DNA from: Dipodascopsis uninucleata var. uninucleata
Lineage: Eukaryota > Ascomycota > Lipomycetes > Lipomycetales > Lipomycetaceae
Length of the DNA stretch: 64,000 nt
Direction of reading: 5' to 3'
Assembly (NCBI GenBank): GCA_030568195.1
Contig: JAJLTO010000021.1
Coordinates: 62,001 to 126,000 of the forward strand
Below the pieces are notes generated by a model. It saw nothing but the letters and a program-made list of their open reading frames with translations, was not told where the DNA came from and did no database searches. The translations under genes were made by a program, and so were the position numbers. Positions 1 to 64,000 of this stretch are shown piece by piece (position 1 is the first letter of the stretch; every line of letters starts with the position of its first letter).

Positions 1-1368
1 AACGAGTACAATTATTTTACAACTCTGTTCAATTGTGGCTATTTGATTGGTTCTGTTCCAAATCAGATGTTTCTTAGCTTTATGAGACCGTCGTATCTTA
101 TTCCAATTCTAGAAACTTTTTGGACTATCTTGGTTATGCTTCAAAGTAGAGCATCATCTGCTAAGTTCCTTTATGTCACTAGATTTTTCCAGGGATTAGC
201 AGAAAGTGTTTGCTATCCGACAATGATGATGATCATTGGCTCCTGGTACAAGCCAGAGGAAATGGCAAAACGAGTAGTCATTTGGGACATGACGTGGAGT
301 GGAGCATCTATGTTCTCAGGCTATCTTCAGGCTGCAATATATACTAATCTTAACGGTGCTAGAGGATATGCTGGCTGGCAATGGCTTTTCATTGTTGACG
401 GATGTATCTCGCTCCCCATTGCTATTGCAGGGTTCTTTTTAATCCCTGATTTCCCCGAAAATACTAGGGCCATCTACATGACCGAGCGTGATAAAATATA
501 TTCTATAGAGAGAATGAGAAATATTGGTAAAAAGGGTGTGAGGAAAATGACTGTCAAAAGATTTTTCGGAATTTTCCGGTCTTGGCGATGGTGGGCATTT
601 CTTGTACCGTATTCTGCATATATTACTGGCGCTGGTGATTATATGAATCTATGGTTAGAAGCATTGAATTATAGTGTCGTACTGAAAAATGAACTTCCTA
701 CTATAGGCAATGCTGTCAGTATTGTTGCTGGATATATATTTGCTGTCATATCAGACATTACACTGTGGCGATGGCAAATTGCCTGCATTTGCTTGCTACC
801 ATATATCTTTGGTAACTTAATTTTAGGTATTTGGAATGTTCCATTCGGATTGAAGTTTGCTGCCAATGTTATTCCATTTATTGGATCGTCATTTTTCTCT
901 CAGTTCATGGCCTTTGTATCAGAAGTGTTCCAGGATGATACAGAGCTTCGAGGTTATCTACCCGCTATTGGAAACACTATCTGGTACTGTCAGTATGCGT
1001 GGTTTCCAGTTGTAGCATTTCCAGCAGACAAGGCACCACACTATCCGTGGGGATACTGGGGTGCATTTGCACTTGCGCTCGTTAACTTAGCTGGTATTTA
1101 CGTTTGCCACCTTTTCCACATGCGGGATGTCAGGAAAAGAGGCTTAGTCAAGAATAAAGCAGGTCTTTGGGTTTTACCGGAGGACTTGTATGATACACCT
1201 ATGACAATGTCCCTGGATGACCTTGACGATGGAAATGTAGAACTTTATGGCAATATAAAGGAAAAAAGTCATGCGAATGTTAAAGTAATCGCAGTCGAAG
1301 GCGATGAAGGAGCTGATAATATTCGTCGTAGCTCGGGAGTTGAAGTCTCTCGAGTCCTCACTGAATGA
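1..1368 (+). CDS. Dal5/allantoate permease-family transporter (5' partial)
   Basis: The frame is open from base 1, so the start and any 5' exon lie outside the window; 455 residues remain. It is a major facilitator of the anion:cation symporter (Dal5) family, whose members carry vitamins and small carboxylates such as pantothenate, biotin or allantoate across the plasma membrane. Visible family marks are the GSWYKPEE stretch after an early membrane helix, the AGWQWLFIVDG segment, and the late VFQDDTELRG loop followed by two more helices. About ten hydrophobic helices can be traced, with a hydrophilic C-terminal tail of roughly 75 residues. It is clearly paralogous to the transporter that ends 264 bp away on the other strand. 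The family is secure; the substrate is not readable, although the Liz1/Fen2/Vht1 branch fits best. Confidence 0.88.
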   Translation, partial: NEYNYFTTLFNCGYLIGSVPNQMFLSFMRPSYLIPILETFWTILVMLQSRASSAKFLYVTRFFQGLAESVCYPTMMMIIGSWYKPEEMAKRVVIWDMTWSGASMFSGYLQAAIYTNLNGARGYAGWQWLFIVDGCISLPIAIAGFFLIPDFPENTRAIYMTERDKIYSIERMRNIGKKGVRKMTVKRFFGIFRSWRWWAFLVPYSAYITGAGDYMNLWLEALNYSVVLKNELPTIGNAVSIVAGYIFAVISDITLWRWQIACICLLPYIFGNLILGIWNVPFGLKFAANVIPFIGSSFFSQFMAFVSEVFQDDTELRGYLPAIGNTIWYCQYAWFPVVAFPADKAPHYPWGYWGAFALALVNLAGIYVCHLFHMRDVRKRGLVKNKAGLWVLPEDLYDTPMTMSLDDLDDGNVELYGNIKEKSHANVKVIAVEGDEGADNIRRSSGVEVSRVLTE

Positions 1369-1632
1369 ATATATGAATAGTCATGCTTGCGCTCTAGAGA
1401 ATAGAAATATACTTAATATATTTGAACCTCTTTTGATTTTATTTAATGATGTAATGGAGAATTTTTAAGCTTGTCAGGTTGTCATTTGATTTTTAGTAAT
1501 GATATAAAATATGTTTAAATTATTTAGCACTCTTCTTTCATATGCTATAGTTGATTTACGAATTTTTCAACAATCACCAAAGATATTTTAATTATAAAAT
1601 AGCTATAATTCAAATTTTTCTGCGTAATTTCC

Positions 1633-3271
1633 CTAGACTTCTATGGCGCTCACTACAGTTTCCTTCTTTCCCTGATACCCTTGCTCTGATAAGTCGATAT
1701 CATCGGGAGCCACCATAACATTTGCCTCTTCAGGTACATAGATCAGACCATACTTGTTGATAGCAAGCCCTCGTCGACGAATATCATATCGATGGTACCA
1801 GGTAGTTATAAGGGTAAAAATAGCAGATAAAATACCCCATCCCATCGAACAGTAGAATCCAATCGGAAAGCGCGGTGCTTTTGGTGTTGGAAATATGAGT
1901 AGAGGGAGCCACGACGTAATTGCAAACAGAAGTCCATTCGACAGTCCTGGAAGTAGACCTCTCATCTCAGCATCATCTTGAAATATCTCTGTAGACCAGA
2001 CAAGTAAAAAGCTACCTAAGCTGTTCCCTAACCGAGGAATCAGATACGCAAAGAACTTTAAACCAAATGGAATATTCCATATTCCAAGAATAAGGAATCC
2101 AAGGGAAGGAAAGAAAATGGTGACTAGGATAGCCTGGACTCTCCAATGGAGGAGATCATTGAAAACAGCAAAGACAAAAGAAAAAACCATAGCAATTGCA
2201 GAGCCAATTGTTGGCAAAATATTTATGGCTTGCACTGAATAGTCAAGGGATTTTAACCAAAGACTCATGTAGTTAGATATTGGCACACTCGCTAACATGC
2301 CTGCGAATATAAGAGCAATAGTAAAGAGCCATGGTTTCCAAGCTATCCACATAGTAAGGAATCGTCCGATTGTCAATTTTCTAGGAGCCTTGCGACCGAC
2401 TGCCTCCATGCGTGCTATACCCAGGGCTTTTTCATCTTCTGTAAGCCATTTAACTTTCGTAGTAGTTGGATAGTCAGGCAGCATAAGGAACCCCATGACA
2501 CCTACAGGTAATGAAATCACACCATCAATGATAAAAAGCCACCTCCAACCAGCAAGTCCGTGTACGCCGTTGAGAGATGTATATACGCCGGCCTGAATAT
2601 AGCCAGAAATCATAGTAGCTAGCGAAGTCGCTACATCAAATAGAGCCTGTCGTTTTGCAAGTTCTTCTGGTTTGTACCAACTACCTACAACACGAGCAAA
2701 ACCTGGAAAGCAAACTGACTCTCCTAAGCCAATGAAGAAACGCATACCGTATATGAGCTTCGCATTCTTGGCAAGTGATATTAACATGACAAACACAGTC
2801 CATACAATTTCGCAACATGGAATGAAGAGAGATGGACGGATTACAGTCATTGCAATCTGAGATGGTAAAGAGCCAACAATAAACCCAATGTTGTAGAAAG
2901 TTGTAAAGAGGTTGAGCTCCTGGCCATAAAGACCCAAGTCTTCTTTCATTCCACTAACGTATGCGTTTTGGATATTGTTATTATCTAGTGCTTTAATGAG
3001 ATAAGAGAACATGACATATGTTCTTGATATTACCATTTTACAGTCAGTACTTGTATATGAATACCAACTACCTATATGACACTTACAAAATCGACAGATC
3101 TAGCTTGTTTACAAGCTTCTGTTCGGCCGGGCTTTTGGCAGCTGTATCCCAGACACAGCTTGCAATCCGTCGCCAGATACTAATATCGGAGATATCTTTT
3201 TCAGCATATTCAATTCTCTTGTCACCCATAGTAGGCTCGATTTGGAAAGATTCTTCGTTTTCTACCATCAT
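1633..3271 (-). CDS. Dal5/allantoate permease-family transporter
   Basis: Two exons, 3271-3087 and 3022-1633, give 524 residues. The 64-nt intron has a GTAAGT donor, a TACTGAC branch-like site and a CAAG acceptor. Splicing joins KLDLSI to LTYVMFSYLIKALDNNNIQ, the expected first helix of Dal5-family symporters, which the long second frame alone would lack. Later marks include NAYVSGMKEDLG, GSWYKPEELAKR, AGWRWLFIIDG and IFQDDAEMRG. The start is the first of two adjacent ATGs at 3271. It should be a plasma-membrane proton symporter for a vitamin or small organic anion. It is convergent with its paralogue upstream, and the two share most conserved blocks, so they look like an inverted tandem duplication. 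Substrate unknown. Confidence 0.9.
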
Positions 3272-6214
3272 TACACTTCATTGATTATAAAGGTTGAACA
3301 CTACAGAAGAGATATATGGTACTGAGGATATGTGTCTCTTTTTATTCTTATGATGCACTACTGTGCGGGCTAATTATATATCTGTTAGTGACAGCTACAT
3401 ATAATATTGTAATGAAAGACAATTTCATTGTCATCGCATTAACGTTATCAAGGCCCCAAACTTACTTTTAGTGAAGCTCATGATAAGCCATGACTTGGAC
3501 AAAGCATAGTACCTTTCGTCAATGCTCGCCATATAGGTAATACTTTGATTAGAAATGTGTCCAAGCTTTTTCAGTTATACGTTGAGTAGTGAGACACTGT
3601 CCACTTTTCAAAATTAAGTAGATCATTCATATAACTCGTATATACGATAAGGACAGGCACATCGAAAATGGAATACTGCTTCTCGAAGTTAATATCGCTG
3701 CGGAACAGTAAGATAAGCCGTATACAAGGAATCATGCTCTATGATGAACCACTGTTTGCACCGCAATCAAATACTTAAATTCTATCGCTTTTGATAATAT
3801 TGATAAGTATGAAAGGCGAACTGCATAATAGGAGAATACTGCTGAATTCGGATATACTGCGATCCTCTTCTTAATATTCACGGTACAGGTTCTATCGAGT
3901 TTCTGCTTTGAGCTGTCGCAGATGGTGAGCGATCGTGTACGTATTTCATTTTCTTGGTACATAATGATGTGAGTTGCAAGTTGATTCTTTTTCGTTAATT
4001 GAGTATTTTGGAGTGGTCTTCATAGACTGAGAGAGATATGTAAATTCTTGATTTTGGAAATAAATACAAAAATTTGAAAGTGTTGTATCCTTGTTTGTGT
4101 TAAGATATTAGAATCGACCGTTACATATAAGCCTATCCTTTCACAGACGCTTAATGTAATATATACCATATAAAGCACCGACGTAAGTCGCTAAGCGATT
4201 CTTCAAAAACTTAGAAAACCCTTAACCGAAGTAGTTGATCTGTCGGCTGCATGATCCGAAATATTCCGGCGGAAAAATAATATGCACGCGGCAACTTGTA
4301 AGGAATCAATTGCACAGAATAGAAAGATTTAAGAGCAGCACCCCCTCACCAGGTCTAACACTGCACCCTAATAAAGAGGATTATCATACTGTGTTCCGGA
4401 ATACATATATATTGTATACAGATCCGAAGACGAACGCTTCATGTCATGAAGCGCTTACAGTTTCGTGACAATGCAATCATAGCACCAGTCTTTGTGAGAG
4501 GCACATATACTTGTTTTGGCAAGGTATCCGCAACAGTACTTGATGAGCCAGACTATGAAACCTGCATATCACTATGGGCACCACCGGTAGCCCAGGGTCA
4601 TACACTGAATTCTATTTGCAGATGCTAACAGAACGACACCCTGCAGGCTTCTGCTGTGCCATGACTTCTGCTACAGCACAGTGCCAAGAGTATCTTGGGA
4701 AGCTGTGCAATAATCCACAGGAAGCGGAACTGATGGTGTCTTCAGTGGATGCCGATGCCAGCGCGTCTTAAGGTTTCGCGCGTAAGGAGTACTCGATGAG
4801 GTCTCTAAAGTTTAACTGAGCGTTAAATCGTGGTTGTCGCGCCTTTTAAGGTTCCGAGCTACAGCACTCTAATTGTAAGAATGCGGAGTATTAAATCAGA
4901 ACAGGCAATTAACGCGAACTTGGACGACAGCTATAGAAATCTGACCGCTGGTTTCCAGAGGGCGCGCACCATCGCAATGCTACTGTATATGAGGATGTTA
5001 TCCTATTTTGGGCCTTTCGGAATGAATTCTTGATACAGGACCGCAGAAGAGGAAACATATGACCGCATTTACCAAATCTGCATATGTATGCGCGCACCAA
5101 CAAGCCACTAGACCCTTATGAAGTGTTACGCAGCAACAAAACCACTGTCCGTCATATATATTACTCCTGGTTTGCAGATTTATTACATATAAACTAGTTG
5201 AAATGGCCAATACTAGTCCTAATTTCAGAGTAAGAGTAACCTTAAAATACATAAATTATAAATGAAGCAGGAAAGAGCGACGCTCGAGTTTTGCGTCCCC
5301 AGTATATCAAGTATTCGATAACTCAGACCTATGCTTCGTCCTTTTTTCTTTTCCCTCTTCATCCTACAGTAACATTGCAGACCAAGGATATTCTAGTAGT
5401 CTGAAGAATCTCAATCTGCATAAATATCTCTTTCGATTGCTTAGTAAGTTGATTATTCGGCGAAATTACGGCTGATCCATCAATTAAAAGAGTCTTGGGG
5501 ACCCTGCTATCACATACATACGTAAAGCCGGGGTTAGTAACTGTGCCAGAGACCTGGACTTGATGCTGACACTCTTGGACTTTAAAGAAAATCAAGTGTA
5601 GGTTCGAGAAAAGAAGATAAAATATTAAGAAACGGCTGCCAATAGGCGATTGGCATTATCTGCTAGCCTACTGTACGAGATTCGTGCTGACACTATTTGG
5701 CAAGCTTAAGGTGCATTGAAACCGGACCGATTAATTTTTTTATTCTGGCTTCGTGTTAATTTTAGTTCCGGTCTTGCTGATTATACCGAGAGAGATTTCC
5801 GACAACCCAGACCTTAGCTATAAGTGTATCCCCTCATTTTTTTTTGTTTATATCTTTTATTTTTACCTACACGGTATACGCTTGTCGTGCCTTTTTTGTT
5901 TCTGCTCTTTATGCCATTTTCTATCCGACACTTGCGTGGGGGCTAAACTTTGAACTCGACCTTTTCCCATCCTCTCCATCGAAAGTTTGCACATCGTCAA
6001 TCTTATCACTTCCTTTCGCTCTACAGTGTAAAATTCGACTTTACACTACAACCTTTAAAATTGCGTATCTCATAATCTGAGATAGCAAAAGAGAACGAAA
6101 ATCATCGCTTTTTTTTATAGATAGCGAATTATCTACGTCCTGGGATCTGAATAAGAAGGAGGGTGTTTTGAGCAAACCTACGTTGATTACATTTACGAAT
6201 CTGTCATCGCGTCT
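3272..6214. other. Long intergenic region, no supported gene
   Basis: This 2.9-kb stretch carries only short overlapping open frames in changing phases (for example around 4235-4771) with no recognisable domain, no signal peptide pattern and no intron signals linking them. The left end must hold the promoter of the minus-strand transporter. The right end, from about 5700, is pyrimidine-rich and should hold the promoter and leader of the regulator that starts at 6215. I see nothing else that I can support. Confidence 0.5.
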
Positions 6215-8736
6215 ATGGCCTACCAACAACCACGCCCAAAGGAAATTATTACTGCGTCAGATTACGATCCGGGAGGCGGAATAAATGGTATTTTCATCTA
6301 CGAATCTATCCGACCTTCTTTCCGAATTGAGTCGGCCCCCAGCAAAAGCCAGTTCCAGGTTTCTACATCTGGACTGCCTTCGCCTGGGCTTACCCCAGAT
6401 TCTGCACATTCCAATGGTATGTCCATCGGCGCAGTAGCGACCAGGTCAGAATCTTTCTCTGGTTCTACATCCAATGGCAGGTTAGGTATTGGACCTACAC
6501 CACCTAGTGCAGTAGTTTCCGATGACAATGCTTCAGGACATAGCATACAGTCCCCAGCTCCATCGGCAGCAGGCGTTTGCGATCGTGAACATAACAGTCC
6601 AGGCTCGGTGTCATCAGCATCTTCCCCTTCGCCCTCGATTGCTGTTTTGAGTCGTCCACAGACTTCAAAACGTACAGCCAGAGCATGTGTTCGCTGCCGT
6701 AAGCAGAAGCTGAAATGTGACTCTTATCGACCTTGTGCTCTTTGTGTCAGAGCAAACGTAGAATGTGTCAATAGACCTGACGAACCTGCTAACGCGAGAT
6801 CTCATCCCATACCTACTTCAGGCCACAATGAGTCTAAGCCTTTGAAAAAGCAGAAATTTAATGCTTCGTCAAGTCTGCCATCCGTTGCCGATAACGTCCG
6901 TGGGTTACCTCCATCAGATGACAAGGGAACTTTTGCAGGATCTCCGAACAAGATTGCTCTGATTCCTTACGATCCCCTCAGCTTCAGACGTCAGCGAACA
7001 GTTACTCTAATTTCGTTCCTGCCTCCCAAAGAAGTGGTAGATTACGTAGTTAACTTTTTCTTCGAGACCACTTCCTGGTTCATTCCTATTCTCTCGAAGA
7101 ATGAAATATTAGACAAGATGCTAGGCTATTTTGCCCTCTATGAAAGAAATCCTGGTCTAGTCCCTGACAAGGATGAGGACTACGCTTTTATTGTCTTGTT
7201 AATTATGATCGTTGTTCTAGGTGGACGCTACGCAGTCGTTTCCAATGCGCATCATCGTAATGTCGCACTACTTTTTGAGCAATCGCGATCTAGATTTGGA
7301 ACGCAACAGCAGTACAATGGCACATCTAGGGACCTTGGAATTACCATTGCACACCTTTTGTCTGTAATAAGATCTGATCTTGTTGATATTCTCTCCTGTT
7401 CTTCTCGTGAAACTGTTCTTGCTTGTTTTCTGCTTGCAAGCTTCTATTTTGCTCATGGGGACCCTAATTTAACATGGTCACTTCTGGGAAACATCGCAAA
7501 GATGGCATACGCTGCTGAAATCGGCAGTTCTACAAGAATGTTTTGGGAATTATATGGGTTTGATCACTTTGTTGCGTTATCTTTTGGACGACCTACGAGT
7601 TTTCCAAGCACATTTGTTCCTATAGACTCTACTTTTCAATTCTGCCGTGCACGCTTGTTGACTATCACGTCTGATATTATGACTAGCTTATATGAAGTTA
7701 ACAAACTACCTTCCAATCACTCGGTGGAATTCTACGTTGAAAACGTTAAGCGTCTGGAACGTGACCTTGCTGGGTGGCATGATGATATTGTTCGTGCTTG
7801 GTCAGATGTCGATGAATTGATTGAAGATCAGGAGGGTCTTACCGAACCACTTAATGAACGTGCTCTACAGTTATTTCTTCTTGATCTCGCCTTTGACAAT
7901 GCTATCATCATGCTTTATCGTCCTCTTATTGATTATTCTGATGCTGAAGTGTTTGACTACGCTCTTGATAAGTGTTGGAAGGCTGCAGTAAGAACTTCCA
8001 ATATCTCGAAAGGATTTGCTTACATGCAGAATACATATGCCGCTGCGTTTATTGCAATTTATCTATTTACGGCAGGTGTTGTTTTGAGTGTGATTGGATC
8101 TAGTGAGCCTCTTAGTGACCGCGCTTTAGAGTCAAAGCGTGGACTCGCTCGTATTATTCATATGGAGAAAATTATTAGGAAGAAATCTTCCGTGGCAGAG
8201 ACTGCGTTCCAGATTCTCGAACACCTGGCGAGAATTACCGTTCAACGTGAAGTTGATAAGATTCTTGCTGGTGGTGTATATCTGAATGTTGTTAATTCCT
8301 CGGAGGAGAGCAGTACTGTAGACCACAATGTTGCAGTAGTGCTTACAAATATGAGCTCCATCGCGAAAGATTCTCATCGGGAAGCACAATCACCCGTTAA
8401 ATATTGTGCTAGTCATGGAGATACAGATAGAAAGTCCGGTACTCCATGTAGGGCCTGTGACAATTTATCGCCTCTAAATTTAGAAGGAGCTTCCACTGCT
8501 TCCGCTAGCAAGAGCAATAATATTCGTTCAGAGATCAAGAACACACTTGATATCTTTCATGAGTGTAAGTTTTTGTTTTTTACTCTCCTATTATGACGAT
8601 TTACTAATTACCTAATCCTTAACTAGCTATGTGCTTTTCAGCAGAATATTTACAGACTTGGTTATGGTCTTTTAATAGGCCGCCTCAAGCATTATCTCCT
8701 GCATTTTCTATGCACTCGTACAGTTGTAAATGCTAA
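6215..8736 (+). CDS. Zn2Cys6 transcription factor, large type, copy 1
   Basis: The protein starts at 6215 and runs to a donor at 8565 (GTAAGT). The last exon starts at 8627 or 8642 because two in-frame AG acceptors lie 15 nt apart, giving 819 or 814 residues with the stop at 8734-8736. The zinc cluster is at residues 158-184 with spacing C-x2-C-x6-C-x5-C-x2-C-x6-C, preceded by a Ser/Pro-rich N-terminus. A fungal middle-homology domain follows at about 265-600, with the HGDPNLTWSLLG block typical of nuclear regulators. It is a clear paralogue of the factor at 33365: the zinc clusters are almost identical (KQKLKCDSYRPCALCVR against KQKLKCDTYRPCALCVR) and the upstream IFIYE/IFVYE motif is shared. 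This copy lacks two blocks of the middle domain, around 20 and 25 residues, near residue 430-460, so its effector function may differ. Target genes unknown. Confidence 0.88.
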
Positions 8737-9113
8737 TTGAAGTCACTCTGTCTATCTGCGTATGTGAAATCGATACTAAGTATACGACGGCAATCTGTTT
8801 ATGTAATCAAGGGATATTTCTACCTTCACGTTAAAGTAGAACAGTAGTTCTTTTAGTTATTTATGGTATCAAGAATAATATTTATATCGTATACAACATG
8901 TTATGTCCATAAAAAGAATGATTACTAGTCTGTGTAGAGCTGAAAAGGGGATAAAACTGGAGAATGATTATATAATACGGCTATGGCTTCAAAGTTTGCT
9001 TACTCCACAAAATCCGCCAAATAGGCTATCCTTCCCAAAACTGCGAAACAGTGAGAATAAAATGCGACTCAATTCTACCAAATGATATTTGCTCCAATTC
9101 GTTTCCAGCAAAT
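8737..9113. promoter_or_regulatory. Intergenic promoter of first Sde182-like gene
   Basis: The 377-bp gap between two plus-strand genes contains an AT-rich TATA-like stretch at about 8967-8976, roughly 140 bp before the chosen start at 9114. No other element is evident. It should also contain the 3' end of the regulator transcript. Confidence 0.35.
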
Positions 9114-10583
9114 ATGATCTTGTTTCTATACGTGCTCGCTTTTTGCAGAACAGTAGTGTCTTTGTTCACAAAAGTGCCGGAATGGCATAGCACACCTAAT
9201 ATATATGTTTTAACAGATATATCGAATGAACCAGACGACGCGCAGTCTCTTACTCGTTTATTGCTGTATTCTAATGAGGTGAAAATCCATGGTATTTCGG
9301 CTGTCACTTCCGTCTGGCTCAATGATACAACCAGACCCGATCTTATACATGATATTATCAACGCATACTCAGTTGTACGTGATACGCTCCTAGTCCACTC
9401 GCCAAACTTTCCGAAACCAGAGTACTTACATGCAATCGTAACCAGTGGCTCCTCATCCTACGGAACAACTGTTTTAGATGAACAACCTAGTGAAGCTGTT
9501 TATCATCTTATATCTGCTATTGATGCATTACCAAAAGATGAGACGATGTGGGTTCAGTGTTGGGGAGGTTCGGCGACTCTGGCTCATGCGCTTCATGTTG
9601 CCAGGTCGACAAGGAGCGAAACTGAACTAGAGGAATTCCTATCCAAAATACGTGTATATGCGATTTCGGATCAAGATAATACAGGTGCTTGGATTCGAAC
9701 TAACTTTCCACAACTGTTCTATATTGTATCTTTGCATGCTTGGAATCAATATGGTCTCGCAACTTGGAGCGGAATTTCAGGAGAAACCCATTATAAATTT
9801 GACAAGGGTGGACCAGATTCAAGCTTAGTTTCGGATGAGTGGTTAAAAAAAAATATTCAGATAGGCAGGTTCGGTTCAGTCGCATATCCCAATACGATGT
9901 TCATAATGGAAGGCGATACGCCTGCTTTTCTTTATGTGATCCCCAATGGTCTTGGATATCCTGAATCTCCAGAATGGGGTAGCTGGGGTGGACGATACAT
10001 GGCTATTGAGCAATCTGGTCTGTCACGGATTTTCACCGATACCGCAGATTTAGTGTTTGTAAATGGCGTTGAATATAAAAGCAATCAAGCAACTATTTGG
10101 CGCTGGCGCCGAGCATTCCAATTAGATTTTGCAGCTAGGATGCAGTGGACGATGGCTAAAAGGTTTGGTGAGGCGAATCATGCTCCGCGCCCTATTATTA
10201 ACGGAAGCGACAGCACTTTGCCTTTCTATATATCATTATGTGCCAATGAACATAGCTTTGTACTTGATGCGTCTGCATCAATTGATTCAGATGGAGATAA
10301 GTTGAGCTACAATTGGATTCAATATCAAGAAGCTACTGCGACCAGATGGTCTGCACAAAGAGAGGTACCTACTCTAAACATAACCAGTGAACAGCCGGGA
10401 ATTGTTAATATCAGCGTGCCAGAGAGCATTTCAGGTACTACGGTATTCACAAAGTTTGCGAAACAGGTCCATATTATACTGGAGGTAGCGGATAGCGGTG
10501 TACCTCAGATGAGATCATATAGGAGAATAATTATTACGCAGCAGGATGAAAAGTGTTCTAGTTATGCACATGACGAATTGTAG
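9114..10583 (+). CDS. Secreted Sde182/DUF1593-like protein, copy A
   Basis: 489 residues from the second in-frame ATG, chosen because it places a signal peptide (MILFLYVLAFCRTVVS) directly at the N-terminus; the first ATG at 9051 would bury it. The family has a nucleoside-hydrolase-like domain (about 30-340) followed by an Ig/PKD-like C-terminal domain (about 375-480). The acidic TDISNEPDD segment near residue 37 corresponds to the metal-binding aspartate loop of nucleoside hydrolases. Other conserved blocks are YAISDQD, GISGETHYKFDKGGPDSS, MEGDTPAFL and ATIWRWR. The bacterial namesake was described as cellulose-binding. The protein should be exported and glycosylated (several N-x-S/T sites), acting on or binding an external carbohydrate or nucleoside. 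It is paralogous to the gene at 20680. Catalytic activity is not established by the sequence. Confidence 0.85.
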   Translation: MILFLYVLAFCRTVVSLFTKVPEWHSTPNIYVLTDISNEPDDAQSLTRLLLYSNEVKIHGISAVTSVWLNDTTRPDLIHDIINAYSVVRDTLLVHSPNFPKPEYLHAIVTSGSSSYGTTVLDEQPSEAVYHLISAIDALPKDETMWVQCWGGSATLAHALHVARSTRSETELEEFLSKIRVYAISDQDNTGAWIRTNFPQLFYIVSLHAWNQYGLATWSGISGETHYKFDKGGPDSSLVSDEWLKKNIQIGRFGSVAYPNTMFIMEGDTPAFLYVIPNGLGYPESPEWGSWGGRYMAIEQSGLSRIFTDTADLVFVNGVEYKSNQATIWRWRRAFQLDFAARMQWTMAKRFGEANHAPRPIINGSDSTLPFYISLCANEHSFVLDASASIDSDGDKLSYNWIQYQEATATRWSAQREVPTLNITSEQPGIVNISVPESISGTTVFTKFAKQVHIILEVADSGVPQMRSYRRIIITQQDEKCSSYAHDEL

Positions 10584-10645
10584 GGAGATAATAGATAGAG
10601 AGCTCACATGTAATAAACTGTATCTATCAGAATAAACGAAGAATT

Positions 10646-11279
10646 TTACATAGTAACCAAAGTAAGATACACCGACCATAATAGGCCAAAAGCAGATCTA
10701 AACAAAATGACATTTTCAGGACTTATGTATGCTTGAGAGATATATGTAACCAGTGGCCACATTTTTAAAGAACTAGCCAGAATGTCTGGAAGATCCTATT
10801 TGTTTATGTTAGCATTAGGATGGAGACTGTTCAATTAGTAGAGTACTTACCCGTTGGATATGAGTCGCAATAAATATGATGTCGAAGTGGCCTTGGCAGA
10901 GACATATATATGCAATATAAGAAGAATTGGCTACAGCCGAGAATATACTCTCTGTCAATATGGTCTTAATCAGGGTGTTTGTGACAGCACCAGAATCCTT
11001 CTTTTCGTTGCCATCAGATTTTTCATCATTAAATTTCTCAGGCCCATTAACGATACTAGGAAACAGCCTGTCCAGAAGACCGTTCCACAGAATCATTACT
11101 GGAGTGATTGCAGCTGCCCAAGCTGTGAATATGGAAAATTGCAAGAGGTTGATAGGTGTCGTTAATATGTTTTTACTGCCATCTTTGTAAGCTATAATCC
11201 ATTGACCGAATATATAGCCTAAGGCACGTAGAACTGTTGACTGGAAAATAGCATTGATGTATGTTTCCTTGGAGACCAT
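10646..11279 (-). CDS. Mpv17/PMP22-family membrane protein
   Basis: Two exons, 11279-10851 and 10795-10646, give 192 residues. The 55-nt intron has a GTAAGT donor, a perfect TGCTAAC branch site and an AATAG acceptor. The second exon supplies the family signature: DLPDILASSLKMWPLVTY, then a proline, then an arginine, then W-x-x-YL near the C-terminus. About four hydrophobic segments are visible. Family members sit in inner mitochondrial or peroxisomal membranes and are thought to form channels or aid metabolite exchange. The middle holds a Lys/Asp/Glu-rich loop of about 20 residues. It converges with the Sde182-like gene, 62 bp separating the two stops. Frames on the plus strand here are shadows of this gene. 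Confidence 0.85.
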
Positions 11280-12677
11280 AATGAGCAGTCGTACTTTACG
11301 AAGTCAATCGATATCCTTCTGTATCAACAAACATCGTGTCGTTAAAAGTGCTGCTGGCAGGAGAATTAAATATGGGGTTCTGTTTCACGCGAATACATGT
11401 GAGGGTCCGATAAGGCTCTGGAGATTCACCCCGAGCTTGTTCAACGAAAGTTATAGTAGCTGTAGGCGAGCCGGCAGCGGCATCCTCATTAGGTTATAAG
11501 CCAGCATGATAAAACGGAGAACAAGTAAGGACAAGTAGGCTAACAGTCCTTAATAGGTTAAGAATAAGCCAGAACCTCCATTAGTTTAAAGTTCGAATTA
11601 TAGCTTTTCAAACCTTGGACTGCGCCGCTGATGCTACTGCGAATTTCTCTAAATGCGAATAGCCAACATATCATCTGGAGCATCTAAAATAGTAGTACGT
11701 CTTCGATGGGTAGTGCATACCGTGGCTCTATTTTTTATATGTGTTCTGTATATGTGTATCCTTTAAAGTAGCTTCGAGAACGTATAAAAGGTGAGCAGAA
11801 GCGAACACTTCGGTCCGAATTTGTAACTGAATTTTGCTAGTCCCGTGACATAGAGTTTCATTTCAGCCAAAAGTTATAAAACAAAGTTCATTAGAATAAT
11901 CCTCACAATAGATTCACCAGTCAACAACAATATTATCGACGACTACCTATAAAGGCATCTTAATGTCATATAGAGCATTTCCAGATAAGAGCAATAAACT
12001 CGCTCAGTTCGGTTAAGTGGGACCGCATTCCGGAGTGCTAGAGCCAGTGTACCAAGTAACTGAACACTTAGTCTCCACTTGAACATATTTGGCCCTTGGC
12101 TTAGTCTACTTCTACAGCTGTTCGCTCAAAAATGACGATAATAGGACTACAAATCTAGAGACGGTCTTCGGAATAGCATAAATGGCCTCTGTATGCCTTA
12201 TTTATAGTTATACACATATCTATATACAATGTGCGCGGGAATCAGCAATCATGGTCTCAGCTACACGGAGCAGGACCGGCGACAAATACCTTCTGCTACT
12301 GTCTTGCTCAAATGACCATAGGAGAACATAATCCAATTATTTTTTAGTATGACTGGCACGGATTGATGTCTGTCTAACCAGATATACTTCTGCTTTTTTC
12401 GCAGTCGTAATCCCTATATATAATCCATTGTTATATGCAGTTGCTCGCTCGTTAATAAAACCACTCTTATTACATATTTAGAACCTAAAGAGGTCATCTA
12501 CGCATATACCCTAAACCTAGCTTACCCCACAGACAGCATCTTGAAGCGCACTTCTTTGAATCGTAGAAGTTTGGTCAAATGCAACTTGCAATCGAGGAGT
12601 GTCATAGTCTTCGCCCTTTAAACGACAAGGTACAATTGATATTCCAGCATACTACTTCTTAATCAAGGAGATTAGCT
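11280..12677. other. Intergenic region between Mpv17-like gene and regulator
   Basis: 1.4 kb without a frame that shows a domain. It separates divergent genes and so should hold both promoters. A TTAGGG-type element (ACCCTAAAC, 12508-12516) lies 160 bp before the regulator start. No repeats or RNA genes are evident. Confidence 0.45.
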
Positions 12678-15171
12678 ATGCCAAAGGCTAACTCCGATGG
12701 TAACTCGCGGCCAAAGCAGCAAAGAGTGAGGACAGGATGTCGTACTTGCAGGTCTCGGCACCGAAAGTGTATGTCTATGAATTCTTTCAGTCGAGGAAAT
12801 ATAGAATGCTGGCTAATTATGCGTACGCAGGTGACGAGGCGAGACCATCGTGCAATAACTGTAAATCGCGAAATCTTAGGTGTATATGGAACGCTACAAT
12901 TTTTTTCGTTGAGAACCAGAGCTCTTGGGGTGTGAGCTCTTCACACCGTATGCGATCCATCCCCAGTGCACCTATGGAATCAATTCAAGTATGTCCCTCG
13001 TTAGTTTTTCGGTTACAATATAATTGACACATGCTTAGATTGTCGACGAAACTGCCAGCTTGGCAGAAAAAAATGCCTTGTCAAGCAGTGTAGGCCAAAA
13101 TTCACAACAGATGAAAGACGGTAGCGAATATCGAAATGTCGCTGATGGCGACGCAGCTCTAGTTCTTCTTTCCTTGGAACGGGACAAGGAACTAAATATG
13201 GAAAACGAGAATGGTGGAGTTCGAGAAGGTAGTCACAGTAGGCATGTAGAGCGTCCAGCCTCTTCACGACAAAACTACTCGCGCGATACCTCAGCCTTGC
13301 CCTCTAATTCTAGTGTTTCACCAATTCCAGATCTCACACAGCAGCGGTCTTCTATCATAAGAGAGACAGAAAACACTTCACTTACATCACTATCTGAACA
13401 TTCTCTGCAAATCGCAGAGAATGCAGCAAGTATTATTTCAGTTTCTAGCGCAACATCAAACTACTCGTCTGCGTCTTCGAAGTCTATGGAAGGGAATAAC
13501 GTACCTGAGAACAAGGCTACTGCTGGCAGTCTTGGTCCTCAATATCATCGAGTACACCGCTATTCATCACCCTTATCTCATAGCATACTAGATAAACAAG
13601 AACCAATAATGATGGAAAGGTCTCCTACTGGCGGTCTACCTGCCATTCAGTCACCAGAAGACGTACTTATTTCCAGTGTATCACCTCAGGACTACTTAAC
13701 TGCATTTGACAGCATTGACCAGTTATCTGAGACTAGTTTTGGATATTTTACTAAATATCATAATCTGCATAATACATTACGTGATTATATGCTCTCTACC
13801 GCGCGGACCCTTACACCATTTAATGCTAGAAGTCCGGCGAATGATCGTGAAGAGCAATCTAATAGGGAGGCGTCGGCGCCATTGTCAGTAGAGCATGCTG
13901 GTACTTTTATCAAAGAAATACAGCCACTTACCGAGAAAGAAACGACTCGAATACTAAAAAACTATTTAGACGAAGTTGCGGGATGGCTGGACATGTTTGA
14001 TAAAGAGCGCAAATTTGCTACGGAAATAGTTTCGCTTTCAATGAACTGTCCTGCACTGTTTTATTCATTACTAGCGATATCGGCACGCCAGTTAGAAAGA
14101 GTCGACCATAACTGTCCCTCAGCTATGTCGTTGGAGCTTTATCAACAGTCTATCTCATATATTCTTCCTAGTGTAGAAACACATGATATAAAAATTATTG
14201 CGGCATGTGTTATCTTGTGTTGTTTGGAGATGATGAGTTCGTCTCCTCAGAACTGGAGAAGACATCTTGAAGGTTGCGCTGCTATGTTTTATTCTGCAGG
14301 AATAAACGGCTTTTGTGGTGGACTAGGACAAGCACTATTTTGGTGTTTTGCGCGTATGGACATTAGTTCAGCCGTTATAGGGGATGAAAGTACAATTATT
14401 CTCTCAAATGACTGGCTAGCGGCTGGCATGGATGTTCAAGAGGCTGGCGTGTATTTCAGGAATTCCGAGAGTCCAGATATGTATGCTAATTATGCCGTTT
14501 TCCTCTGTTCAAGAGTGTTAAATCTGATTTCAGCTATCGAAATTCATGACACAACTCTTAACTACGACCAGAACTGGGAAGATTTATGGAAAGAGTTGTG
14601 CGCATGGGAACAGATGCGTCCGATTGAGATGAAACCACTCTTATCTTATGAACCAGCAAAAGATGCTCCATTCCCAACTGTACTATATGCAAATGCACCA
14701 GCAAGTAAGTGTAGCATTTCTGATAAGAATCTGTATTCCTATAAGCTAATATTAAAGTATCTGGTAATCAACTGTACCATATGGCGTCAATCTTACTTAT
14801 GCAGCATAGACCACGAAGATATAACTTTCAGAAGCACCATGTAAGTAATCGCGCATGATTTGTATTAGAATGAAATTTTTATTAACCAAGTCCAGCATTC
14901 TATGCTATGGCATGCAAAACAGGTTTGCGCCATATCTATTACTAACACTCATCAGTAAGTATTTTGCTATTACTTAGCATGTATATTGCTAACATTTTGT
15001 AGCGGTTGCTGGAATAATGCTCTGCAGCCATTGTGGGTCGCAGGGAAACTTATGAGTCACCATAGTGAGCACGATGCGATACTTGAGTTACTTCGACAAA
15101 TAGAAAAAACCACAGGCTGGGCAATGCGCTGGCGTGGTGAAGATCTTAAAGAGATCTGGAAAAACGGATAG
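12678..15171 (+). CDS. Zn2Cys6 transcription factor with Fungal_trans_2-type effector domain
   Basis: Six exons: 12678-12768, 12831-12988, 13039-14704, 14758-14840, 14896-14954 and 15003-15171, giving 741 residues. All five introns have GT..AG ends with GTATGT or GTAAGT donors, and every junction keeps frame. The first intron interrupts the zinc cluster; removing it gives a canonical cluster C21-C24-C31-C38-C41-C48 (C-x2-C-x6-C-x6-C-x2-C-x6-C). The later junctions assemble the helical tail typical of this class: LYHMASILLMQHRPRRYNF, then CAISITN, then LQPLWVAGKLM. Residues about 75-270 are Ser-rich and probably disordered. The stop lies 242 bp from the stop of the sugar transporter, so this is a natural candidate regulator of the adjacent sugar genes. 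That role is inference from position only. Confidence 0.87.
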
Positions 15172-15413
15172 CCCAATTCTTGTTGTTCTCATCTAGAGTA
15201 GTGTTATAGTCTGTATATTACATAGACAATAGAAATTGGACTTTTAAATCCATAAAATACGCTAATAATATAGATCCACTTGATATTTAACTATCAATCC
15301 TATACAACAAGAAACATCAAATAAATTATATTGAGATTAATCAATCAATTATCTTGCTAATCAAGTAATTTAAATTATAAACGAAATACGCAAATTACTA
15401 GAAATATTATAGA

Positions 15414-17041
15414 TTATACATGTGACACTTCATCTTGTATGCTCTCAACTAGTTCTGTGTCTGCTTTTGGTGCCAGCTCAGCTTCTCTTTTCTTCTCGAC
15501 CATTGAGATATCCGCGGCTACACCTCTACACTGATAGCTAGGGAATTTACGAATAGGCACACGTTCCTGGAACATTTCGTCAAGCTCCTCCAAAGAACGA
15601 TTCTTTGTCTCGGGAACCACGAAGTAAATGAAGACAATAGCAACAACAGAGAATGCACCATATATGAAGGTAACACGTCCTCCAATTGCAGCCTGTATAA
15701 ATGGATTGACGAAATTGATGGGAACTGAGGTGACAAATGAGCCTAATGAAGCAAGCAGCACTGTTCGCTCTCTAAGCTGACCGGTTCCGATTTCACCTGA
15801 TACGATCCATGCAGCAGGACCCCATGAAATATGAAGAATAATATACCAAAGAATAAGCATAGCAATGCAGCCATTCTGTGCGCTCTTGCTAAGGTTTTCT
15901 GATCCATGAGCTGTAACTCCTCCGACTCCAAACATCATTATGGCTAGTCCAACAGCACCAATAAGTAAAATCAAACGTCTACCAAGCTTATCAAAAATGA
16001 AGAAGCAAGAGATGTTTGCAGCAACACCACATCCAGTGATGATAAGCATATCTCGTAGAGGATCACTAAACCCAAGTTGCCCCATAAACGTGACAAGGTA
16101 ATTGTTAATAAAAGATACCCCCTGTGCCTGTTGTAAAATCTGGATTCCCATAGCTATAACAGTTCTATTAAGATTTGAACCTTTAAAGCAGTCAATCATG
16201 CTCGTTGCCTTATGATACTCAAGCTGCTCTTCAAGCTGTACCTGAAGAAGATTTACTTCGGCATCGGCATTATAATCAGCGCCATATAGCATCAAAATCA
16301 CATTCTTTGCCTCCTCGAGCCGTCCCCTGAAAACTAAAAACCTTGGAGACTCGGGAATGAATGGGTAACTAAGAAAAATGCCAGCGGGGACGAAGAACTG
16401 AATGATCATCACCGTACGATAAGACCACGCGGATGTCAGATCATCGGACAAGTAAACAACCAATGTAGCCAACAAAACACCAAATGCATTGAAAAAGGAG
16501 TATGCATTAGTGAGACCACCTAGAGATTACCAAATATATTAGTATTATATCTTCATCTGCCCAAAGACGAAATTATGTCAGGAAAGCGCTTACCTCGAAC
16601 GTTTGGTGGCGAGCATTCACTCAAATATAAAGGAACAAGATTAGAGGCAAGACCAATTCCAGAGTAGACAATAATCCTGCCAATTACCAATTGCCAATAT
16701 GACGTCAATGCAGTGAGCTCGAGAACAACACCAAGGGAAAGAAGGCATGCCATAGTGAGGAAAGTTTTCTTTCTTCCTAAAATTCTCATAGAAAATGGAG
16801 CAATTAAGCAACCAATTATAATACCTGCCGAACCCGTTCCTGTACCTGCAGAGGTATATGAAGATGGGAGCGCATATTTGCCCTTAGAAGAATCGTATTT
16901 ACCATACTTTTTAGCGAATTCTTGGAGACCAAGAGCAGAACCCCACCAACCATTGTCATAACCAAAGCCCATGGCGCCGAACGACGCGATCGTCGCAATG
17001 AGTGCCAGGCGGCCGTTCAAGATTTTCAATGATTCCAACAT
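15414..17041 (-). CDS. Sugar/H+ symporter (MFS sugar porter)
   Basis: Two exons, 17041-16594 and 16519-15414, give 517 residues. The intron has a GTAAGC donor, a TACTAAT branch site and a CTAG acceptor; it joins PNVRG to GLTNAYSFFNAFG, the usual sequence after helix 4 of sugar porters. Sugar-porter signatures are RILGRKKT after helix 2, PESPRFLV before the central loop, QILQQAQGVSFINNY in helix 7 and PETKNRSLEELDE after helix 12. It is a plasma-membrane importer for a sugar, plausibly galactose, lactose or a pentose in view of the neighbouring reductase, dehydrogenase and beta-galactosidase. The GYDNGWWGS segment in helix 1 differs from the common GYDQG. The promoter has a TATA-like element and candidate regulator sites. 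Confidence 0.9.
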
Positions 17042-17140
17042 TATTTCTCTATAGATCTGTCTACAGTTCTCTTTAGTAATCTGTATGACTTTTGTCTGAA
17101 TATCTCGCTTTGCAGGTTGACTAGTAGACTTATATATGCA

Positions 17141-17170
17141 AAAGTCGGCGAAATGTAATGCTCCGACTTT
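17141..17170. promoter_or_regulatory. Inverted repeat AAAGTCGG-N14-CCGACTTT, candidate Zn2Cys6 operator
   Basis: Perfect 8-bp arms at 17141-17148 and 17163-17170 present inverted CGG triplets separated by 14 nt, the geometry bound by dimeric zinc-cluster regulators. It sits about 100 bp upstream of the symporter start, right beside the TATA-like element. Which regulator binds is unknown. Confidence 0.5.
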
Positions 17171-17337
17171 AGTCAGTGAAGCCTGGAGACCGACAGATTA
17201 TGTCGACGGCTAAGTGGACAGAATAGGATACGCCTTTTTTATTACCTTATTGTAGTTAAACGTAACGCCAAGTTAAAAAAAAAGGGAATGACAAAAGGTA
17301 TTAGCGACTAGTCTTACAATTTTACACTCTCAATTAT

Positions 17338-17356
17338 CCGGGGAAAGTGTGCGGGG
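17338..17356. promoter_or_regulatory. Paired Mig1/CreA-like sites
   Basis: CCGGGG (17338-17343) and GCGGGG (17351-17356) both match SYGGRG and lie 13 bp apart in the same orientation, about 300 bp upstream of the symporter. Paired sites of this kind are the known effective form for carbon catabolite repression by CreA/Mig1. Function inferred. Confidence 0.45.
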
Positions 17357-17640
17357 ACTTAAAGTTTTTATAAACTTTATTTGAGTTTAGGTCTAATCTA
17401 TGTATTAGTCTAAAATATTAACTTGGCATAATAGGATTAGCTCATAGTTTAATTTTCAAAAGGGAATCAGGTGTCAGGTAGTGGGCTAAATGACTATATT
17501 TGGTAATTTAGACGGGTCGCAAAATAAGCGGGATAAGTGGTTTGCGCAATAGCAGGATCAATAAGCTGGGGTTTAAGATGGGAGTGAAGAAACGGAGTTT
17601 TATTTAATCAAATTCCAAAATATCTAGAGATCAAGAAACA

Positions 17641-18752
17641 CTAGGCAAATATTCTTAATGGGCTCATAGTTAAGTATTCTCCAGGGTCATTAAAACGAAG
17701 GCCAATGTCCAAAGAAGAGATCTCAGCTAGGTCTTCTTTTGTCATGTCAAATCCAGTGACTTCCAAGTTAGACAATAAGCGATTAATACTATTCGACTTT
17801 GGAATAACAGCAATAGATCTCTGTGTTGCCCAGCGAAGGAGGACCTGAGCTGAAGTCTTGGAATACTTAGTGGCAATAGCCTTGACTTTCTCATTCTCAA
17901 ATAAAGGGCCAATAGCCTTGGCAGAATCAGAAAACTCCTTGGGAAGCTCAAGGAAAGACTGGGGCCCAAAGGAGGAGTATGCGGTTACTGTAATACCGTT
18001 CTCCTGTGCCATGTTTATCAACTCAGACTGAACAAGATAAGGATGATGCTCGATCTGAAGGACAGAAATTGGATGACGAGCATAGCTTAAGACATCGTAG
18101 AGCAGCTGAGAAGAGAAGTTAGATACTCCGATTGAGCGGGCAATTCCAAAATCAACCACAGCTTCCAAGGCCTCCCAAGTCTCAGAGATAGGTACTTTGT
18201 CAAGGGCAACACCAGATCGCTCGCTGTCGATCCACCAAGCTGGGAATTCTAGTTTGGCGGGATCAATGTATTTAAGAGCAATTGGGAAGTGGATCAGATA
18301 CAAGTCAATGTATCCGAGGCCCCAGGTATCATTTTGATACTTTGCCATTTTGAGAGCATGCTCCTTTCTGTGGTAATTGTTCCACAGCTTAGTGGTAATA
18401 AAGATCTCCTCTCGAGTCACAAGGCCCTCGGCAATAGCTTTTCTAATCCCCTCGCCTGCTTCTTTCTCGTTCTGATAGTCATAGGCTCCGTCGAATAGAC
18501 GATATCCCAGCTTAATTGCCTGTATACCGAACATGTCATGCTCTTGTCAGTATTTATATATTACTCTTATTCCCATCATCAATCACTCACATTATAAACA
18601 GCCTCTGCGGTTGTCTCTCTAGGAACTTTCCAGAGACCAAAGCCGACTTGGGGCATTTCCTAATACATGTTAGCAACTTCTGCATCGATTTTTTTTATCG
18701 AGACCTTAACACTCACATATCCAGACGCAAGCTTCAATTGAGGTACGGCCAT
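17641..18752 (-). CDS. Aldose reductase of the xylose reductase type (AKR2-like)
   Basis: Three exons, 18752-18717, 18659-18591 and 18519-17641, give 327 residues, the normal length for xylose reductases. Both introns have GTGAGT donors; the first has a perfect GCTAAC branch site. Spliced, the N-terminus reads MAVPQLKLASGYEMPQVGFG. The aldo-keto tetrad is Asp45, Tyr50, Lys79 and His112 (motifs GYRLFDGAYDY, TTKLWNN, LIHFP). SIGVSNFSSQLL, QIEHHPYL, AYSSFGPQS and the NAD(P)H-binding IPKSNSINR are all present. It should reduce an aldose (D-xylose, L-arabinose or D-galactose) to the polyol in the cytosol. It is divergent from the polyol dehydrogenase, sharing a 415-bp promoter, so the two probably act in sequence. 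In the lactose/galactose setting, galactose to galactitol is a plausible in vivo reaction. Confidence 0.92.
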
Positions 18753-18851
18753 TTTTAGATAGTTCTAGGTTTGACGTGTTTGAGTAATCCTGTTATTCAA
18801 TTTGTAGAATATATATAAATCAGTTGTACATCGTGTGTATAGTATGGCCTT

Positions 18852-18872
18852 TTATAATGATAGTCATTATAA
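18852..18872. promoter_or_regulatory. 21-bp palindrome in the bidirectional promoter
   Basis: Arms TTATAATGA (18852-18860) and TCATTATAA (18864-18872) are perfect reverse complements around the trinucleotide TAG. Its position 100 bp from one start codon and 300 bp from the other suits an operator; the binding protein is unknown. Confidence 0.4.
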
Positions 18873-18962
18873 TAAATATTTTAGAAGCTATTAATTAGGA
18901 AAGCGTGTCGATATCGAATTGGATTGTTGTTCTCAAAAATTTATGTTCTATTTAGATATGTT

Positions 18963-18976
18963 AGGCTATATAGCCT
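18963..18976. promoter_or_regulatory. 14-bp perfect palindrome AGGCTATATAGCCT
   Basis: A perfect self-complementary sequence with no spacer in the middle of the shared promoter, about 90 bp from the 21-bp palindrome. It could be a second operator or chance in AT-rich DNA. Confidence 0.3.
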
Positions 18977-19167
18977 ATTTTGTAACATTAAGCACAGCGC
19001 CATTTAAAGAACAGTAAAGTGCTTTTATTGGTTTCGATATTATATGAAGTATTGCTAAATCAATTATCTGTTTATCTGCATTATAATGAAATATATATAA
19101 AAGTTATGAAAGTCATAGATACACATATCTTCTAAGAACTGCGTTTTTTTAACAAGCATACATAGTA

Positions 19168-20358
19168 ATGTCACCCCCTGTTCTTATCAATTCTCCTACC
19201 GGCTCGGATGCCGATTCGCATTCTGAATATTACATCAGGAAGAATGTACTTCCCTCGATGGACAACCCAGCATTGATAGTAACAAAAGATCATACTATCA
19301 AAATGGAGCAGATGCCAATTCCTGTACCCAAAGCCGACGAGGTACTTTTGCACGTCAAATGTTCTGGTATTTGCGGATCAGATATTCATTTTTGGAAAGC
19401 AGGCGCTATTGGCGAGCTTAAAGTCCTGGGCGACTGCATCTTGGGACATGAGTCTGCTGGTATCGTTCTTGGAGTTGGAGAAGACGTACGGAACGTTGCT
19501 GTAGGAGATCGAGTTGCCATCGAGCCTGGAGTCCCTTGCAATAAATGCTTTTTATGCCAAGATGGAAAATATAACCTTTGCGAGGATGTTGCCTTCATTG
19601 GCGTGTATCCCTATCATGGATCGCTGCGACGTTACATGGTACACAAGGCCCGCTATGTTTTCAGAATCCCAGAAAACATGACGTATGCACAGGGTGCATT
19701 GGTTGAGCCACTGTCGGTTGTCATGCATGCTGTTGAACGAGCACCATTGAAGTTTGGCAAAAGCTGTCTAATTTCAGGTTGTGGACCTATTGGTCTTATT
19801 GCTCTTGCCGTCGCAAAGGCATCCGGGGCATCTCCAATTGTGATAACCGACGTTGTTGCCGAGAGACTTGAATTTGCAAAGAAATTTGTCCCAGGATGCT
19901 TAACTTATTGTATAGATGTGAACAATAGGCCGGAAGAGAATGCGAAGGAAATTCGTAAATTGTATGGTCCGAACGAATATGATGCACCCCCTACTGTTCT
20001 TGAGTGTACGGGAATTGAAGCTAGTGTGGTCACTGCATGTTTTACGGTCCAGCGAGCAGGTCAGGTCATGGTGATTGGTGTTGGTCGTGCGGTTATGAAT
20101 AACATACCATTCATGCACCTTTCCTTGGCCGAGATTGATCTTACTTTTACAAACCGCTACCATGACACTTGGCCCCGAGGAATCCAGTCACTGAGTCAAG
20201 GTCTATTAAATCTCGATAAACTCGTTACTCATACATTTCCTTTGGAACAAGCTGAGCATGCTTTGAAGTTTTCCGCTGACATTCGTAATGGTAGTATTAA
20301 GGTCCATATTTTAGACGAAGTCGACACCGAAGATAAAGTGGCTATGGGTATAGAATAG
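19168..20358 (+). CDS. Zinc polyol dehydrogenase, L-arabinitol/galactitol/sorbitol type
   Basis: 396 residues; an internal Met at residue 31 is a possible alternative start, since the first 30 residues are not conserved in the family. It is a medium-chain zinc alcohol dehydrogenase. Catalytic zinc ligands are Cys69 (GICGSDIHFW), His94-Glu95 (GHE) and Glu180; the structural zinc site is Cys124, 127, 130 and 138. The NAD motif GCGPIGL is at 204-210 with Asp228 after the second strand. HFWKAGAIGELKVLGDCILG and the NRYHDTWPRGI block near residue 330 point to the L-arabinitol 4-dehydrogenase branch more than to xylitol dehydrogenase; that enzyme class also oxidises galactitol. With the divergent aldose reductase it can form the first two steps of oxidoreductive galactose or of L-arabinose catabolism. 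Exact substrate unproven. Confidence 0.9.
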   Translation: MSPPVLINSPTGSDADSHSEYYIRKNVLPSMDNPALIVTKDHTIKMEQMPIPVPKADEVLLHVKCSGICGSDIHFWKAGAIGELKVLGDCILGHESAGIVLGVGEDVRNVAVGDRVAIEPGVPCNKCFLCQDGKYNLCEDVAFIGVYPYHGSLRRYMVHKARYVFRIPENMTYAQGALVEPLSVVMHAVERAPLKFGKSCLISGCGPIGLIALAVAKASGASPIVITDVVAERLEFAKKFVPGCLTYCIDVNNRPEENAKEIRKLYGPNEYDAPPTVLECTGIEASVVTACFTVQRAGQVMVIGVGRAVMNNIPFMHLSLAEIDLTFTNRYHDTWPRGIQSLSQGLLNLDKLVTHTFPLEQAEHALKFSADIRNGSIKVHILDEVDTEDKVAMGIE

Positions 20359-20679
20359 TGTTTGCAGATAGATAGAATAATACAAAATGGTAGACTACTG
20401 TATTTTACTATTTTCAAACTTCTCTGTCAATAATAGAAATCCTATTCCGCAGTGTTTATTGGCCCTGATTTGTTTGTAATCTTAAATCGAAATAAGCAAT
20501 GAAAACCGCGCAATAAACTTAATGCTGTTTTAGGAAGTCAGAGGCAATACTATCCAGTTTGTGGGGTAGATAGTTCTGCTATCATATATAAACAGCTGCG
20601 AAAAAGGGAGCCAGTCATACATAGATTTTGTCTATGGACACGTGAAATAGTCAATATTGCTGTAGAATACTGATATACG
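20359..20679. promoter_or_regulatory. Promoter of second Sde182-like gene
   Basis: 321 bp between plus-strand genes. TATATAAAC at about 20585-20593 is 90 bp before the start codon, and a single Mig1/CreA-like GTGGGG is at 20561-20566. A lone degenerate hexamer is weak evidence for glucose repression. Confidence 0.4.
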
Positions 20680-22167
20680 ATGTATTTATTGGTTTTAGCG
20701 TCGCTGCTTTGCCTCGTTGCAATCAGATATGTGATCGCGGTGGATGTGTTTGTGCTGTCAGACATCTGTAATGAGCCAGATGACACCGAATCACTTATTA
20801 GGTTGTTACTCTACTCTAACGAGATAACAATCAAAGGTCTAGTAGCAACTACATCTACCTGGCAGAATTCAACTGTCCGACCAGACGAAATGTTGACTGT
20901 CATTGATGGATATGAAAAGGTAGTTGAAAACCTAAATCATCATCGGTCCGGCTATCCCTCTGCTGACTACCTCAGATGCATAGTCAATTCTGGACCTGAT
21001 GTCTATGGGCTCTCGGCATTGTCGCAAGTCAAAGCTAATGAACCTTCAACAATTTCGGAGGGATCAAGGGCCTTGCTTAAGGCAGTAGATGAGACTGCGT
21101 TCGGCGAGAAGCTATTCATCCAATGCTGGGGTGGAGCCAATACGCTTGCTCAAGTTCTTCACTACGTGAGTAAGTCACGTTCTACCGAAGAAATAAAAAC
21201 ATTTACATCAAAGATCTCTGTATATGCAATTTCTGATCAGGATGATTCTGGTCTGTGGATTAGAGAGAAATTTCCTGAAATTCGGTACATTGCTTCTGTA
21301 CATGGGTTCAACATGTATTCTCAGGCAGCCTGGGTAGGAATTTCGGGCGAGACCTTTTATGGCTTTGACAAGGGCGGACCTGACACATCCCTCGTCAGTC
21401 ATGAGTGGGTCAAAAAGAATGTTCAGATTGGGCCACTTGGCTCTCTGTATCCAGACTTTGCATTCATCATGGAGGGTGACACTCCGGCATTCTTGTCAGT
21501 GATCCCGAATGGACTAAACATTCCGGAGCATCCTGAATACGGGGGTTGGGGAGGCCGCTATGCGCTTACAGATACTAGCGGTCGATCCAATCACTACAGT
21601 GATGTTCCAGATGCTATCATTGGCCTTGATGGTACACTTCATCGAAGTAGTCAAGCTACCATATGGCGCTGGCGAGAGGCATACCAAAACGATTTCGCAG
21701 CAAGGATACAGTGGACACTTTCAAGTGACTTTGAGTCCGCCAACCACGAGCCTCACGTAGTTTTAAACGGTACTACGGGTAGCATTATATATGAAATTGA
21801 ACCTGCTGCTGGCGATAGCATTTATCTTGATGCTTCTCAATCTTATGATGACGATAAAAGTGACACTTTAGAGTATCGATGGTATCAGTACAAAGAAATA
21901 TCTGCAATCCAGTCGTTGACGGAATACGAAGTGCTAACGACCCCGATCACCGATATCAGCAAAGATGGCTCAATTGTAAGGGTAGACATCCCTGGACCCG
22001 AGCAAAGCTGCATTAATTGGGCTACTAGGGAGGTTATTGAGCAATGTAAATACTATCATTTGATCTTAGAGGTCATTGACAATGGAAAGCCGCGTTTACG
22101 CTCCTATAGGCGAATTTTGGTTAAACCTATAAACAAAGCTTTAGAACCTCTGCATGACGAGCTCTAA
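20680..22167 (+). CDS. Secreted Sde182/DUF1593-like protein, copy B
   Basis: 495 residues. A signal peptide spans about residues 1-21 (MYLLVLASLLCLVAIRYVIA). The nucleoside-hydrolase-like domain starts with LSDICNEPDD and contains YAISDQDDSGLWIR, GISGETFYGFDKGGPD, MEGDTPAFLSVIPNGL and ATIWRWREAYQNDFAARIQW, nearly all shared with the copy at 9114. An Ig/PKD-like domain (LDASQSYDDDKSDTLEYRW) fills the C-terminus. It lies head-to-tail between the polyol dehydrogenase and the beta-galactosidase, with only 204 bp to the latter, which suggests a role in using an external galactoside or plant polymer. Whether it hydrolyses or only binds sugar is unknown for most of the family. Confidence 0.87.
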   Translation: MYLLVLASLLCLVAIRYVIAVDVFVLSDICNEPDDTESLIRLLLYSNEITIKGLVATTSTWQNSTVRPDEMLTVIDGYEKVVENLNHHRSGYPSADYLRCIVNSGPDVYGLSALSQVKANEPSTISEGSRALLKAVDETAFGEKLFIQCWGGANTLAQVLHYVSKSRSTEEIKTFTSKISVYAISDQDDSGLWIREKFPEIRYIASVHGFNMYSQAAWVGISGETFYGFDKGGPDTSLVSHEWVKKNVQIGPLGSLYPDFAFIMEGDTPAFLSVIPNGLNIPEHPEYGGWGGRYALTDTSGRSNHYSDVPDAIIGLDGTLHRSSQATIWRWREAYQNDFAARIQWTLSSDFESANHEPHVVLNGTTGSIIYEIEPAAGDSIYLDASQSYDDDKSDTLEYRWYQYKEISAIQSLTEYEVLTTPITDISKDGSIVRVDIPGPEQSCINWATREVIEQCKYYHLILEVIDNGKPRLRSYRRILVKPINKALEPLHDEL

Positions 22168-22329
22168 GCCCCTATATTAGATAGAGTAATAGAATATTAT
22201 AAGAATAAGTTACCATGAATGTTTTATATACTGTCCATTGTATACATCTACGCAAATCCTAAATAAGTTGATCCCAATTACTTCATCATCCCAATATTTA
22301 AAGCCGCAGTTAACTATCACATTTGATGA

Positions 22330-25563
<3,234 letters not shown>

Positions 25564-25920
25564 TCAGCCGTTTGCATTACTAGTAACACATAATTGAGCG
25601 TATTATTAACCATAGTAACAAAGATTATCCCATGAGCTTTACGATTGCCTATTCCTGGCAGACTCAATTCTGCTATGCATCCAGTAGAGCCGCTTGCCTT
25701 GCGAAAGTTCCATTTAGCACCAACAAGTCGTCTCAGGGATGGACCGCGCACACCTGTGGTCGGTTAGATGTAGTAAAACTTTTCTGTTCCATACTGCCTA
25801 TCAGGAGTATAGCTCCGAGAGCTCCGAGAGCTCCAGGCGTCGTACGTCCACTGCATTGTTCCCTGGCTCGCCTCTCTCCTGAATAGTGCCTTCGGAGCAG
25901 TCCAAGCAGCCGCAGCTGTC

Positions 25921-25950
25921 ATATGTCACGTGATGTGTCACGTGACATAT
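25921..25950. promoter_or_regulatory. 30-bp inverted repeat with two TCACGTGA boxes
   Basis: Perfect 13-bp arms ATATGTCACGTGA (25921-25933) and TCACGTGACATAT (25938-25950) around TGTG. Each arm contains the palindrome TCACGTGA, the core bound by bHLH factors such as Cbf1 (CDEI) or USF-like proteins. It stands 360 bp after the beta-galactosidase stop. Another TCACGTGA-type site is near 26900. Confidence 0.5.
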
Positions 25951-28015
25951 ACTGCATGCTCTTCGGGGTATGAAATGAGCTGAGTTCAAGTAGTGCATAA
26001 GGGTTCGGGATCTATGAGCGTGGGGAATCTACGGCAGGACTACCAGAAGGGGACAAATGAGTAAAACAAAGCAGGATCACAGCCAGCAGGAGCCGGCGGA
26101 TATAGATGGATCGGAGATACAAGAGGAAAGAAACCAATGAGCTGTGAAGGGAGGTCCATCCGCAGGAGATGGAAGCGAGAATGCGGGGTAGCACTAATGC
26201 CATGAAGCGGCTATGCCGAAGAAGGTATACTACGCGCACATGATGGAGCTGACAGGGCGGAAAATAGCGCAGGGCCAAGCCACAAAACACGAGCTGCTCG
26301 CTACTTGGACGGTGGCGCTGCGGCTTACTGGGGAAGAGGATGAGGTGGACTAGAAGCACAGAGGACAGCCCTAAATACGCTCAAAAGTACACGAAAAAGA
26401 CATCGTCGAAAAACTCTAGATGAACCTCCCAAAAAATAAATCCAGCAATAAAGAGAAGTCGGATGCGTCCCGATCTGGGATGTCTTCCGGTAGACGCCGT
26501 ATTTTTTTCTAGCTGCAGAGCTCTGCTGACCAGCTGGCCTCGGAATGTAGCCAGATATCAGCTGCTCGCTGGATCCACATAGTCGTGGGGTATTACTGCT
26601 GCAGGGTGCTTGCCTGCACGGACGTCGCCTCGGCAACGCTCAGCTTGCGCTCCAGCATACAATTGCGCAGAGCCAGAGCGTAAAATAGTGTACGAGAGGC
26701 AGAAGAAGATGCAGATGGATGTAGCTGGATAGTGAGAGCCGAGCTGAATAAAATAAGCATATATAGTGCATTGGCAGCTAGCGAGCTAGTTCGTTGACTA
26801 GCTGGCTAGCTGGCAAGTAGAGCACTAGATTCGCCGCAGAGTACATAGGGCAGCAAGAGCGACATGCTCACTGATCGGACCGCCGATACTACATAACGAT
26901 CACGTGACCCAGTAAGAGCTTGAATCAACGCGATTATATAAGCTGTAGGCCTGCGATTACATAATGAAGATGTCAGCCACCTGGCTCGTTTGCCCTTGTC
27001 GCGACGTGCTCGTGCATAGAGATACGCGTAGCGCATCGCGCAAACGACAAAGGCAATATCGCATAGCTGTGCTGGGAGTGGTTATCGTGGTGCATGGTGC
27101 ACGTAGGGCGGACATAGTCCGCTGCTGTAGTGCGTAGACAGTGCTCTGTACACTTATACAAGCCACGTGCAATGTATTGACCGTACACCGGACAGCGCGC
27201 TCTACATTCTGTGGGTCGTGCTAAGCCTTTGTGGTGCATTATGCTATGTGATACTCTGATATCCTGTCTTCGCCGCACGCTACACCGAGATCTTTCGCAT
27301 TGTGCTCTACTATGCACGCATACCGCATCGTGCTCACGCAGTCGACAGCACTCATGTCGCAGCAATCCAGACCTTAGACCGAAATAGCCCAGAATAGCGC
27401 ACCCGCCTGACATTCACCGCCGCCAACTGTCATGACCTCTCCAATTACTGCAGTGCAACTGCAATCGCAGCCATGCGTAAACCACGATGCCCACAGGGCG
27501 TCTGCAACACGCCACTCCATACCTGTAATCGCAAGGGCGCCTAGACAAGAGGTGCGGGTCTGTTGCTTCTTCGCGCAGAGTACGCGCGCCCAAACTCCTC
27601 ACTGCGCGTATGATGCCATGAGAAGTGTATTCGTGCCTGTGGGGGAAGACAGCAACTGACCCTCCGGAGAGAGTCAGTTTTGGCCGATAAACTGGCCACC
27701 ACACGCGCATTGTGCGACGCTTAGGGCACGTAAAAGCTGGGGAAATTAGGGTTTTGCTGCATGAACTTTAAAGCGAGCCAAACGAAAAGCAATGTGACAT
27801 CAGTTGCCTTACCAAGTTTACTGTGAGGTCCACTACAGCCGAATGTTTACATAGCTCCGGCGCTGGTTATCCACCGGAACAGAAAGCAACGCGCTTACAG
27901 TCGGATTTACTCACACAGAATGTGACTGGAAATACGTAGAGCATCGAGGGCTCTCTCTAACAGAATGGACCAGCACTGTGTAGGCGCTCAACCCAAGCTT
28001 TTTCTGGCCCTCGAA

Positions 28016-28024
28016 TATATAAAG
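28016..28024 (+). promoter_or_regulatory. TATA box TATATAAAG of flavin monooxygenase gene
   Basis: A consensus TATA element 237 bp before the start codon, followed by a long leader that contains a (TA)10 run and a pyrimidine-rich stretch. The strong box fits the high codon bias of the gene. Confidence 0.5.
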
Positions 28025-28180
28025 AACAGGCTCGCCTGCTACAGGACATACTCCTCTATACCTTCATCACCATCTAGCAAGATCTCCAAGATCAGAACAA
28101 GCAGTGCAGGCCTTCCTTAGTTCTAAAAGCACAGAGTACTGAGCAGCATCCACCTGTCAGAGCATATACATATACATTCT

Positions 28181-28200
28181 TATATATATATATATATATA
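28181..28200. repeat. (TA)10 microsatellite
   Basis: Ten TA dinucleotides in the probable 5' leader of the flavin monooxygenase gene. Confidence 0.8.
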
Positions 28201-28260
28201 TTCTGCATTTTTTTCGTTTCACTTCCTAAAATTTAACTCAGATCCGAAAGAACAATAGCA

Positions 28261-30096
28261 ATGGTTTCCTACTACGTTGCTCCTCGTCCTCAGTCTCTTC
28301 CAGTCAAGGTTCTCACCGCAGACCTTACTCCTGAGCAGGCTAAGGCCATCAGCAGCGACTGGTTGAGTCGTTTCAACGCCGCAGTCTCATCGGCTGATGC
28401 CAGCGCTTTCGACTCTCTCTTCGTCGAAGACGAATCTTACTGGCGTGATACTGTCGCCTTCACTTCTGACTTCCGCTCTATCGCTAAGCCAAATATCTTC
28501 CAGGCCGCTACCGATCGTCTCGCAATTGCCCAGGCCAGTGGCGCCGAGCTCTCTGAACCAGCTCCAGCTGTTGATCAGCCGTTCGACGATGTCGCCTACG
28601 TCCAGGCACACTTCAAATTTACAACCAAGATCGGCCCTGCAGTTGGTATCGTTAAATTGCTTCCTGTCGAAGGAATCTACAAGGCTTACATCCTTTACAC
28701 CACTCTCATCGGTGTCCACGGTCACGAGGAGAAGATTGGCGTCAACCGTCTTCGTGGTGTTCACAACACTAAGGAGTCTTACGATGAGATGCTCGCCGCA
28801 TCTATCGAGGACCCCAAGCCAGATGTTGTCATTGTTGGCGGTGGCCACAATGGTCTTGAAATTGCCGCCCGTCTCCGATACATGGGTGTTAGCGCTCTTG
28901 TTATTGACAAATACAAACGTGTTGGTGACAACTGGCGCCGCAGATACAAATCTCTCTCTCTCCACGATCCTGTCTACTCTAACCACTTGGCCTACATGCC
29001 TTTCCCTGAGACGTGGCCAATTTTCACTCCTTCTGGCAAGCTCGCCAATTTCCTCGAGTATTATGCTGACTGCATGGAGCTGAAGGTCTGGACCGAGTCC
29101 GAGATTATTACCAATGAGACCGCTTTTGATGAGCAGACAAAACAGTGGTACGTCTCTATTAATCGCGCCGGAACTAAGCGTACTTTCAACGTTTCACATG
29201 TCATTATTGCCACCGGTATTGGTGGTGGATACCCAAAGATGCCACCAAAGTTTAAGGGACAGGACCTTTTCAAGAATAAGATTGTTCACTCTTCTGCTCA
29301 CGGAACTGGTAACGACTGGAGCGGAAAGACCGCTCTCGTCGTTGGTGCTTGCACCTCTGCACACGATATTTCCTATGACTTTTACAATAACGGTGCTAAG
29401 GTTACCATGCTACAGCGCTCTCCAACGTATGTCATGTCTGTTGAGAAGGGTGTTCCAATGGTCCAGCCATACAGCGAGACCGGTCCATCAACATGGACTG
29501 TCGATTTGCTGGCTGAGTCTGTCCCCAAGATCGTCGCTCGTCTTTACCACAAGCGATTTGTTCCAAAGATTGCTGAGGCTGATAAGGACCTACTTGCTGG
29601 CCTTGAGAAGGCTGGATTCAAGCTCTATAAGGGTATGGAGGACTGCGGTTTCTTCCTTCTCACCAATGAAAAGTCCGGTGGTTACTACTACGACACTGGA
29701 TGCTCTCCACAGATTATCAACGGTAACATCAAGATCAAGGGCGGCGAGATTGACTACTTTACGGAGGACTCTGTTGTCTTCAAAGATGGAACTTCTATGA
29801 AGCCAGACATTGTTGTGTTTGCCACAGGCTACACTGGATTCAAGGACCAGATCGAATCCATCCTCGGGCCTGAGTACGCTGCTAAGTTCAAGCCGTTCTG
29901 GGGTCTTGACGAGGAGGGCGAGCTCCGAGGAACCTGCCGTGGCAACGGCGTTCCAAACTGCTACTATGTTGTTGGACCGCTTTCTGGCGCTCGATTCAAT
30001 TCGCTGATCACAGCGGTCCAGGTTATTGCCGAGCGCGAGGGTCTTCTTGGCGACAGATACACCATCGAGGCTCAGGCGAAGAAGAGCGTCAAGTAG
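28261..30096 (+). CDS. FAD/NADPH flavin monooxygenase with N-terminal NTF2-like domain
   Basis: 611 residues, no intron. An N-terminal domain of about 170 residues resembles the NTF2/SnoaL fold often fused to fungal monooxygenases (SSDWLSRFNAAV, then TTKIGPAVGIVKL). The flavoprotein part has the FAD-binding GGGHNG at 193-198, a FKGQDLFKNKIVHS segment resembling the FMO fingerprint at 331-344, the NADPH-binding VVGACTSAHDIS at 360-371 and the late FATGYTGF. Such enzymes oxygenate small nucleophiles, ketones or indole-3-pyruvate; the substrate here is unknown. Codons are strongly biased to C/T-ending preferred forms unlike its neighbours, which also leaves long shadow frames on both strands. 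This and the strong TATA box imply high expression. It lies isolated between two GC-rich spacers inside the galactose region; a role in sugar use is not evident. Confidence 0.9.
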   Translation: MVSYYVAPRPQSLPVKVLTADLTPEQAKAISSDWLSRFNAAVSSADASAFDSLFVEDESYWRDTVAFTSDFRSIAKPNIFQAATDRLAIAQASGAELSEPAPAVDQPFDDVAYVQAHFKFTTKIGPAVGIVKLLPVEGIYKAYILYTTLIGVHGHEEKIGVNRLRGVHNTKESYDEMLAASIEDPKPDVVIVGGGHNGLEIAARLRYMGVSALVIDKYKRVGDNWRRRYKSLSLHDPVYSNHLAYMPFPETWPIFTPSGKLANFLEYYADCMELKVWTESEIITNETAFDEQTKQWYVSINRAGTKRTFNVSHVIIATGIGGGYPKMPPKFKGQDLFKNKIVHSSAHGTGNDWSGKTALVVGACTSAHDISYDFYNNGAKVTMLQRSPTYVMSVEKGVPMVQPYSETGPSTWTVDLLAESVPKIVARLYHKRFVPKIAEADKDLLAGLEKAGFKLYKGMEDCGFFLLTNEKSGGYYYDTGCSPQIINGNIKIKGGEIDYFTEDSVVFKDGTSMKPDIVVFATGYTGFKDQIESILGPEYAAKFKPFWGLDEEGELRGTCRGNGVPNCYYVVGPLSGARFNSLITAVQVIAEREGLLGDRYTIEAQAKKSVK

Positions 30097-33000
30097 ATTT
30101 GGAGACCAGCGAGTTTAATGAACAGTAATTGAGGTACTCTGTTTAATGAGTTAGATTTTGAAGTAGCGCATATACATACGAATTACATATGATTTTGTAA
30201 CCTGTTTTTTTTTTTTTGTTTTTTGTCATTTAAAATGAGGTTGGACTGTCCTTACGTGGTGCGTTCAGATCATGGGAATACATTCTTTCATTATTCCAAG
30301 TTTAATACAGTTACATATTCAATGGATATATCTCTTTATGTTAGTTCAATTAGTAAATATGCGCGCTTTAGAGCCTAGAATTAATACATGTACAGCGAGC
30401 AGACCCGCTGTATACGCAGATTCTATTACACGCCGCGTACGTTCTGCCTTACACCGAAGTCTCCACATGCAACAAGTAGCACTACATACGCGTAGCGCGT
30501 AGCATACGAAGCAGAACGATTAGAAGTAGAACAAATACAGTGACACATGTCTTGCATGCTTTAGCTCGCATTTTGAGGATTCCGTTGACACCTGTTGTGG
30601 GGCATCTACACTTGGTTATATGCGTGGTCATATCGTGCTATTGCGGCTATATGCATGGCTATATGGCTGTATGGCAATCCTATGTAATCCTTACGGCCAG
30701 TGCTTGGGTATTCGCTGCGCGCTGTTTTACCATCTACCTACTCCAACGCGTCGTCCCAGCACATGCGGATTGCAGCTACGCCAAAATAATGCCGACTGCG
30801 CGTCAGGCTGCAAGACGCGAACAGGCATGCGTTACATGGGAACAGCGAGCATGTTCGCCCATGCTACAAAACGGGCCAAAGAGGCAAACAAGCGAAACAA
30901 CTGAAATTGGCGAAAAGAGGCTAAATCGACAATATATACGACGGACAGCGCAGCAGCACTCCACAGCGATGGGGCACGTACCACCACTGGCAGCAGGCGC
31001 CTTCTCGTAGCTCTGCTGCTGGGAAGCCAAGATCTATCGTAGAAGCTGCCACATGCTGAGCGGACTGCATGGACAAACGTAGTTGCTACGCCGCAGGTTG
31101 TCGCTGAAGCCATTTTTAGATCCGTGGGGTAGCGAAATCCGGGGTAAACGACCCGAAAGACTTGGTGCGTCGAAGTGCACCACTCTAACACTCCGGTTCT
31201 GCTTCCTATACTGGCAGAGTGCTGGCCGTGGCATCGCAGTCGTGAGCCATAGAGACTGGTAGATGTGAAGCTGCACTGGAGCATCTACTCCATACACGCA
31301 CGGAAATGTGCCTGTGAGGGTTTAATAGCATGTAAGGTTTGAGCTAGCGTCGCATGAGCTACAACGTGCGCCCGGCATAACAGTAACCAAAATAAGCCAC
31401 TCTCAGCGTAGAGACTCGTTAGGACAATCACGACCACTAAACGTTTTCCACTCGACCGGAAGCACTATCGTGAGCAGTATCTGGCAGCAGCGTTTAGTAG
31501 CACTACTTTGGTAGTATAACTCGACTGATTAGTTAAGCGCGTCAGCTGCTGTAGCATTAGTCAGTGCAGCTGCCAGATGGTACCAGTCACTAGTGTCAGC
31601 TATACTAGAATGGGTCCTATCCATACCAGCTGTAGCATGAAGCAGTAATGCTTCTCCACCCGCTCTGCTATGGCTACTACTTCCGACTCAACGAACGCTA
31701 ACGTGCACGAGAACATGTCCCTAGCAAGCGGAAGAACGGCGCTAGGATCGAAATGTTAGCAGGTCCGATTTCCCCAGCTTTCGACCCCGGATTTCGCTTA
31801 GAATCGCGCAGAGAGCTCTATCGAGCTTCCGCCAGTGCTCGCAGCAGCATGCGCACTCATCAGGCTGCCCTTTTTCCTCTTTGAGCCATTGCAGCGGTCT
31901 CCGCACTACCCCCACCTTTTCAGTCGCCTTGCGTGATATACATCTCTATGCTACTCGATTTTCTTTTCGTTTCACCGTGCTTTTCAGGTGCTGTTATCGA
32001 GTCCCGTTGTAGACGTTCTGTGCTGCCCTAGGCTATTCCAGTCGTTCTTGCTCGTCTTGCTGCCTGTGGCCGTCGGATCCGTAGCCCCGCTCCACATCAG
32101 TAGCTGTAGGTGCTTCAGAAGACACGGAGAATTGCGTCTGCCGCTGGAATTGTAGCCCGATCAAGCATAGGCTCCACGCTGTGAGCGCCTCACAGAGCCG
32201 CTTGTCGGCGGGTGTTGTGCACTTCCGACGGATCATCACAGGCCCTTCTATCCAGGCGTCCTCCACCTTGAGAATTCCAGTACTCAGCCCGGGGTCCCGG
32301 TACTCGCTAGCTTGTGGTCTCGGACACCACGACAAGACAAGAACAGCAGTTCTTCCGTCGCAGCTGTTTGTCGCAGCCTTGTTTGGCGCTTGCTATTGCA
32401 TTGCTCTCTTCGGAAGCTGCTAGGGCCCTTCTCCGACGCTGGATCAACCGTTGTCTGTGCCCTCGCAAGCTCTCGCTCGCCCGCTCGGCGTTACGTAAGC
32501 AGAGCATCATTTCATTACTAAGCCGCCAATTTGTCTGGTAGAGCGTTGCCAGGCCAACATGGCTGCATCGGCTGAAAGCCCACGCTGCGAGTTGAGCGTG
32601 CTAGTTGCCGGTGCTATAATATGCGTTAGATTGCATGCTGTGCATGCGGAATAGACTCCAGACAAGGCAGTCGCAACGCACTAGCCAGGAACTCTATTTA
32701 GACTTTTGCCAGGCCAAAAAGCAACATTGTCGGGGTTACAGAGTTTAAATATGCGTAAGGTTTTTAAGACCGCATGAAAAAAGCAATGGGTACCAGAGCC
32801 AGAAGATGACAATTTTTCGTGGGGTCAAAATTCGAAATAAATAAAAATAATGAGAAATGACACGCCTGCAAATCACTCTTATTCCTCTTTACTGTTCTTG
32901 ATAATTCCAGCTATATTCTCAATCTGTTGTGGTCGAGGACGCTAGGTAGAAAGGAAGAAAGCGAGAGAGAAAGATCAATCACCTTAGAGAACTACTACGG

Positions 33001-33364
33001 CGGCCAGATATCTTTGCGCTGCAGTTCTGAGAACTCGACGAACCTAGTTTTCAGTTAAAGACGCAATTGCTCGAACGTCTATCTGTACTGTGAATACAGC
33101 TAGCTGTCTCTACATCGTATCTTTTTTTTGGCTGAAAGGACCCACCATCGTGGACTTTTATACATATATAGCCTGAAGGTGCTCTTCCCGATAAAAATAT
33201 CCGCCGTGGCTAACTCCGGGCTGAAGACTTCCAGCGTTTTATGGATTTGGTGCTGCGATAGTCCTTCCTGTTTCCCGCTCTCGCTCAAATAGACAGAACT
33301 GATCCCGGATCAGTTTGATATAAGCACCGCGCATTTAGCTATATACCACCTACGATAGGAAACC
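30097..33364. other. GC-rich spacer downstream of flavin monooxygenase
   Basis: 3.3 kb without a supported gene. The first 350 bp are AT-rich with a T-run near 30202, fitting a polyadenylation region. From about 30,360 to 32,700 the sequence is GC-rich (one sampled line near 31681 counts 33 of 60), with overlapping short frames on both strands, up to 156 codons, lacking any domain. The last 600 bp are AT-rich again and should be the promoter of the regulator at 33365, including a 19-bp palindrome at 33297. No transposon ends or tRNA-like structures were recognised. Confidence 0.5.
33297..33315. promoter_or_regulatory. 19-bp palindrome before regulator start codon
   Basis: Arms AACTGATCC and GGATCAGTT flank a single C. 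The centre reads TCCCGGA, an everted CCG/CGG arrangement that zinc-cluster proteins can recognise. It ends 49 bp before the ATG of the Zn2Cys6 gene, a natural place for autoregulation. Confidence 0.4.
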
Positions 33365-35977
33365 ATGGTTCGACGAGCTGTGGGCGATGATATCTTTGTC
33401 TACGAGACTAATGTGCAGAATCCTCTCGCGGCTGCTACGCCTCGTGTGCGAGCCTGCGAGCGCTGTCACAAGCAGAAGCTTAAATGCGATACTTACCGAC
33501 CTTGTGCTTTGTGCGTTCGATCCAACATTGTTTGTGTAGAGCGGCCTGAGACTAATTCTAAACGGAAGAACAGTGTTGCTCCTCTGAGCTCTGATTGCCA
33601 TTCACACTCTCATAGCAGCGGTTCTAGTGAAAAGCGAGCTAAATACAACCACCAAACTCACTCAGCTTCGCTTTCCAAGTCTGATGGCGATAGTAGTAAT
33701 AAGGATGAGGACAAGCATACACCTTCCGACTCGCTTGAGCATACGCTGACCAGGCCTGCTCTTGTCACTGTGAATTCTTCTACTGCATCTTCCAACGCGC
33801 CTTCTTGTGCAACTGCAACCTCTCCTTCTTCGGCCTCCTCTCGATCGTCTCCAGCCATTCCTGCCAGTGCCTGTCTAGAATTTGACATTGGCCTGCCGGT
33901 TGGGAGCGGTGCCTCTGCTCAGGCCAGGGATGAGAAGTGTCATTCTGACGTCGCTGGTTCGACGCCTATAGTCGACCCGTTCGGTTTAGGAACTCTATCA
34001 CCTTCTTCGCTGTCTGAGTCAAAGTTTAGGAAGTGGGCATCTCAGCGGCCTCATACTGCAGAATTGTGGACTCAGATGCCATCTCCTGAAGTTATAGACT
34101 ACTGTATCAAGGTGTATTTTAACTCTATCCACTGGTTCATGGTGGTTGTACATGAAGGCAGAATCACCACGAAATACGCTACTCTTTTTGAAGCATACGA
34201 GCTTGACCGCTTATCTATGCCAGACTCGGACGAGGACTTTACATTCGTCTTGCTCCTGATGATGATAGTTGTTATGGGTGCCAAGTGTGCTCTTATGCAT
34301 CCTGTTCGTCGCAGGAAGCTACTGACTCTCATGTCATGTTCTGAGGAGTCGGTTGAGAATACAATGGCCAGCCTTATCTCTATAATTAGATCTCATCTTT
34401 TGGATGCTCTTTCTGTCTGTACCCTAGAGACAGTTCAGACTTGTATATTATTAGGTTCTTTTTATCTCTACCATGGTGATCCAAACATTGCGTGGTCTAT
34501 TCTTGGATGTGCTTATAAAGCCATCCAGGCGCTATCTTTAAACAAGGAAAAGCAGTGGATAAAATCCAGTGGAATCACTGATCCATCTTTGAATGAGATA
34601 ACACAGCTGCGGCGCCGTATATTCTGGGCGCTCTATATATCAGATCGTTTTTCCGCTATGGCGTATGGACGACCGCTTGAGATTCAGGATGAAATGTGCG
34701 ATATTGGCCTTCCTAATGATATTACAACCTATCCTGTCTTTGGTAGCCCATCCTACCTTCCAGATGGACCTTCAGATGAGCCTACTTTGTTAACCTATCA
34801 GGTTTATAAGGTCGAGTTTTATGTCATTCTAGGAGAGATAATAGCTAATCTCTACACGTCACCTTCATTAGGTTGTTCTGCATTAGTCCAAAAGTATAAT
34901 AGTCAAAATCGACCCTCATCGCGAGCATCAATGATATCTAATGCTTCTATGTCATCGCCAACGTCGCATGCCGAACTTCGAAATAGCGTTGAGGAGCTTG
35001 AAGCGAAACTCAGAGCATGGTATGTCGCGGTACCTGATGCACTTAAACTTGATGCAGTTCTAGATAACGCTCCTGAGGATTTGAGCATGAATCCAGACAT
35101 GGATGATGGCGACGACTTCCTTGTTTCACCAGATGAATCGTCTGACGAGGCCAAGGAACAATTTAGGCGCAATGTGCTTGGAGTGGAGGCATTGGTGCTT
35201 CAATTAGGTTATGATAACGCACTAATAATGCTTCATCGTCCATTCCTTGCGACTGATGCGCAGTCTGCCGAAAAATGCTGGAATGCAGCACTGCGGATGT
35301 CAAGGGTGTCTAGTCACCCTGGACTATTCGCTGGGATCCAGGCCTCACATGCAGTATCTTTTGTCTGTTTGCATCTTTTCACTGCAGGTGTTGTTCTCAG
35401 CTACTTTGGATGCCGTGAACCACTCTCTGTTCGCGCATTGGAATCGAAGCAGGCTATGGGTCGTATATTACGCATGCAGAAGGCATTGTCAGGGAACGCA
35501 TTAGTAGCTGATAGGGGTCATGAGATACTAGAGAACCTCACTCGTGCTCTTGTTGAAAAAGAGATGGATCGCATTCTTACTTTTAACGCAGTAGATACTC
35601 CTAGGCCTGCGGTTCCATTTGAAGATATGATAACACTCGATGACTTCATTTGGCCTGCTAGTTCCGTTGACAGATATGTTTCCTCAAAGTCGGCTGACAA
35701 GCGAGTTACGTCAAGAGGACTAAATATCCTGGAGAATGGAGGAAGCAATTCATCTAGCAGTAGTACCATTAGTGATTTTAGTGATAGCACTGATCGCACC
35801 GACAGTACGAAAGCTACTGAATCATCGACTATGAGTAGTTCTCTGTGGGGACTTGGGCTGAGCTCATCCTCTGGGGGAGTTAATGGAAGCACTATACTGA
35901 ATTCAACCTATGGAGATACACTATTTGATTTTGATAAGGGCGAATATGAATTCTTAAATTCGTTATCTGTGCATTAA
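33365..35977 (+). CDS. Zn2Cys6 transcription factor, large type, copy 2
   Basis: 870 residues in a single exon. The zinc cluster is at Cys31, 34, 41, 47, 50 and 57, followed by a Ser-rich stretch (about 60-195). The fungal middle-homology domain (about 230-560) is complete, with LETVQTCILLGSFYLYHGDP, the LRRRIFWALYISDRF core and YGRPLEI. The C-terminus has Ser/Thr-rich and acidic patches that could activate transcription. It is the full-length paralogue of the factor at 6215; the two bracket the transporter, reductase, dehydrogenase and beta-galactosidase block. It lies 430 bp from the 3' end of GAL7 and may regulate the galactose genes, but nothing in the sequence fixes its targets. Confidence 0.9.
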   Translation: MVRRAVGDDIFVYETNVQNPLAAATPRVRACERCHKQKLKCDTYRPCALCVRSNIVCVERPETNSKRKNSVAPLSSDCHSHSHSSGSSEKRAKYNHQTHSASLSKSDGDSSNKDEDKHTPSDSLEHTLTRPALVTVNSSTASSNAPSCATATSPSSASSRSSPAIPASACLEFDIGLPVGSGASAQARDEKCHSDVAGSTPIVDPFGLGTLSPSSLSESKFRKWASQRPHTAELWTQMPSPEVIDYCIKVYFNSIHWFMVVVHEGRITTKYATLFEAYELDRLSMPDSDEDFTFVLLLMMIVVMGAKCALMHPVRRRKLLTLMSCSEESVENTMASLISIIRSHLLDALSVCTLETVQTCILLGSFYLYHGDPNIAWSILGCAYKAIQALSLNKEKQWIKSSGITDPSLNEITQLRRRIFWALYISDRFSAMAYGRPLEIQDEMCDIGLPNDITTYPVFGSPSYLPDGPSDEPTLLTYQVYKVEFYVILGEIIANLYTSPSLGCSALVQKYNSQNRPSSRASMISNASMSSPTSHAELRNSVEELEAKLRAWYVAVPDALKLDAVLDNAPEDLSMNPDMDDGDDFLVSPDESSDEAKEQFRRNVLGVEALVLQLGYDNALIMLHRPFLATDAQSAEKCWNAALRMSRVSSHPGLFAGIQASHAVSFVCLHLFTAGVVLSYFGCREPLSVRALESKQAMGRILRMQKALSGNALVADRGHEILENLTRALVEKEMDRILTFNAVDTPRPAVPFEDMITLDDFIWPASSVDRYVSSKSADKRVTSRGLNILENGGSNSSSSSTISDFSDSTDRTDSTKATESSTMSSSLWGLGLSSSSGGVNGSTILNSTYGDTLFDFDKGEYEFLNSLSVH

Positions 35978-36404
35978 TTAATTATACTAATTTAAGAGAA
36001 CATAGATGAAGGATTTTTGGCAAGAGTCTGCTATATATGATTGCTCCTGCTAGAACATGATGTAATGTTTTGTGACGAAAAGAAACAACGTGTACTTGTA
36101 TTATACTGTCACTGAAGTGAGATCAATAGAGAAAAGATGTATATTGATATGATAGCATTTGATGGAATTAATTTCTGTTAGTTAGAAAATAATTATGATT
36201 AGTTTCGGGTGTGTTGTTTATTGGTATAATGCACTATATTTACAGATATTTTCTTCACTGAATGAGCGCAAATTTGATGTCGAGCAAGCTAATTAGTTTA
36301 TGGTTTTTAATTGGATTCTATTGCCATAATGTTTTTTAAATATACTCATATATCTATAATGATCCAGACTATCATTTCGTTCCTGATCACTGAGCCGCCG
36401 CCTC
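35978..36404. other. Convergent intergenic region
   Basis: 427 bp of AT-rich DNA between the stops of the regulator and GAL7. It should hold both polyadenylation signals; nothing else is evident. Confidence 0.4.
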
Positions 36405-37487
36405 TTATTGTTTCAACGTGTACGAGACTAGAGATAGAGCTCGTAGCCTATCCGCTGCTTGTTCTGGAGTTAAATCCCTCTGAGGCTCGCCGAGCATTTC
36501 GTACCCAACAAGAAATTTTTTAACGGTAGCTCCTCTGAGTAATGGAGGATAGAAATGCAAATGCAAGTGTGCTGTATTTAGTTCAGCCTCGGTCGGATCA
36601 ATGGGTGCCTGGTGAATACCCATAGAGTATGGGAATGAAGTCTCGAAGAGATTGTCATATCTAATAGTTGTCTTTGATATAATATCAGCCAGATCCTTCT
36701 TCTCATCACTAGTCAGGTCTATGAGTGCAGGAATACGACGTTTAGCAATGATCATCACTTCGAATGGCCAAATTGCCCAGTAAGGAACAAGGGATGTAAA
36801 TGAATTGTTCGAATCAATTATACGGCTTCCATCCTCTAGTTCGACGGCAAGATAGTCCAGCAAAATGTGGCTATCGGGATAGTCTTTAGAGTACTTTTGC
36901 ATACTTCTGAACTCTCTAAAAAGCTCAGTCGGAAGCGATTCTGTACACCATGCCTGACTGTGAGGGTGGGGATTGGAGCAGCCCATTGCAGCTCCCTTGT
37001 TCTCGAATATCAAGAGATATCTGCCGACTTTATCACGCTTAGTTGAACGATACAATTCAGTCCAGGTATCTACTACCTTTGCAATTTCATCGATACTCAT
37101 AAGAGGAAACGATATGTTATGTTTAGGACTAAAACAGATGACATAGCAATTTCCACGTACGCCCTGCACTTTGAATAGTCGCTTGCGTCGTTCGTCTTTT
37201 TCAGTTTCTTCGAGTGCCTGGACATCAAGTAATTCTTGGTCGGGTTTCACTGCAGCATAATCATTCTCAAAGATAAACGTAGTAGTATATTTCTCATTCT
37301 TAGCACCTGATGCTCGCTTATTTCCTGGGCACAAGTAGCATGATTTCACATATTCCGGCAGATCATTGCGGGCTGCAGTTTCTTCTTGACCCTGCCATGG
37401 CCTCTGTGTTCGGTGAGGAGACACCAAGACCCAGCTGTCAGTCAATGGATTGTACCTTCTATGACTATCGTTATTGAAGTCAAACAT
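36405..37487 (-). CDS. GAL7: Galactose-1-phosphate uridylyltransferase
   Basis: 360 residues from the ATG at 37487, matching the length of yeast and bacterial enzymes; an upstream in-frame ATG at 37559 would add 24 unconserved residues. The Leloir enzyme exchanges UMP between UDP-glucose and galactose-1-phosphate in the cytosol. The catalytic HPH triad is His174-Pro-His176 (NPHPHSQAW), with His176 the nucleophile. Zinc ligands are Cys50 and Cys53 (CYLC), His123 and His174. RRYNPLTDSWVLVSPHR and LHLHFYPPLLR are standard family blocks. It is the first of three minus-strand Leloir-type genes in a row; the GAL10 epimerase that usually sits beside it is absent from the window. Confidence 0.97.
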   Translation of the reverse strand: MFDFNNDSHRRYNPLTDSWVLVSPHRTQRPWQGQEETAARNDLPEYVKSCYLCPGNKRASGAKNEKYTTTFIFENDYAAVKPDQELLDVQALEETEKDERRKRLFKVQGVRGNCYVICFSPKHNISFPLMSIDEIAKVVDTWTELYRSTKRDKVGRYLLIFENKGAAMGCSNPHPHSQAWCTESLPTELFREFRSMQKYSKDYPDSHILLDYLAVELEDGSRIIDSNNSFTSLVPYWAIWPFEVMIIAKRRIPALIDLTSDEKKDLADIISKTTIRYDNLFETSFPYSMGIHQAPIDPTEAELNTAHLHLHFYPPLLRGATVKKFLVGYEMLGEPQRDLTPEQAADRLRALSLVSYTLKQ

Positions 37488-38230
37488 TTTATCGTAATGT
37501 ATAACAGGAGTGAAAGCTAAAATTCTATTTGATAGCTTGTTATATTGAACGATAATCAAATAAATAGTATATAATGTGCTGTTCGCGGATATGATATATG
37601 ATCCCAGTGAATTGACTAGTGGAGCTCTCGCGATACTACTTTTATAGACAATATCACAAAACGACCGCTAGACATTCCCTCCTCATTTATTCTAATTCAA
37701 TAACCGCCCTTATATTATGAAATGACGTTTATATTGCGATTGTAGCTAAAAGCCGTCCAACAAATTAAGGCGAGTAAATTCAGGATATATGACTTGAAAG
37801 ACGGCGAGCTCATATTTAGGCGCAAGCGCAAACCCTAAGCCGATGAAAATAAGTCCAAGTCCGGATAATTCAATCAGCTAGTGTGAAGAAGCGACCACTG
37901 GCTGCCAAATAAAACAAAAGAGAGCATTTACCTAGTGCTAAGCGCCATTTATAACATATTATGTCCCAGTACTTCTATTGCGTGGAAGAATGATTATATT
38001 CACAAAAAATTGAAGCGAAAAGAGGAAATCACTTGTAAAGTGCAGCGAATGATGATAGTTATGAACATTCATACTATATATACACGGGATTTTGGTAGAC
38101 CCTGAAGAAATACAAAAGCAATGCAAAAAAAATGTCATAATAAAATAAAAATCAATTCATGTAAATAATAAACCAAATTATAATTATATCTAAACTGAAT
38201 AAAGTGAGTACCACTGAGGTAATGTAAAAA
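37488..38230. promoter_or_regulatory. GAL7 promoter region
   Basis: 743 bp between GAL7 and the first galactokinase. An AT-rich TATA-like run lies near 37567. A telobox AAACCCTAA occurs at 37830-37838, 340 bp upstream of GAL7, and a GTGGAG hexamer matching the CreA/Mig1 consensus at 37619-37624. I found no CGG-N11-CCG Gal4 site. Confidence 0.4.
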
Positions 38231-39754
38231 CTACAACGCGACGATGGCAGAACCACGAGCAGGCTCGGTAACTAGAATTGCTTCGTCTAGAGCAGCAGAA
38301 TCAAGTTCCGGCCAACGAACATTATAGTACTCACGCTTCAGGGTATATAAGAATTCCGGCACAAGGTCAGACCGAACAAGTGAAACAGTAGAACCACCCC
38401 AACCGGCTCCAGTCAAGCGCGAACCATATGCGCCAGAAGCCAGCGCGATGGAGACTATCTTATCGAGCTCAGGACATGAGCAGTCAAAGAGATCTCTACA
38501 TGAAGTAAAGGAATCATTCATAAGCGAACCAAGCTTCTTTAAATATGCTTCAGATTGGCTCGTAGACATAGCTACCTCGCCGTTAGTAGAAGTAGCCTTG
38601 TCCAGCACAGTACAGAACTCTTCCACACGGAGTGCCTCTTGCAGTACGTGAAGCGTCCTGGATCTCAACTGATACTTCTCTGCCCTTACAGGGAACCTAG
38701 TCATATATTTCATAGTCAGAATTTCTGGAGTCGTATGAAGAATATCAGCTATTTCACTAAGAGTATAGCCGTCTGATTTCGGAAAAACTGTGTCGATAAC
38801 CGAGAGTAAGTTCTTAATCCCTCCGTACGCATCAGCCGCTACACGTAGACTAGCGCCAAAGCCATCTCTGATTGGAAGCTTTCCAAGATTTAAAACAACA
38901 GCAAATATCTCCGCTGCTAGTGTTGTTTCCACAACTCTCAGATTGTAGTGAACCGGGCCAGTGACATGCTTGTCTGCTAGAACCAACGAATTGGCCACAA
39001 CGAATGAAAATCCTGGAGAAGTAGAAACAAATTCAACAGGATCAGCCCTGAGTTTCGGGTAGAAAGATATTCGTAGAGCATGACCAGGAATTCCAAAGAC
39101 CGATGCTGTCTGGTCCATACCACCCGAATTAACACCGACAAATCTCTCAGAAACTACAGCTGTCTGAACAAGAGCAGACTTGGATATAACTGGATCCACC
39201 TTGTCATCGTGTGCAAACTGTACAGTGGCAATGATAGCAAGAACAGCAGCGCAGACAAAGGCCGATGATGACGACAAACCAGATCCAGTTGGAATCTTAC
39301 CGTCAACTAGAATCTTCATACCGGGCACTTTCATATCTTTACCTAATACATTGAGAGCACCTCTGACGCCAGAAAGGAAATAATTGCTCCATTCATGGAC
39401 CGTTGAGTCGATAGGGAACACTCCAAGACCTTCCGCGTTAAAACAGCGTTTACCAAATCTGTCTTCGTCGATATTCTGCAGCTCGATGTTTGAAGATTTT
39501 GCGTCAACTAAAACAGCAATGAGAACATCCTGTGTAATTGCCATTGGTAAAACGTCAAAAAGCGAATAATCTATATGTTCACCAATAATATTCACTCGTC
39601 CAGGCGAACGAGCAACGAATGTTGGCTCATGCCCATATTTGCTTTTGAATGTCTCTTGAAGACCATGCCACCTAACGCTCTGCTTCTTCAAAGCAGTCTG
39701 TCCCGTATATATGCTAGAAAGCGAATCAACGATTGGTACCAAGTCTACTGTCAT
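38231..39754 (-). CDS. GAL1: Galactokinase, copy 1
   Basis: 507 residues, one exon, GHMP kinase family. It phosphorylates galactose at C1 with ATP. Galactose-binding and catalytic motif PGRVNIIGEHIDY starts at residue 51 (Arg53); the ATP loop is PTGSGLSSSSAF (155-166); the catalytic Asp is 214 in SGGMDQTAS; and the third GHMP motif GSRLTGAGWGGSTV is near residue 450. The loop matches the yeast GAL1 form PTGSGLSSSAAF and does not show the Ser-Ala deletion that makes Saccharomyces Gal3 inactive, so it should be a working kinase. It is in tandem with GAL7 downstream and a second galactokinase upstream, all in the same direction but with long gaps, so separate promoters are likely. Confidence 0.96.
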   Translation of the reverse strand: MTVDLVPIVDSLSSIYTGQTALKKQSVRWHGLQETFKSKYGHEPTFVARSPGRVNIIGEHIDYSLFDVLPMAITQDVLIAVLVDAKSSNIELQNIDEDRFGKRCFNAEGLGVFPIDSTVHEWSNYFLSGVRGALNVLGKDMKVPGMKILVDGKIPTGSGLSSSSAFVCAAVLAIIATVQFAHDDKVDPVISKSALVQTAVVSERFVGVNSGGMDQTASVFGIPGHALRISFYPKLRADPVEFVSTSPGFSFVVANSLVLADKHVTGPVHYNLRVVETTLAAEIFAVVLNLGKLPIRDGFGASLRVAADAYGGIKNLLSVIDTVFPKSDGYTLSEIADILHTTPEILTMKYMTRFPVRAEKYQLRSRTLHVLQEALRVEEFCTVLDKATSTNGEVAMSTSQSEAYLKKLGSLMNDSFTSCRDLFDCSCPELDKIVSIALASGAYGSRLTGAGWGGSTVSLVRSDLVPEFLYTLKREYYNVRWPELDSAALDEAILVTEPARGSAIVAL

Positions 39755-40439
39755 ATTATATTCTATAGAGTGGACTTATTGTCAAGTTTCGTAGATATGG
39801 CTCTAATTTCCGACAAAGAGATTCGGCCGCTATAACACTGATCAAATAGATTCTCTATGGCTCAGTAAAATTATCTCGCTTTCCCTTATAGAAACGTAGT
39901 CAAGTTTGCTGAAAATATTGTAAACTGACGTCTCCTGTAACTTATTCTAGCTATTACTTAGCACGAGAACTTAGCAGATTTCTGTATTATCTTTTATGGA
40001 TTATCAGAAGTTTTGTGAAGCAGCTCTCTTCGGTAAAGGCAATCCTGATATAAATATCGAAGTTTCACTCCACTGCTCAAGAGATATACAAGCTCGATCC
40101 TATGTCCAACTAGTGCCTATTGACCTAGTGCCGCCACAAGGTTGAGAGTGTAATGGAACTCTTATTCTTAATTGCGCCTATGTATTTCACGATCTTTAGC
40201 TGGAAAATCAAGCATACCTATATGATTGTAGCTACGGATTGCTACGCGCGAAGCGCTAGCGCTCACGTCATCTTAATCACGTGAGAACTATTGCTTCCGG
40301 ATGGAGTCAATATCTGAATATTAAGATGACGTACTTTTGCAAACAACTATGGAACAACGATGTTTAGGGTGATAATCGCATCGACTAATTGAAGACAGTA
40401 CTATCATATAACAGATTATGTAGTTATGTATTATAAGGA
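39755..40439. promoter_or_regulatory. Promoter region of galactokinase 1
   Basis: 685 bp between the two galactokinase genes. It contains a TCACGTGA box at 40277-40284 inside a longer inverted repeat with TGACGT half-sites (40265-40332), about 510-580 bp upstream of the ATG. No Gal4-type site was found. Confidence 0.4.
40265..40332. promoter_or_regulatory. 13-bp inverted repeat with TGACGT half-sites
   Basis: Arms ACGTCATCTTAAT (40265-40277) and ATTAAGATGACGT (40320-40332) are exact reverse complements around a 42-nt loop. Each carries a TGACGT (ATF/CRE-type bZIP) half-site, and a TCACGTGA box begins at the edge of the left arm. Confidence 0.45.
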
Positions 40440-42116
40440 CTACAGCCTACTATTGTACAGTATAACGCCATTAGCTGGAGAAAGTTCAAAAATTGCAGTC
40501 TCCAACTCCTCTTTAGTGATATTAGGGAATCTCACAGCATAATATAGTTGTGTAAGAGAGTTGACTACGTCAGCGACATGCGATTCGTCGACGAGCGAAA
40601 GAGTACAACCACCCCAACCTGTTCCTGTTAACCGAGATCCCAGCGCCCCATTTCCTCGCGCGATCTTGACCATAGAATCCAGAGGTTCGCAAGAGCAGTC
40701 AAAATACTTTGCACATGATTCGTGCGACTCGTTCATTAGCTCACCTAGCTGGGTTCCTACTAGCTCCAGCGTATTTTGATTTTCTTTAGTCTTCAATTTC
40801 CCATATGACGATTGTAGTAGTGTGCGGAATATCTTTGTTCGATGCTGCTCTTCTAAGACATGGATGGCTCTATCACGAAGGTTAAATAACTGTACCCTTA
40901 CGGGGAATCTAGTCATATACTTTCGGACAATTTCTTCAACGTCTACCCCTAGCATGTCGGCAATTTCAGTAATTTCATAAGCGTCCTTCGGTAACAGCGC
41001 ACGTACACAAGCGACTAGTGCCTCCGTAGCTTGTTCATCCGATACGCGCTCTTTAGCGCAGAACTGACTATAGACCCCGCGCAAAGTACCCCCGAATCCA
41101 TCTCTCATTTCTAATCGAGTAAGGTTGAGTTTATGTGACAACACTTCAGCAGCCAACGTTGTCTCCACAACCCTCACATTGTATTTATCCGGACCTGTGA
41201 TAGCTCGATTGTTTTTGACCAGAGAATTGGCAACAATAAATCGGAAAGGGCCTACCGATATAGACTCTGCCGACAACAGAGGTCGAAAATCGACATATAA
41301 AGCATGATCCTGCACGCCATAGACAGAGGCACTTTGATCCATGCCTCCGGAATTAATGCCTAAAGCGCGCTCTGATATCACTGCGCAATTCACTAAAAAT
41401 GATTTTTCAAGCTCAAATGAAGCTAAATGCGTCGCCCTCATAACTGCCACTAGTGACGCACAAACAAATGCACTAGAAGAAGAAAGCCCTGCACAGACAG
41501 GAACATCACCGTCCACTAGAATTTTCATTCCTCTAAGTATGTGGTCACCCTGCACACCATCAGACATCGTTGTGAGTCTTGAAAACGTAAGCGCACCTTT
41601 AAGGCCAGCTAAAAAGTACGTTGACCAGTCGAGAGGATCTGCATCGTCGCTGCTGGAACTAGGTGTGCTGCTACGGTTCTCGCTTTTCTGAACAACAGCA
41701 AAAAATGGGTTGGCAAAGTCAGAAGACTTGAAGCTTCTGGAAGGGTATCTGCTATGATCTATATTAGCAAGATTTATGTCTTCACTTCCAGTCTTGTCGA
41801 TAGCCACTGCTACTAGAAAATCATGGCATGTGGCCATTGGCATCACGGGAAACCAAGAATAGTCAATATGTTCTCCGATAATGTTTACACGGCCAGGCGC
41901 CCTTGCGATAAAGTCGATCTCTTGATTGTAAATGCTCTTAAATCTTTCTTTCAAGTTATTCCATCTCAGGTATTGTCGATGCAGCTCTGTCCGTGCGTAG
42001 ATATTCTCAAGTCGATGTACCTCCGGCACGAGTGCACCTTCCGGCTTGGTCATCAGCGGTGGAGGAGAGGGCCTCGGCGACGGCCGCGATGAACTTGTCC
42101 AAGGCGAACCTGCCAT
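40440..42116 (-). CDS. GAL1: Galactokinase paralogue, copy 2 (possible kinase or sensor)
   Basis: 558 residues, one exon. GHMP motifs are present: PGRVNIIGEHIDY from residue 74 (Arg76), the ATP loop PVCAGLSSSSAF (206-217), catalytic Asp260 in SGGMDQSAS and GSRLTGTGWGGCTLSL near residue 500. Differences from copy 1 are a Pro/Ser-rich N-terminal extension of about 20 residues, a Ser-rich insertion at about 142-160, and VCAG in place of TGSG before the loop serines. All catalytic residues I can see remain, so it may be active. By analogy with the GAL1/GAL3 pair of other yeasts, one copy could have become a galactose sensor, but there is no GAL80 in the window to partner it. A TATATATA element lies about 35 bp before the start. 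Confidence 0.92.
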   Translation of the reverse strand: MAGSPWTSSSRPSPRPSPPPLMTKPEGALVPEVHRLENIYARTELHRQYLRWNNLKERFKSIYNQEIDFIARAPGRVNIIGEHIDYSWFPVMPMATCHDFLVAVAIDKTGSEDINLANIDHSRYPSRSFKSSDFANPFFAVVQKSENRSSTPSSSSDDADPLDWSTYFLAGLKGALTFSRLTTMSDGVQGDHILRGMKILVDGDVPVCAGLSSSSAFVCASLVAVMRATHLASFELEKSFLVNCAVISERALGINSGGMDQSASVYGVQDHALYVDFRPLLSAESISVGPFRFIVANSLVKNNRAITGPDKYNVRVVETTLAAEVLSHKLNLTRLEMRDGFGGTLRGVYSQFCAKERVSDEQATEALVACVRALLPKDAYEITEIADMLGVDVEEIVRKYMTRFPVRVQLFNLRDRAIHVLEEQHRTKIFRTLLQSSYGKLKTKENQNTLELVGTQLGELMNESHESCAKYFDCSCEPLDSMVKIARGNGALGSRLTGTGWGGCTLSLVDESHVADVVNSLTQLYYAVRFPNITKEELETAIFELSPANGVILYNSRL

Positions 42117-43762
42117 ATCGTTACTTCAGCTGCTATCTGTGGGCAATATATATAGATCTTTCAGGTGTGAACAATATTCTAAACCTAATAAGGCGATTCC
42201 GTTTATGACCTGTATTATTTTAATTCGAGTGCGTCTGGTGAGAAATCTATTGTTAGACACTGGCTCACTTCGAATATATAACTCTCACAAATCTGCCATT
42301 CTTTTGTAATAATTCACATAAGAGTAAGCAAAGTTCTTTATTTGCAAATTCACTCACAAGCCTAGTCAGACCAGCTAATTCGTTGAGCTTTTTTGAAAGA
42401 GATTTTTGGCCGTTGTCTGGAGATTCTGATCTACCGCTCTTAATGCACTCTATGAACTTCGCTCAATCCAAATCAAGAGTCATAATTCCTATAAGAGCTT
42501 CAAATATGTGAATTACCTATATGGCTGCGCGATAATGAGAAGACCGTGATTGAATATACCTAAGCGCTTACTATAATAATGCAAAAAAACTGAACAGTTC
42601 TCTGGCTATGCGCCTTCTCGATAATGTTCTAAATGATACTCGTCGCTAATTCTCTAAACAAACTACTAACTAAATTCCCTACTGTGGCCATGCTTTAAGC
42701 GCAGCGGCGCTCAACCCGCCAAAGACACGGGGTATACTACAATACCCTTGTTTAGTTGTGCGCATTCCAAGGGACGGCTTTAATTCTTCTGGCGCTTGCG
42801 CTTATAATATTCTTCGTTTTTGCAATCTGAGGTAAGGGTATTACTGTCCAATGTCATGTAAATAGGAAGATAAGTAACCCTAGGGTTACTGCAATTGCTG
42901 CTGAAACTAGGGTTTAGTGAGGTCACGATATAAAGAGCTCCGCTATACTATAGCCGAATTCAGTAATGGTGTCCAAATTTACTAGTATCCTTACCCTAAC
43001 AATTTTGTCCTCATGGAACGGCTCGCTGGTAGCGAAGCAACATCTCCGCCTTTTGAGCTGGAGTTGGGCATAATCGATCCCAAGTTGGTGACTAGATAAC
43101 TCATAATACAGTAGGTACTATAGGCAATAGTTTTAGGCTTACTAGTCAGCAAACCCATGATACAAGGGAGAAATATTAAAAAAGGTGACGAAGAGTCTTA
43201 ACAGGTGAAATTTTCGATGAAAACGGTGACATCATCGGTTGAAGTGGAACGCAACTACACCTGAAGAGAGCACGGGCGATTTAGGTGGTCTCCGCGAGAG
43301 ATAACAATATAGACAGTTTTTTAAATAACGAAGTGAAGTGGTGATTCATAATTCGCGAGTCACTGTGTACGATAAACTGAAGGTGAAGGGCATGAAAAGG
43401 CAGAGAACGTATAAGCTGAAGAGAGAGAATCAGCACTGTTGGCAGAGAGACCTGTGGAAAAAGAGTAAAAACGCGAGCACAGCAAGTATACCAGTCGAAG
43501 ATACTTTGGGTCGGAAATTACAAGCCCAGGATATAGTGAACTGTAAAAAGATTGTCGATTGGTCTTGTATTATTGCAGTAGAAAATTTTTAAGCTATATT
43601 AATTGAAATCAACTTATGGCAGCAGCAGTTCGCGGAAGAATCTTCAATGAGATTTGGAATCACAGGACTGTTATAGCTTCTGTTTGTTAGATACTATTTT
43701 AATTGGTGATTCCGAAGCAATACCGACAGTGGCAAGTGTTAACTTTTGGTCACCTAGAAACC
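42117..43762. other. Divergent intergenic region between galactokinase 2 and regulator
   Basis: 1.65 kb holding both promoters. A short frame at 43338-43592 has no ATG context or domain and is not annotated. Notable is a cluster of TTAGGG-like elements: an 18-bp palindrome AGTAACCCTAGGGTTACT at 42873-42890, CTAGGGTTTA at about 42908 and ACCCTAA at about 42993. Confidence 0.45.
42873..42890. promoter_or_regulatory. 18-bp palindrome of head-to-head TTAGGG-like units
   Basis: AGTAACCCTAGGGTTACT is fully self-complementary. Each half reads as a telomere-type AACCCTA/TAGGGTT unit, the kind of element bound in fungal promoters by Tbf1/Teb1-like Myb proteins. Confidence 0.35.
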
Positions 43763-45795
43763 ATGTCTGACGATGGCAGAGTGGCCAAGACGGAAGCTAT
43801 TGATGAATATCATAGTAATGATAAGCCATCCGAGACTGATGAAATATCGCATAACAGTGATGAAGCAGTCTCCGCAAGATACGACGGACCTAGTAGGCCA
43901 CTGAAGCGCCGCGTAGGCCTCAAACGTAGTCGTCTAGGATGTTTGCAGTGGTAAGTGGATGATGTCCGCGGCTTCTATTTTTCTGATTTTTTCGATGGAT
44001 TATCAATTAACTATTTTCTAGCCGTAAACGACGGAAAAAATGCCGCCTTGAGAAGCCTACCTGTAAGTCATGTCAAGATCGTAATTGGATTTGTATATAT
44101 CCTACTCCAAATTCATCGAGTCAGGCTGTTCCTACGGTTCCTATGCTATCAGTATCACCATCTGCGACTGTGGATCCAATGATGGATCCAAAGATATCGA
44201 TGTCGAGCAAATCAGAGATACCTATTATACATACTCAGCATTCAGTTGGAGAGCCCCAAATTTCATCAGCGAATGGAACTATTAGGATGAATCCAATATA
44301 TGGCTCAAATGTAGTTTCCTGTGCAGATGATCAAAACAGGGCATCACGAATACAGTACCAGGAAAGTCTATTAGGTTACAGTGACGGCAGTAGTTCGATT
44401 GAACATTCTCTCATAGACTCTGATATCTTCAGCAGTGAAACGTTTTCGGTCGGTCCTGGCAGTGAAAATGTATCAGTAACTAAGCTGTTGGGTGAAAACC
44501 TGTTGTCGTCGCTTAGCAATGGTTTAGATCCTTTCTCGTTAATTCAACTTAACGACTCTGAACGTGACCTGATGGCGTATTTTTCGTCTTCCATCTCAAA
44601 TTTTATTTCATATCATAATTCAGAAGGTCCAATGGCGCGACTTATTCTGTCACTCTTAGTGCCTACTAATTCTGTGCAGTGTCCCAAAGAAAACTCACTG
44701 TTGCAATCTGCAGTCTGTGCTCTTGCATCTGCTCATCGCTCTTACGCCCTTGGAATTACACAAGATGACCAGCAATTGGCGTATCACACTCACGCGCTTG
44801 AGACTCTGATTGTTCAGCTGCAAGATCTTCCAGATAGACTAGAAGATGAACACAGCCAAAATGTACTTTTAACGGCGATTATTGTGCTGATATACTATGA
44901 GATAGCTAAAGGCGGCTATGTGGAAAGTATTTACATGCATCTTAATGGTGCTTATCGAATTATCACGGCGTTTCTCAATCACATTATAGACAAAATTCAG
45001 GACCAGGCGCTCATGGGAAATCCTATTCTATCAGTATCAAAGACTACAATATTTTTATTCAGAACATTTCAGTACTTTGATGTCATATTTTCACTTTCTA
45101 AGAAGACAAAGCTTGTAGATTCATCCCTACAGCTTTACCACTTTTTGGAAACCTACGAACGTATCCCATTTACCCCGGATCCAACTCTAGACTACTTTGT
45201 ATTTCCGCATATCGCTAATGATATAGACCCTGTGATGGGTCTTGGCCGTACATTATGGCCACTTATGGTTCGTTTAACGTTATTATGCAATGATGCTAAT
45301 TTCGGTATGTCAATGACCCCCGATATCATAGGCCGTGCGGCACTGCTCGAGCTTGAAATTAGCTCTTGGGAGGTACCCCGCCTAAATTCTCTATCCACTC
45401 TATCCGCTCCTTCAGCTACTGCTGAACCATCTCCTGGTGATCTTGCACATCAAGCATCAGCTAGAGTTTTTCAGTTAGCAAGTCAAATATACTTGCTACG
45501 GATGTTTTTCCCTCCCGAGAAAGTTACTGATAGAATACAAAAATATGCTCGTGCGGCACTAGAACATCTAGCTCACGTGTGTACACTTGAGGGGAATATG
45601 GCCACACTTCTTTGGCCTATATTCGTTGTAGCATCAGAATGTGTCGATTCTATAGATCGGGGTTTTGTTCGCGTTGTCTTTATGAAGTTAGCAAAACGGC
45701 AAGGCATGGGAAATATCATGCGTAGCTTACGTGTGGTTGAACGAATATGGAACAGCTTCCAGCTTACGGATGAAGATGCTGTGATTTTGGCATAA
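43763..45795 (+). CDS. Zn2Cys6 transcription factor beside the GAL genes
   Basis: Two exons, 43763-43950 and 44022-45795, give 653 residues. The 71-nt intron (GTAAGT donor, TTAAC branch-like site, CTAG acceptor) splits the codon of the second zinc-binding cysteine; splicing produces a canonical cluster Cys60, 63, 70, 77, 80, 87 (C-x2-C-x6-C-x6-C-x2-C-x6-C). The rest, about 215-640, resembles the helical effector domain of the Fungal_trans_2 class (LQSAVCALASAHRSYALG, then a conserved helical tail). An acidic N-terminus of 50 residues precedes the cluster. It is divergent from the second galactokinase and is a candidate galactose regulator by position. No function can be read from the sequence alone. 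Confidence 0.87.
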
Positions 45796-46661
45796 GCTTA
45801 AAATATTTTGTGCATATGTGTTCTGCTTCCATCTGCTGTACAATAAGTTATTTTTGCGGGAAGGGGAGCAGCACAGAACAGTTTTTAGTTTTCTGTAATT
45901 TTATTATTAAATGTACCTCGTTTTATGTTTTTTCTTTTAACATATTCTATTTAGAATGAAAATAAGCAGTTATCTCCACTATCTACCATTTTTGTCTGAC
46001 TGTAGTATGGAACGTTTTCTCGTGATGGCCATCTGGTAGCTTTTGCTGCTATAAAACATACTAAAGGATATATAATATTTCTATGAACAGACAGCCTAAG
46101 ATATGGTGGGCATGTTCATCACACTGTCGGCTAGTGGAAAAACTATTTTTCCGTGTATCGCAGTACATTTCATCACAGTAGCCACAGACCTTGCCATATA
46201 GCCGACATCCCAATTGGCTAATGTCGCATACACTGTGTTTGGAAGGTCGAGGTAGGGTTTTCACGCGAGAAGTGGCAAAATAGAGCTCTTATTTGGGACT
46301 CAAGAGTGTCCGAGAGAACCAAAAACTTATAACTTGTTACTGGGGTTTTAGCATTTGCCACATATGGTAACAGGTTAACTTTCTTGTGTCTACTTCTCAA
46401 GGTTACGTGACTTCTGTTACTTCTAGATACCGATATCCGGTTAACACAGAATTTAATATAAGAACTGTCAATTTCTGCCTGATAGATCTAATCTCTTTAG
46501 TCTGATTCTTAAATTTCACTCACATTCAAGACAGCCAAGAGTAGTCTCATAAATAATTGATCAAAGCAGTAAAGACTTCGCTCCGATTCACATACAACAA
46601 AAGAATTCGAATATATATCTTAATATCTCAACAGAGAAAAATTTTATGCTTTTGATTAAAA
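45796..46661. other. Intergenic region
   Basis: 866 bp between plus-strand regulators. AT-rich, with the promoter and leader of the next gene at its right end. No gene or repeat is supported. Confidence 0.4.
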
Positions 46662-47513
46662 ATGGCTGGTAATACTAGTAAAAAGGTTCAGAAACCTACT
46701 ACTACTCGTCGAAGAATTGACAGAGAACCTCGATCTCGATCAGGTTGCTTGACTTGCAGAGCTCGTCACAAAAGATGTGACCAACGTGCACCTACTTGCA
46801 TGAATTGCGAGAGGCTTAAGATTAAGTGCGAGGGATACAGTTCCATTCTTCGCTGGCAGGAACGTTTCATGCTTGGAGCGCAAATTCCTGATACTTTTTA
46901 CCATAGTGTTAGATACGTCAATCTGCACTCTAATGATTATAAGCAGTATGGAAACGAGGTTGAGGTGTTACTCGACATTTATTCTCCTTATGATGTGAAA
47001 GATAGCAACAATAATTATGTTCGCCCTCCTTTGAACATTACTGCAGCTAGCTTATCTACACCAAGCCGAGTTCATCACCTCCCTATTGCTGACAGTACTA
47101 CCTTTACGCAGCCATCAGTTCAAACTCCAACTCCGACTCCCTTTATGAATTCTGCAATAGGCACTCCTGATCTGACTGATATTGATGACAGTGGAGCAAG
47201 CTCCATATCTACTCCTTTCACGCCATATAATGACAGCTCTTCTGACTATTCCTTTCCTTCAGTCAGTGCACCTCTGTCTTCGTCTGGAGACATTAGTGTT
47301 GGATCCATTGATAGTTTACATCAAGACGATGACTATTTTAGTTTGCTCTCCAGCGGAGCGAATGATCGCAAGCTTTCTTTCTCATTTGGTCAGATGAAGT
47401 CTGGCTTTTCTGGTGACAATGACCCTATGTCTGCGTTTGCGAACCTAGACAAAGATTGGCTTTGTCAGCCAATTGAGAGCAATAGAAAACTCAGTCTTTC
47501 ATTGGCTTGGTAA
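46662..47513 (+). CDS. Small Zn2Cys6 protein, copy 1
   Basis: 283 residues. The zinc cluster is at Cys29, 32, 39, 46, 49 and 56 (SGCLTCRARHKRCDQRAPTC), after a Lys/Arg-rich start that can serve as a nuclear signal. Directly after it come CEGYSSILRW and IPDTFYHSVRYVNL, a stretch shared with the paralogue at 49868 but not typical of zinc-cluster proteins in general. The remaining 180 residues are Ser/Thr/Pro/Asp-rich and look disordered. No middle-homology or Fungal_trans_2 domain is present, so it is a minimal DNA-binding factor, perhaps with an acidic activating tail or acting by competition. Confidence 0.83.
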   Translation: MAGNTSKKVQKPTTTRRRIDREPRSRSGCLTCRARHKRCDQRAPTCMNCERLKIKCEGYSSILRWQERFMLGAQIPDTFYHSVRYVNLHSNDYKQYGNEVEVLLDIYSPYDVKDSNNNYVRPPLNITAASLSTPSRVHHLPIADSTTFTQPSVQTPTPTPFMNSAIGTPDLTDIDDSGASSISTPFTPYNDSSSDYSFPSVSAPLSSSGDISVGSIDSLHQDDDYFSLLSSGANDRKLSFSFGQMKSGFSGDNDPMSAFANLDKDWLCQPIESNRKLSLSLAW

Positions 47514-49867
47514 ATAGAACGCATTTTAGTTTTAATTTAGATATTTTATTGTTTGTTTTGTATTTTGTATATGCTCGGTCACGTTTCGATTTATTTTTAC
47601 GACTTTGCGGGTTTAAAGGATTAGTTGCTTGGTCTGACAGGTTAACGGTTTGGGCAAAAATTGTACTATTATAATTATGATTATTATAATAACTATTAAT
47701 GATATTTCTCTTTTTAAGTGTAACAAATTATTCAATTTTTCAAGTTTGTGTATATTAATTATACCTTATAGAAGGTCGTTTATTTGATCGCAATAGAGAC
47801 TATGAACTTATGATTTTCCTTCTTTCAAACTCATCTCGAAGTAATTAACACTTCCCCGCAATTATTCTGATTCTACAAAGGTCATGAGTACTAAGCATCA
47901 TAAGAACAGCTGTCGAGGGGACATGATAAATATTCTGCTATAATTCCAGTAATAAACTACTCGTCAATGTGTAATTTTTACTCGAAAAAAGCACAAAGAT
48001 AAGCCGATCAGTAGATTATTTAGCTTCGGTGTCGATTTGGAGCAGTCTTTCAAGGCGGCAAAAGAACTCACGTGGAGCTACTATAAGAATGGGATAATAA
48101 TTCTCCCGTGTACTGGCAGCGCATTTGCCTTCTTGGTAAGGTGGATTGTCTATTTGCTAACGTGTGCCATGTGTAATTATTCTCAGAACAAATTACATCC
48201 ACTGTCTAGAAATGGACACTAAACTTAGATCAGTATGTCGGGCAGTAGACGGGAAGAATAAATAAGGTATTTCAAACATTCAATCTCCCAGCGGAATTTC
48301 ATCGATGATTCTACATTCCAGCTTCACCATCTTTTATATAACTATGATAGATTGCACCATAAATTGAAAGGTAGATCTTTTAAAAAACTTTCCATATTTC
48401 TAGTTGGTGCAGAAGTGGACAAAGCTTGACACTAGCAGAGATATAGCGAAGCCATGATAGAGACTTCGCTATAGCATATTTATCAGCAGATTGTAGAGGT
48501 AAACCGATTTACCCGAAATAAACTTTCAGAACCTACTAAAGCGAGTGGCTCCGAGACGACCTGAAACGTATGTGGACGGTATGTAGTTTTCTTGCACCAG
48601 TTACTGTCTGTCCATAGCAACAATTACATGTCCAAAATTACAGACCAGCACAACTGCTCACGAAACTTTCAGTATACTCATGACCGGAAACTCTGAGCTG
48701 AATTTTGTATAGATAAGCGGAATTTTTGATACAGTAGTATAAAAGATAGGCTATAAACCATCTGTACATGATGTGGGTCACCTTCCATGCTCAGAAGAGA
48801 CTTCGGCAACATACTTCGAGGTATGATGCAACACTTCCAAGACTGCAAATCTTATCTTCTCACGTGGAAAGCAGAATAAAGGGAAAATTCGTTATATTGT
48901 GCGTCCCAAAGATGCCTTAACAAGTAAATAGCTCAACTTTATAAATTCTATATTTCAGACTGATCGCAAGAGTTCGAATTTGGAAAAGAGTTTGCCATGT
49001 GTCGAATACTGAGAAGACGCAGCACTACTGATATGGCAAGATGTAGAGTTTCTAAAATCAGTACCCGCAGTGACGTGCGAGGTCGGCAGAATGAAGTTCC
49101 ACTCTGTCCAATAAGCTCGAGAATGACTCTATACATCCGCTCTGGCCCATACAATTTACTCAGAAGTTCTTCCTTTTCCAGCAAACTTGTAAGTCTTGGA
49201 AGTTATACTTTCCTCACGACCGGGTACCTTTAACTTTGCACGGCGCTATCGGTATCAGGAGTCGGCAATGGACTGCCAAACTGTATATTTTACAAGGCAA
49301 AAAGTCTTCCCTTCTACACTAAACAGGTCTGAACGACGAAGAAGCCACGCGCTGGGGGTACTTAGAAAGGCATGTCCGCCCTTTTTCGCTAAGCAATTGG
49401 TCCTCTTGTACTATGATTAGTAAACTCAGCCATCAAACTACGACAAAATTTAATATAAATTTAATATAAGATGCAGAGTTACTTGACTAATGTAATGCCA
49501 TATATCTTTTTAAGTCAAGGCTAATGTAACCTTGACATATATAGTGTACGCCAGAGCCATCCTCCTGCATACGTCAAAGCAGATACTTATATTATCTAGC
49601 GCATGTCCTGTTTCTGATAACTCTTTGAAGCCGTTTATTTTCCAGACGGGTCAGACTAGTTACCGAGAGGCGCCAACTATCCTATAGTACGGCTTCGATA
49701 CTATACATAGAGTCAACGTATCCGTACATGAAATTAACAGTACTTTCTCTTCTTAAGGCTAACAGTTTTTAAAGACTGACAGTCAGGTGCTTATACTTTC
49801 GTAAGTGTCTATTTTTTTTTGGCTCTTGTCTACCAGCTATTTCTCTGGTCAAGTCACTAGAGTCATC
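47514..49867. other. Long intergenic region between small regulators
   Basis: 2.35 kb. The left 1 kb is strongly AT-rich. Overlapping short frames at about 48950-49420 run on both strands without any domain or shared phase. It must hold the promoter of the second small regulator. Nothing else is recognised. Confidence 0.45.
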
Positions 49868-50674
49868 ATGGTTGCGAAGTCTGCAGCCAACAAGTCCTCC
49901 AGACGCAGCGTAAGCGGCCGGCGCAGATTTGACCGGCAACCAAGGTCAAGAACGGGCTGTCTTACCTGCCGCGCTCGACATAAGCGTTGCGACGAAAGAG
50001 CGCCTACATGTTATAATTGCGAAGTACTCAACCTGAAATGCGAAGGCTACAGGTCCCTGCTAAGATGGCACGATCAGTCGATGCAGTCTGTTGATATACC
50101 AGAAACCTACTATAATAGTATACGATACATAAACCTTTCCATGGATACATTCAAGGAGGACATAGAGGATTTCATGCAGCATTACAATCCATTTGATGTC
50201 GATTACACTGCCCATCTTGAACGGCCTTCAGTATTTAGAAATTGGTCAGACATGGCCGAGCATCCACAGCGTGATATAGACAGTAGTGCTTGGGTTCATA
50301 CTCCAGACTTGGTGATGTCTTCAGCTTCATCGGTTATACAGCAATCGGAGCCAGACGACTACTTATCTTTAGCACCAACATCTGGAGGAAGCAATATTTC
50401 ACTTCCACTTGACAACTACAACGATAATTCATATGACCTCAAGTATTACAAGAACGAGCCACATTCTAATAGTTACCTTGGTTCTGACCTTTCATCAGGT
50501 GGTTTCACTTCTATGACGACTATCTCGCCAATTCTCTACCCATTTTCTGAAGCGCGTATGCCAAGCGGTGACGAAGGTGGTATGTTCCATCAATCTGCAC
50601 CTGCTTCAATGTTCCATTCTACTGAGCCACACGGACAATTTGACTTTCCTCTCGTTTTACAGACCAACAATTAA
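49868..50674 (+). CDS. Small Zn2Cys6 protein, copy 2
   Basis: 268 residues from the ATG at 49868; the frame is open upstream but lacks an ATG. The zinc cluster is Cys31, 34, 41, 48, 51 and 58 (TGCLTCRARHKRCDERAPTC), in a strongly basic N-terminus. CEGYRSLLRW and IPETYYNSIRYINL follow, matching the 46662 protein position by position. The rest is Ser/Asp/Tyr-rich and divergent. Like its paralogue it has no recognised effector domain. The two are in tandem 2.35 kb apart and are probably a local duplication whose tails have since diverged. Targets unknown. Confidence 0.83.
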   Translation: MVAKSAANKSSRRSVSGRRRFDRQPRSRTGCLTCRARHKRCDERAPTCYNCEVLNLKCEGYRSLLRWHDQSMQSVDIPETYYNSIRYINLSMDTFKEDIEDFMQHYNPFDVDYTAHLERPSVFRNWSDMAEHPQRDIDSSAWVHTPDLVMSSASSVIQQSEPDDYLSLAPTSGGSNISLPLDNYNDNSYDLKYYKNEPHSNSYLGSDLSSGGFTSMTTISPILYPFSEARMPSGDEGGMFHQSAPASMFHSTEPHGQFDFPLVLQTNN

Positions 50675-51732
50675 ATGGTCTCCTTGGTATTGTATATGAT
50701 AATTTGTATTTATAATGGTCGAGGTTCTGAAGTAGGAGTTATCCTGTCTTTGGCGTTATATGGGATTTTAACGATGGGTTTGCCACATATTTGGTCTCCT
50801 TAAGATGAGTTATTATACGATTTTTCTATTTATATCTAATTTACATTCTGAGATCTAATGGTGACCTATGGAGACGTATGACTATCCATTGGTTTTGTTT
50901 TGGTGTTTCTGAATATTTCACTGTAATAATTATATATATATATATATGGCACGGTAACATTGTAGATTACAAGATAAAATTTGTATCACCTACCTGCCAA
51001 CTACTACTATTATTTATAGATAAGATATAGACTACAATTTTTAATCCAAACAATTACCATTTAAGCTAAGCTCCTCCCACGTGCATGCAAAATGCAGCAA
51101 ATTCTATTCTACTAATGCGCAGAACTTCGGGTACTGATCGGGATATGACATAAAGATAAAGGTTGTAGATCTCTTACCTTTCACTACGTCTCGCTTCGTA
51201 GTTTTATCCGCGTCACTTCCGAGAGGCAGCATTAAATTAGCGAGATCGATAGACTATGCAATTGACATATGACATACTGATACGAGCATTAATTGCTAGT
51301 AACAGATAGCGTTCGGTAATAGTGAAGTTATAAAGAATGCAGAAATTCCGAACAGATGGTGTTACCATGTGAAATTATATCACCGTACTTCGAAGAAACA
51401 ATCACCGAAGGCATGGCATGTTTTAAACCAGGTTTTTTTCACCGGCTAAATACTCAATGTGTGAATTAGCGTGGGCACAGTCGACCTTATTAGTGGGATA
51501 TGAACTAAGCGAGAAAAAGGGAGACCAGAAGCTACAAAAAAACAGACACTTGAATTAGTATTGAGCCATGTATAATTAGTGTCTACAAGACGCCTATAAC
51601 TCTTGTGTCCATGTGTCTTATGGCATCATATACAGTATATTACTCAAGAATGTTACAAGCAACAAGTTCTAAATGAAAATTTTATATTATATAGGCTATT
51701 AGCTCCACTATTGTTTGTCACAGATAGACTAC
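50675..51732. other. Convergent intergenic region with TA repeat
   Basis: 1.06 kb between the stops of convergent genes, AT-rich, with an interrupted-free TA run at 50931-50947. One CCACGTG box occurs near 51078. A 67-codon plus-strand frame at the right end has no support. Confidence 0.45.
50931..50947. repeat. (TA)n microsatellite
   Basis: A run of about eight and a half TA dinucleotides in the 3' region of the second small regulator. Confidence 0.75.
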
Positions 51733-53003
51733 CTAGAAAGCAAGCTCAAACTCTTCAAGGACTCGCTTTGGTCTCCCAACTGATACCCACGCATGAGCAT
51801 CGGTAAGATCCATCACAATGGAAAAGACAGTTTGCAGTTGACCCAGAAGACCAGATTGCGAAGCGTCATTATCTCTGCATATCGAATTAGGATAGTTATC
51901 TTCGTCCTTTAGAAAACTAAAAATTCTATCCTTTTGCTCCTCGTCTGAGAGATCTTCAGTTCTGGCATTTCTAGAATCAGAAATCGAAACGAGATCTTTC
52001 AGTCTCGCGACTCTGCTTTGTGTATCATCAAGCCAAACTATTTCAGTAGCCTTCTGACCCTCCTTGAGGATATGGTTTGTATGATAGAGTCTACCCTTCT
52101 CGTCTTTTTCTATTATTGCTAATCCATACGGTCCGATCTCCCAGCTCATTGCCCTGCCACTACCATCTGCCACTCCAAAATGACCATAGCATGCAGAGCC
52201 ATTGCCAAATCGTGTCTGAATACGTTCGAGTGCGCTCTCTGCTGATTTGGACTCTAATATGAGACGTAACAGAACATGAAGTGGCAACTTAGTTGTATCA
52301 ATATCAGTTGCTCGGAGAGCATTCAAACACACACCGACGTGCTCGGAATTAAAGCCAATTTTCGCAAGCAATCCAGCCTCGGTCATTGTTTTTAACTTTT
52401 TAGCCTCAGCTCCAGAGTTCTCAGGTAAATCTATTTCAAGCAGCACAAGATTGCCAAGCTGTGATGTCTGCCAGTCCCAGTTCTGTGCCAGCCACTGCTT
52501 CCCGTTGGATAGAGTCTCTGCAAATGTAGTACACCCATCAGGTGGGATAGGTACCGTTGTTTCATCAATCGGTGTATGAGATGAATTGTCAATTGGCTTT
52601 GCAGCTAAAGCTATCTCTGACCGAGCATTGAGTGCGACAATATCTAACACGCTTACATCTGCGCCTTCGGCAATTCCTTTTATTTCCTCATACAAATGTG
52701 GTACCTTTTCCTTGATAGACTGTCTAAAGTCTTCCGCTAGTCTAGCAACATCTCCCGGAGACATGCCAACGCTGGCGAAGTATGTTCCATACGCCTTCAG
52801 GCAAGCTGATATCTGAGACTTTGCGAGGACGCCATGCTTATATCCGATCTATTTCAAGTAAATCAGTCCTTAAAGCCTACCGGATGAAATATCACTCAAT
52901 ACACTTCGAGCATATTCTCAAGAAGCTTCAGTGCATCTCCCTAATATAATCAGATGAATCCTACCTCATAATTAGTTCCCTTCAAGTGGAGAATATTAAC
53001 CAT
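51733..53003 (-). CDS. Penicillin acyltransferase-like Ntn hydrolase (AT family)
   Basis: Two exons, 53003-52965 and 52848-51733, give 384 residues. The 116-nt intron joins GTNYE to IGYKHGVLAK, the same junction seen in isopenicillin-N N-acyltransferase (GTPFEIGYEHG), which is why I skip a possible 12-codon micro-exon inside it. The autocatalytic Cys119 lies in DGCTTFA, where precursors of this family are cut into alpha and beta chains. NWDWQ, GFNSEHVGVCLNALRA and the TNHIL segment are conserved. Members hydrolyse or transfer acyl groups on amides. No peroxisomal C-terminal tripeptide is present (ends ELAF), unlike the penicillin enzyme. There is no penicillin cluster here, so a housekeeping or detoxifying amidase is more likely. 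Confidence 0.88.
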
Positions 53004-53544
53004 GCTGAATAACAATAATAACAATAGCGCAATAGATTATCAGAAATAGGAATGTGCACTCTAGAATAAACCTACAAAAGAATAAAAAATCGTAATAATT
53101 ATTTTAACTAATATTAAGCTCGTCTTAATGTAAAAAAATTCGTGATATCATGTTACTTAGTTAGCAACTACCAAGTACAACGGGAAGATCGGACAATTGG
53201 ACAATGTATGCTAAATAAGGGTTTAACACCGTTCCCAGTTGTTTAATCAAATAAATATACCAGAACTGTAAATTGGACGACCGAAGTCATTATTGCCAAT
53301 GACTTCCATAAATACATCGATATTTTTGTGAACGAATTTTACTAATCTTAATACTATATTACTTGCGATTAAATACAAGTCTAGCTTATGCGATTGTGTA
53401 GGTAAATATGATATACAAGAAACAGTTCTAAGAAATGACTAATCCATTAATACTCTTTTTATGCTATCGAAACCATAATTGAAAATCAGATTGCTACAAA
53501 TACTATTACAAACACCTATACACCTCTGCCGCAATATTAGAGGT
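53004..53544. promoter_or_regulatory. Promoter region of the acyltransferase-like gene and LEU1 3' region
   Basis: 541 bp of AT-rich DNA between two minus-strand genes. No defined element was recognised. Confidence 0.35.
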
Positions 53545-55928
53545 TTACCACTCGACAACGTTTGGAACACCAGGATTCTTTCCCTGAATGATAGGACGAA
53601 CGACTCGGCTGCCACCTTCAAGCCATGGGAAAGAAGTCTTACGATGGTTTTCGTACTTCACAATCTGATCCTCTTTTTGAAGAGTGAGTCCAATATCATC
53701 AAGACCATTTATCAAACAGTTGCGTCTAAACTCATCGGTAGCAAAAGTAGTAAGAACATCTCCGGTTTCAGGGTTACGGATTTCCTGTTTGACAAGATCA
53801 ACAGTGATCTCCTTACCAGCCTTAGCGAGAGGAAAAATCTTTTCTACAATAATCTCCTGTGGGATAGCAATAGGAAGCAAACCATTCTGAAGGGAATTAC
53901 TGTAAAAGATCTCACCGAATGAAGGAGCAATGACAGATCTGATACCGAAATCTGCAAGGGCCCATGGAGCGTGTTCCCTTGAGGAGCCGCATCCGAAATT
54001 TGGTCCACTGCAAACTATGATCTTGGACTTGCGATATGGTTCAACGTTAAGAACAAAATCAGTCTCCTTATTGGTGACGATATCAAATCTAACATTATAG
54101 AACAATCCAGCAGACAAGCCAGTTCTCTTAATAGTCTTCAAAAATTGCTTTGGAATGATGAGATCAGTATCAATGTTGACTCTATCCATCGGTGCAGCAA
54201 TGCCAGTCTCAATGGTGAAAGGTGGGATACCTGTAGGCTTTGAAGCACTTTCAGTGGCACTCTGAGTAGCATTAGTAGCATAATCTTCATAAGAAACCTC
54301 AGACTCAGTCTCACTTTCATAGAACTCGGAAGTATCAGTTTCACTTGCAGATGCCGAAGATGGCACACTGATTTCTATGGCAGCAAGCTTCTCATCCTGA
54401 TAATATTTGCGAATATCAGTTATGTGACCGGTAATACCAGCAGCAGCAGCCATAACAGGGCTCATCAGATGAGTTCTACTGCCAGCTCCCTGCCGACCTT
54501 CGAAATTTCTGTTCGACGTAGAAGCACATCTTTCTTTGGGCTTCATAATATCAGTGTTCATACCGAGACACATAGAGCAACCTGCCTCACGCCATTCGAA
54601 ACCAGCATCAGTGAATATCTTGTCTAGACCTTCATGCTCAGCCTGAAGTTTAATAAGACCAGAACCGGGAACAATCAAGGCACGGGTAATATTAGAAGCA
54701 ATCTTCTTGCCCTTGACAACGTTAGCTGCAGCACGAAGATCTTCTAGTCGCGAGTTAGTGCAAGATCCAATGAAAACCTGATCTAATTTAATATCCTGGA
54801 TTGGCATGTTTGGTTCGAGTCCCATATAGGAAAGGGCACGGATAATATGCTCTTGCTTGGCTGGATTATCAGCGAAGTCCTTTGGATCTGGGACATTACC
54901 AGTAACGGGGAGAGCGTCTTGTGGAGATGTACCCCAGGTAACAGTCGGAATAACATCCTTTGCCTGTATAGTGACAGTAACGTCAAATTTAGCTCCTGGA
55001 TCACTATAGAGTGTTTTCCAGTATTCCAGAGCCTGATTCCAAAGTTTGCCCTTTGGAGCCATTGGACGGCCCTTCAGATAAGCAAATGTAGTAGCATCTG
55101 GTGCAATCATGCCTGCACGCGCACCAGCCTCTATAGACATGTTGCACATAGACATTCGAGCTTCCATAGATAAATCACGAATAGCTTCTCCCGAAAATTC
55201 GATAACACATCCAGTGCCACCTGCAGTTCCAATGACTGAGATAATATGAAGGATCAAATCCTTTGAGGTAATACCTGGTGATAGTTTTCCTTCCACATTG
55301 ATTAACATGTTCTTGGACTTTTTCTGCAAAATAGTTTGAGTGGCCAAGACATGCTCAACCTCAGAAGTTCCAATACCGAATGCAAGAGCACCAAAAGCAC
55401 CATGTGTAGAAGTATGAGAATCACCGCATACCATAGTAGTACCAGGAAGTGTGAAGCCCTGTTCTGGTCCAATTACATGGACGATTCCCTGTCGCGAATC
55501 ATCCAGACCAAAGTATCGAAGACCAAAGTTCTTGACATTTTCCTCTAATGTCAAGCACTGCAACTTAGAGTCTTCTTGCTCAATAAAAGTATTAAGAGCT
55601 TTGTATGACTTTCTTGAAGTCGTAGGGATGTTATGATCCACAGTAGCCAACTAGAGTAATTACATTAGTAATCGTACAGCCAATCTATATAGACAACTAT
55701 CATGCTGTCTTGTGATTCAAAATCACTCTTAAAATCACTTACTGTGCAATCTAATCTTCTGACTCCTCGACCAGCCTTAGTCAGTCCTTCAAAAGCCTGA
55801 GGTGAGGTAACTTCATGGACAAGGTGTCTGTCGATGTATATCAGATAGGTGCCATTATCCTCTGAAACAACATGATCGCTGAACACCTTATCGTAAAGAG
55901 TACGTGGTCCGTCCACTGCTGACGGCAT
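53545..55928 (-). CDS. LEU1: 3-isopropylmalate dehydratase (isopropylmalate isomerase)
   Basis: Two exons, 55928-55743 and 55650-53545, give 763 residues. The intron has a GTAAGT donor, a TACTAAT branch site and a CTAG acceptor, and joins RRLDCT to [14 protein letters not shown]. It interconverts 2- and 3-isopropylmalate in leucine synthesis, in the cytosol. The large-subunit half has [12 protein letters not shown] (138-149) and 4Fe-4S ligands Cys359 (IGSCTNSR), Cys420 and Cys423 (GCSMC). The small-subunit half has [19 protein letters not shown] and ends the chain, as in fungal LEU1. The linker (about 492-535) is unusually rich in Ser, Glu and Thr. I found no Leu3-type CCGG-N2-CCGG box upstream. 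Confidence 0.97.
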
Positions 55929-56657
55929 TTTGATAATATTAGATTATTGATGGTATAACCGATATTGCTCTGTCTTTTGAGTAAGTAAAATCAGTCAATA
56001 TTCAATATAATCTAGAATGAAACTGAAGGTGAACTGAGAGCATTTCTGGTCATATTTAAATGTATTGGAGAAGCGAAATTTTTTTGGTTGCATCTTAGCC
56101 ACCCCGAAAGTGTTGTAATTTCTTTACTGTATAAAAATATCAGTTTAGTGCTTTACTTTTGCATTAACAACCATAATTGATATTTTGATAGTACTATAAA
56201 TCTCACACTGAGCCAATCAATACGCCGATAATTCAAATCGGTCTTTATATTGCGCTAATATGACATATTATGGAGTAAACGTCTAATGTTCTTCGGAGTT
56301 ATGCAGCGATATCGGCGAAGCAAAATTCTGACTAATTTATGTTACAGCCGGAATCGGAGAATTGAAACAGAGCTATTAACCATATATATATATATAAATG
56401 CAATCTATTGATTCAATCAAATATAGACAAGATAAATACAGATTTGTAGTGGTATATAATACAATACCTCGCTGAAGAATATGTGCGCCTTGCATATATG
56501 CGTGCGTGTATGTGTAAGCGGTATGTGATGTAAGTGACTCCTCCAGTCTAACAAAAAAAATAACAGTAATGTAACAAAGTACATGTAAATCCAACAAACA
56601 TTCCCATAAACCAGTAAAATGCAAAATAGAGTCTCTGGCAATAGAGATATATCGATA
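55929..56657. promoter_or_regulatory. LEU1 promoter region
   Basis: 729 bp, AT-rich, between the LEU1 start and the stop of the next minus-strand gene, with a TA run near 56392-56406. Two overlapping minus-strand frames at 56376-56749 look like chance readings of low-complexity sequence. Confidence 0.4.
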
Positions 56658-58907
56658 CTACAATGCTTTAGAACGACATGAGAGTCTATACTTATGATCG
56701 GGATGGACAAAAGCTTCGAGAGACTGAATAGACTCATCATCTTCTGCAACTAAGCCGGACTTCCACACATTAATACAATTCTGTATTTTAGATTCTGTGT
56801 CGGACCTCGTATTTACAGAAAATGCATCACATAAGGGAAGTTCACGCTTAATTAGCCTGATAACACCTTTTGTAGATATGTTAAGTCCTTGCTTTCTCCA
56901 GCGCTGAACAGTCATTAAACCTCTCCAAGGGCAATCGCTATTGTTTTTGAATGAGGTTTTGATTACTTGCAGCGGGAGCGAACGGCCAAATAGTTGACGC
57001 CGAATATACGCCCTTGCACCGGGGCTTTTATTCAGTGACAATTGGCGAAATAATATATCAGAGTTTGCCGAGTTATAGTTATACAAGAGCCAGTCAGTGA
57101 CAAACTCTAGTTCTCTACTAGGCACCCGACATGCGAGCGCACGCAAAACAGATTGCCATGATTCCGGTTTCACAAATCCATTACATTGCAGAGTCATAGC
57201 AAGCATATTGACCAAAGATTCTGCATTCTTGATGCGAATAAACATATGTTTCTTATGATCTCCCGAACACATCATTTGATTTATAAGCTCCGCTGACTTG
57301 CGATTGACTGAGAAATTCCGTATTGTCATTTCCTGAAGGACTGCTAGAACAAACTTAAGTTTCATGGGCCTTACTATAGCGTCTTCTTGCATGGATAGTA
57401 CAGTTGCCTGTAGCAATCCATTCCAAGTATCCATGTCGTCCATACGAAGAGCTTCTAGTTCGTCGTGAACAATATAAACGAACAAGTAGTCCCTGCGATC
57501 TAGCAGACCTTTCATGACCGATACCAGCAAATCTTTAAATATTGCTTTGTCAAATTCAATATAGGATACTAAACCGCGGAAAACAGTTACAGCCCTGTCG
57601 AGACTTAAGTCTCTATACGCTAATTTCAGCGCATGGAGCGCAGCGTCAGAAGACAGTTTCCCTTCTCCTTGCAACAGATTTAGCATAAGAGACGCCGCTG
57701 CTTCATAATTCTCACTTAATAGGATAAGTGTATTATGATAACGCTGTCCTGCGGCACACGAAAGACTCTTTCTCCATTCTTCAACTTGTTGTATGTCAGT
57801 AGCACTAGACAACAAAATCTGACTCCAGAATTCATCGGTTAGAAATTCTGATGGATTGGAAATCCAGGACGTCCAATATGCCACTCGTTTTATCGGCTCA
57901 CGTAAGATCAAGTCCGCCACAACGCTTAATAAAGATCTAGTGGTCGTCACCGTCTTGATTCTTGTCGGGTATCTATTTGGGGGCGACAGCTCTCGGCTAA
58001 TAATGATCAATGAGCTCTTTACTAGCTTCGAGAGACCAAGAGTTCGGGCAATAAATAATATGTATGCAAATAAATCCGTCTCTGGTGGTAGTACGCCAGA
58101 TCTAATTAAGTTATAGTGCATGAATACTATTTTTCTAGCATAAATGCGCTTATGTCTATAATCCAAAGTTCTCAGATGCTCCACCATAGGCAATATTTTA
58201 TAAATATATGTACTGACTAGCATCCCCGAATACATAAATTTAGGTATAAAATATAAATCTCTTGCGAGTGTGATAGTTCCAAATGCCTCACTTGCTAATT
58301 TTCTATTGTATGATATTAGAATATGCTCGTTAATTAACGTATCCAATGTTTTTAGTTCTGACTGATTATGCGATCGTTTAATACACTGATAAGTGGTACT
58401 ACCATCAGATTGACGCCAACGGTATTGATTTTGCAACCCAAAAGGCCGCTCTTGGAAGCTTCTTACGATTCGAAAGGTCTCGACTAAAGAATCGCTAACA
58501 GCTTTCGACCGTCTGTTGGCTGACTCTGTCTTCCTGTTAATCAGCGCTTTCGACCAGATATTGAGGTACCAGCCAGTTTTAGCTCGCTTGAGAGAGTTGA
58601 CTAGCTTATTAGGTTTTGTATCTTCCGCATCCTGTCTTCTCCGGCGTTCTGTATAATGTGAATTGTGTTCTTGTATATCATGGTGGTCAGGTTCCCGATT
58701 GTGTAATGCACCTTTGTGGATTGCCGACCCTGCTGAAGAGTACATCCTATGTATACTAATCGGAAAACGGTATTGCGTGTGCTGTATCCTAAAGATCAAT
58801 CTGTACAGTGAATAATAGCATGTTGACGAAGGTACATACTTCTGTAAGCCAAATTGAGAAACAGAATGCACCATTGTAGACCTCGAAATCGGGTTGAGAG
58901 ACCTCAT
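56658..58907 (-). CDS. Hypothetical mitochondrial helical-repeat protein (PPR-like)
   Basis: 749 residues in one exon. The N-terminus is rich in Arg, Ser and Tyr and poor in acidic residues for about 60 residues (MRSLNPISRSTMVHSVSQFG), as in mitochondrial presequences; Met12 (58874) is an alternative start. The rest is mainly helical with irregular repeat-like units such as DAALHALKLAYRDLSLDRAV followed by similar pairs of helices, resembling the degenerate PPR-type proteins that handle mitochondrial transcripts in fungi. A conserved-looking RWRKQGLNISTKGVIRLIKR block is near the C-terminus. I cannot assign an orthologue. Its start is only 59 bp from the start of a small divergent ORF. Confidence 0.7.
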   Translation of the reverse strand: MRSLNPISRSTMVHSVSQFGLQKYVPSSTCYYSLYRLIFRIQHTQYRFPISIHRMYSSAGSAIHKGALHNREPDHHDIQEHNSHYTERRRRQDAEDTKPNKLVNSLKRAKTGWYLNIWSKALINRKTESANRRSKAVSDSLVETFRIVRSFQERPFGLQNQYRWRQSDGSTTYQCIKRSHNQSELKTLDTLINEHILISYNRKLASEAFGTITLARDLYFIPKFMYSGMLVSTYIYKILPMVEHLRTLDYRHKRIYARKIVFMHYNLIRSGVLPPETDLFAYILFIARTLGLSKLVKSSLIIISRELSPPNRYPTRIKTVTTTRSLLSVVADLILREPIKRVAYWTSWISNPSEFLTDEFWSQILLSSATDIQQVEEWRKSLSCAAGQRYHNTLILLSENYEAAASLMLNLLQGEGKLSSDAALHALKLAYRDLSLDRAVTVFRGLVSYIEFDKAIFKDLLVSVMKGLLDRRDYLFVYIVHDELEALRMDDMDTWNGLLQATVLSMQEDAIVRPMKLKFVLAVLQEMTIRNFSVNRKSAELINQMMCSGDHKKHMFIRIKNAESLVNMLAMTLQCNGFVKPESWQSVLRALACRVPSRELEFVTDWLLYNYNSANSDILFRQLSLNKSPGARAYIRRQLFGRSLPLQVIKTSFKNNSDCPWRGLMTVQRWRKQGLNISTKGVIRLIKRELPLCDAFSVNTRSDTESKIQNCINVWKSGLVAEDDESIQSLEAFVHPDHKYRLSCRSKAL

Positions 58908-58966
58908 CAGAACCTTCTACATATAGTACCACCACCTCCACCAACCACTTAGAGCGCTCAACGGCA

Positions 58967-59167
58967 ATGCTATCTTATTCTAAACAATCCTATCATCCGG
59001 ACTATGACAGCTGGTACATTATTCTTCTATCAATGCTGTCCTTATTTGTGCTGGCTCCCTATTCCGCACTTGATGTTTTCAATTTTTTCTTAAGTCGCAT
59101 TTCAAAAATCTTTCAAAAAGTCGTACCATTGTACGTAGATAGTATGATTGAGACATATGCCATATAG
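58967..59167 (+). CDS. Small putative membrane protein
   Basis: 66 codons starting at an ATG 59 bp from the divergent mitochondrial-protein gene. Residues about 17-45 form one or two hydrophobic helices (YIILLSMLSLFVLAPYSAL). The LFVLAP..VFNFFL pattern faintly recalls the small activating subunit of serine palmitoyltransferase (LYMLEP..VFNSML), but with one residue of spacing difference, so I do not assign it. It may be real or chance. Confidence 0.35.
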   Translation: MLSYSKQSYHPDYDSWYIILLSMLSLFVLAPYSALDVFNFFLSRISKIFQKVVPLYVDSMIETYAI

Positions 59168-59423
59168 CTCGTAACTTCAATGCAGCTTACTCATTCTTCG
59201 ATTTCCCTATAAATTTTCAGGGTAACGCGAAGTAAGGTTTTAGGGTTATTTAGACATTGGCCCAGATAGGAAGGCTTATTTTTTTTTTTTTTGACCGCGC
59301 TGAATAGCTAGGTCTGGAGTAATTAGCTATTCTTTTTTAAATGTAAGGTACTAGTGAACCGAATCATTACATTGTATTAAGCAATGTATTCAATACTATT
59401 ATATTATACGAATGGTAGAGGTA

Positions 59424-61244
59424 TCATTCAACAGACTTCCATACAGCCTCAAGCTGTGGAATAGCATTCATGATTCCCGCAAGACTCATCGGTCGTGAAT
59501 TTTGTAAATCCATATTGGCGGCCTGCGCCCCTACATAGTTATCGTGTGTTATCCCAGTCGAATCGGTATAATTATAATGTGACGTTCCCGTAGACGCAGA
59601 GATTACGTTGCTTGCACCATGTAGCATTGTAGCTGCTATCATATTCGTAGTTTGACTAGCAGCAAGCATCTTTGCTTGTGCTAACAATGCCTCTATTCTT
59701 GGGACAGTCTGGCGCCAGACTTCGTTTCTCTTCATAATGAAGGCAGAGAATTCTGCCATTGAACCGATATCACACGCGTAGGAGTATAAGTTTCTCATAC
59801 GAGTTGAATAAAAGCTGCAGAAGACCCGTTCTTGGCAGAGAGCAGGCTGGTCAGAGAAAAATGTGCGCATAGGTGACTCTCTTACGACCTCTTCATAGCA
59901 GGACGGACAGCAATAATAGCCATCGGCTGTACGATACCAGTATCCTCCTTGAATTGTACGTCTCTGAACACACGGTGGACTTGCACAGACTCTCTGAACA
60001 AAATACGAGAACTTGGTAAAGTCTCCTGATGTAGCTGCCACAAGAAGAGTTGTTTTAATTATGGCACTTCTATTACCAGAAGTGAAATCACAAGTGTAGT
60101 GATCGGTTGGCTGAACTGTGACAATACTGAAATAGTTTCGGAAAAATGGAAAGAGAATTCCAAAGTAGTACTCAAAGCAGCGGGCACATATATCAAAACC
60201 AGTTTGAGGCAATCCCTGAACTGGCTGATCTCTAAATGCGTCAGGAACTAGAAAACACCGATATCGACTTATAGGTTTATCAGGCTGACATTGGTCGATC
60301 GTCAAGTAATTTTGCAGTGCCTCGAGCCAAGTCCTAAAATTCTCTGGTGAATCCATATGAACCTTCTGCGTTTGGAAGAGCGGTGTATTTTCTCCAACGA
60401 AACATACATGACCCGGGTCCGGTGGGATCTCTCGGACTTGAGATGCAGCATATGTATCATGAAAAAGCTGCAAATAGCAGAACTCGCAGAATACATTGTT
60501 AACGTCCCTAAGCCCTGGAAGGCAGTACCATTTCATTGCTTGTCTATTACTGCTGCGCACATCAATAGAAGGACAGATGGCCAGATACAAATATCTAGAC
60601 ATCAATGTCCTAAAGTTGTCCCAGTCATTGGTCTTTACAGCACGTCTGCAGAGCGACAGAACCATGTCACAAATATACGACGCGTTTGAAGATTTCGAAT
60701 CGTTTCGTTGGAATCCTCTATTCATGCTACCGCCGTCAAAATTACCAATATAACAACGCTCACAGAATGTGAGATTTATTATGTGAGTATTAATATAAGC
60801 TGGATAGTCGCAGTACTTTGCAGGAAGAGCTTCAGGGCATAGCTTAACGTCTCGCAGGCGTTCTATATGTGCCTTCAGGTCATGAACTGCATTTGGATTT
60901 GTACTACTACAGATAACTTCTGTCCTCGCGTCAATTCTACACGGATCCTGCTGAAAAGACTTGGATTTTGATGGAACAAGAGTGTCAATTATTTGCGTAT
61001 TTCCAAAAGGTTTGATCACAGTATTGTAGCAATTCGAACATATTTTCCAGTGATCTTCACAGCCAGGAAACGTGTACACATCCTCTTGCAGATCAGAGGC
61101 CATAAACTTGGTACAGAATACTCCATATCGCGATATATCGTTTCCTCCATGGCTTAGTGCTGGCAGTACCGAAACTTGTCTGGCTGAGTTAGCGAGCGCA
61201 CATGCCCCTGGCCTTGGCGGCACCGGTGGTGCCGAAAAAGACAT
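59424..61244 (-). CDS. Cysteine-repeat protein of unknown function
   Basis: 606 residues, one exon. After a short Pro-rich N-terminus (APPVPPRPG), about four to five degenerate modules of roughly 100 residues repeat along the chain. Each has a [WY]-Y/R-C start, a C-x2-C[YF] pair (KICSNCYN near 91, TFCERCYIG, VFCEFCYLQ, DICARCFEY, YCCPSCYEE) and a later single Cys, spaced as a metal-binding or disulphide fold. There is no signal peptide, so zinc binding inside the cell is more likely than disulphides. The last 100 residues are Ala/Ser/Asn-rich. Similar Cys modules occur in uncharacterised fungal proteins; I know no function. It is divergent from the flavohemoglobin gene. Confidence 0.8.
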   Translation of the reverse strand: MSFSAPPVPPRPGACALANSARQVSVLPALSHGGNDISRYGVFCTKFMASDLQEDVYTFPGCEDHWKICSNCYNTVIKPFGNTQIIDTLVPSKSKSFQQDPCRIDARTEVICSSTNPNAVHDLKAHIERLRDVKLCPEALPAKYCDYPAYINTHIINLTFCERCYIGNFDGGSMNRGFQRNDSKSSNASYICDMVLSLCRRAVKTNDWDNFRTLMSRYLYLAICPSIDVRSSNRQAMKWYCLPGLRDVNNVFCEFCYLQLFHDTYAASQVREIPPDPGHVCFVGENTPLFQTQKVHMDSPENFRTWLEALQNYLTIDQCQPDKPISRYRCFLVPDAFRDQPVQGLPQTGFDICARCFEYYFGILFPFFRNYFSIVTVQPTDHYTCDFTSGNRSAIIKTTLLVAATSGDFTKFSYFVQRVCASPPCVQRRTIQGGYWYRTADGYYCCPSCYEEVVRESPMRTFFSDQPALCQERVFCSFYSTRMRNLYSYACDIGSMAEFSAFIMKRNEVWRQTVPRIEALLAQAKMLAASQTTNMIAATMLHGASNVISASTGTSHYNYTDSTGITHDNYVGAQAANMDLQNSRPMSLAGIMNAIPQLEAVWKSVE

Positions 61245-61924
61245 AGCAATTTTAAATTGATGCTTTCGTAATAGTTAGCACTGAAGAGAATCAATTTCAT
61301 GGCTCGAAGAGCCCTTATATGTCGCGTCCAGCTAGGATTTAGCGAAGGTCCCCGCCTCCCAGAAGGCATGCGGCTGAGCCGCCAATAAGCTTGAAGTTTA
61401 ATCATGGCTATGCCAGAAGTTTTCTCCTCGGGACTTGCTCAGTTTCAAGTAGCGCGAATCCTCTGGACATTTACTAGATGCTGACGTTGGCATAGGATGA
61501 TTCGATGGGCTAATATAATAGGCTAATATCGCCTATACTTGCTTTGCTATATGCTATTATAGCAATTGGCAGTTAGCTACGCAACTGGGCTCTCGCACAG
61601 TCATAGTTATAAGTACTTTATGTGCCCAAAAAGTAAGAGTGAAGTATACTATAGTTTGTTATTCGGCCACTAGAGGATCAGCTTACTCAAAATATCTCTA
61701 GATGTAGATATTGCTATTTACGCAATATTTTCTTGCGTCTTTGCTCGTCTAGCAGAAAGGGCTCTCTGAGTCTCTATAATTCCCTGATAGGTGCTAGCTG
61801 ACTAATTTGTTAGATTTTTGCTAATTAATAATTTACTGCGTTTTAACCAGTTCAGCCATTAATTGATCGCACAAACAGCTGCAGCTTACTGCTAAGACAG
61901 CAGACCTATGCATATACGTTGGCA

Positions 61925-61939
61925 CGGTAACCGTTACCG
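61925..61939. promoter_or_regulatory. Palindrome CGGTAAC-C-GTTACCG, candidate zinc-cluster site
   Basis: Seven-base arms around a single C place inverted CGG triplets nine bases apart, a spacing used by Zn2Cys6 dimers. It is about 690 bp from each of the two divergent start codons. Confidence 0.4.
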
Positions 61940-62146
61940 GGCTTCAACTTCTGTTATGTGGTGAATGCGGCAAACCTAGGACTGCAAAGGAGGCTGCAAA
62001 TGCGAGATGTCTTCTATTTAGAGTGTCAGATGACATCGGTGTAGATGGCGCTAATGCAGCTTATTGCAGACAAGCGCATACAAATGCATTTCAGTACGTA
62101 AGTTAATTCATGGGTGTTCCGAAATGCGGTATTTTTCCGTGCTGCA

Positions 62147-62160
62147 CTGACAGCTGTCAG
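62147..62160. promoter_or_regulatory. 14-bp palindrome CTGACAGCTGTCAG
   Basis: Fully self-complementary; lies in the same divergent promoter 485 bp before the flavohemoglobin start. Contains a central E-box-like CAGCTG. Confidence 0.3.
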
Positions 62161-62560
62161 ACAAAACACGAGTAACTGGGAGCTTTTAAGGCTCAAAAAG
62201 GAAACACTAGAGAAAAAAACCTTCTATAAGATAACTAGAAAAAAATTAAAATAAAATATTACTGAGATTATAGGAAATTCCTAACTTACCCTAAAATAGA
62301 TATTCGAATATTCGTCAATAGAATTATGCTTATTTTTCTGATATATTGTTCAGGTACATCATACATACTTAGATTGTGGCTGTTCCACGATATTTGTGCG
62401 GTACAGCATAACCATCCTTAGCTAGTCATCTCACTCTTGCGAAAATGCTTAATACTTACATCAAGCCGCTGCCAATTCCTCATACATGGCTGCAGAGTAT
62501 GGCTCTATAAATATCAGCCATTATCAGTTTTGCGATCAGCAAGGCTGCTTCTTTGGCTAC

Positions 62561-62580
62561 ATATATATATATATATATAT
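62561..62580. repeat. (AT)10 microsatellite
   Basis: Ten AT units 50 bp before the flavohemoglobin ATG, probably in its leader or acting as a poly(dA:dT)-like promoter element. Confidence 0.75.
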
Positions 62581-62631
62581 TTATACTTATACTTATATCA
62601 GCGGCATCAAAAAATACCATATCGGTTCTCA

Positions 62632-63870
62632 ATGGGTCTCTCTAGCAAGCAAACTGAGGTAATTAAGAGTACGGTTCCCGTGCTCGCTGAGCATGGTCTG
62701 AAAATTATAACGACATTCTACCATAATCTGCTGACCGACAATCCCGACCTCTACGACGTGTTCAATATTACTGACCAGAAATTGGGCCTCCAGCAACGAG
62801 CGCTGACTGAAGCAGTGTACGCGTATGCCCAGAACATAGACAACCTCGAGGCTCTAGGTACAGCAGTCGAGCACATCTGCAACAAACATGCTTCTCTCTT
62901 TGTCCAAAAGGAACATTATGAAGTCGTAGGAACCTATCTCTTATCTGCCATGAAAGAGATCCTGGGAAATGCGTTTACTCCTGAAATACACGATGCATGG
63001 GCAGCGGCATACTGGCAGCTCGCTGATCTCATGGTCGCAAGGGAAGCAGAGCTTTATCAGCAGAGTCACGGATGGACCAGCTGGCGCAAGTTCAAAGTGA
63101 TTAAGAAAGTTAGAGAGTCGAGCGAGGTCACTTCTTTCTACATCGCCCCAGAAGATGGCAAGCCTCTGCAGTCGTTTCAACCAGGACAGTACATCTCGGT
63201 ACGAGTACCAGTCCCAGAAATTGGCCACTTACAGGCGCGCCAATACTCGCTGAGCGATAAGCCAAGTCCAGATTATTACCGCATTAGCGTAAGGCGCGAA
63301 CCTGCTGTCGATGACGGTACTAAGAAGATTTATGGCTACGTCTCTAACATCCTCCATGATAGTGTGAACGAGGGTGACATGCTTGATGTCTCTTGTCCGG
63401 CTGGTGACTTTGTGCTTCTTGAAAGCAGCGATGCTCCGAAGAACTCGCTGGTCTTTATCTCTGCTGGTATAGGTCTAACCCCCTTTATGTCCATGGTGAA
63501 CGATCTCGTCCTCGAATCTAGCATCTCTCGGAGACAGATCCACTTTATACATTGCGCACACGATGCGGCCTCCAGAGCATTTGCTGACCATATGCGAGCG
63601 CTTCAGAGTCCGTTGGTGCAAGTAACGCTGTTTAACAGTAGCGTTGGAGACAGTGATGTACAAGGCAAAGACTATGATTTTAAGGGGCGCTTGGACCTTA
63701 AGAAACTAGACAAAACGAAAGACCTTCACCTGTCAGACGAAGGCACGCAGTACTACATCTGTGGTCCCGGTAGATTTATGAGCGATACCTCGAAGGTGTT
63801 AGGAGACTTCGGCGTAGACAGTGATAAGATCAAAATGGAAGTCTTCAACACCGGAAGTGTCCAGGCTTAA
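62632..63870 (+). CDS. YHB1: Flavohemoglobin, nitric oxide dioxygenase
   Basis: 412 residues from the ATG at 62632. The frame is open for 65 codons upstream, but these read through the AT microsatellite and lie outside the conserved protein, so the family start is chosen. The globin domain has distal Tyr30, a Gln-containing E helix (LGLQQRAL) and proximal His86 (NKHASLF). The reductase part has FAD-binding RQYSLSD and GYVSN and NAD-binding GIGLTPFMSM and YYICGPGRFM. It converts NO to nitrate using O2 and NADH/NADPH, in the cytosol and mitochondria. Length matches yeast YHB1 (about 400). No intron. Confidence 0.96.
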   Translation: MGLSSKQTEVIKSTVPVLAEHGLKIITTFYHNLLTDNPDLYDVFNITDQKLGLQQRALTEAVYAYAQNIDNLEALGTAVEHICNKHASLFVQKEHYEVVGTYLLSAMKEILGNAFTPEIHDAWAAAYWQLADLMVAREAELYQQSHGWTSWRKFKVIKKVRESSEVTSFYIAPEDGKPLQSFQPGQYISVRVPVPEIGHLQARQYSLSDKPSPDYYRISVRREPAVDDGTKKIYGYVSNILHDSVNEGDMLDVSCPAGDFVLLESSDAPKNSLVFISAGIGLTPFMSMVNDLVLESSISRRQIHFIHCAHDAASRAFADHMRALQSPLVQVTLFNSSVGDSDVQGKDYDFKGRLDLKKLDKTKDLHLSDEGTQYYICGPGRFMSDTSKVLGDFGVDSDKIKMEVFNTGSVQA

Positions 63871-64000
63871 CAAAATGTAGTATTTGACTGTGTCTCTGAA
63901 CCTCTGATATGTTTCAGGCTGTGAACCATCTAGAATATGTAATGAGATTCTTGTTATCTTTTCGTTTTTTATACATGTACCTCTTTATGTTCTTCATAAT

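Follow-up and report, generated by a model that had tools for sequence, protein, structure and literature searches.

Can a single fungal locus send galactose both into the Leloir route and, by way of galactitol, into an oxidoreductive route? A preliminary description of the DNA analyzed here (a 64-kb stretch, hereafter the window) proposed such a two-route galactose cluster from the linkage of a GH2 beta-galactosidase, a symporter-class transporter, GAL7, two galactokinases and a divergent reductase/dehydrogenase pair. All of these genes are present and intact within the region it delimited (Table 1), and both the linkage and the enzyme types stand. The two-route claim itself holds only in part, as both routes are incomplete in the 64 kb, no regulatory motif shared by the promoter of the pair and the GAL promoters was found, and the pocket residues of the dehydrogenase match no characterized class. 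A composite beta-galactoside and galactose cluster, with a galactitol branch formed by an aldose reductase (AR) and an L-arabinitol 4-dehydrogenase (LAD)-type enzyme, is the explanation we tentatively prefer, at a little short of an even chance.

Organization of the region

The window is fungal DNA, probably from a yeast, of ~40% GC in which genes are mostly intronless; the introns that do occur have varied donor sites. CTG codons in the LAD-type gene and GAL7 fall mostly at leucines conserved among relatives, which indicates the standard code and not that of a CUG-Ser1 yeast.

Table 1. Features of the galactose-related region and its left flank, numbered from the first nucleotide of the window
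Feature	Position	Strand	Remarks	Basis
Zn2Cys6 regulator A	6215-8596	+	paralogue of regulator C; candidate leftward cluster extension	Pfam
Second Sde182-family protein	9114-10583	+	HDEL-terminated; adjoins regulator A; candidate leftward cluster extension	Pfam
Zn2Cys6 regulator B	12678-15171	+	left edge of region; ATG 12678; several introns (predicted)	Pfam Zn_clus + Fungal_trans_2
MFS sugar transporter (PF00083)	15414-17041	-	one intron; exons 17041-16594, 16519-15414	Pfam
Aldose reductase, yeast xylose-reductase type	17641-18752	-	exons 18752-18717, 18659-18591, 18519-17641	alignment, residues
Palindrome TAGGCTATATAGCCTA	18962-18977	.	perfect, 16-bp; AR/LAD promoter; candidate regulator site
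LAD-type zinc polyol dehydrogenase	19168-20358	+		alignment, small tree, residues
Sde182-family protein, nucleoside-hydrolase-like	20680-22167	+	between LAD and LACZ	PF07632 + PF21027
GH2 beta-galactosidase, LACZ/LAC4 type	22372-25563	+	K. lactis Lac4 closest	Pfam
Flavin-containing monooxygenase	28261-30096	+	between the two blocks; cluster role doubtful	Pfam
Zn2Cys6 regulator C (Fungal_trans)	33365-35977	+	next to GAL7	Pfam
GAL7, galactose-1-phosphate uridylyltransferase	36405-37487	-		Pfam, TIGR00209
Galactokinase GAL1a	38231-39754	-		Pfam, TIGR00131
Galactokinase GAL1b	40440-42116	-		Pfam, TIGR00131

The region is more aptly viewed as two blocks, with 7.8 kb between them, than as one cluster. 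The first block (transporter, reductase, dehydrogenase, Sde182 and LACZ) is centred on a single 415-bp promoter from which the aldose reductase and LAD-type genes diverge, and the LAD, Sde182 and LACZ genes follow each other in the same orientation with intergenic gaps of 321 and 204 bp. The second block holds GAL7, GAL1a and GAL1b together with regulator C. The spacer between LACZ and regulator C has a GC content of ~50% vs 40%, and its sole gene is the flavin monooxygenase, with a GC3 (0.56) that is the top value among the genes measured. Approximately 6 kb of this spacer is without convincing genes. The GC-rich gaps contain small ORFs that resemble non-coding frames, and Rfam gave zero matches.

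Such a layout raises the prospect that the AR/LAD pair and Sde182 are functionally unrelated to LACZ or the GAL genes and are neighbours by chance. The size of the region, the interspersed unrelated genes (monooxygenase, regulators), the long gene-poor DNA and the lack of a shared motif would agree with this, yet we regard it as highly improbable, given the close spacing and common orientation of LAD, Sde182 and LACZ, the placement of a reductase and a matching dehydrogenase on one promoter, and a precedent in Candida intermedia. In addition, the chance of an AR/LAD-like pair within ~7 genes of LACZ is about 2%, a rough figure that assumes, unmeasured, ~10 genes of each type per 7000.

Beta-galactosidase and Leloir genes

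The best relative of LACZ is K. lactis Lac4 (3ob8, 704 bits). The protein has the full GH2 architecture and keeps both catalytic Glu motifs, one of which reads SLGNESFYG. Its substrate would be a galactoside, presumably lactose or plant galactan fragments, imported by the transporter and split intracellularly; the best PDB relatives of the transporter (STP10, GLUT1 and XylE) are uninformative on substrate.

GAL7 exceeds the cut-off of the NCBIfam equivalog TIGR00209 and has an intact HPH motif. GAL1a and GAL1b both exceed that of TIGR00131, also an equivalog, and both carry the GHMP signatures and an intact GLSSSSA loop. A Gal3-like loss of kinase function in either was ruled out, as the loop is undeleted in both. 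Their 44% identity marks them as old paralogues, and by analogy with Gal1_2 of C. intermedia one of them may have a regulatory role (PMC11497787). Most galactose would enter the Leloir route by way of either galactokinase (GAL1a or GAL1b) followed by GAL7, GAL10 presumably being encoded elsewhere.

Neither a GAL10 epimerase nor a mutarotase was found among the Pfam-scanned proteins of the 64-kb window; the Leloir set is therefore partial, and the complete GAL1-GAL7-GAL10 linkage does not occur here. The 64-kb window likewise yielded no SDR (L-xylo-3-hexulose or L-xylulose reductase), no second polyol dehydrogenase and no xylulokinase, and because no later polyol enzymes are linked, the oxidoreductive route stops here after two steps. 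The remaining steps of both routes must be encoded at other loci of the genome.

Aldose reductase and LAD-type dehydrogenase

The aldose reductase shares 54% identity with the C. tenuis xylose reductase, and when used as a query it matched the solved yeast xylose reductases with 355 bits vs 207 bits for the next group. The tetrad D45/Y50/K79/H112 and the coenzyme residues K276/N278/R282 are present. By the AKR2B criteria the predicted enzyme is a canonical yeast xylose reductase. In the favoured composite-cluster explanation it would turn part of the galactose into galactitol, which the LAD-type dehydrogenase would oxidize with NAD+. The polyol branch might act in overflow or redox balancing, or as the entry to a galactitol route with its later enzymes elsewhere. 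The preliminary description was right that the two enzymes are of suitable types for that route: in T. reesei, D-galactose is reduced chiefly by Xyl1 (XR type), and Lad1 oxidizes galactitol (PMC4651341).

The dehydrogenase is 49% identical to N. crassa LAD vs 38-41% for sorbitol dehydrogenases/ketose reductases, and in a small tree of 6 sequences it clusters with LAD, not SDH (support 0.98). Its zinc ligands (C69/H94/E95 and E180), structural Cys set and GSDxHF motif are kept, and D228 is of the NAD type. An AlphaFold model made without an alignment reached a pLDDT of 33 and was discarded.

The substrate pocket is less typical. Two positions split LAD (Met70 and Tyr318 in A. niger LadA) from XDH/SDH (Phe and Phe) (Rutten et al., PMC2731777), and here the enzyme has Leu84 and Asn329, which are neither. 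It additionally has GVYP (145-148) for S/ATPP and RYHDTWP for RYCNTWP. In 39 of the 71 columns where N. crassa LAD departs from an invariant SDH/KR residue it matches neither side, although with one LAD and three SDH/KR sequences compared some of these differences may be ordinary divergence. With unchanged zinc ligands and altered pocket segments, the enzyme is thus a member of the LAD lineage whose pocket has changed. A pocket that differs from LAD at both of the published sites agrees with some substrate besides L-arabinitol and weakens a plain L-arabinitol reading; as judged from these residues an ordinary pentose LAD seems less likely, and galactitol would be a candidate substrate. At the M70 position the primers for A. 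nidulans ladB (PMC4651341) encode Met, so that Leu84 is no known signature of galactitol dehydrogenases.

These residues bear on the main rival explanation, in which the region serves the breakdown of arabinogalactan or pectin side chains, AR and LAD converting L-arabinose to L-arabinitol and L-xylulose while LACZ and the GAL genes handle galactose. The pair would lie beside GAL genes because the same polymers of plants yield both sugars. Among solved families LAD is the nearest to the dehydrogenase, and the A. nidulans regulators AraR, XlnR and GalR jointly control both pathways, the sugars co-occurring in pectin and arabinogalactan (PMC4651341, PMC9151342). A bacterial pectin locus (L014) also has an Sde182 homologue adjoining a GH2 beta-galactosidase, but such a context is not general in bacteria. 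Leu84 and Asn329, however, replace residues reported to set LADs apart from XDH/SDH, and none of arabinosidase, L-xylulose reductase, XDH or xylulokinase is linked. We consider this explanation possible, though somewhat unlikely. T. reesei uses one reductase and one LAD for pentoses and galactose, while A. niger has a separate LadB (PMC4651341). Given the T. reesei case, it may be wrong to set galactose against arabinose, and the pair could serve both.

Two further explanations start from the unusual pocket. In one, Leu84/Asn329 would mark a LAD re-specialized as a dedicated galactitol (hexitol) dehydrogenase, and the locus would bring together lactose cleavage, entry into the Leloir route and the first two oxidoreductive steps independently of the C. 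intermedia lineage, the polyol pair being controlled by a palindromic operator of its own; we think this unlikely. The other, which appears decidedly unlikely, is that the dehydrogenase has been re-tuned to some other sugar or polyol, the AR/LAD pair acting on a third substrate that the transporter delivers. Residues L84 and N329, the two altered segments and the 39 unmatched columns, combined with kept zinc ligands, would suit a third substrate, but the reductase is unremarkable and the small comparison leaves ordinary divergence as a source of some differences.

Promoters and regulation

The palindrome TAGGCTATATAGCCTA sits near the midpoint between the AR and LAD start codons and is single copy in the window. 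A GC-containing 16-bp palindrome would be expected by chance in this interval with a probability of ~0.007. The palindrome in the GAL1b promoter, GTAACCCTAGGGTTAC, was not common to the AR/LAD promoter.

The Gal4/Lac9 site (CGG-N11-CCG) occurs in none of the cluster promoters, the three matches of the window all lying outside them, and by Pfam every regulator lacks the Gal4 dimerization domain. Regulation of the Gal4/Lac9 type was ruled out on these two grounds. Among the transporter, AR/LAD, Sde182, LACZ, GAL7 and GAL1 promoters no convincing common k-mer was found. GCGCAA, the best shared hexamer with 6 sites in 3.9 kb, fails after ~2000 tests. With no Gal4/Lac9 sites and a palindrome that is unique, co-regulation of the AR/LAD and GAL blocks is unsupported by sequence, though it may still occur. 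GGCTAT half-sites, which we take to be weakly reminiscent of XlnR/Xyr1-type sites (GGCTAR or GGC(A/T)n), would agree with the arabinogalactan explanation.

Comparison with known fungal loci

The closest precedent is the GALLAC cluster of Candida (Sungouiella) intermedia, and a locus of this kind has in that sense already been reported. GALLAC holds GAL1_2, XYL1_2, GAL10_2 and LAC9_2; growth on lactose or galactose co-induces its XR gene, and galactitol is formed by gal mutants (PMC11497787). Expression of LAD1 and XYL1_2 correlates with that of the Leloir genes, and the species makes and uses galactitol, single lad1 or xyl2 deletions still growing on it (PMC12930983). Both loci bring together a galactokinase, an XR-type aldose reductase and a Zn2Cys6 regulator, the galactokinase and reductase genes being ~20 kb apart in the window. 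Unlike GALLAC, with its GAL10_2 and LAC9_2, the window is without GAL10 or Lac9-type features. In C. intermedia LAC4/LAC12 and GAL7 are in separate clusters and no LAD-type gene is in GALLAC, whereas the region described here has LACZ, a LAD-type gene, Sde182 and GAL7. The window organism also reads CTG as leucine, unlike a CUG-Ser1 yeast.

In a survey of 332 yeasts the GALLAC combination was found only in C. intermedia. The survey needed GAL1 and GAL10 together, so we infer that a GAL10-less locus such as this one would have gone uncounted. The earlier statement that genes of the two galactose routes are usually scattered needs to be qualified, since C. intermedia clusters GAL1, GAL10 and an aldose reductase, and the locus numbers of ladB and xhrA in A. 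niger lie close together (PMC4651341).

Other known systems match in part. As in the yeast GAL1-GAL10-GAL7 and LAC12-LAC4 clusters, GAL1 and GAL7 are adjacent and a Lac4-type gene lies near a sugar transporter, here one assigned to the MFS class; unlike them, the window has two galactokinases, extra polyol genes and no GAL10. The Aspergillus/Trichoderma oxidoreductive D-galactose pathway (Xyl1, LadB or Lad1, XhrA, SdhA) begins with the same two enzyme types, but here the later enzymes are unlinked and the pocket differs from that of LadA and, at the one primer-read site, LadB. With fungal L-arabinitol 4-dehydrogenases (N. crassa LAD, A. niger LadA) the dehydrogenase shares its grouping, zinc ligands and GSDxHF, but not the residues at the Met70/Tyr318 positions or the GVYP and RYHDTWP segments.

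A galactose role for the pair is made plausible by the tight LAD-Sde182-LACZ spacing, the shared AR/LAD promoter and the C. intermedia precedent. Against it count the missing GAL10 and later enzymes, the lack of a common cis-element, the separation of the blocks, and the part that AR and LAD families have in L-arabinose catabolism in many fungi. As far as the literature was searched, a locus that links LACZ, a reductase, a LAD-type enzyme and GAL genes has not been described before. If the pair acts on galactose, this would be a second, independently assembled case in which a yeast galactose locus has gained an aldose reductase, and the first one encountered here that has a LAD-type dehydrogenase and the beta-galactosidase next to it. 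It would then provide a natural blueprint for turning whey or galactan into galactitol and tagatose, along with two pocket residues to probe for polyol specificity.

Sde182-family proteins

The two Sde182 proteins are 48% identical. Both have an N-terminal hydrophobic signal-like segment and a C-terminal HDEL, the fungal ER-retention signal. This ending was unexpected in both. The family was rejected as a general pectin marker, 76 neighbours in bacterial loci being without a carbohydrate theme. The solved homologue, 2YHG, is inactive on nucleosides, and binding of furanose sugars has been proposed for it (PMC8910321).

Neighbouring genes and sequence composition

Features in and around the galactoside/galactose gene region (window positions)
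Feature	Number	Position	Strand	Remark
MFS transporters, paralogous, convergent	2	1-3099 (window left edge)		42% identity to each other
Mpv17/PMP22-type membrane protein-like ORF	1	10815-11303	-	by resemblance
Paralogous Zn2Cys6 regulators	2	6215-8596 and 33365-35977		60% identity across zinc cluster
Short Zn2Cys6 proteins	2	46662-47513 and 49865-50674		mutual identity 40%
Sde182/nucleoside-hydrolase-like proteins	2	9114-10583 and 20680-22167	+

Because both Sde182-type proteins carry signal-like N-termini and a C-terminal HDEL, their sequences suggest residence in the ER lumen. Their identity to bacterial homologues reaches ~46-48%, the level found between the two window paralogues themselves. 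Within a Sedimentisphaerales (planctomycete) locus (L014, 6321-19576), the Sde182 gene immediately follows a GH2 beta-galactosidase gene, with pectate lyase, rhamnosidase, pectinesterase and arabinofuranosidase-type genes downstream.

A sugar-related gene set is found near each of the paralogous Zn2Cys6 regulators, and the cluster may extend leftwards to ~6.2 kb. The Fungal_trans domain is absent from both short Zn2Cys6 proteins. At the left side, the MFS transporter pair resembles the fungal allantoate-permease group and may belong to it. The Mpv17/PMP22-type ORF probably contains an intron; a Pfam scan of this single ORF gave no match.

Between the GH2 beta-galactosidase gene LACZ and the second regulator, 25564-33364 forms a GC-rich block (~50% GC versus 40%), around which GC3 peaks (0.56 in the flavin-containing monooxygenase gene, the highest of those measured, and 0.51 in the 3' half of LACZ). 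Long, apparently non-coding stretches flank the monooxygenase gene on each side.

A perfect palindrome, GTAACCCTAGGGTTAC, is located at 42874-42889, ~760 bp 5' of the galactokinase gene GAL1b, and its sequence is telomere-repeat-like or Tbf1-like.
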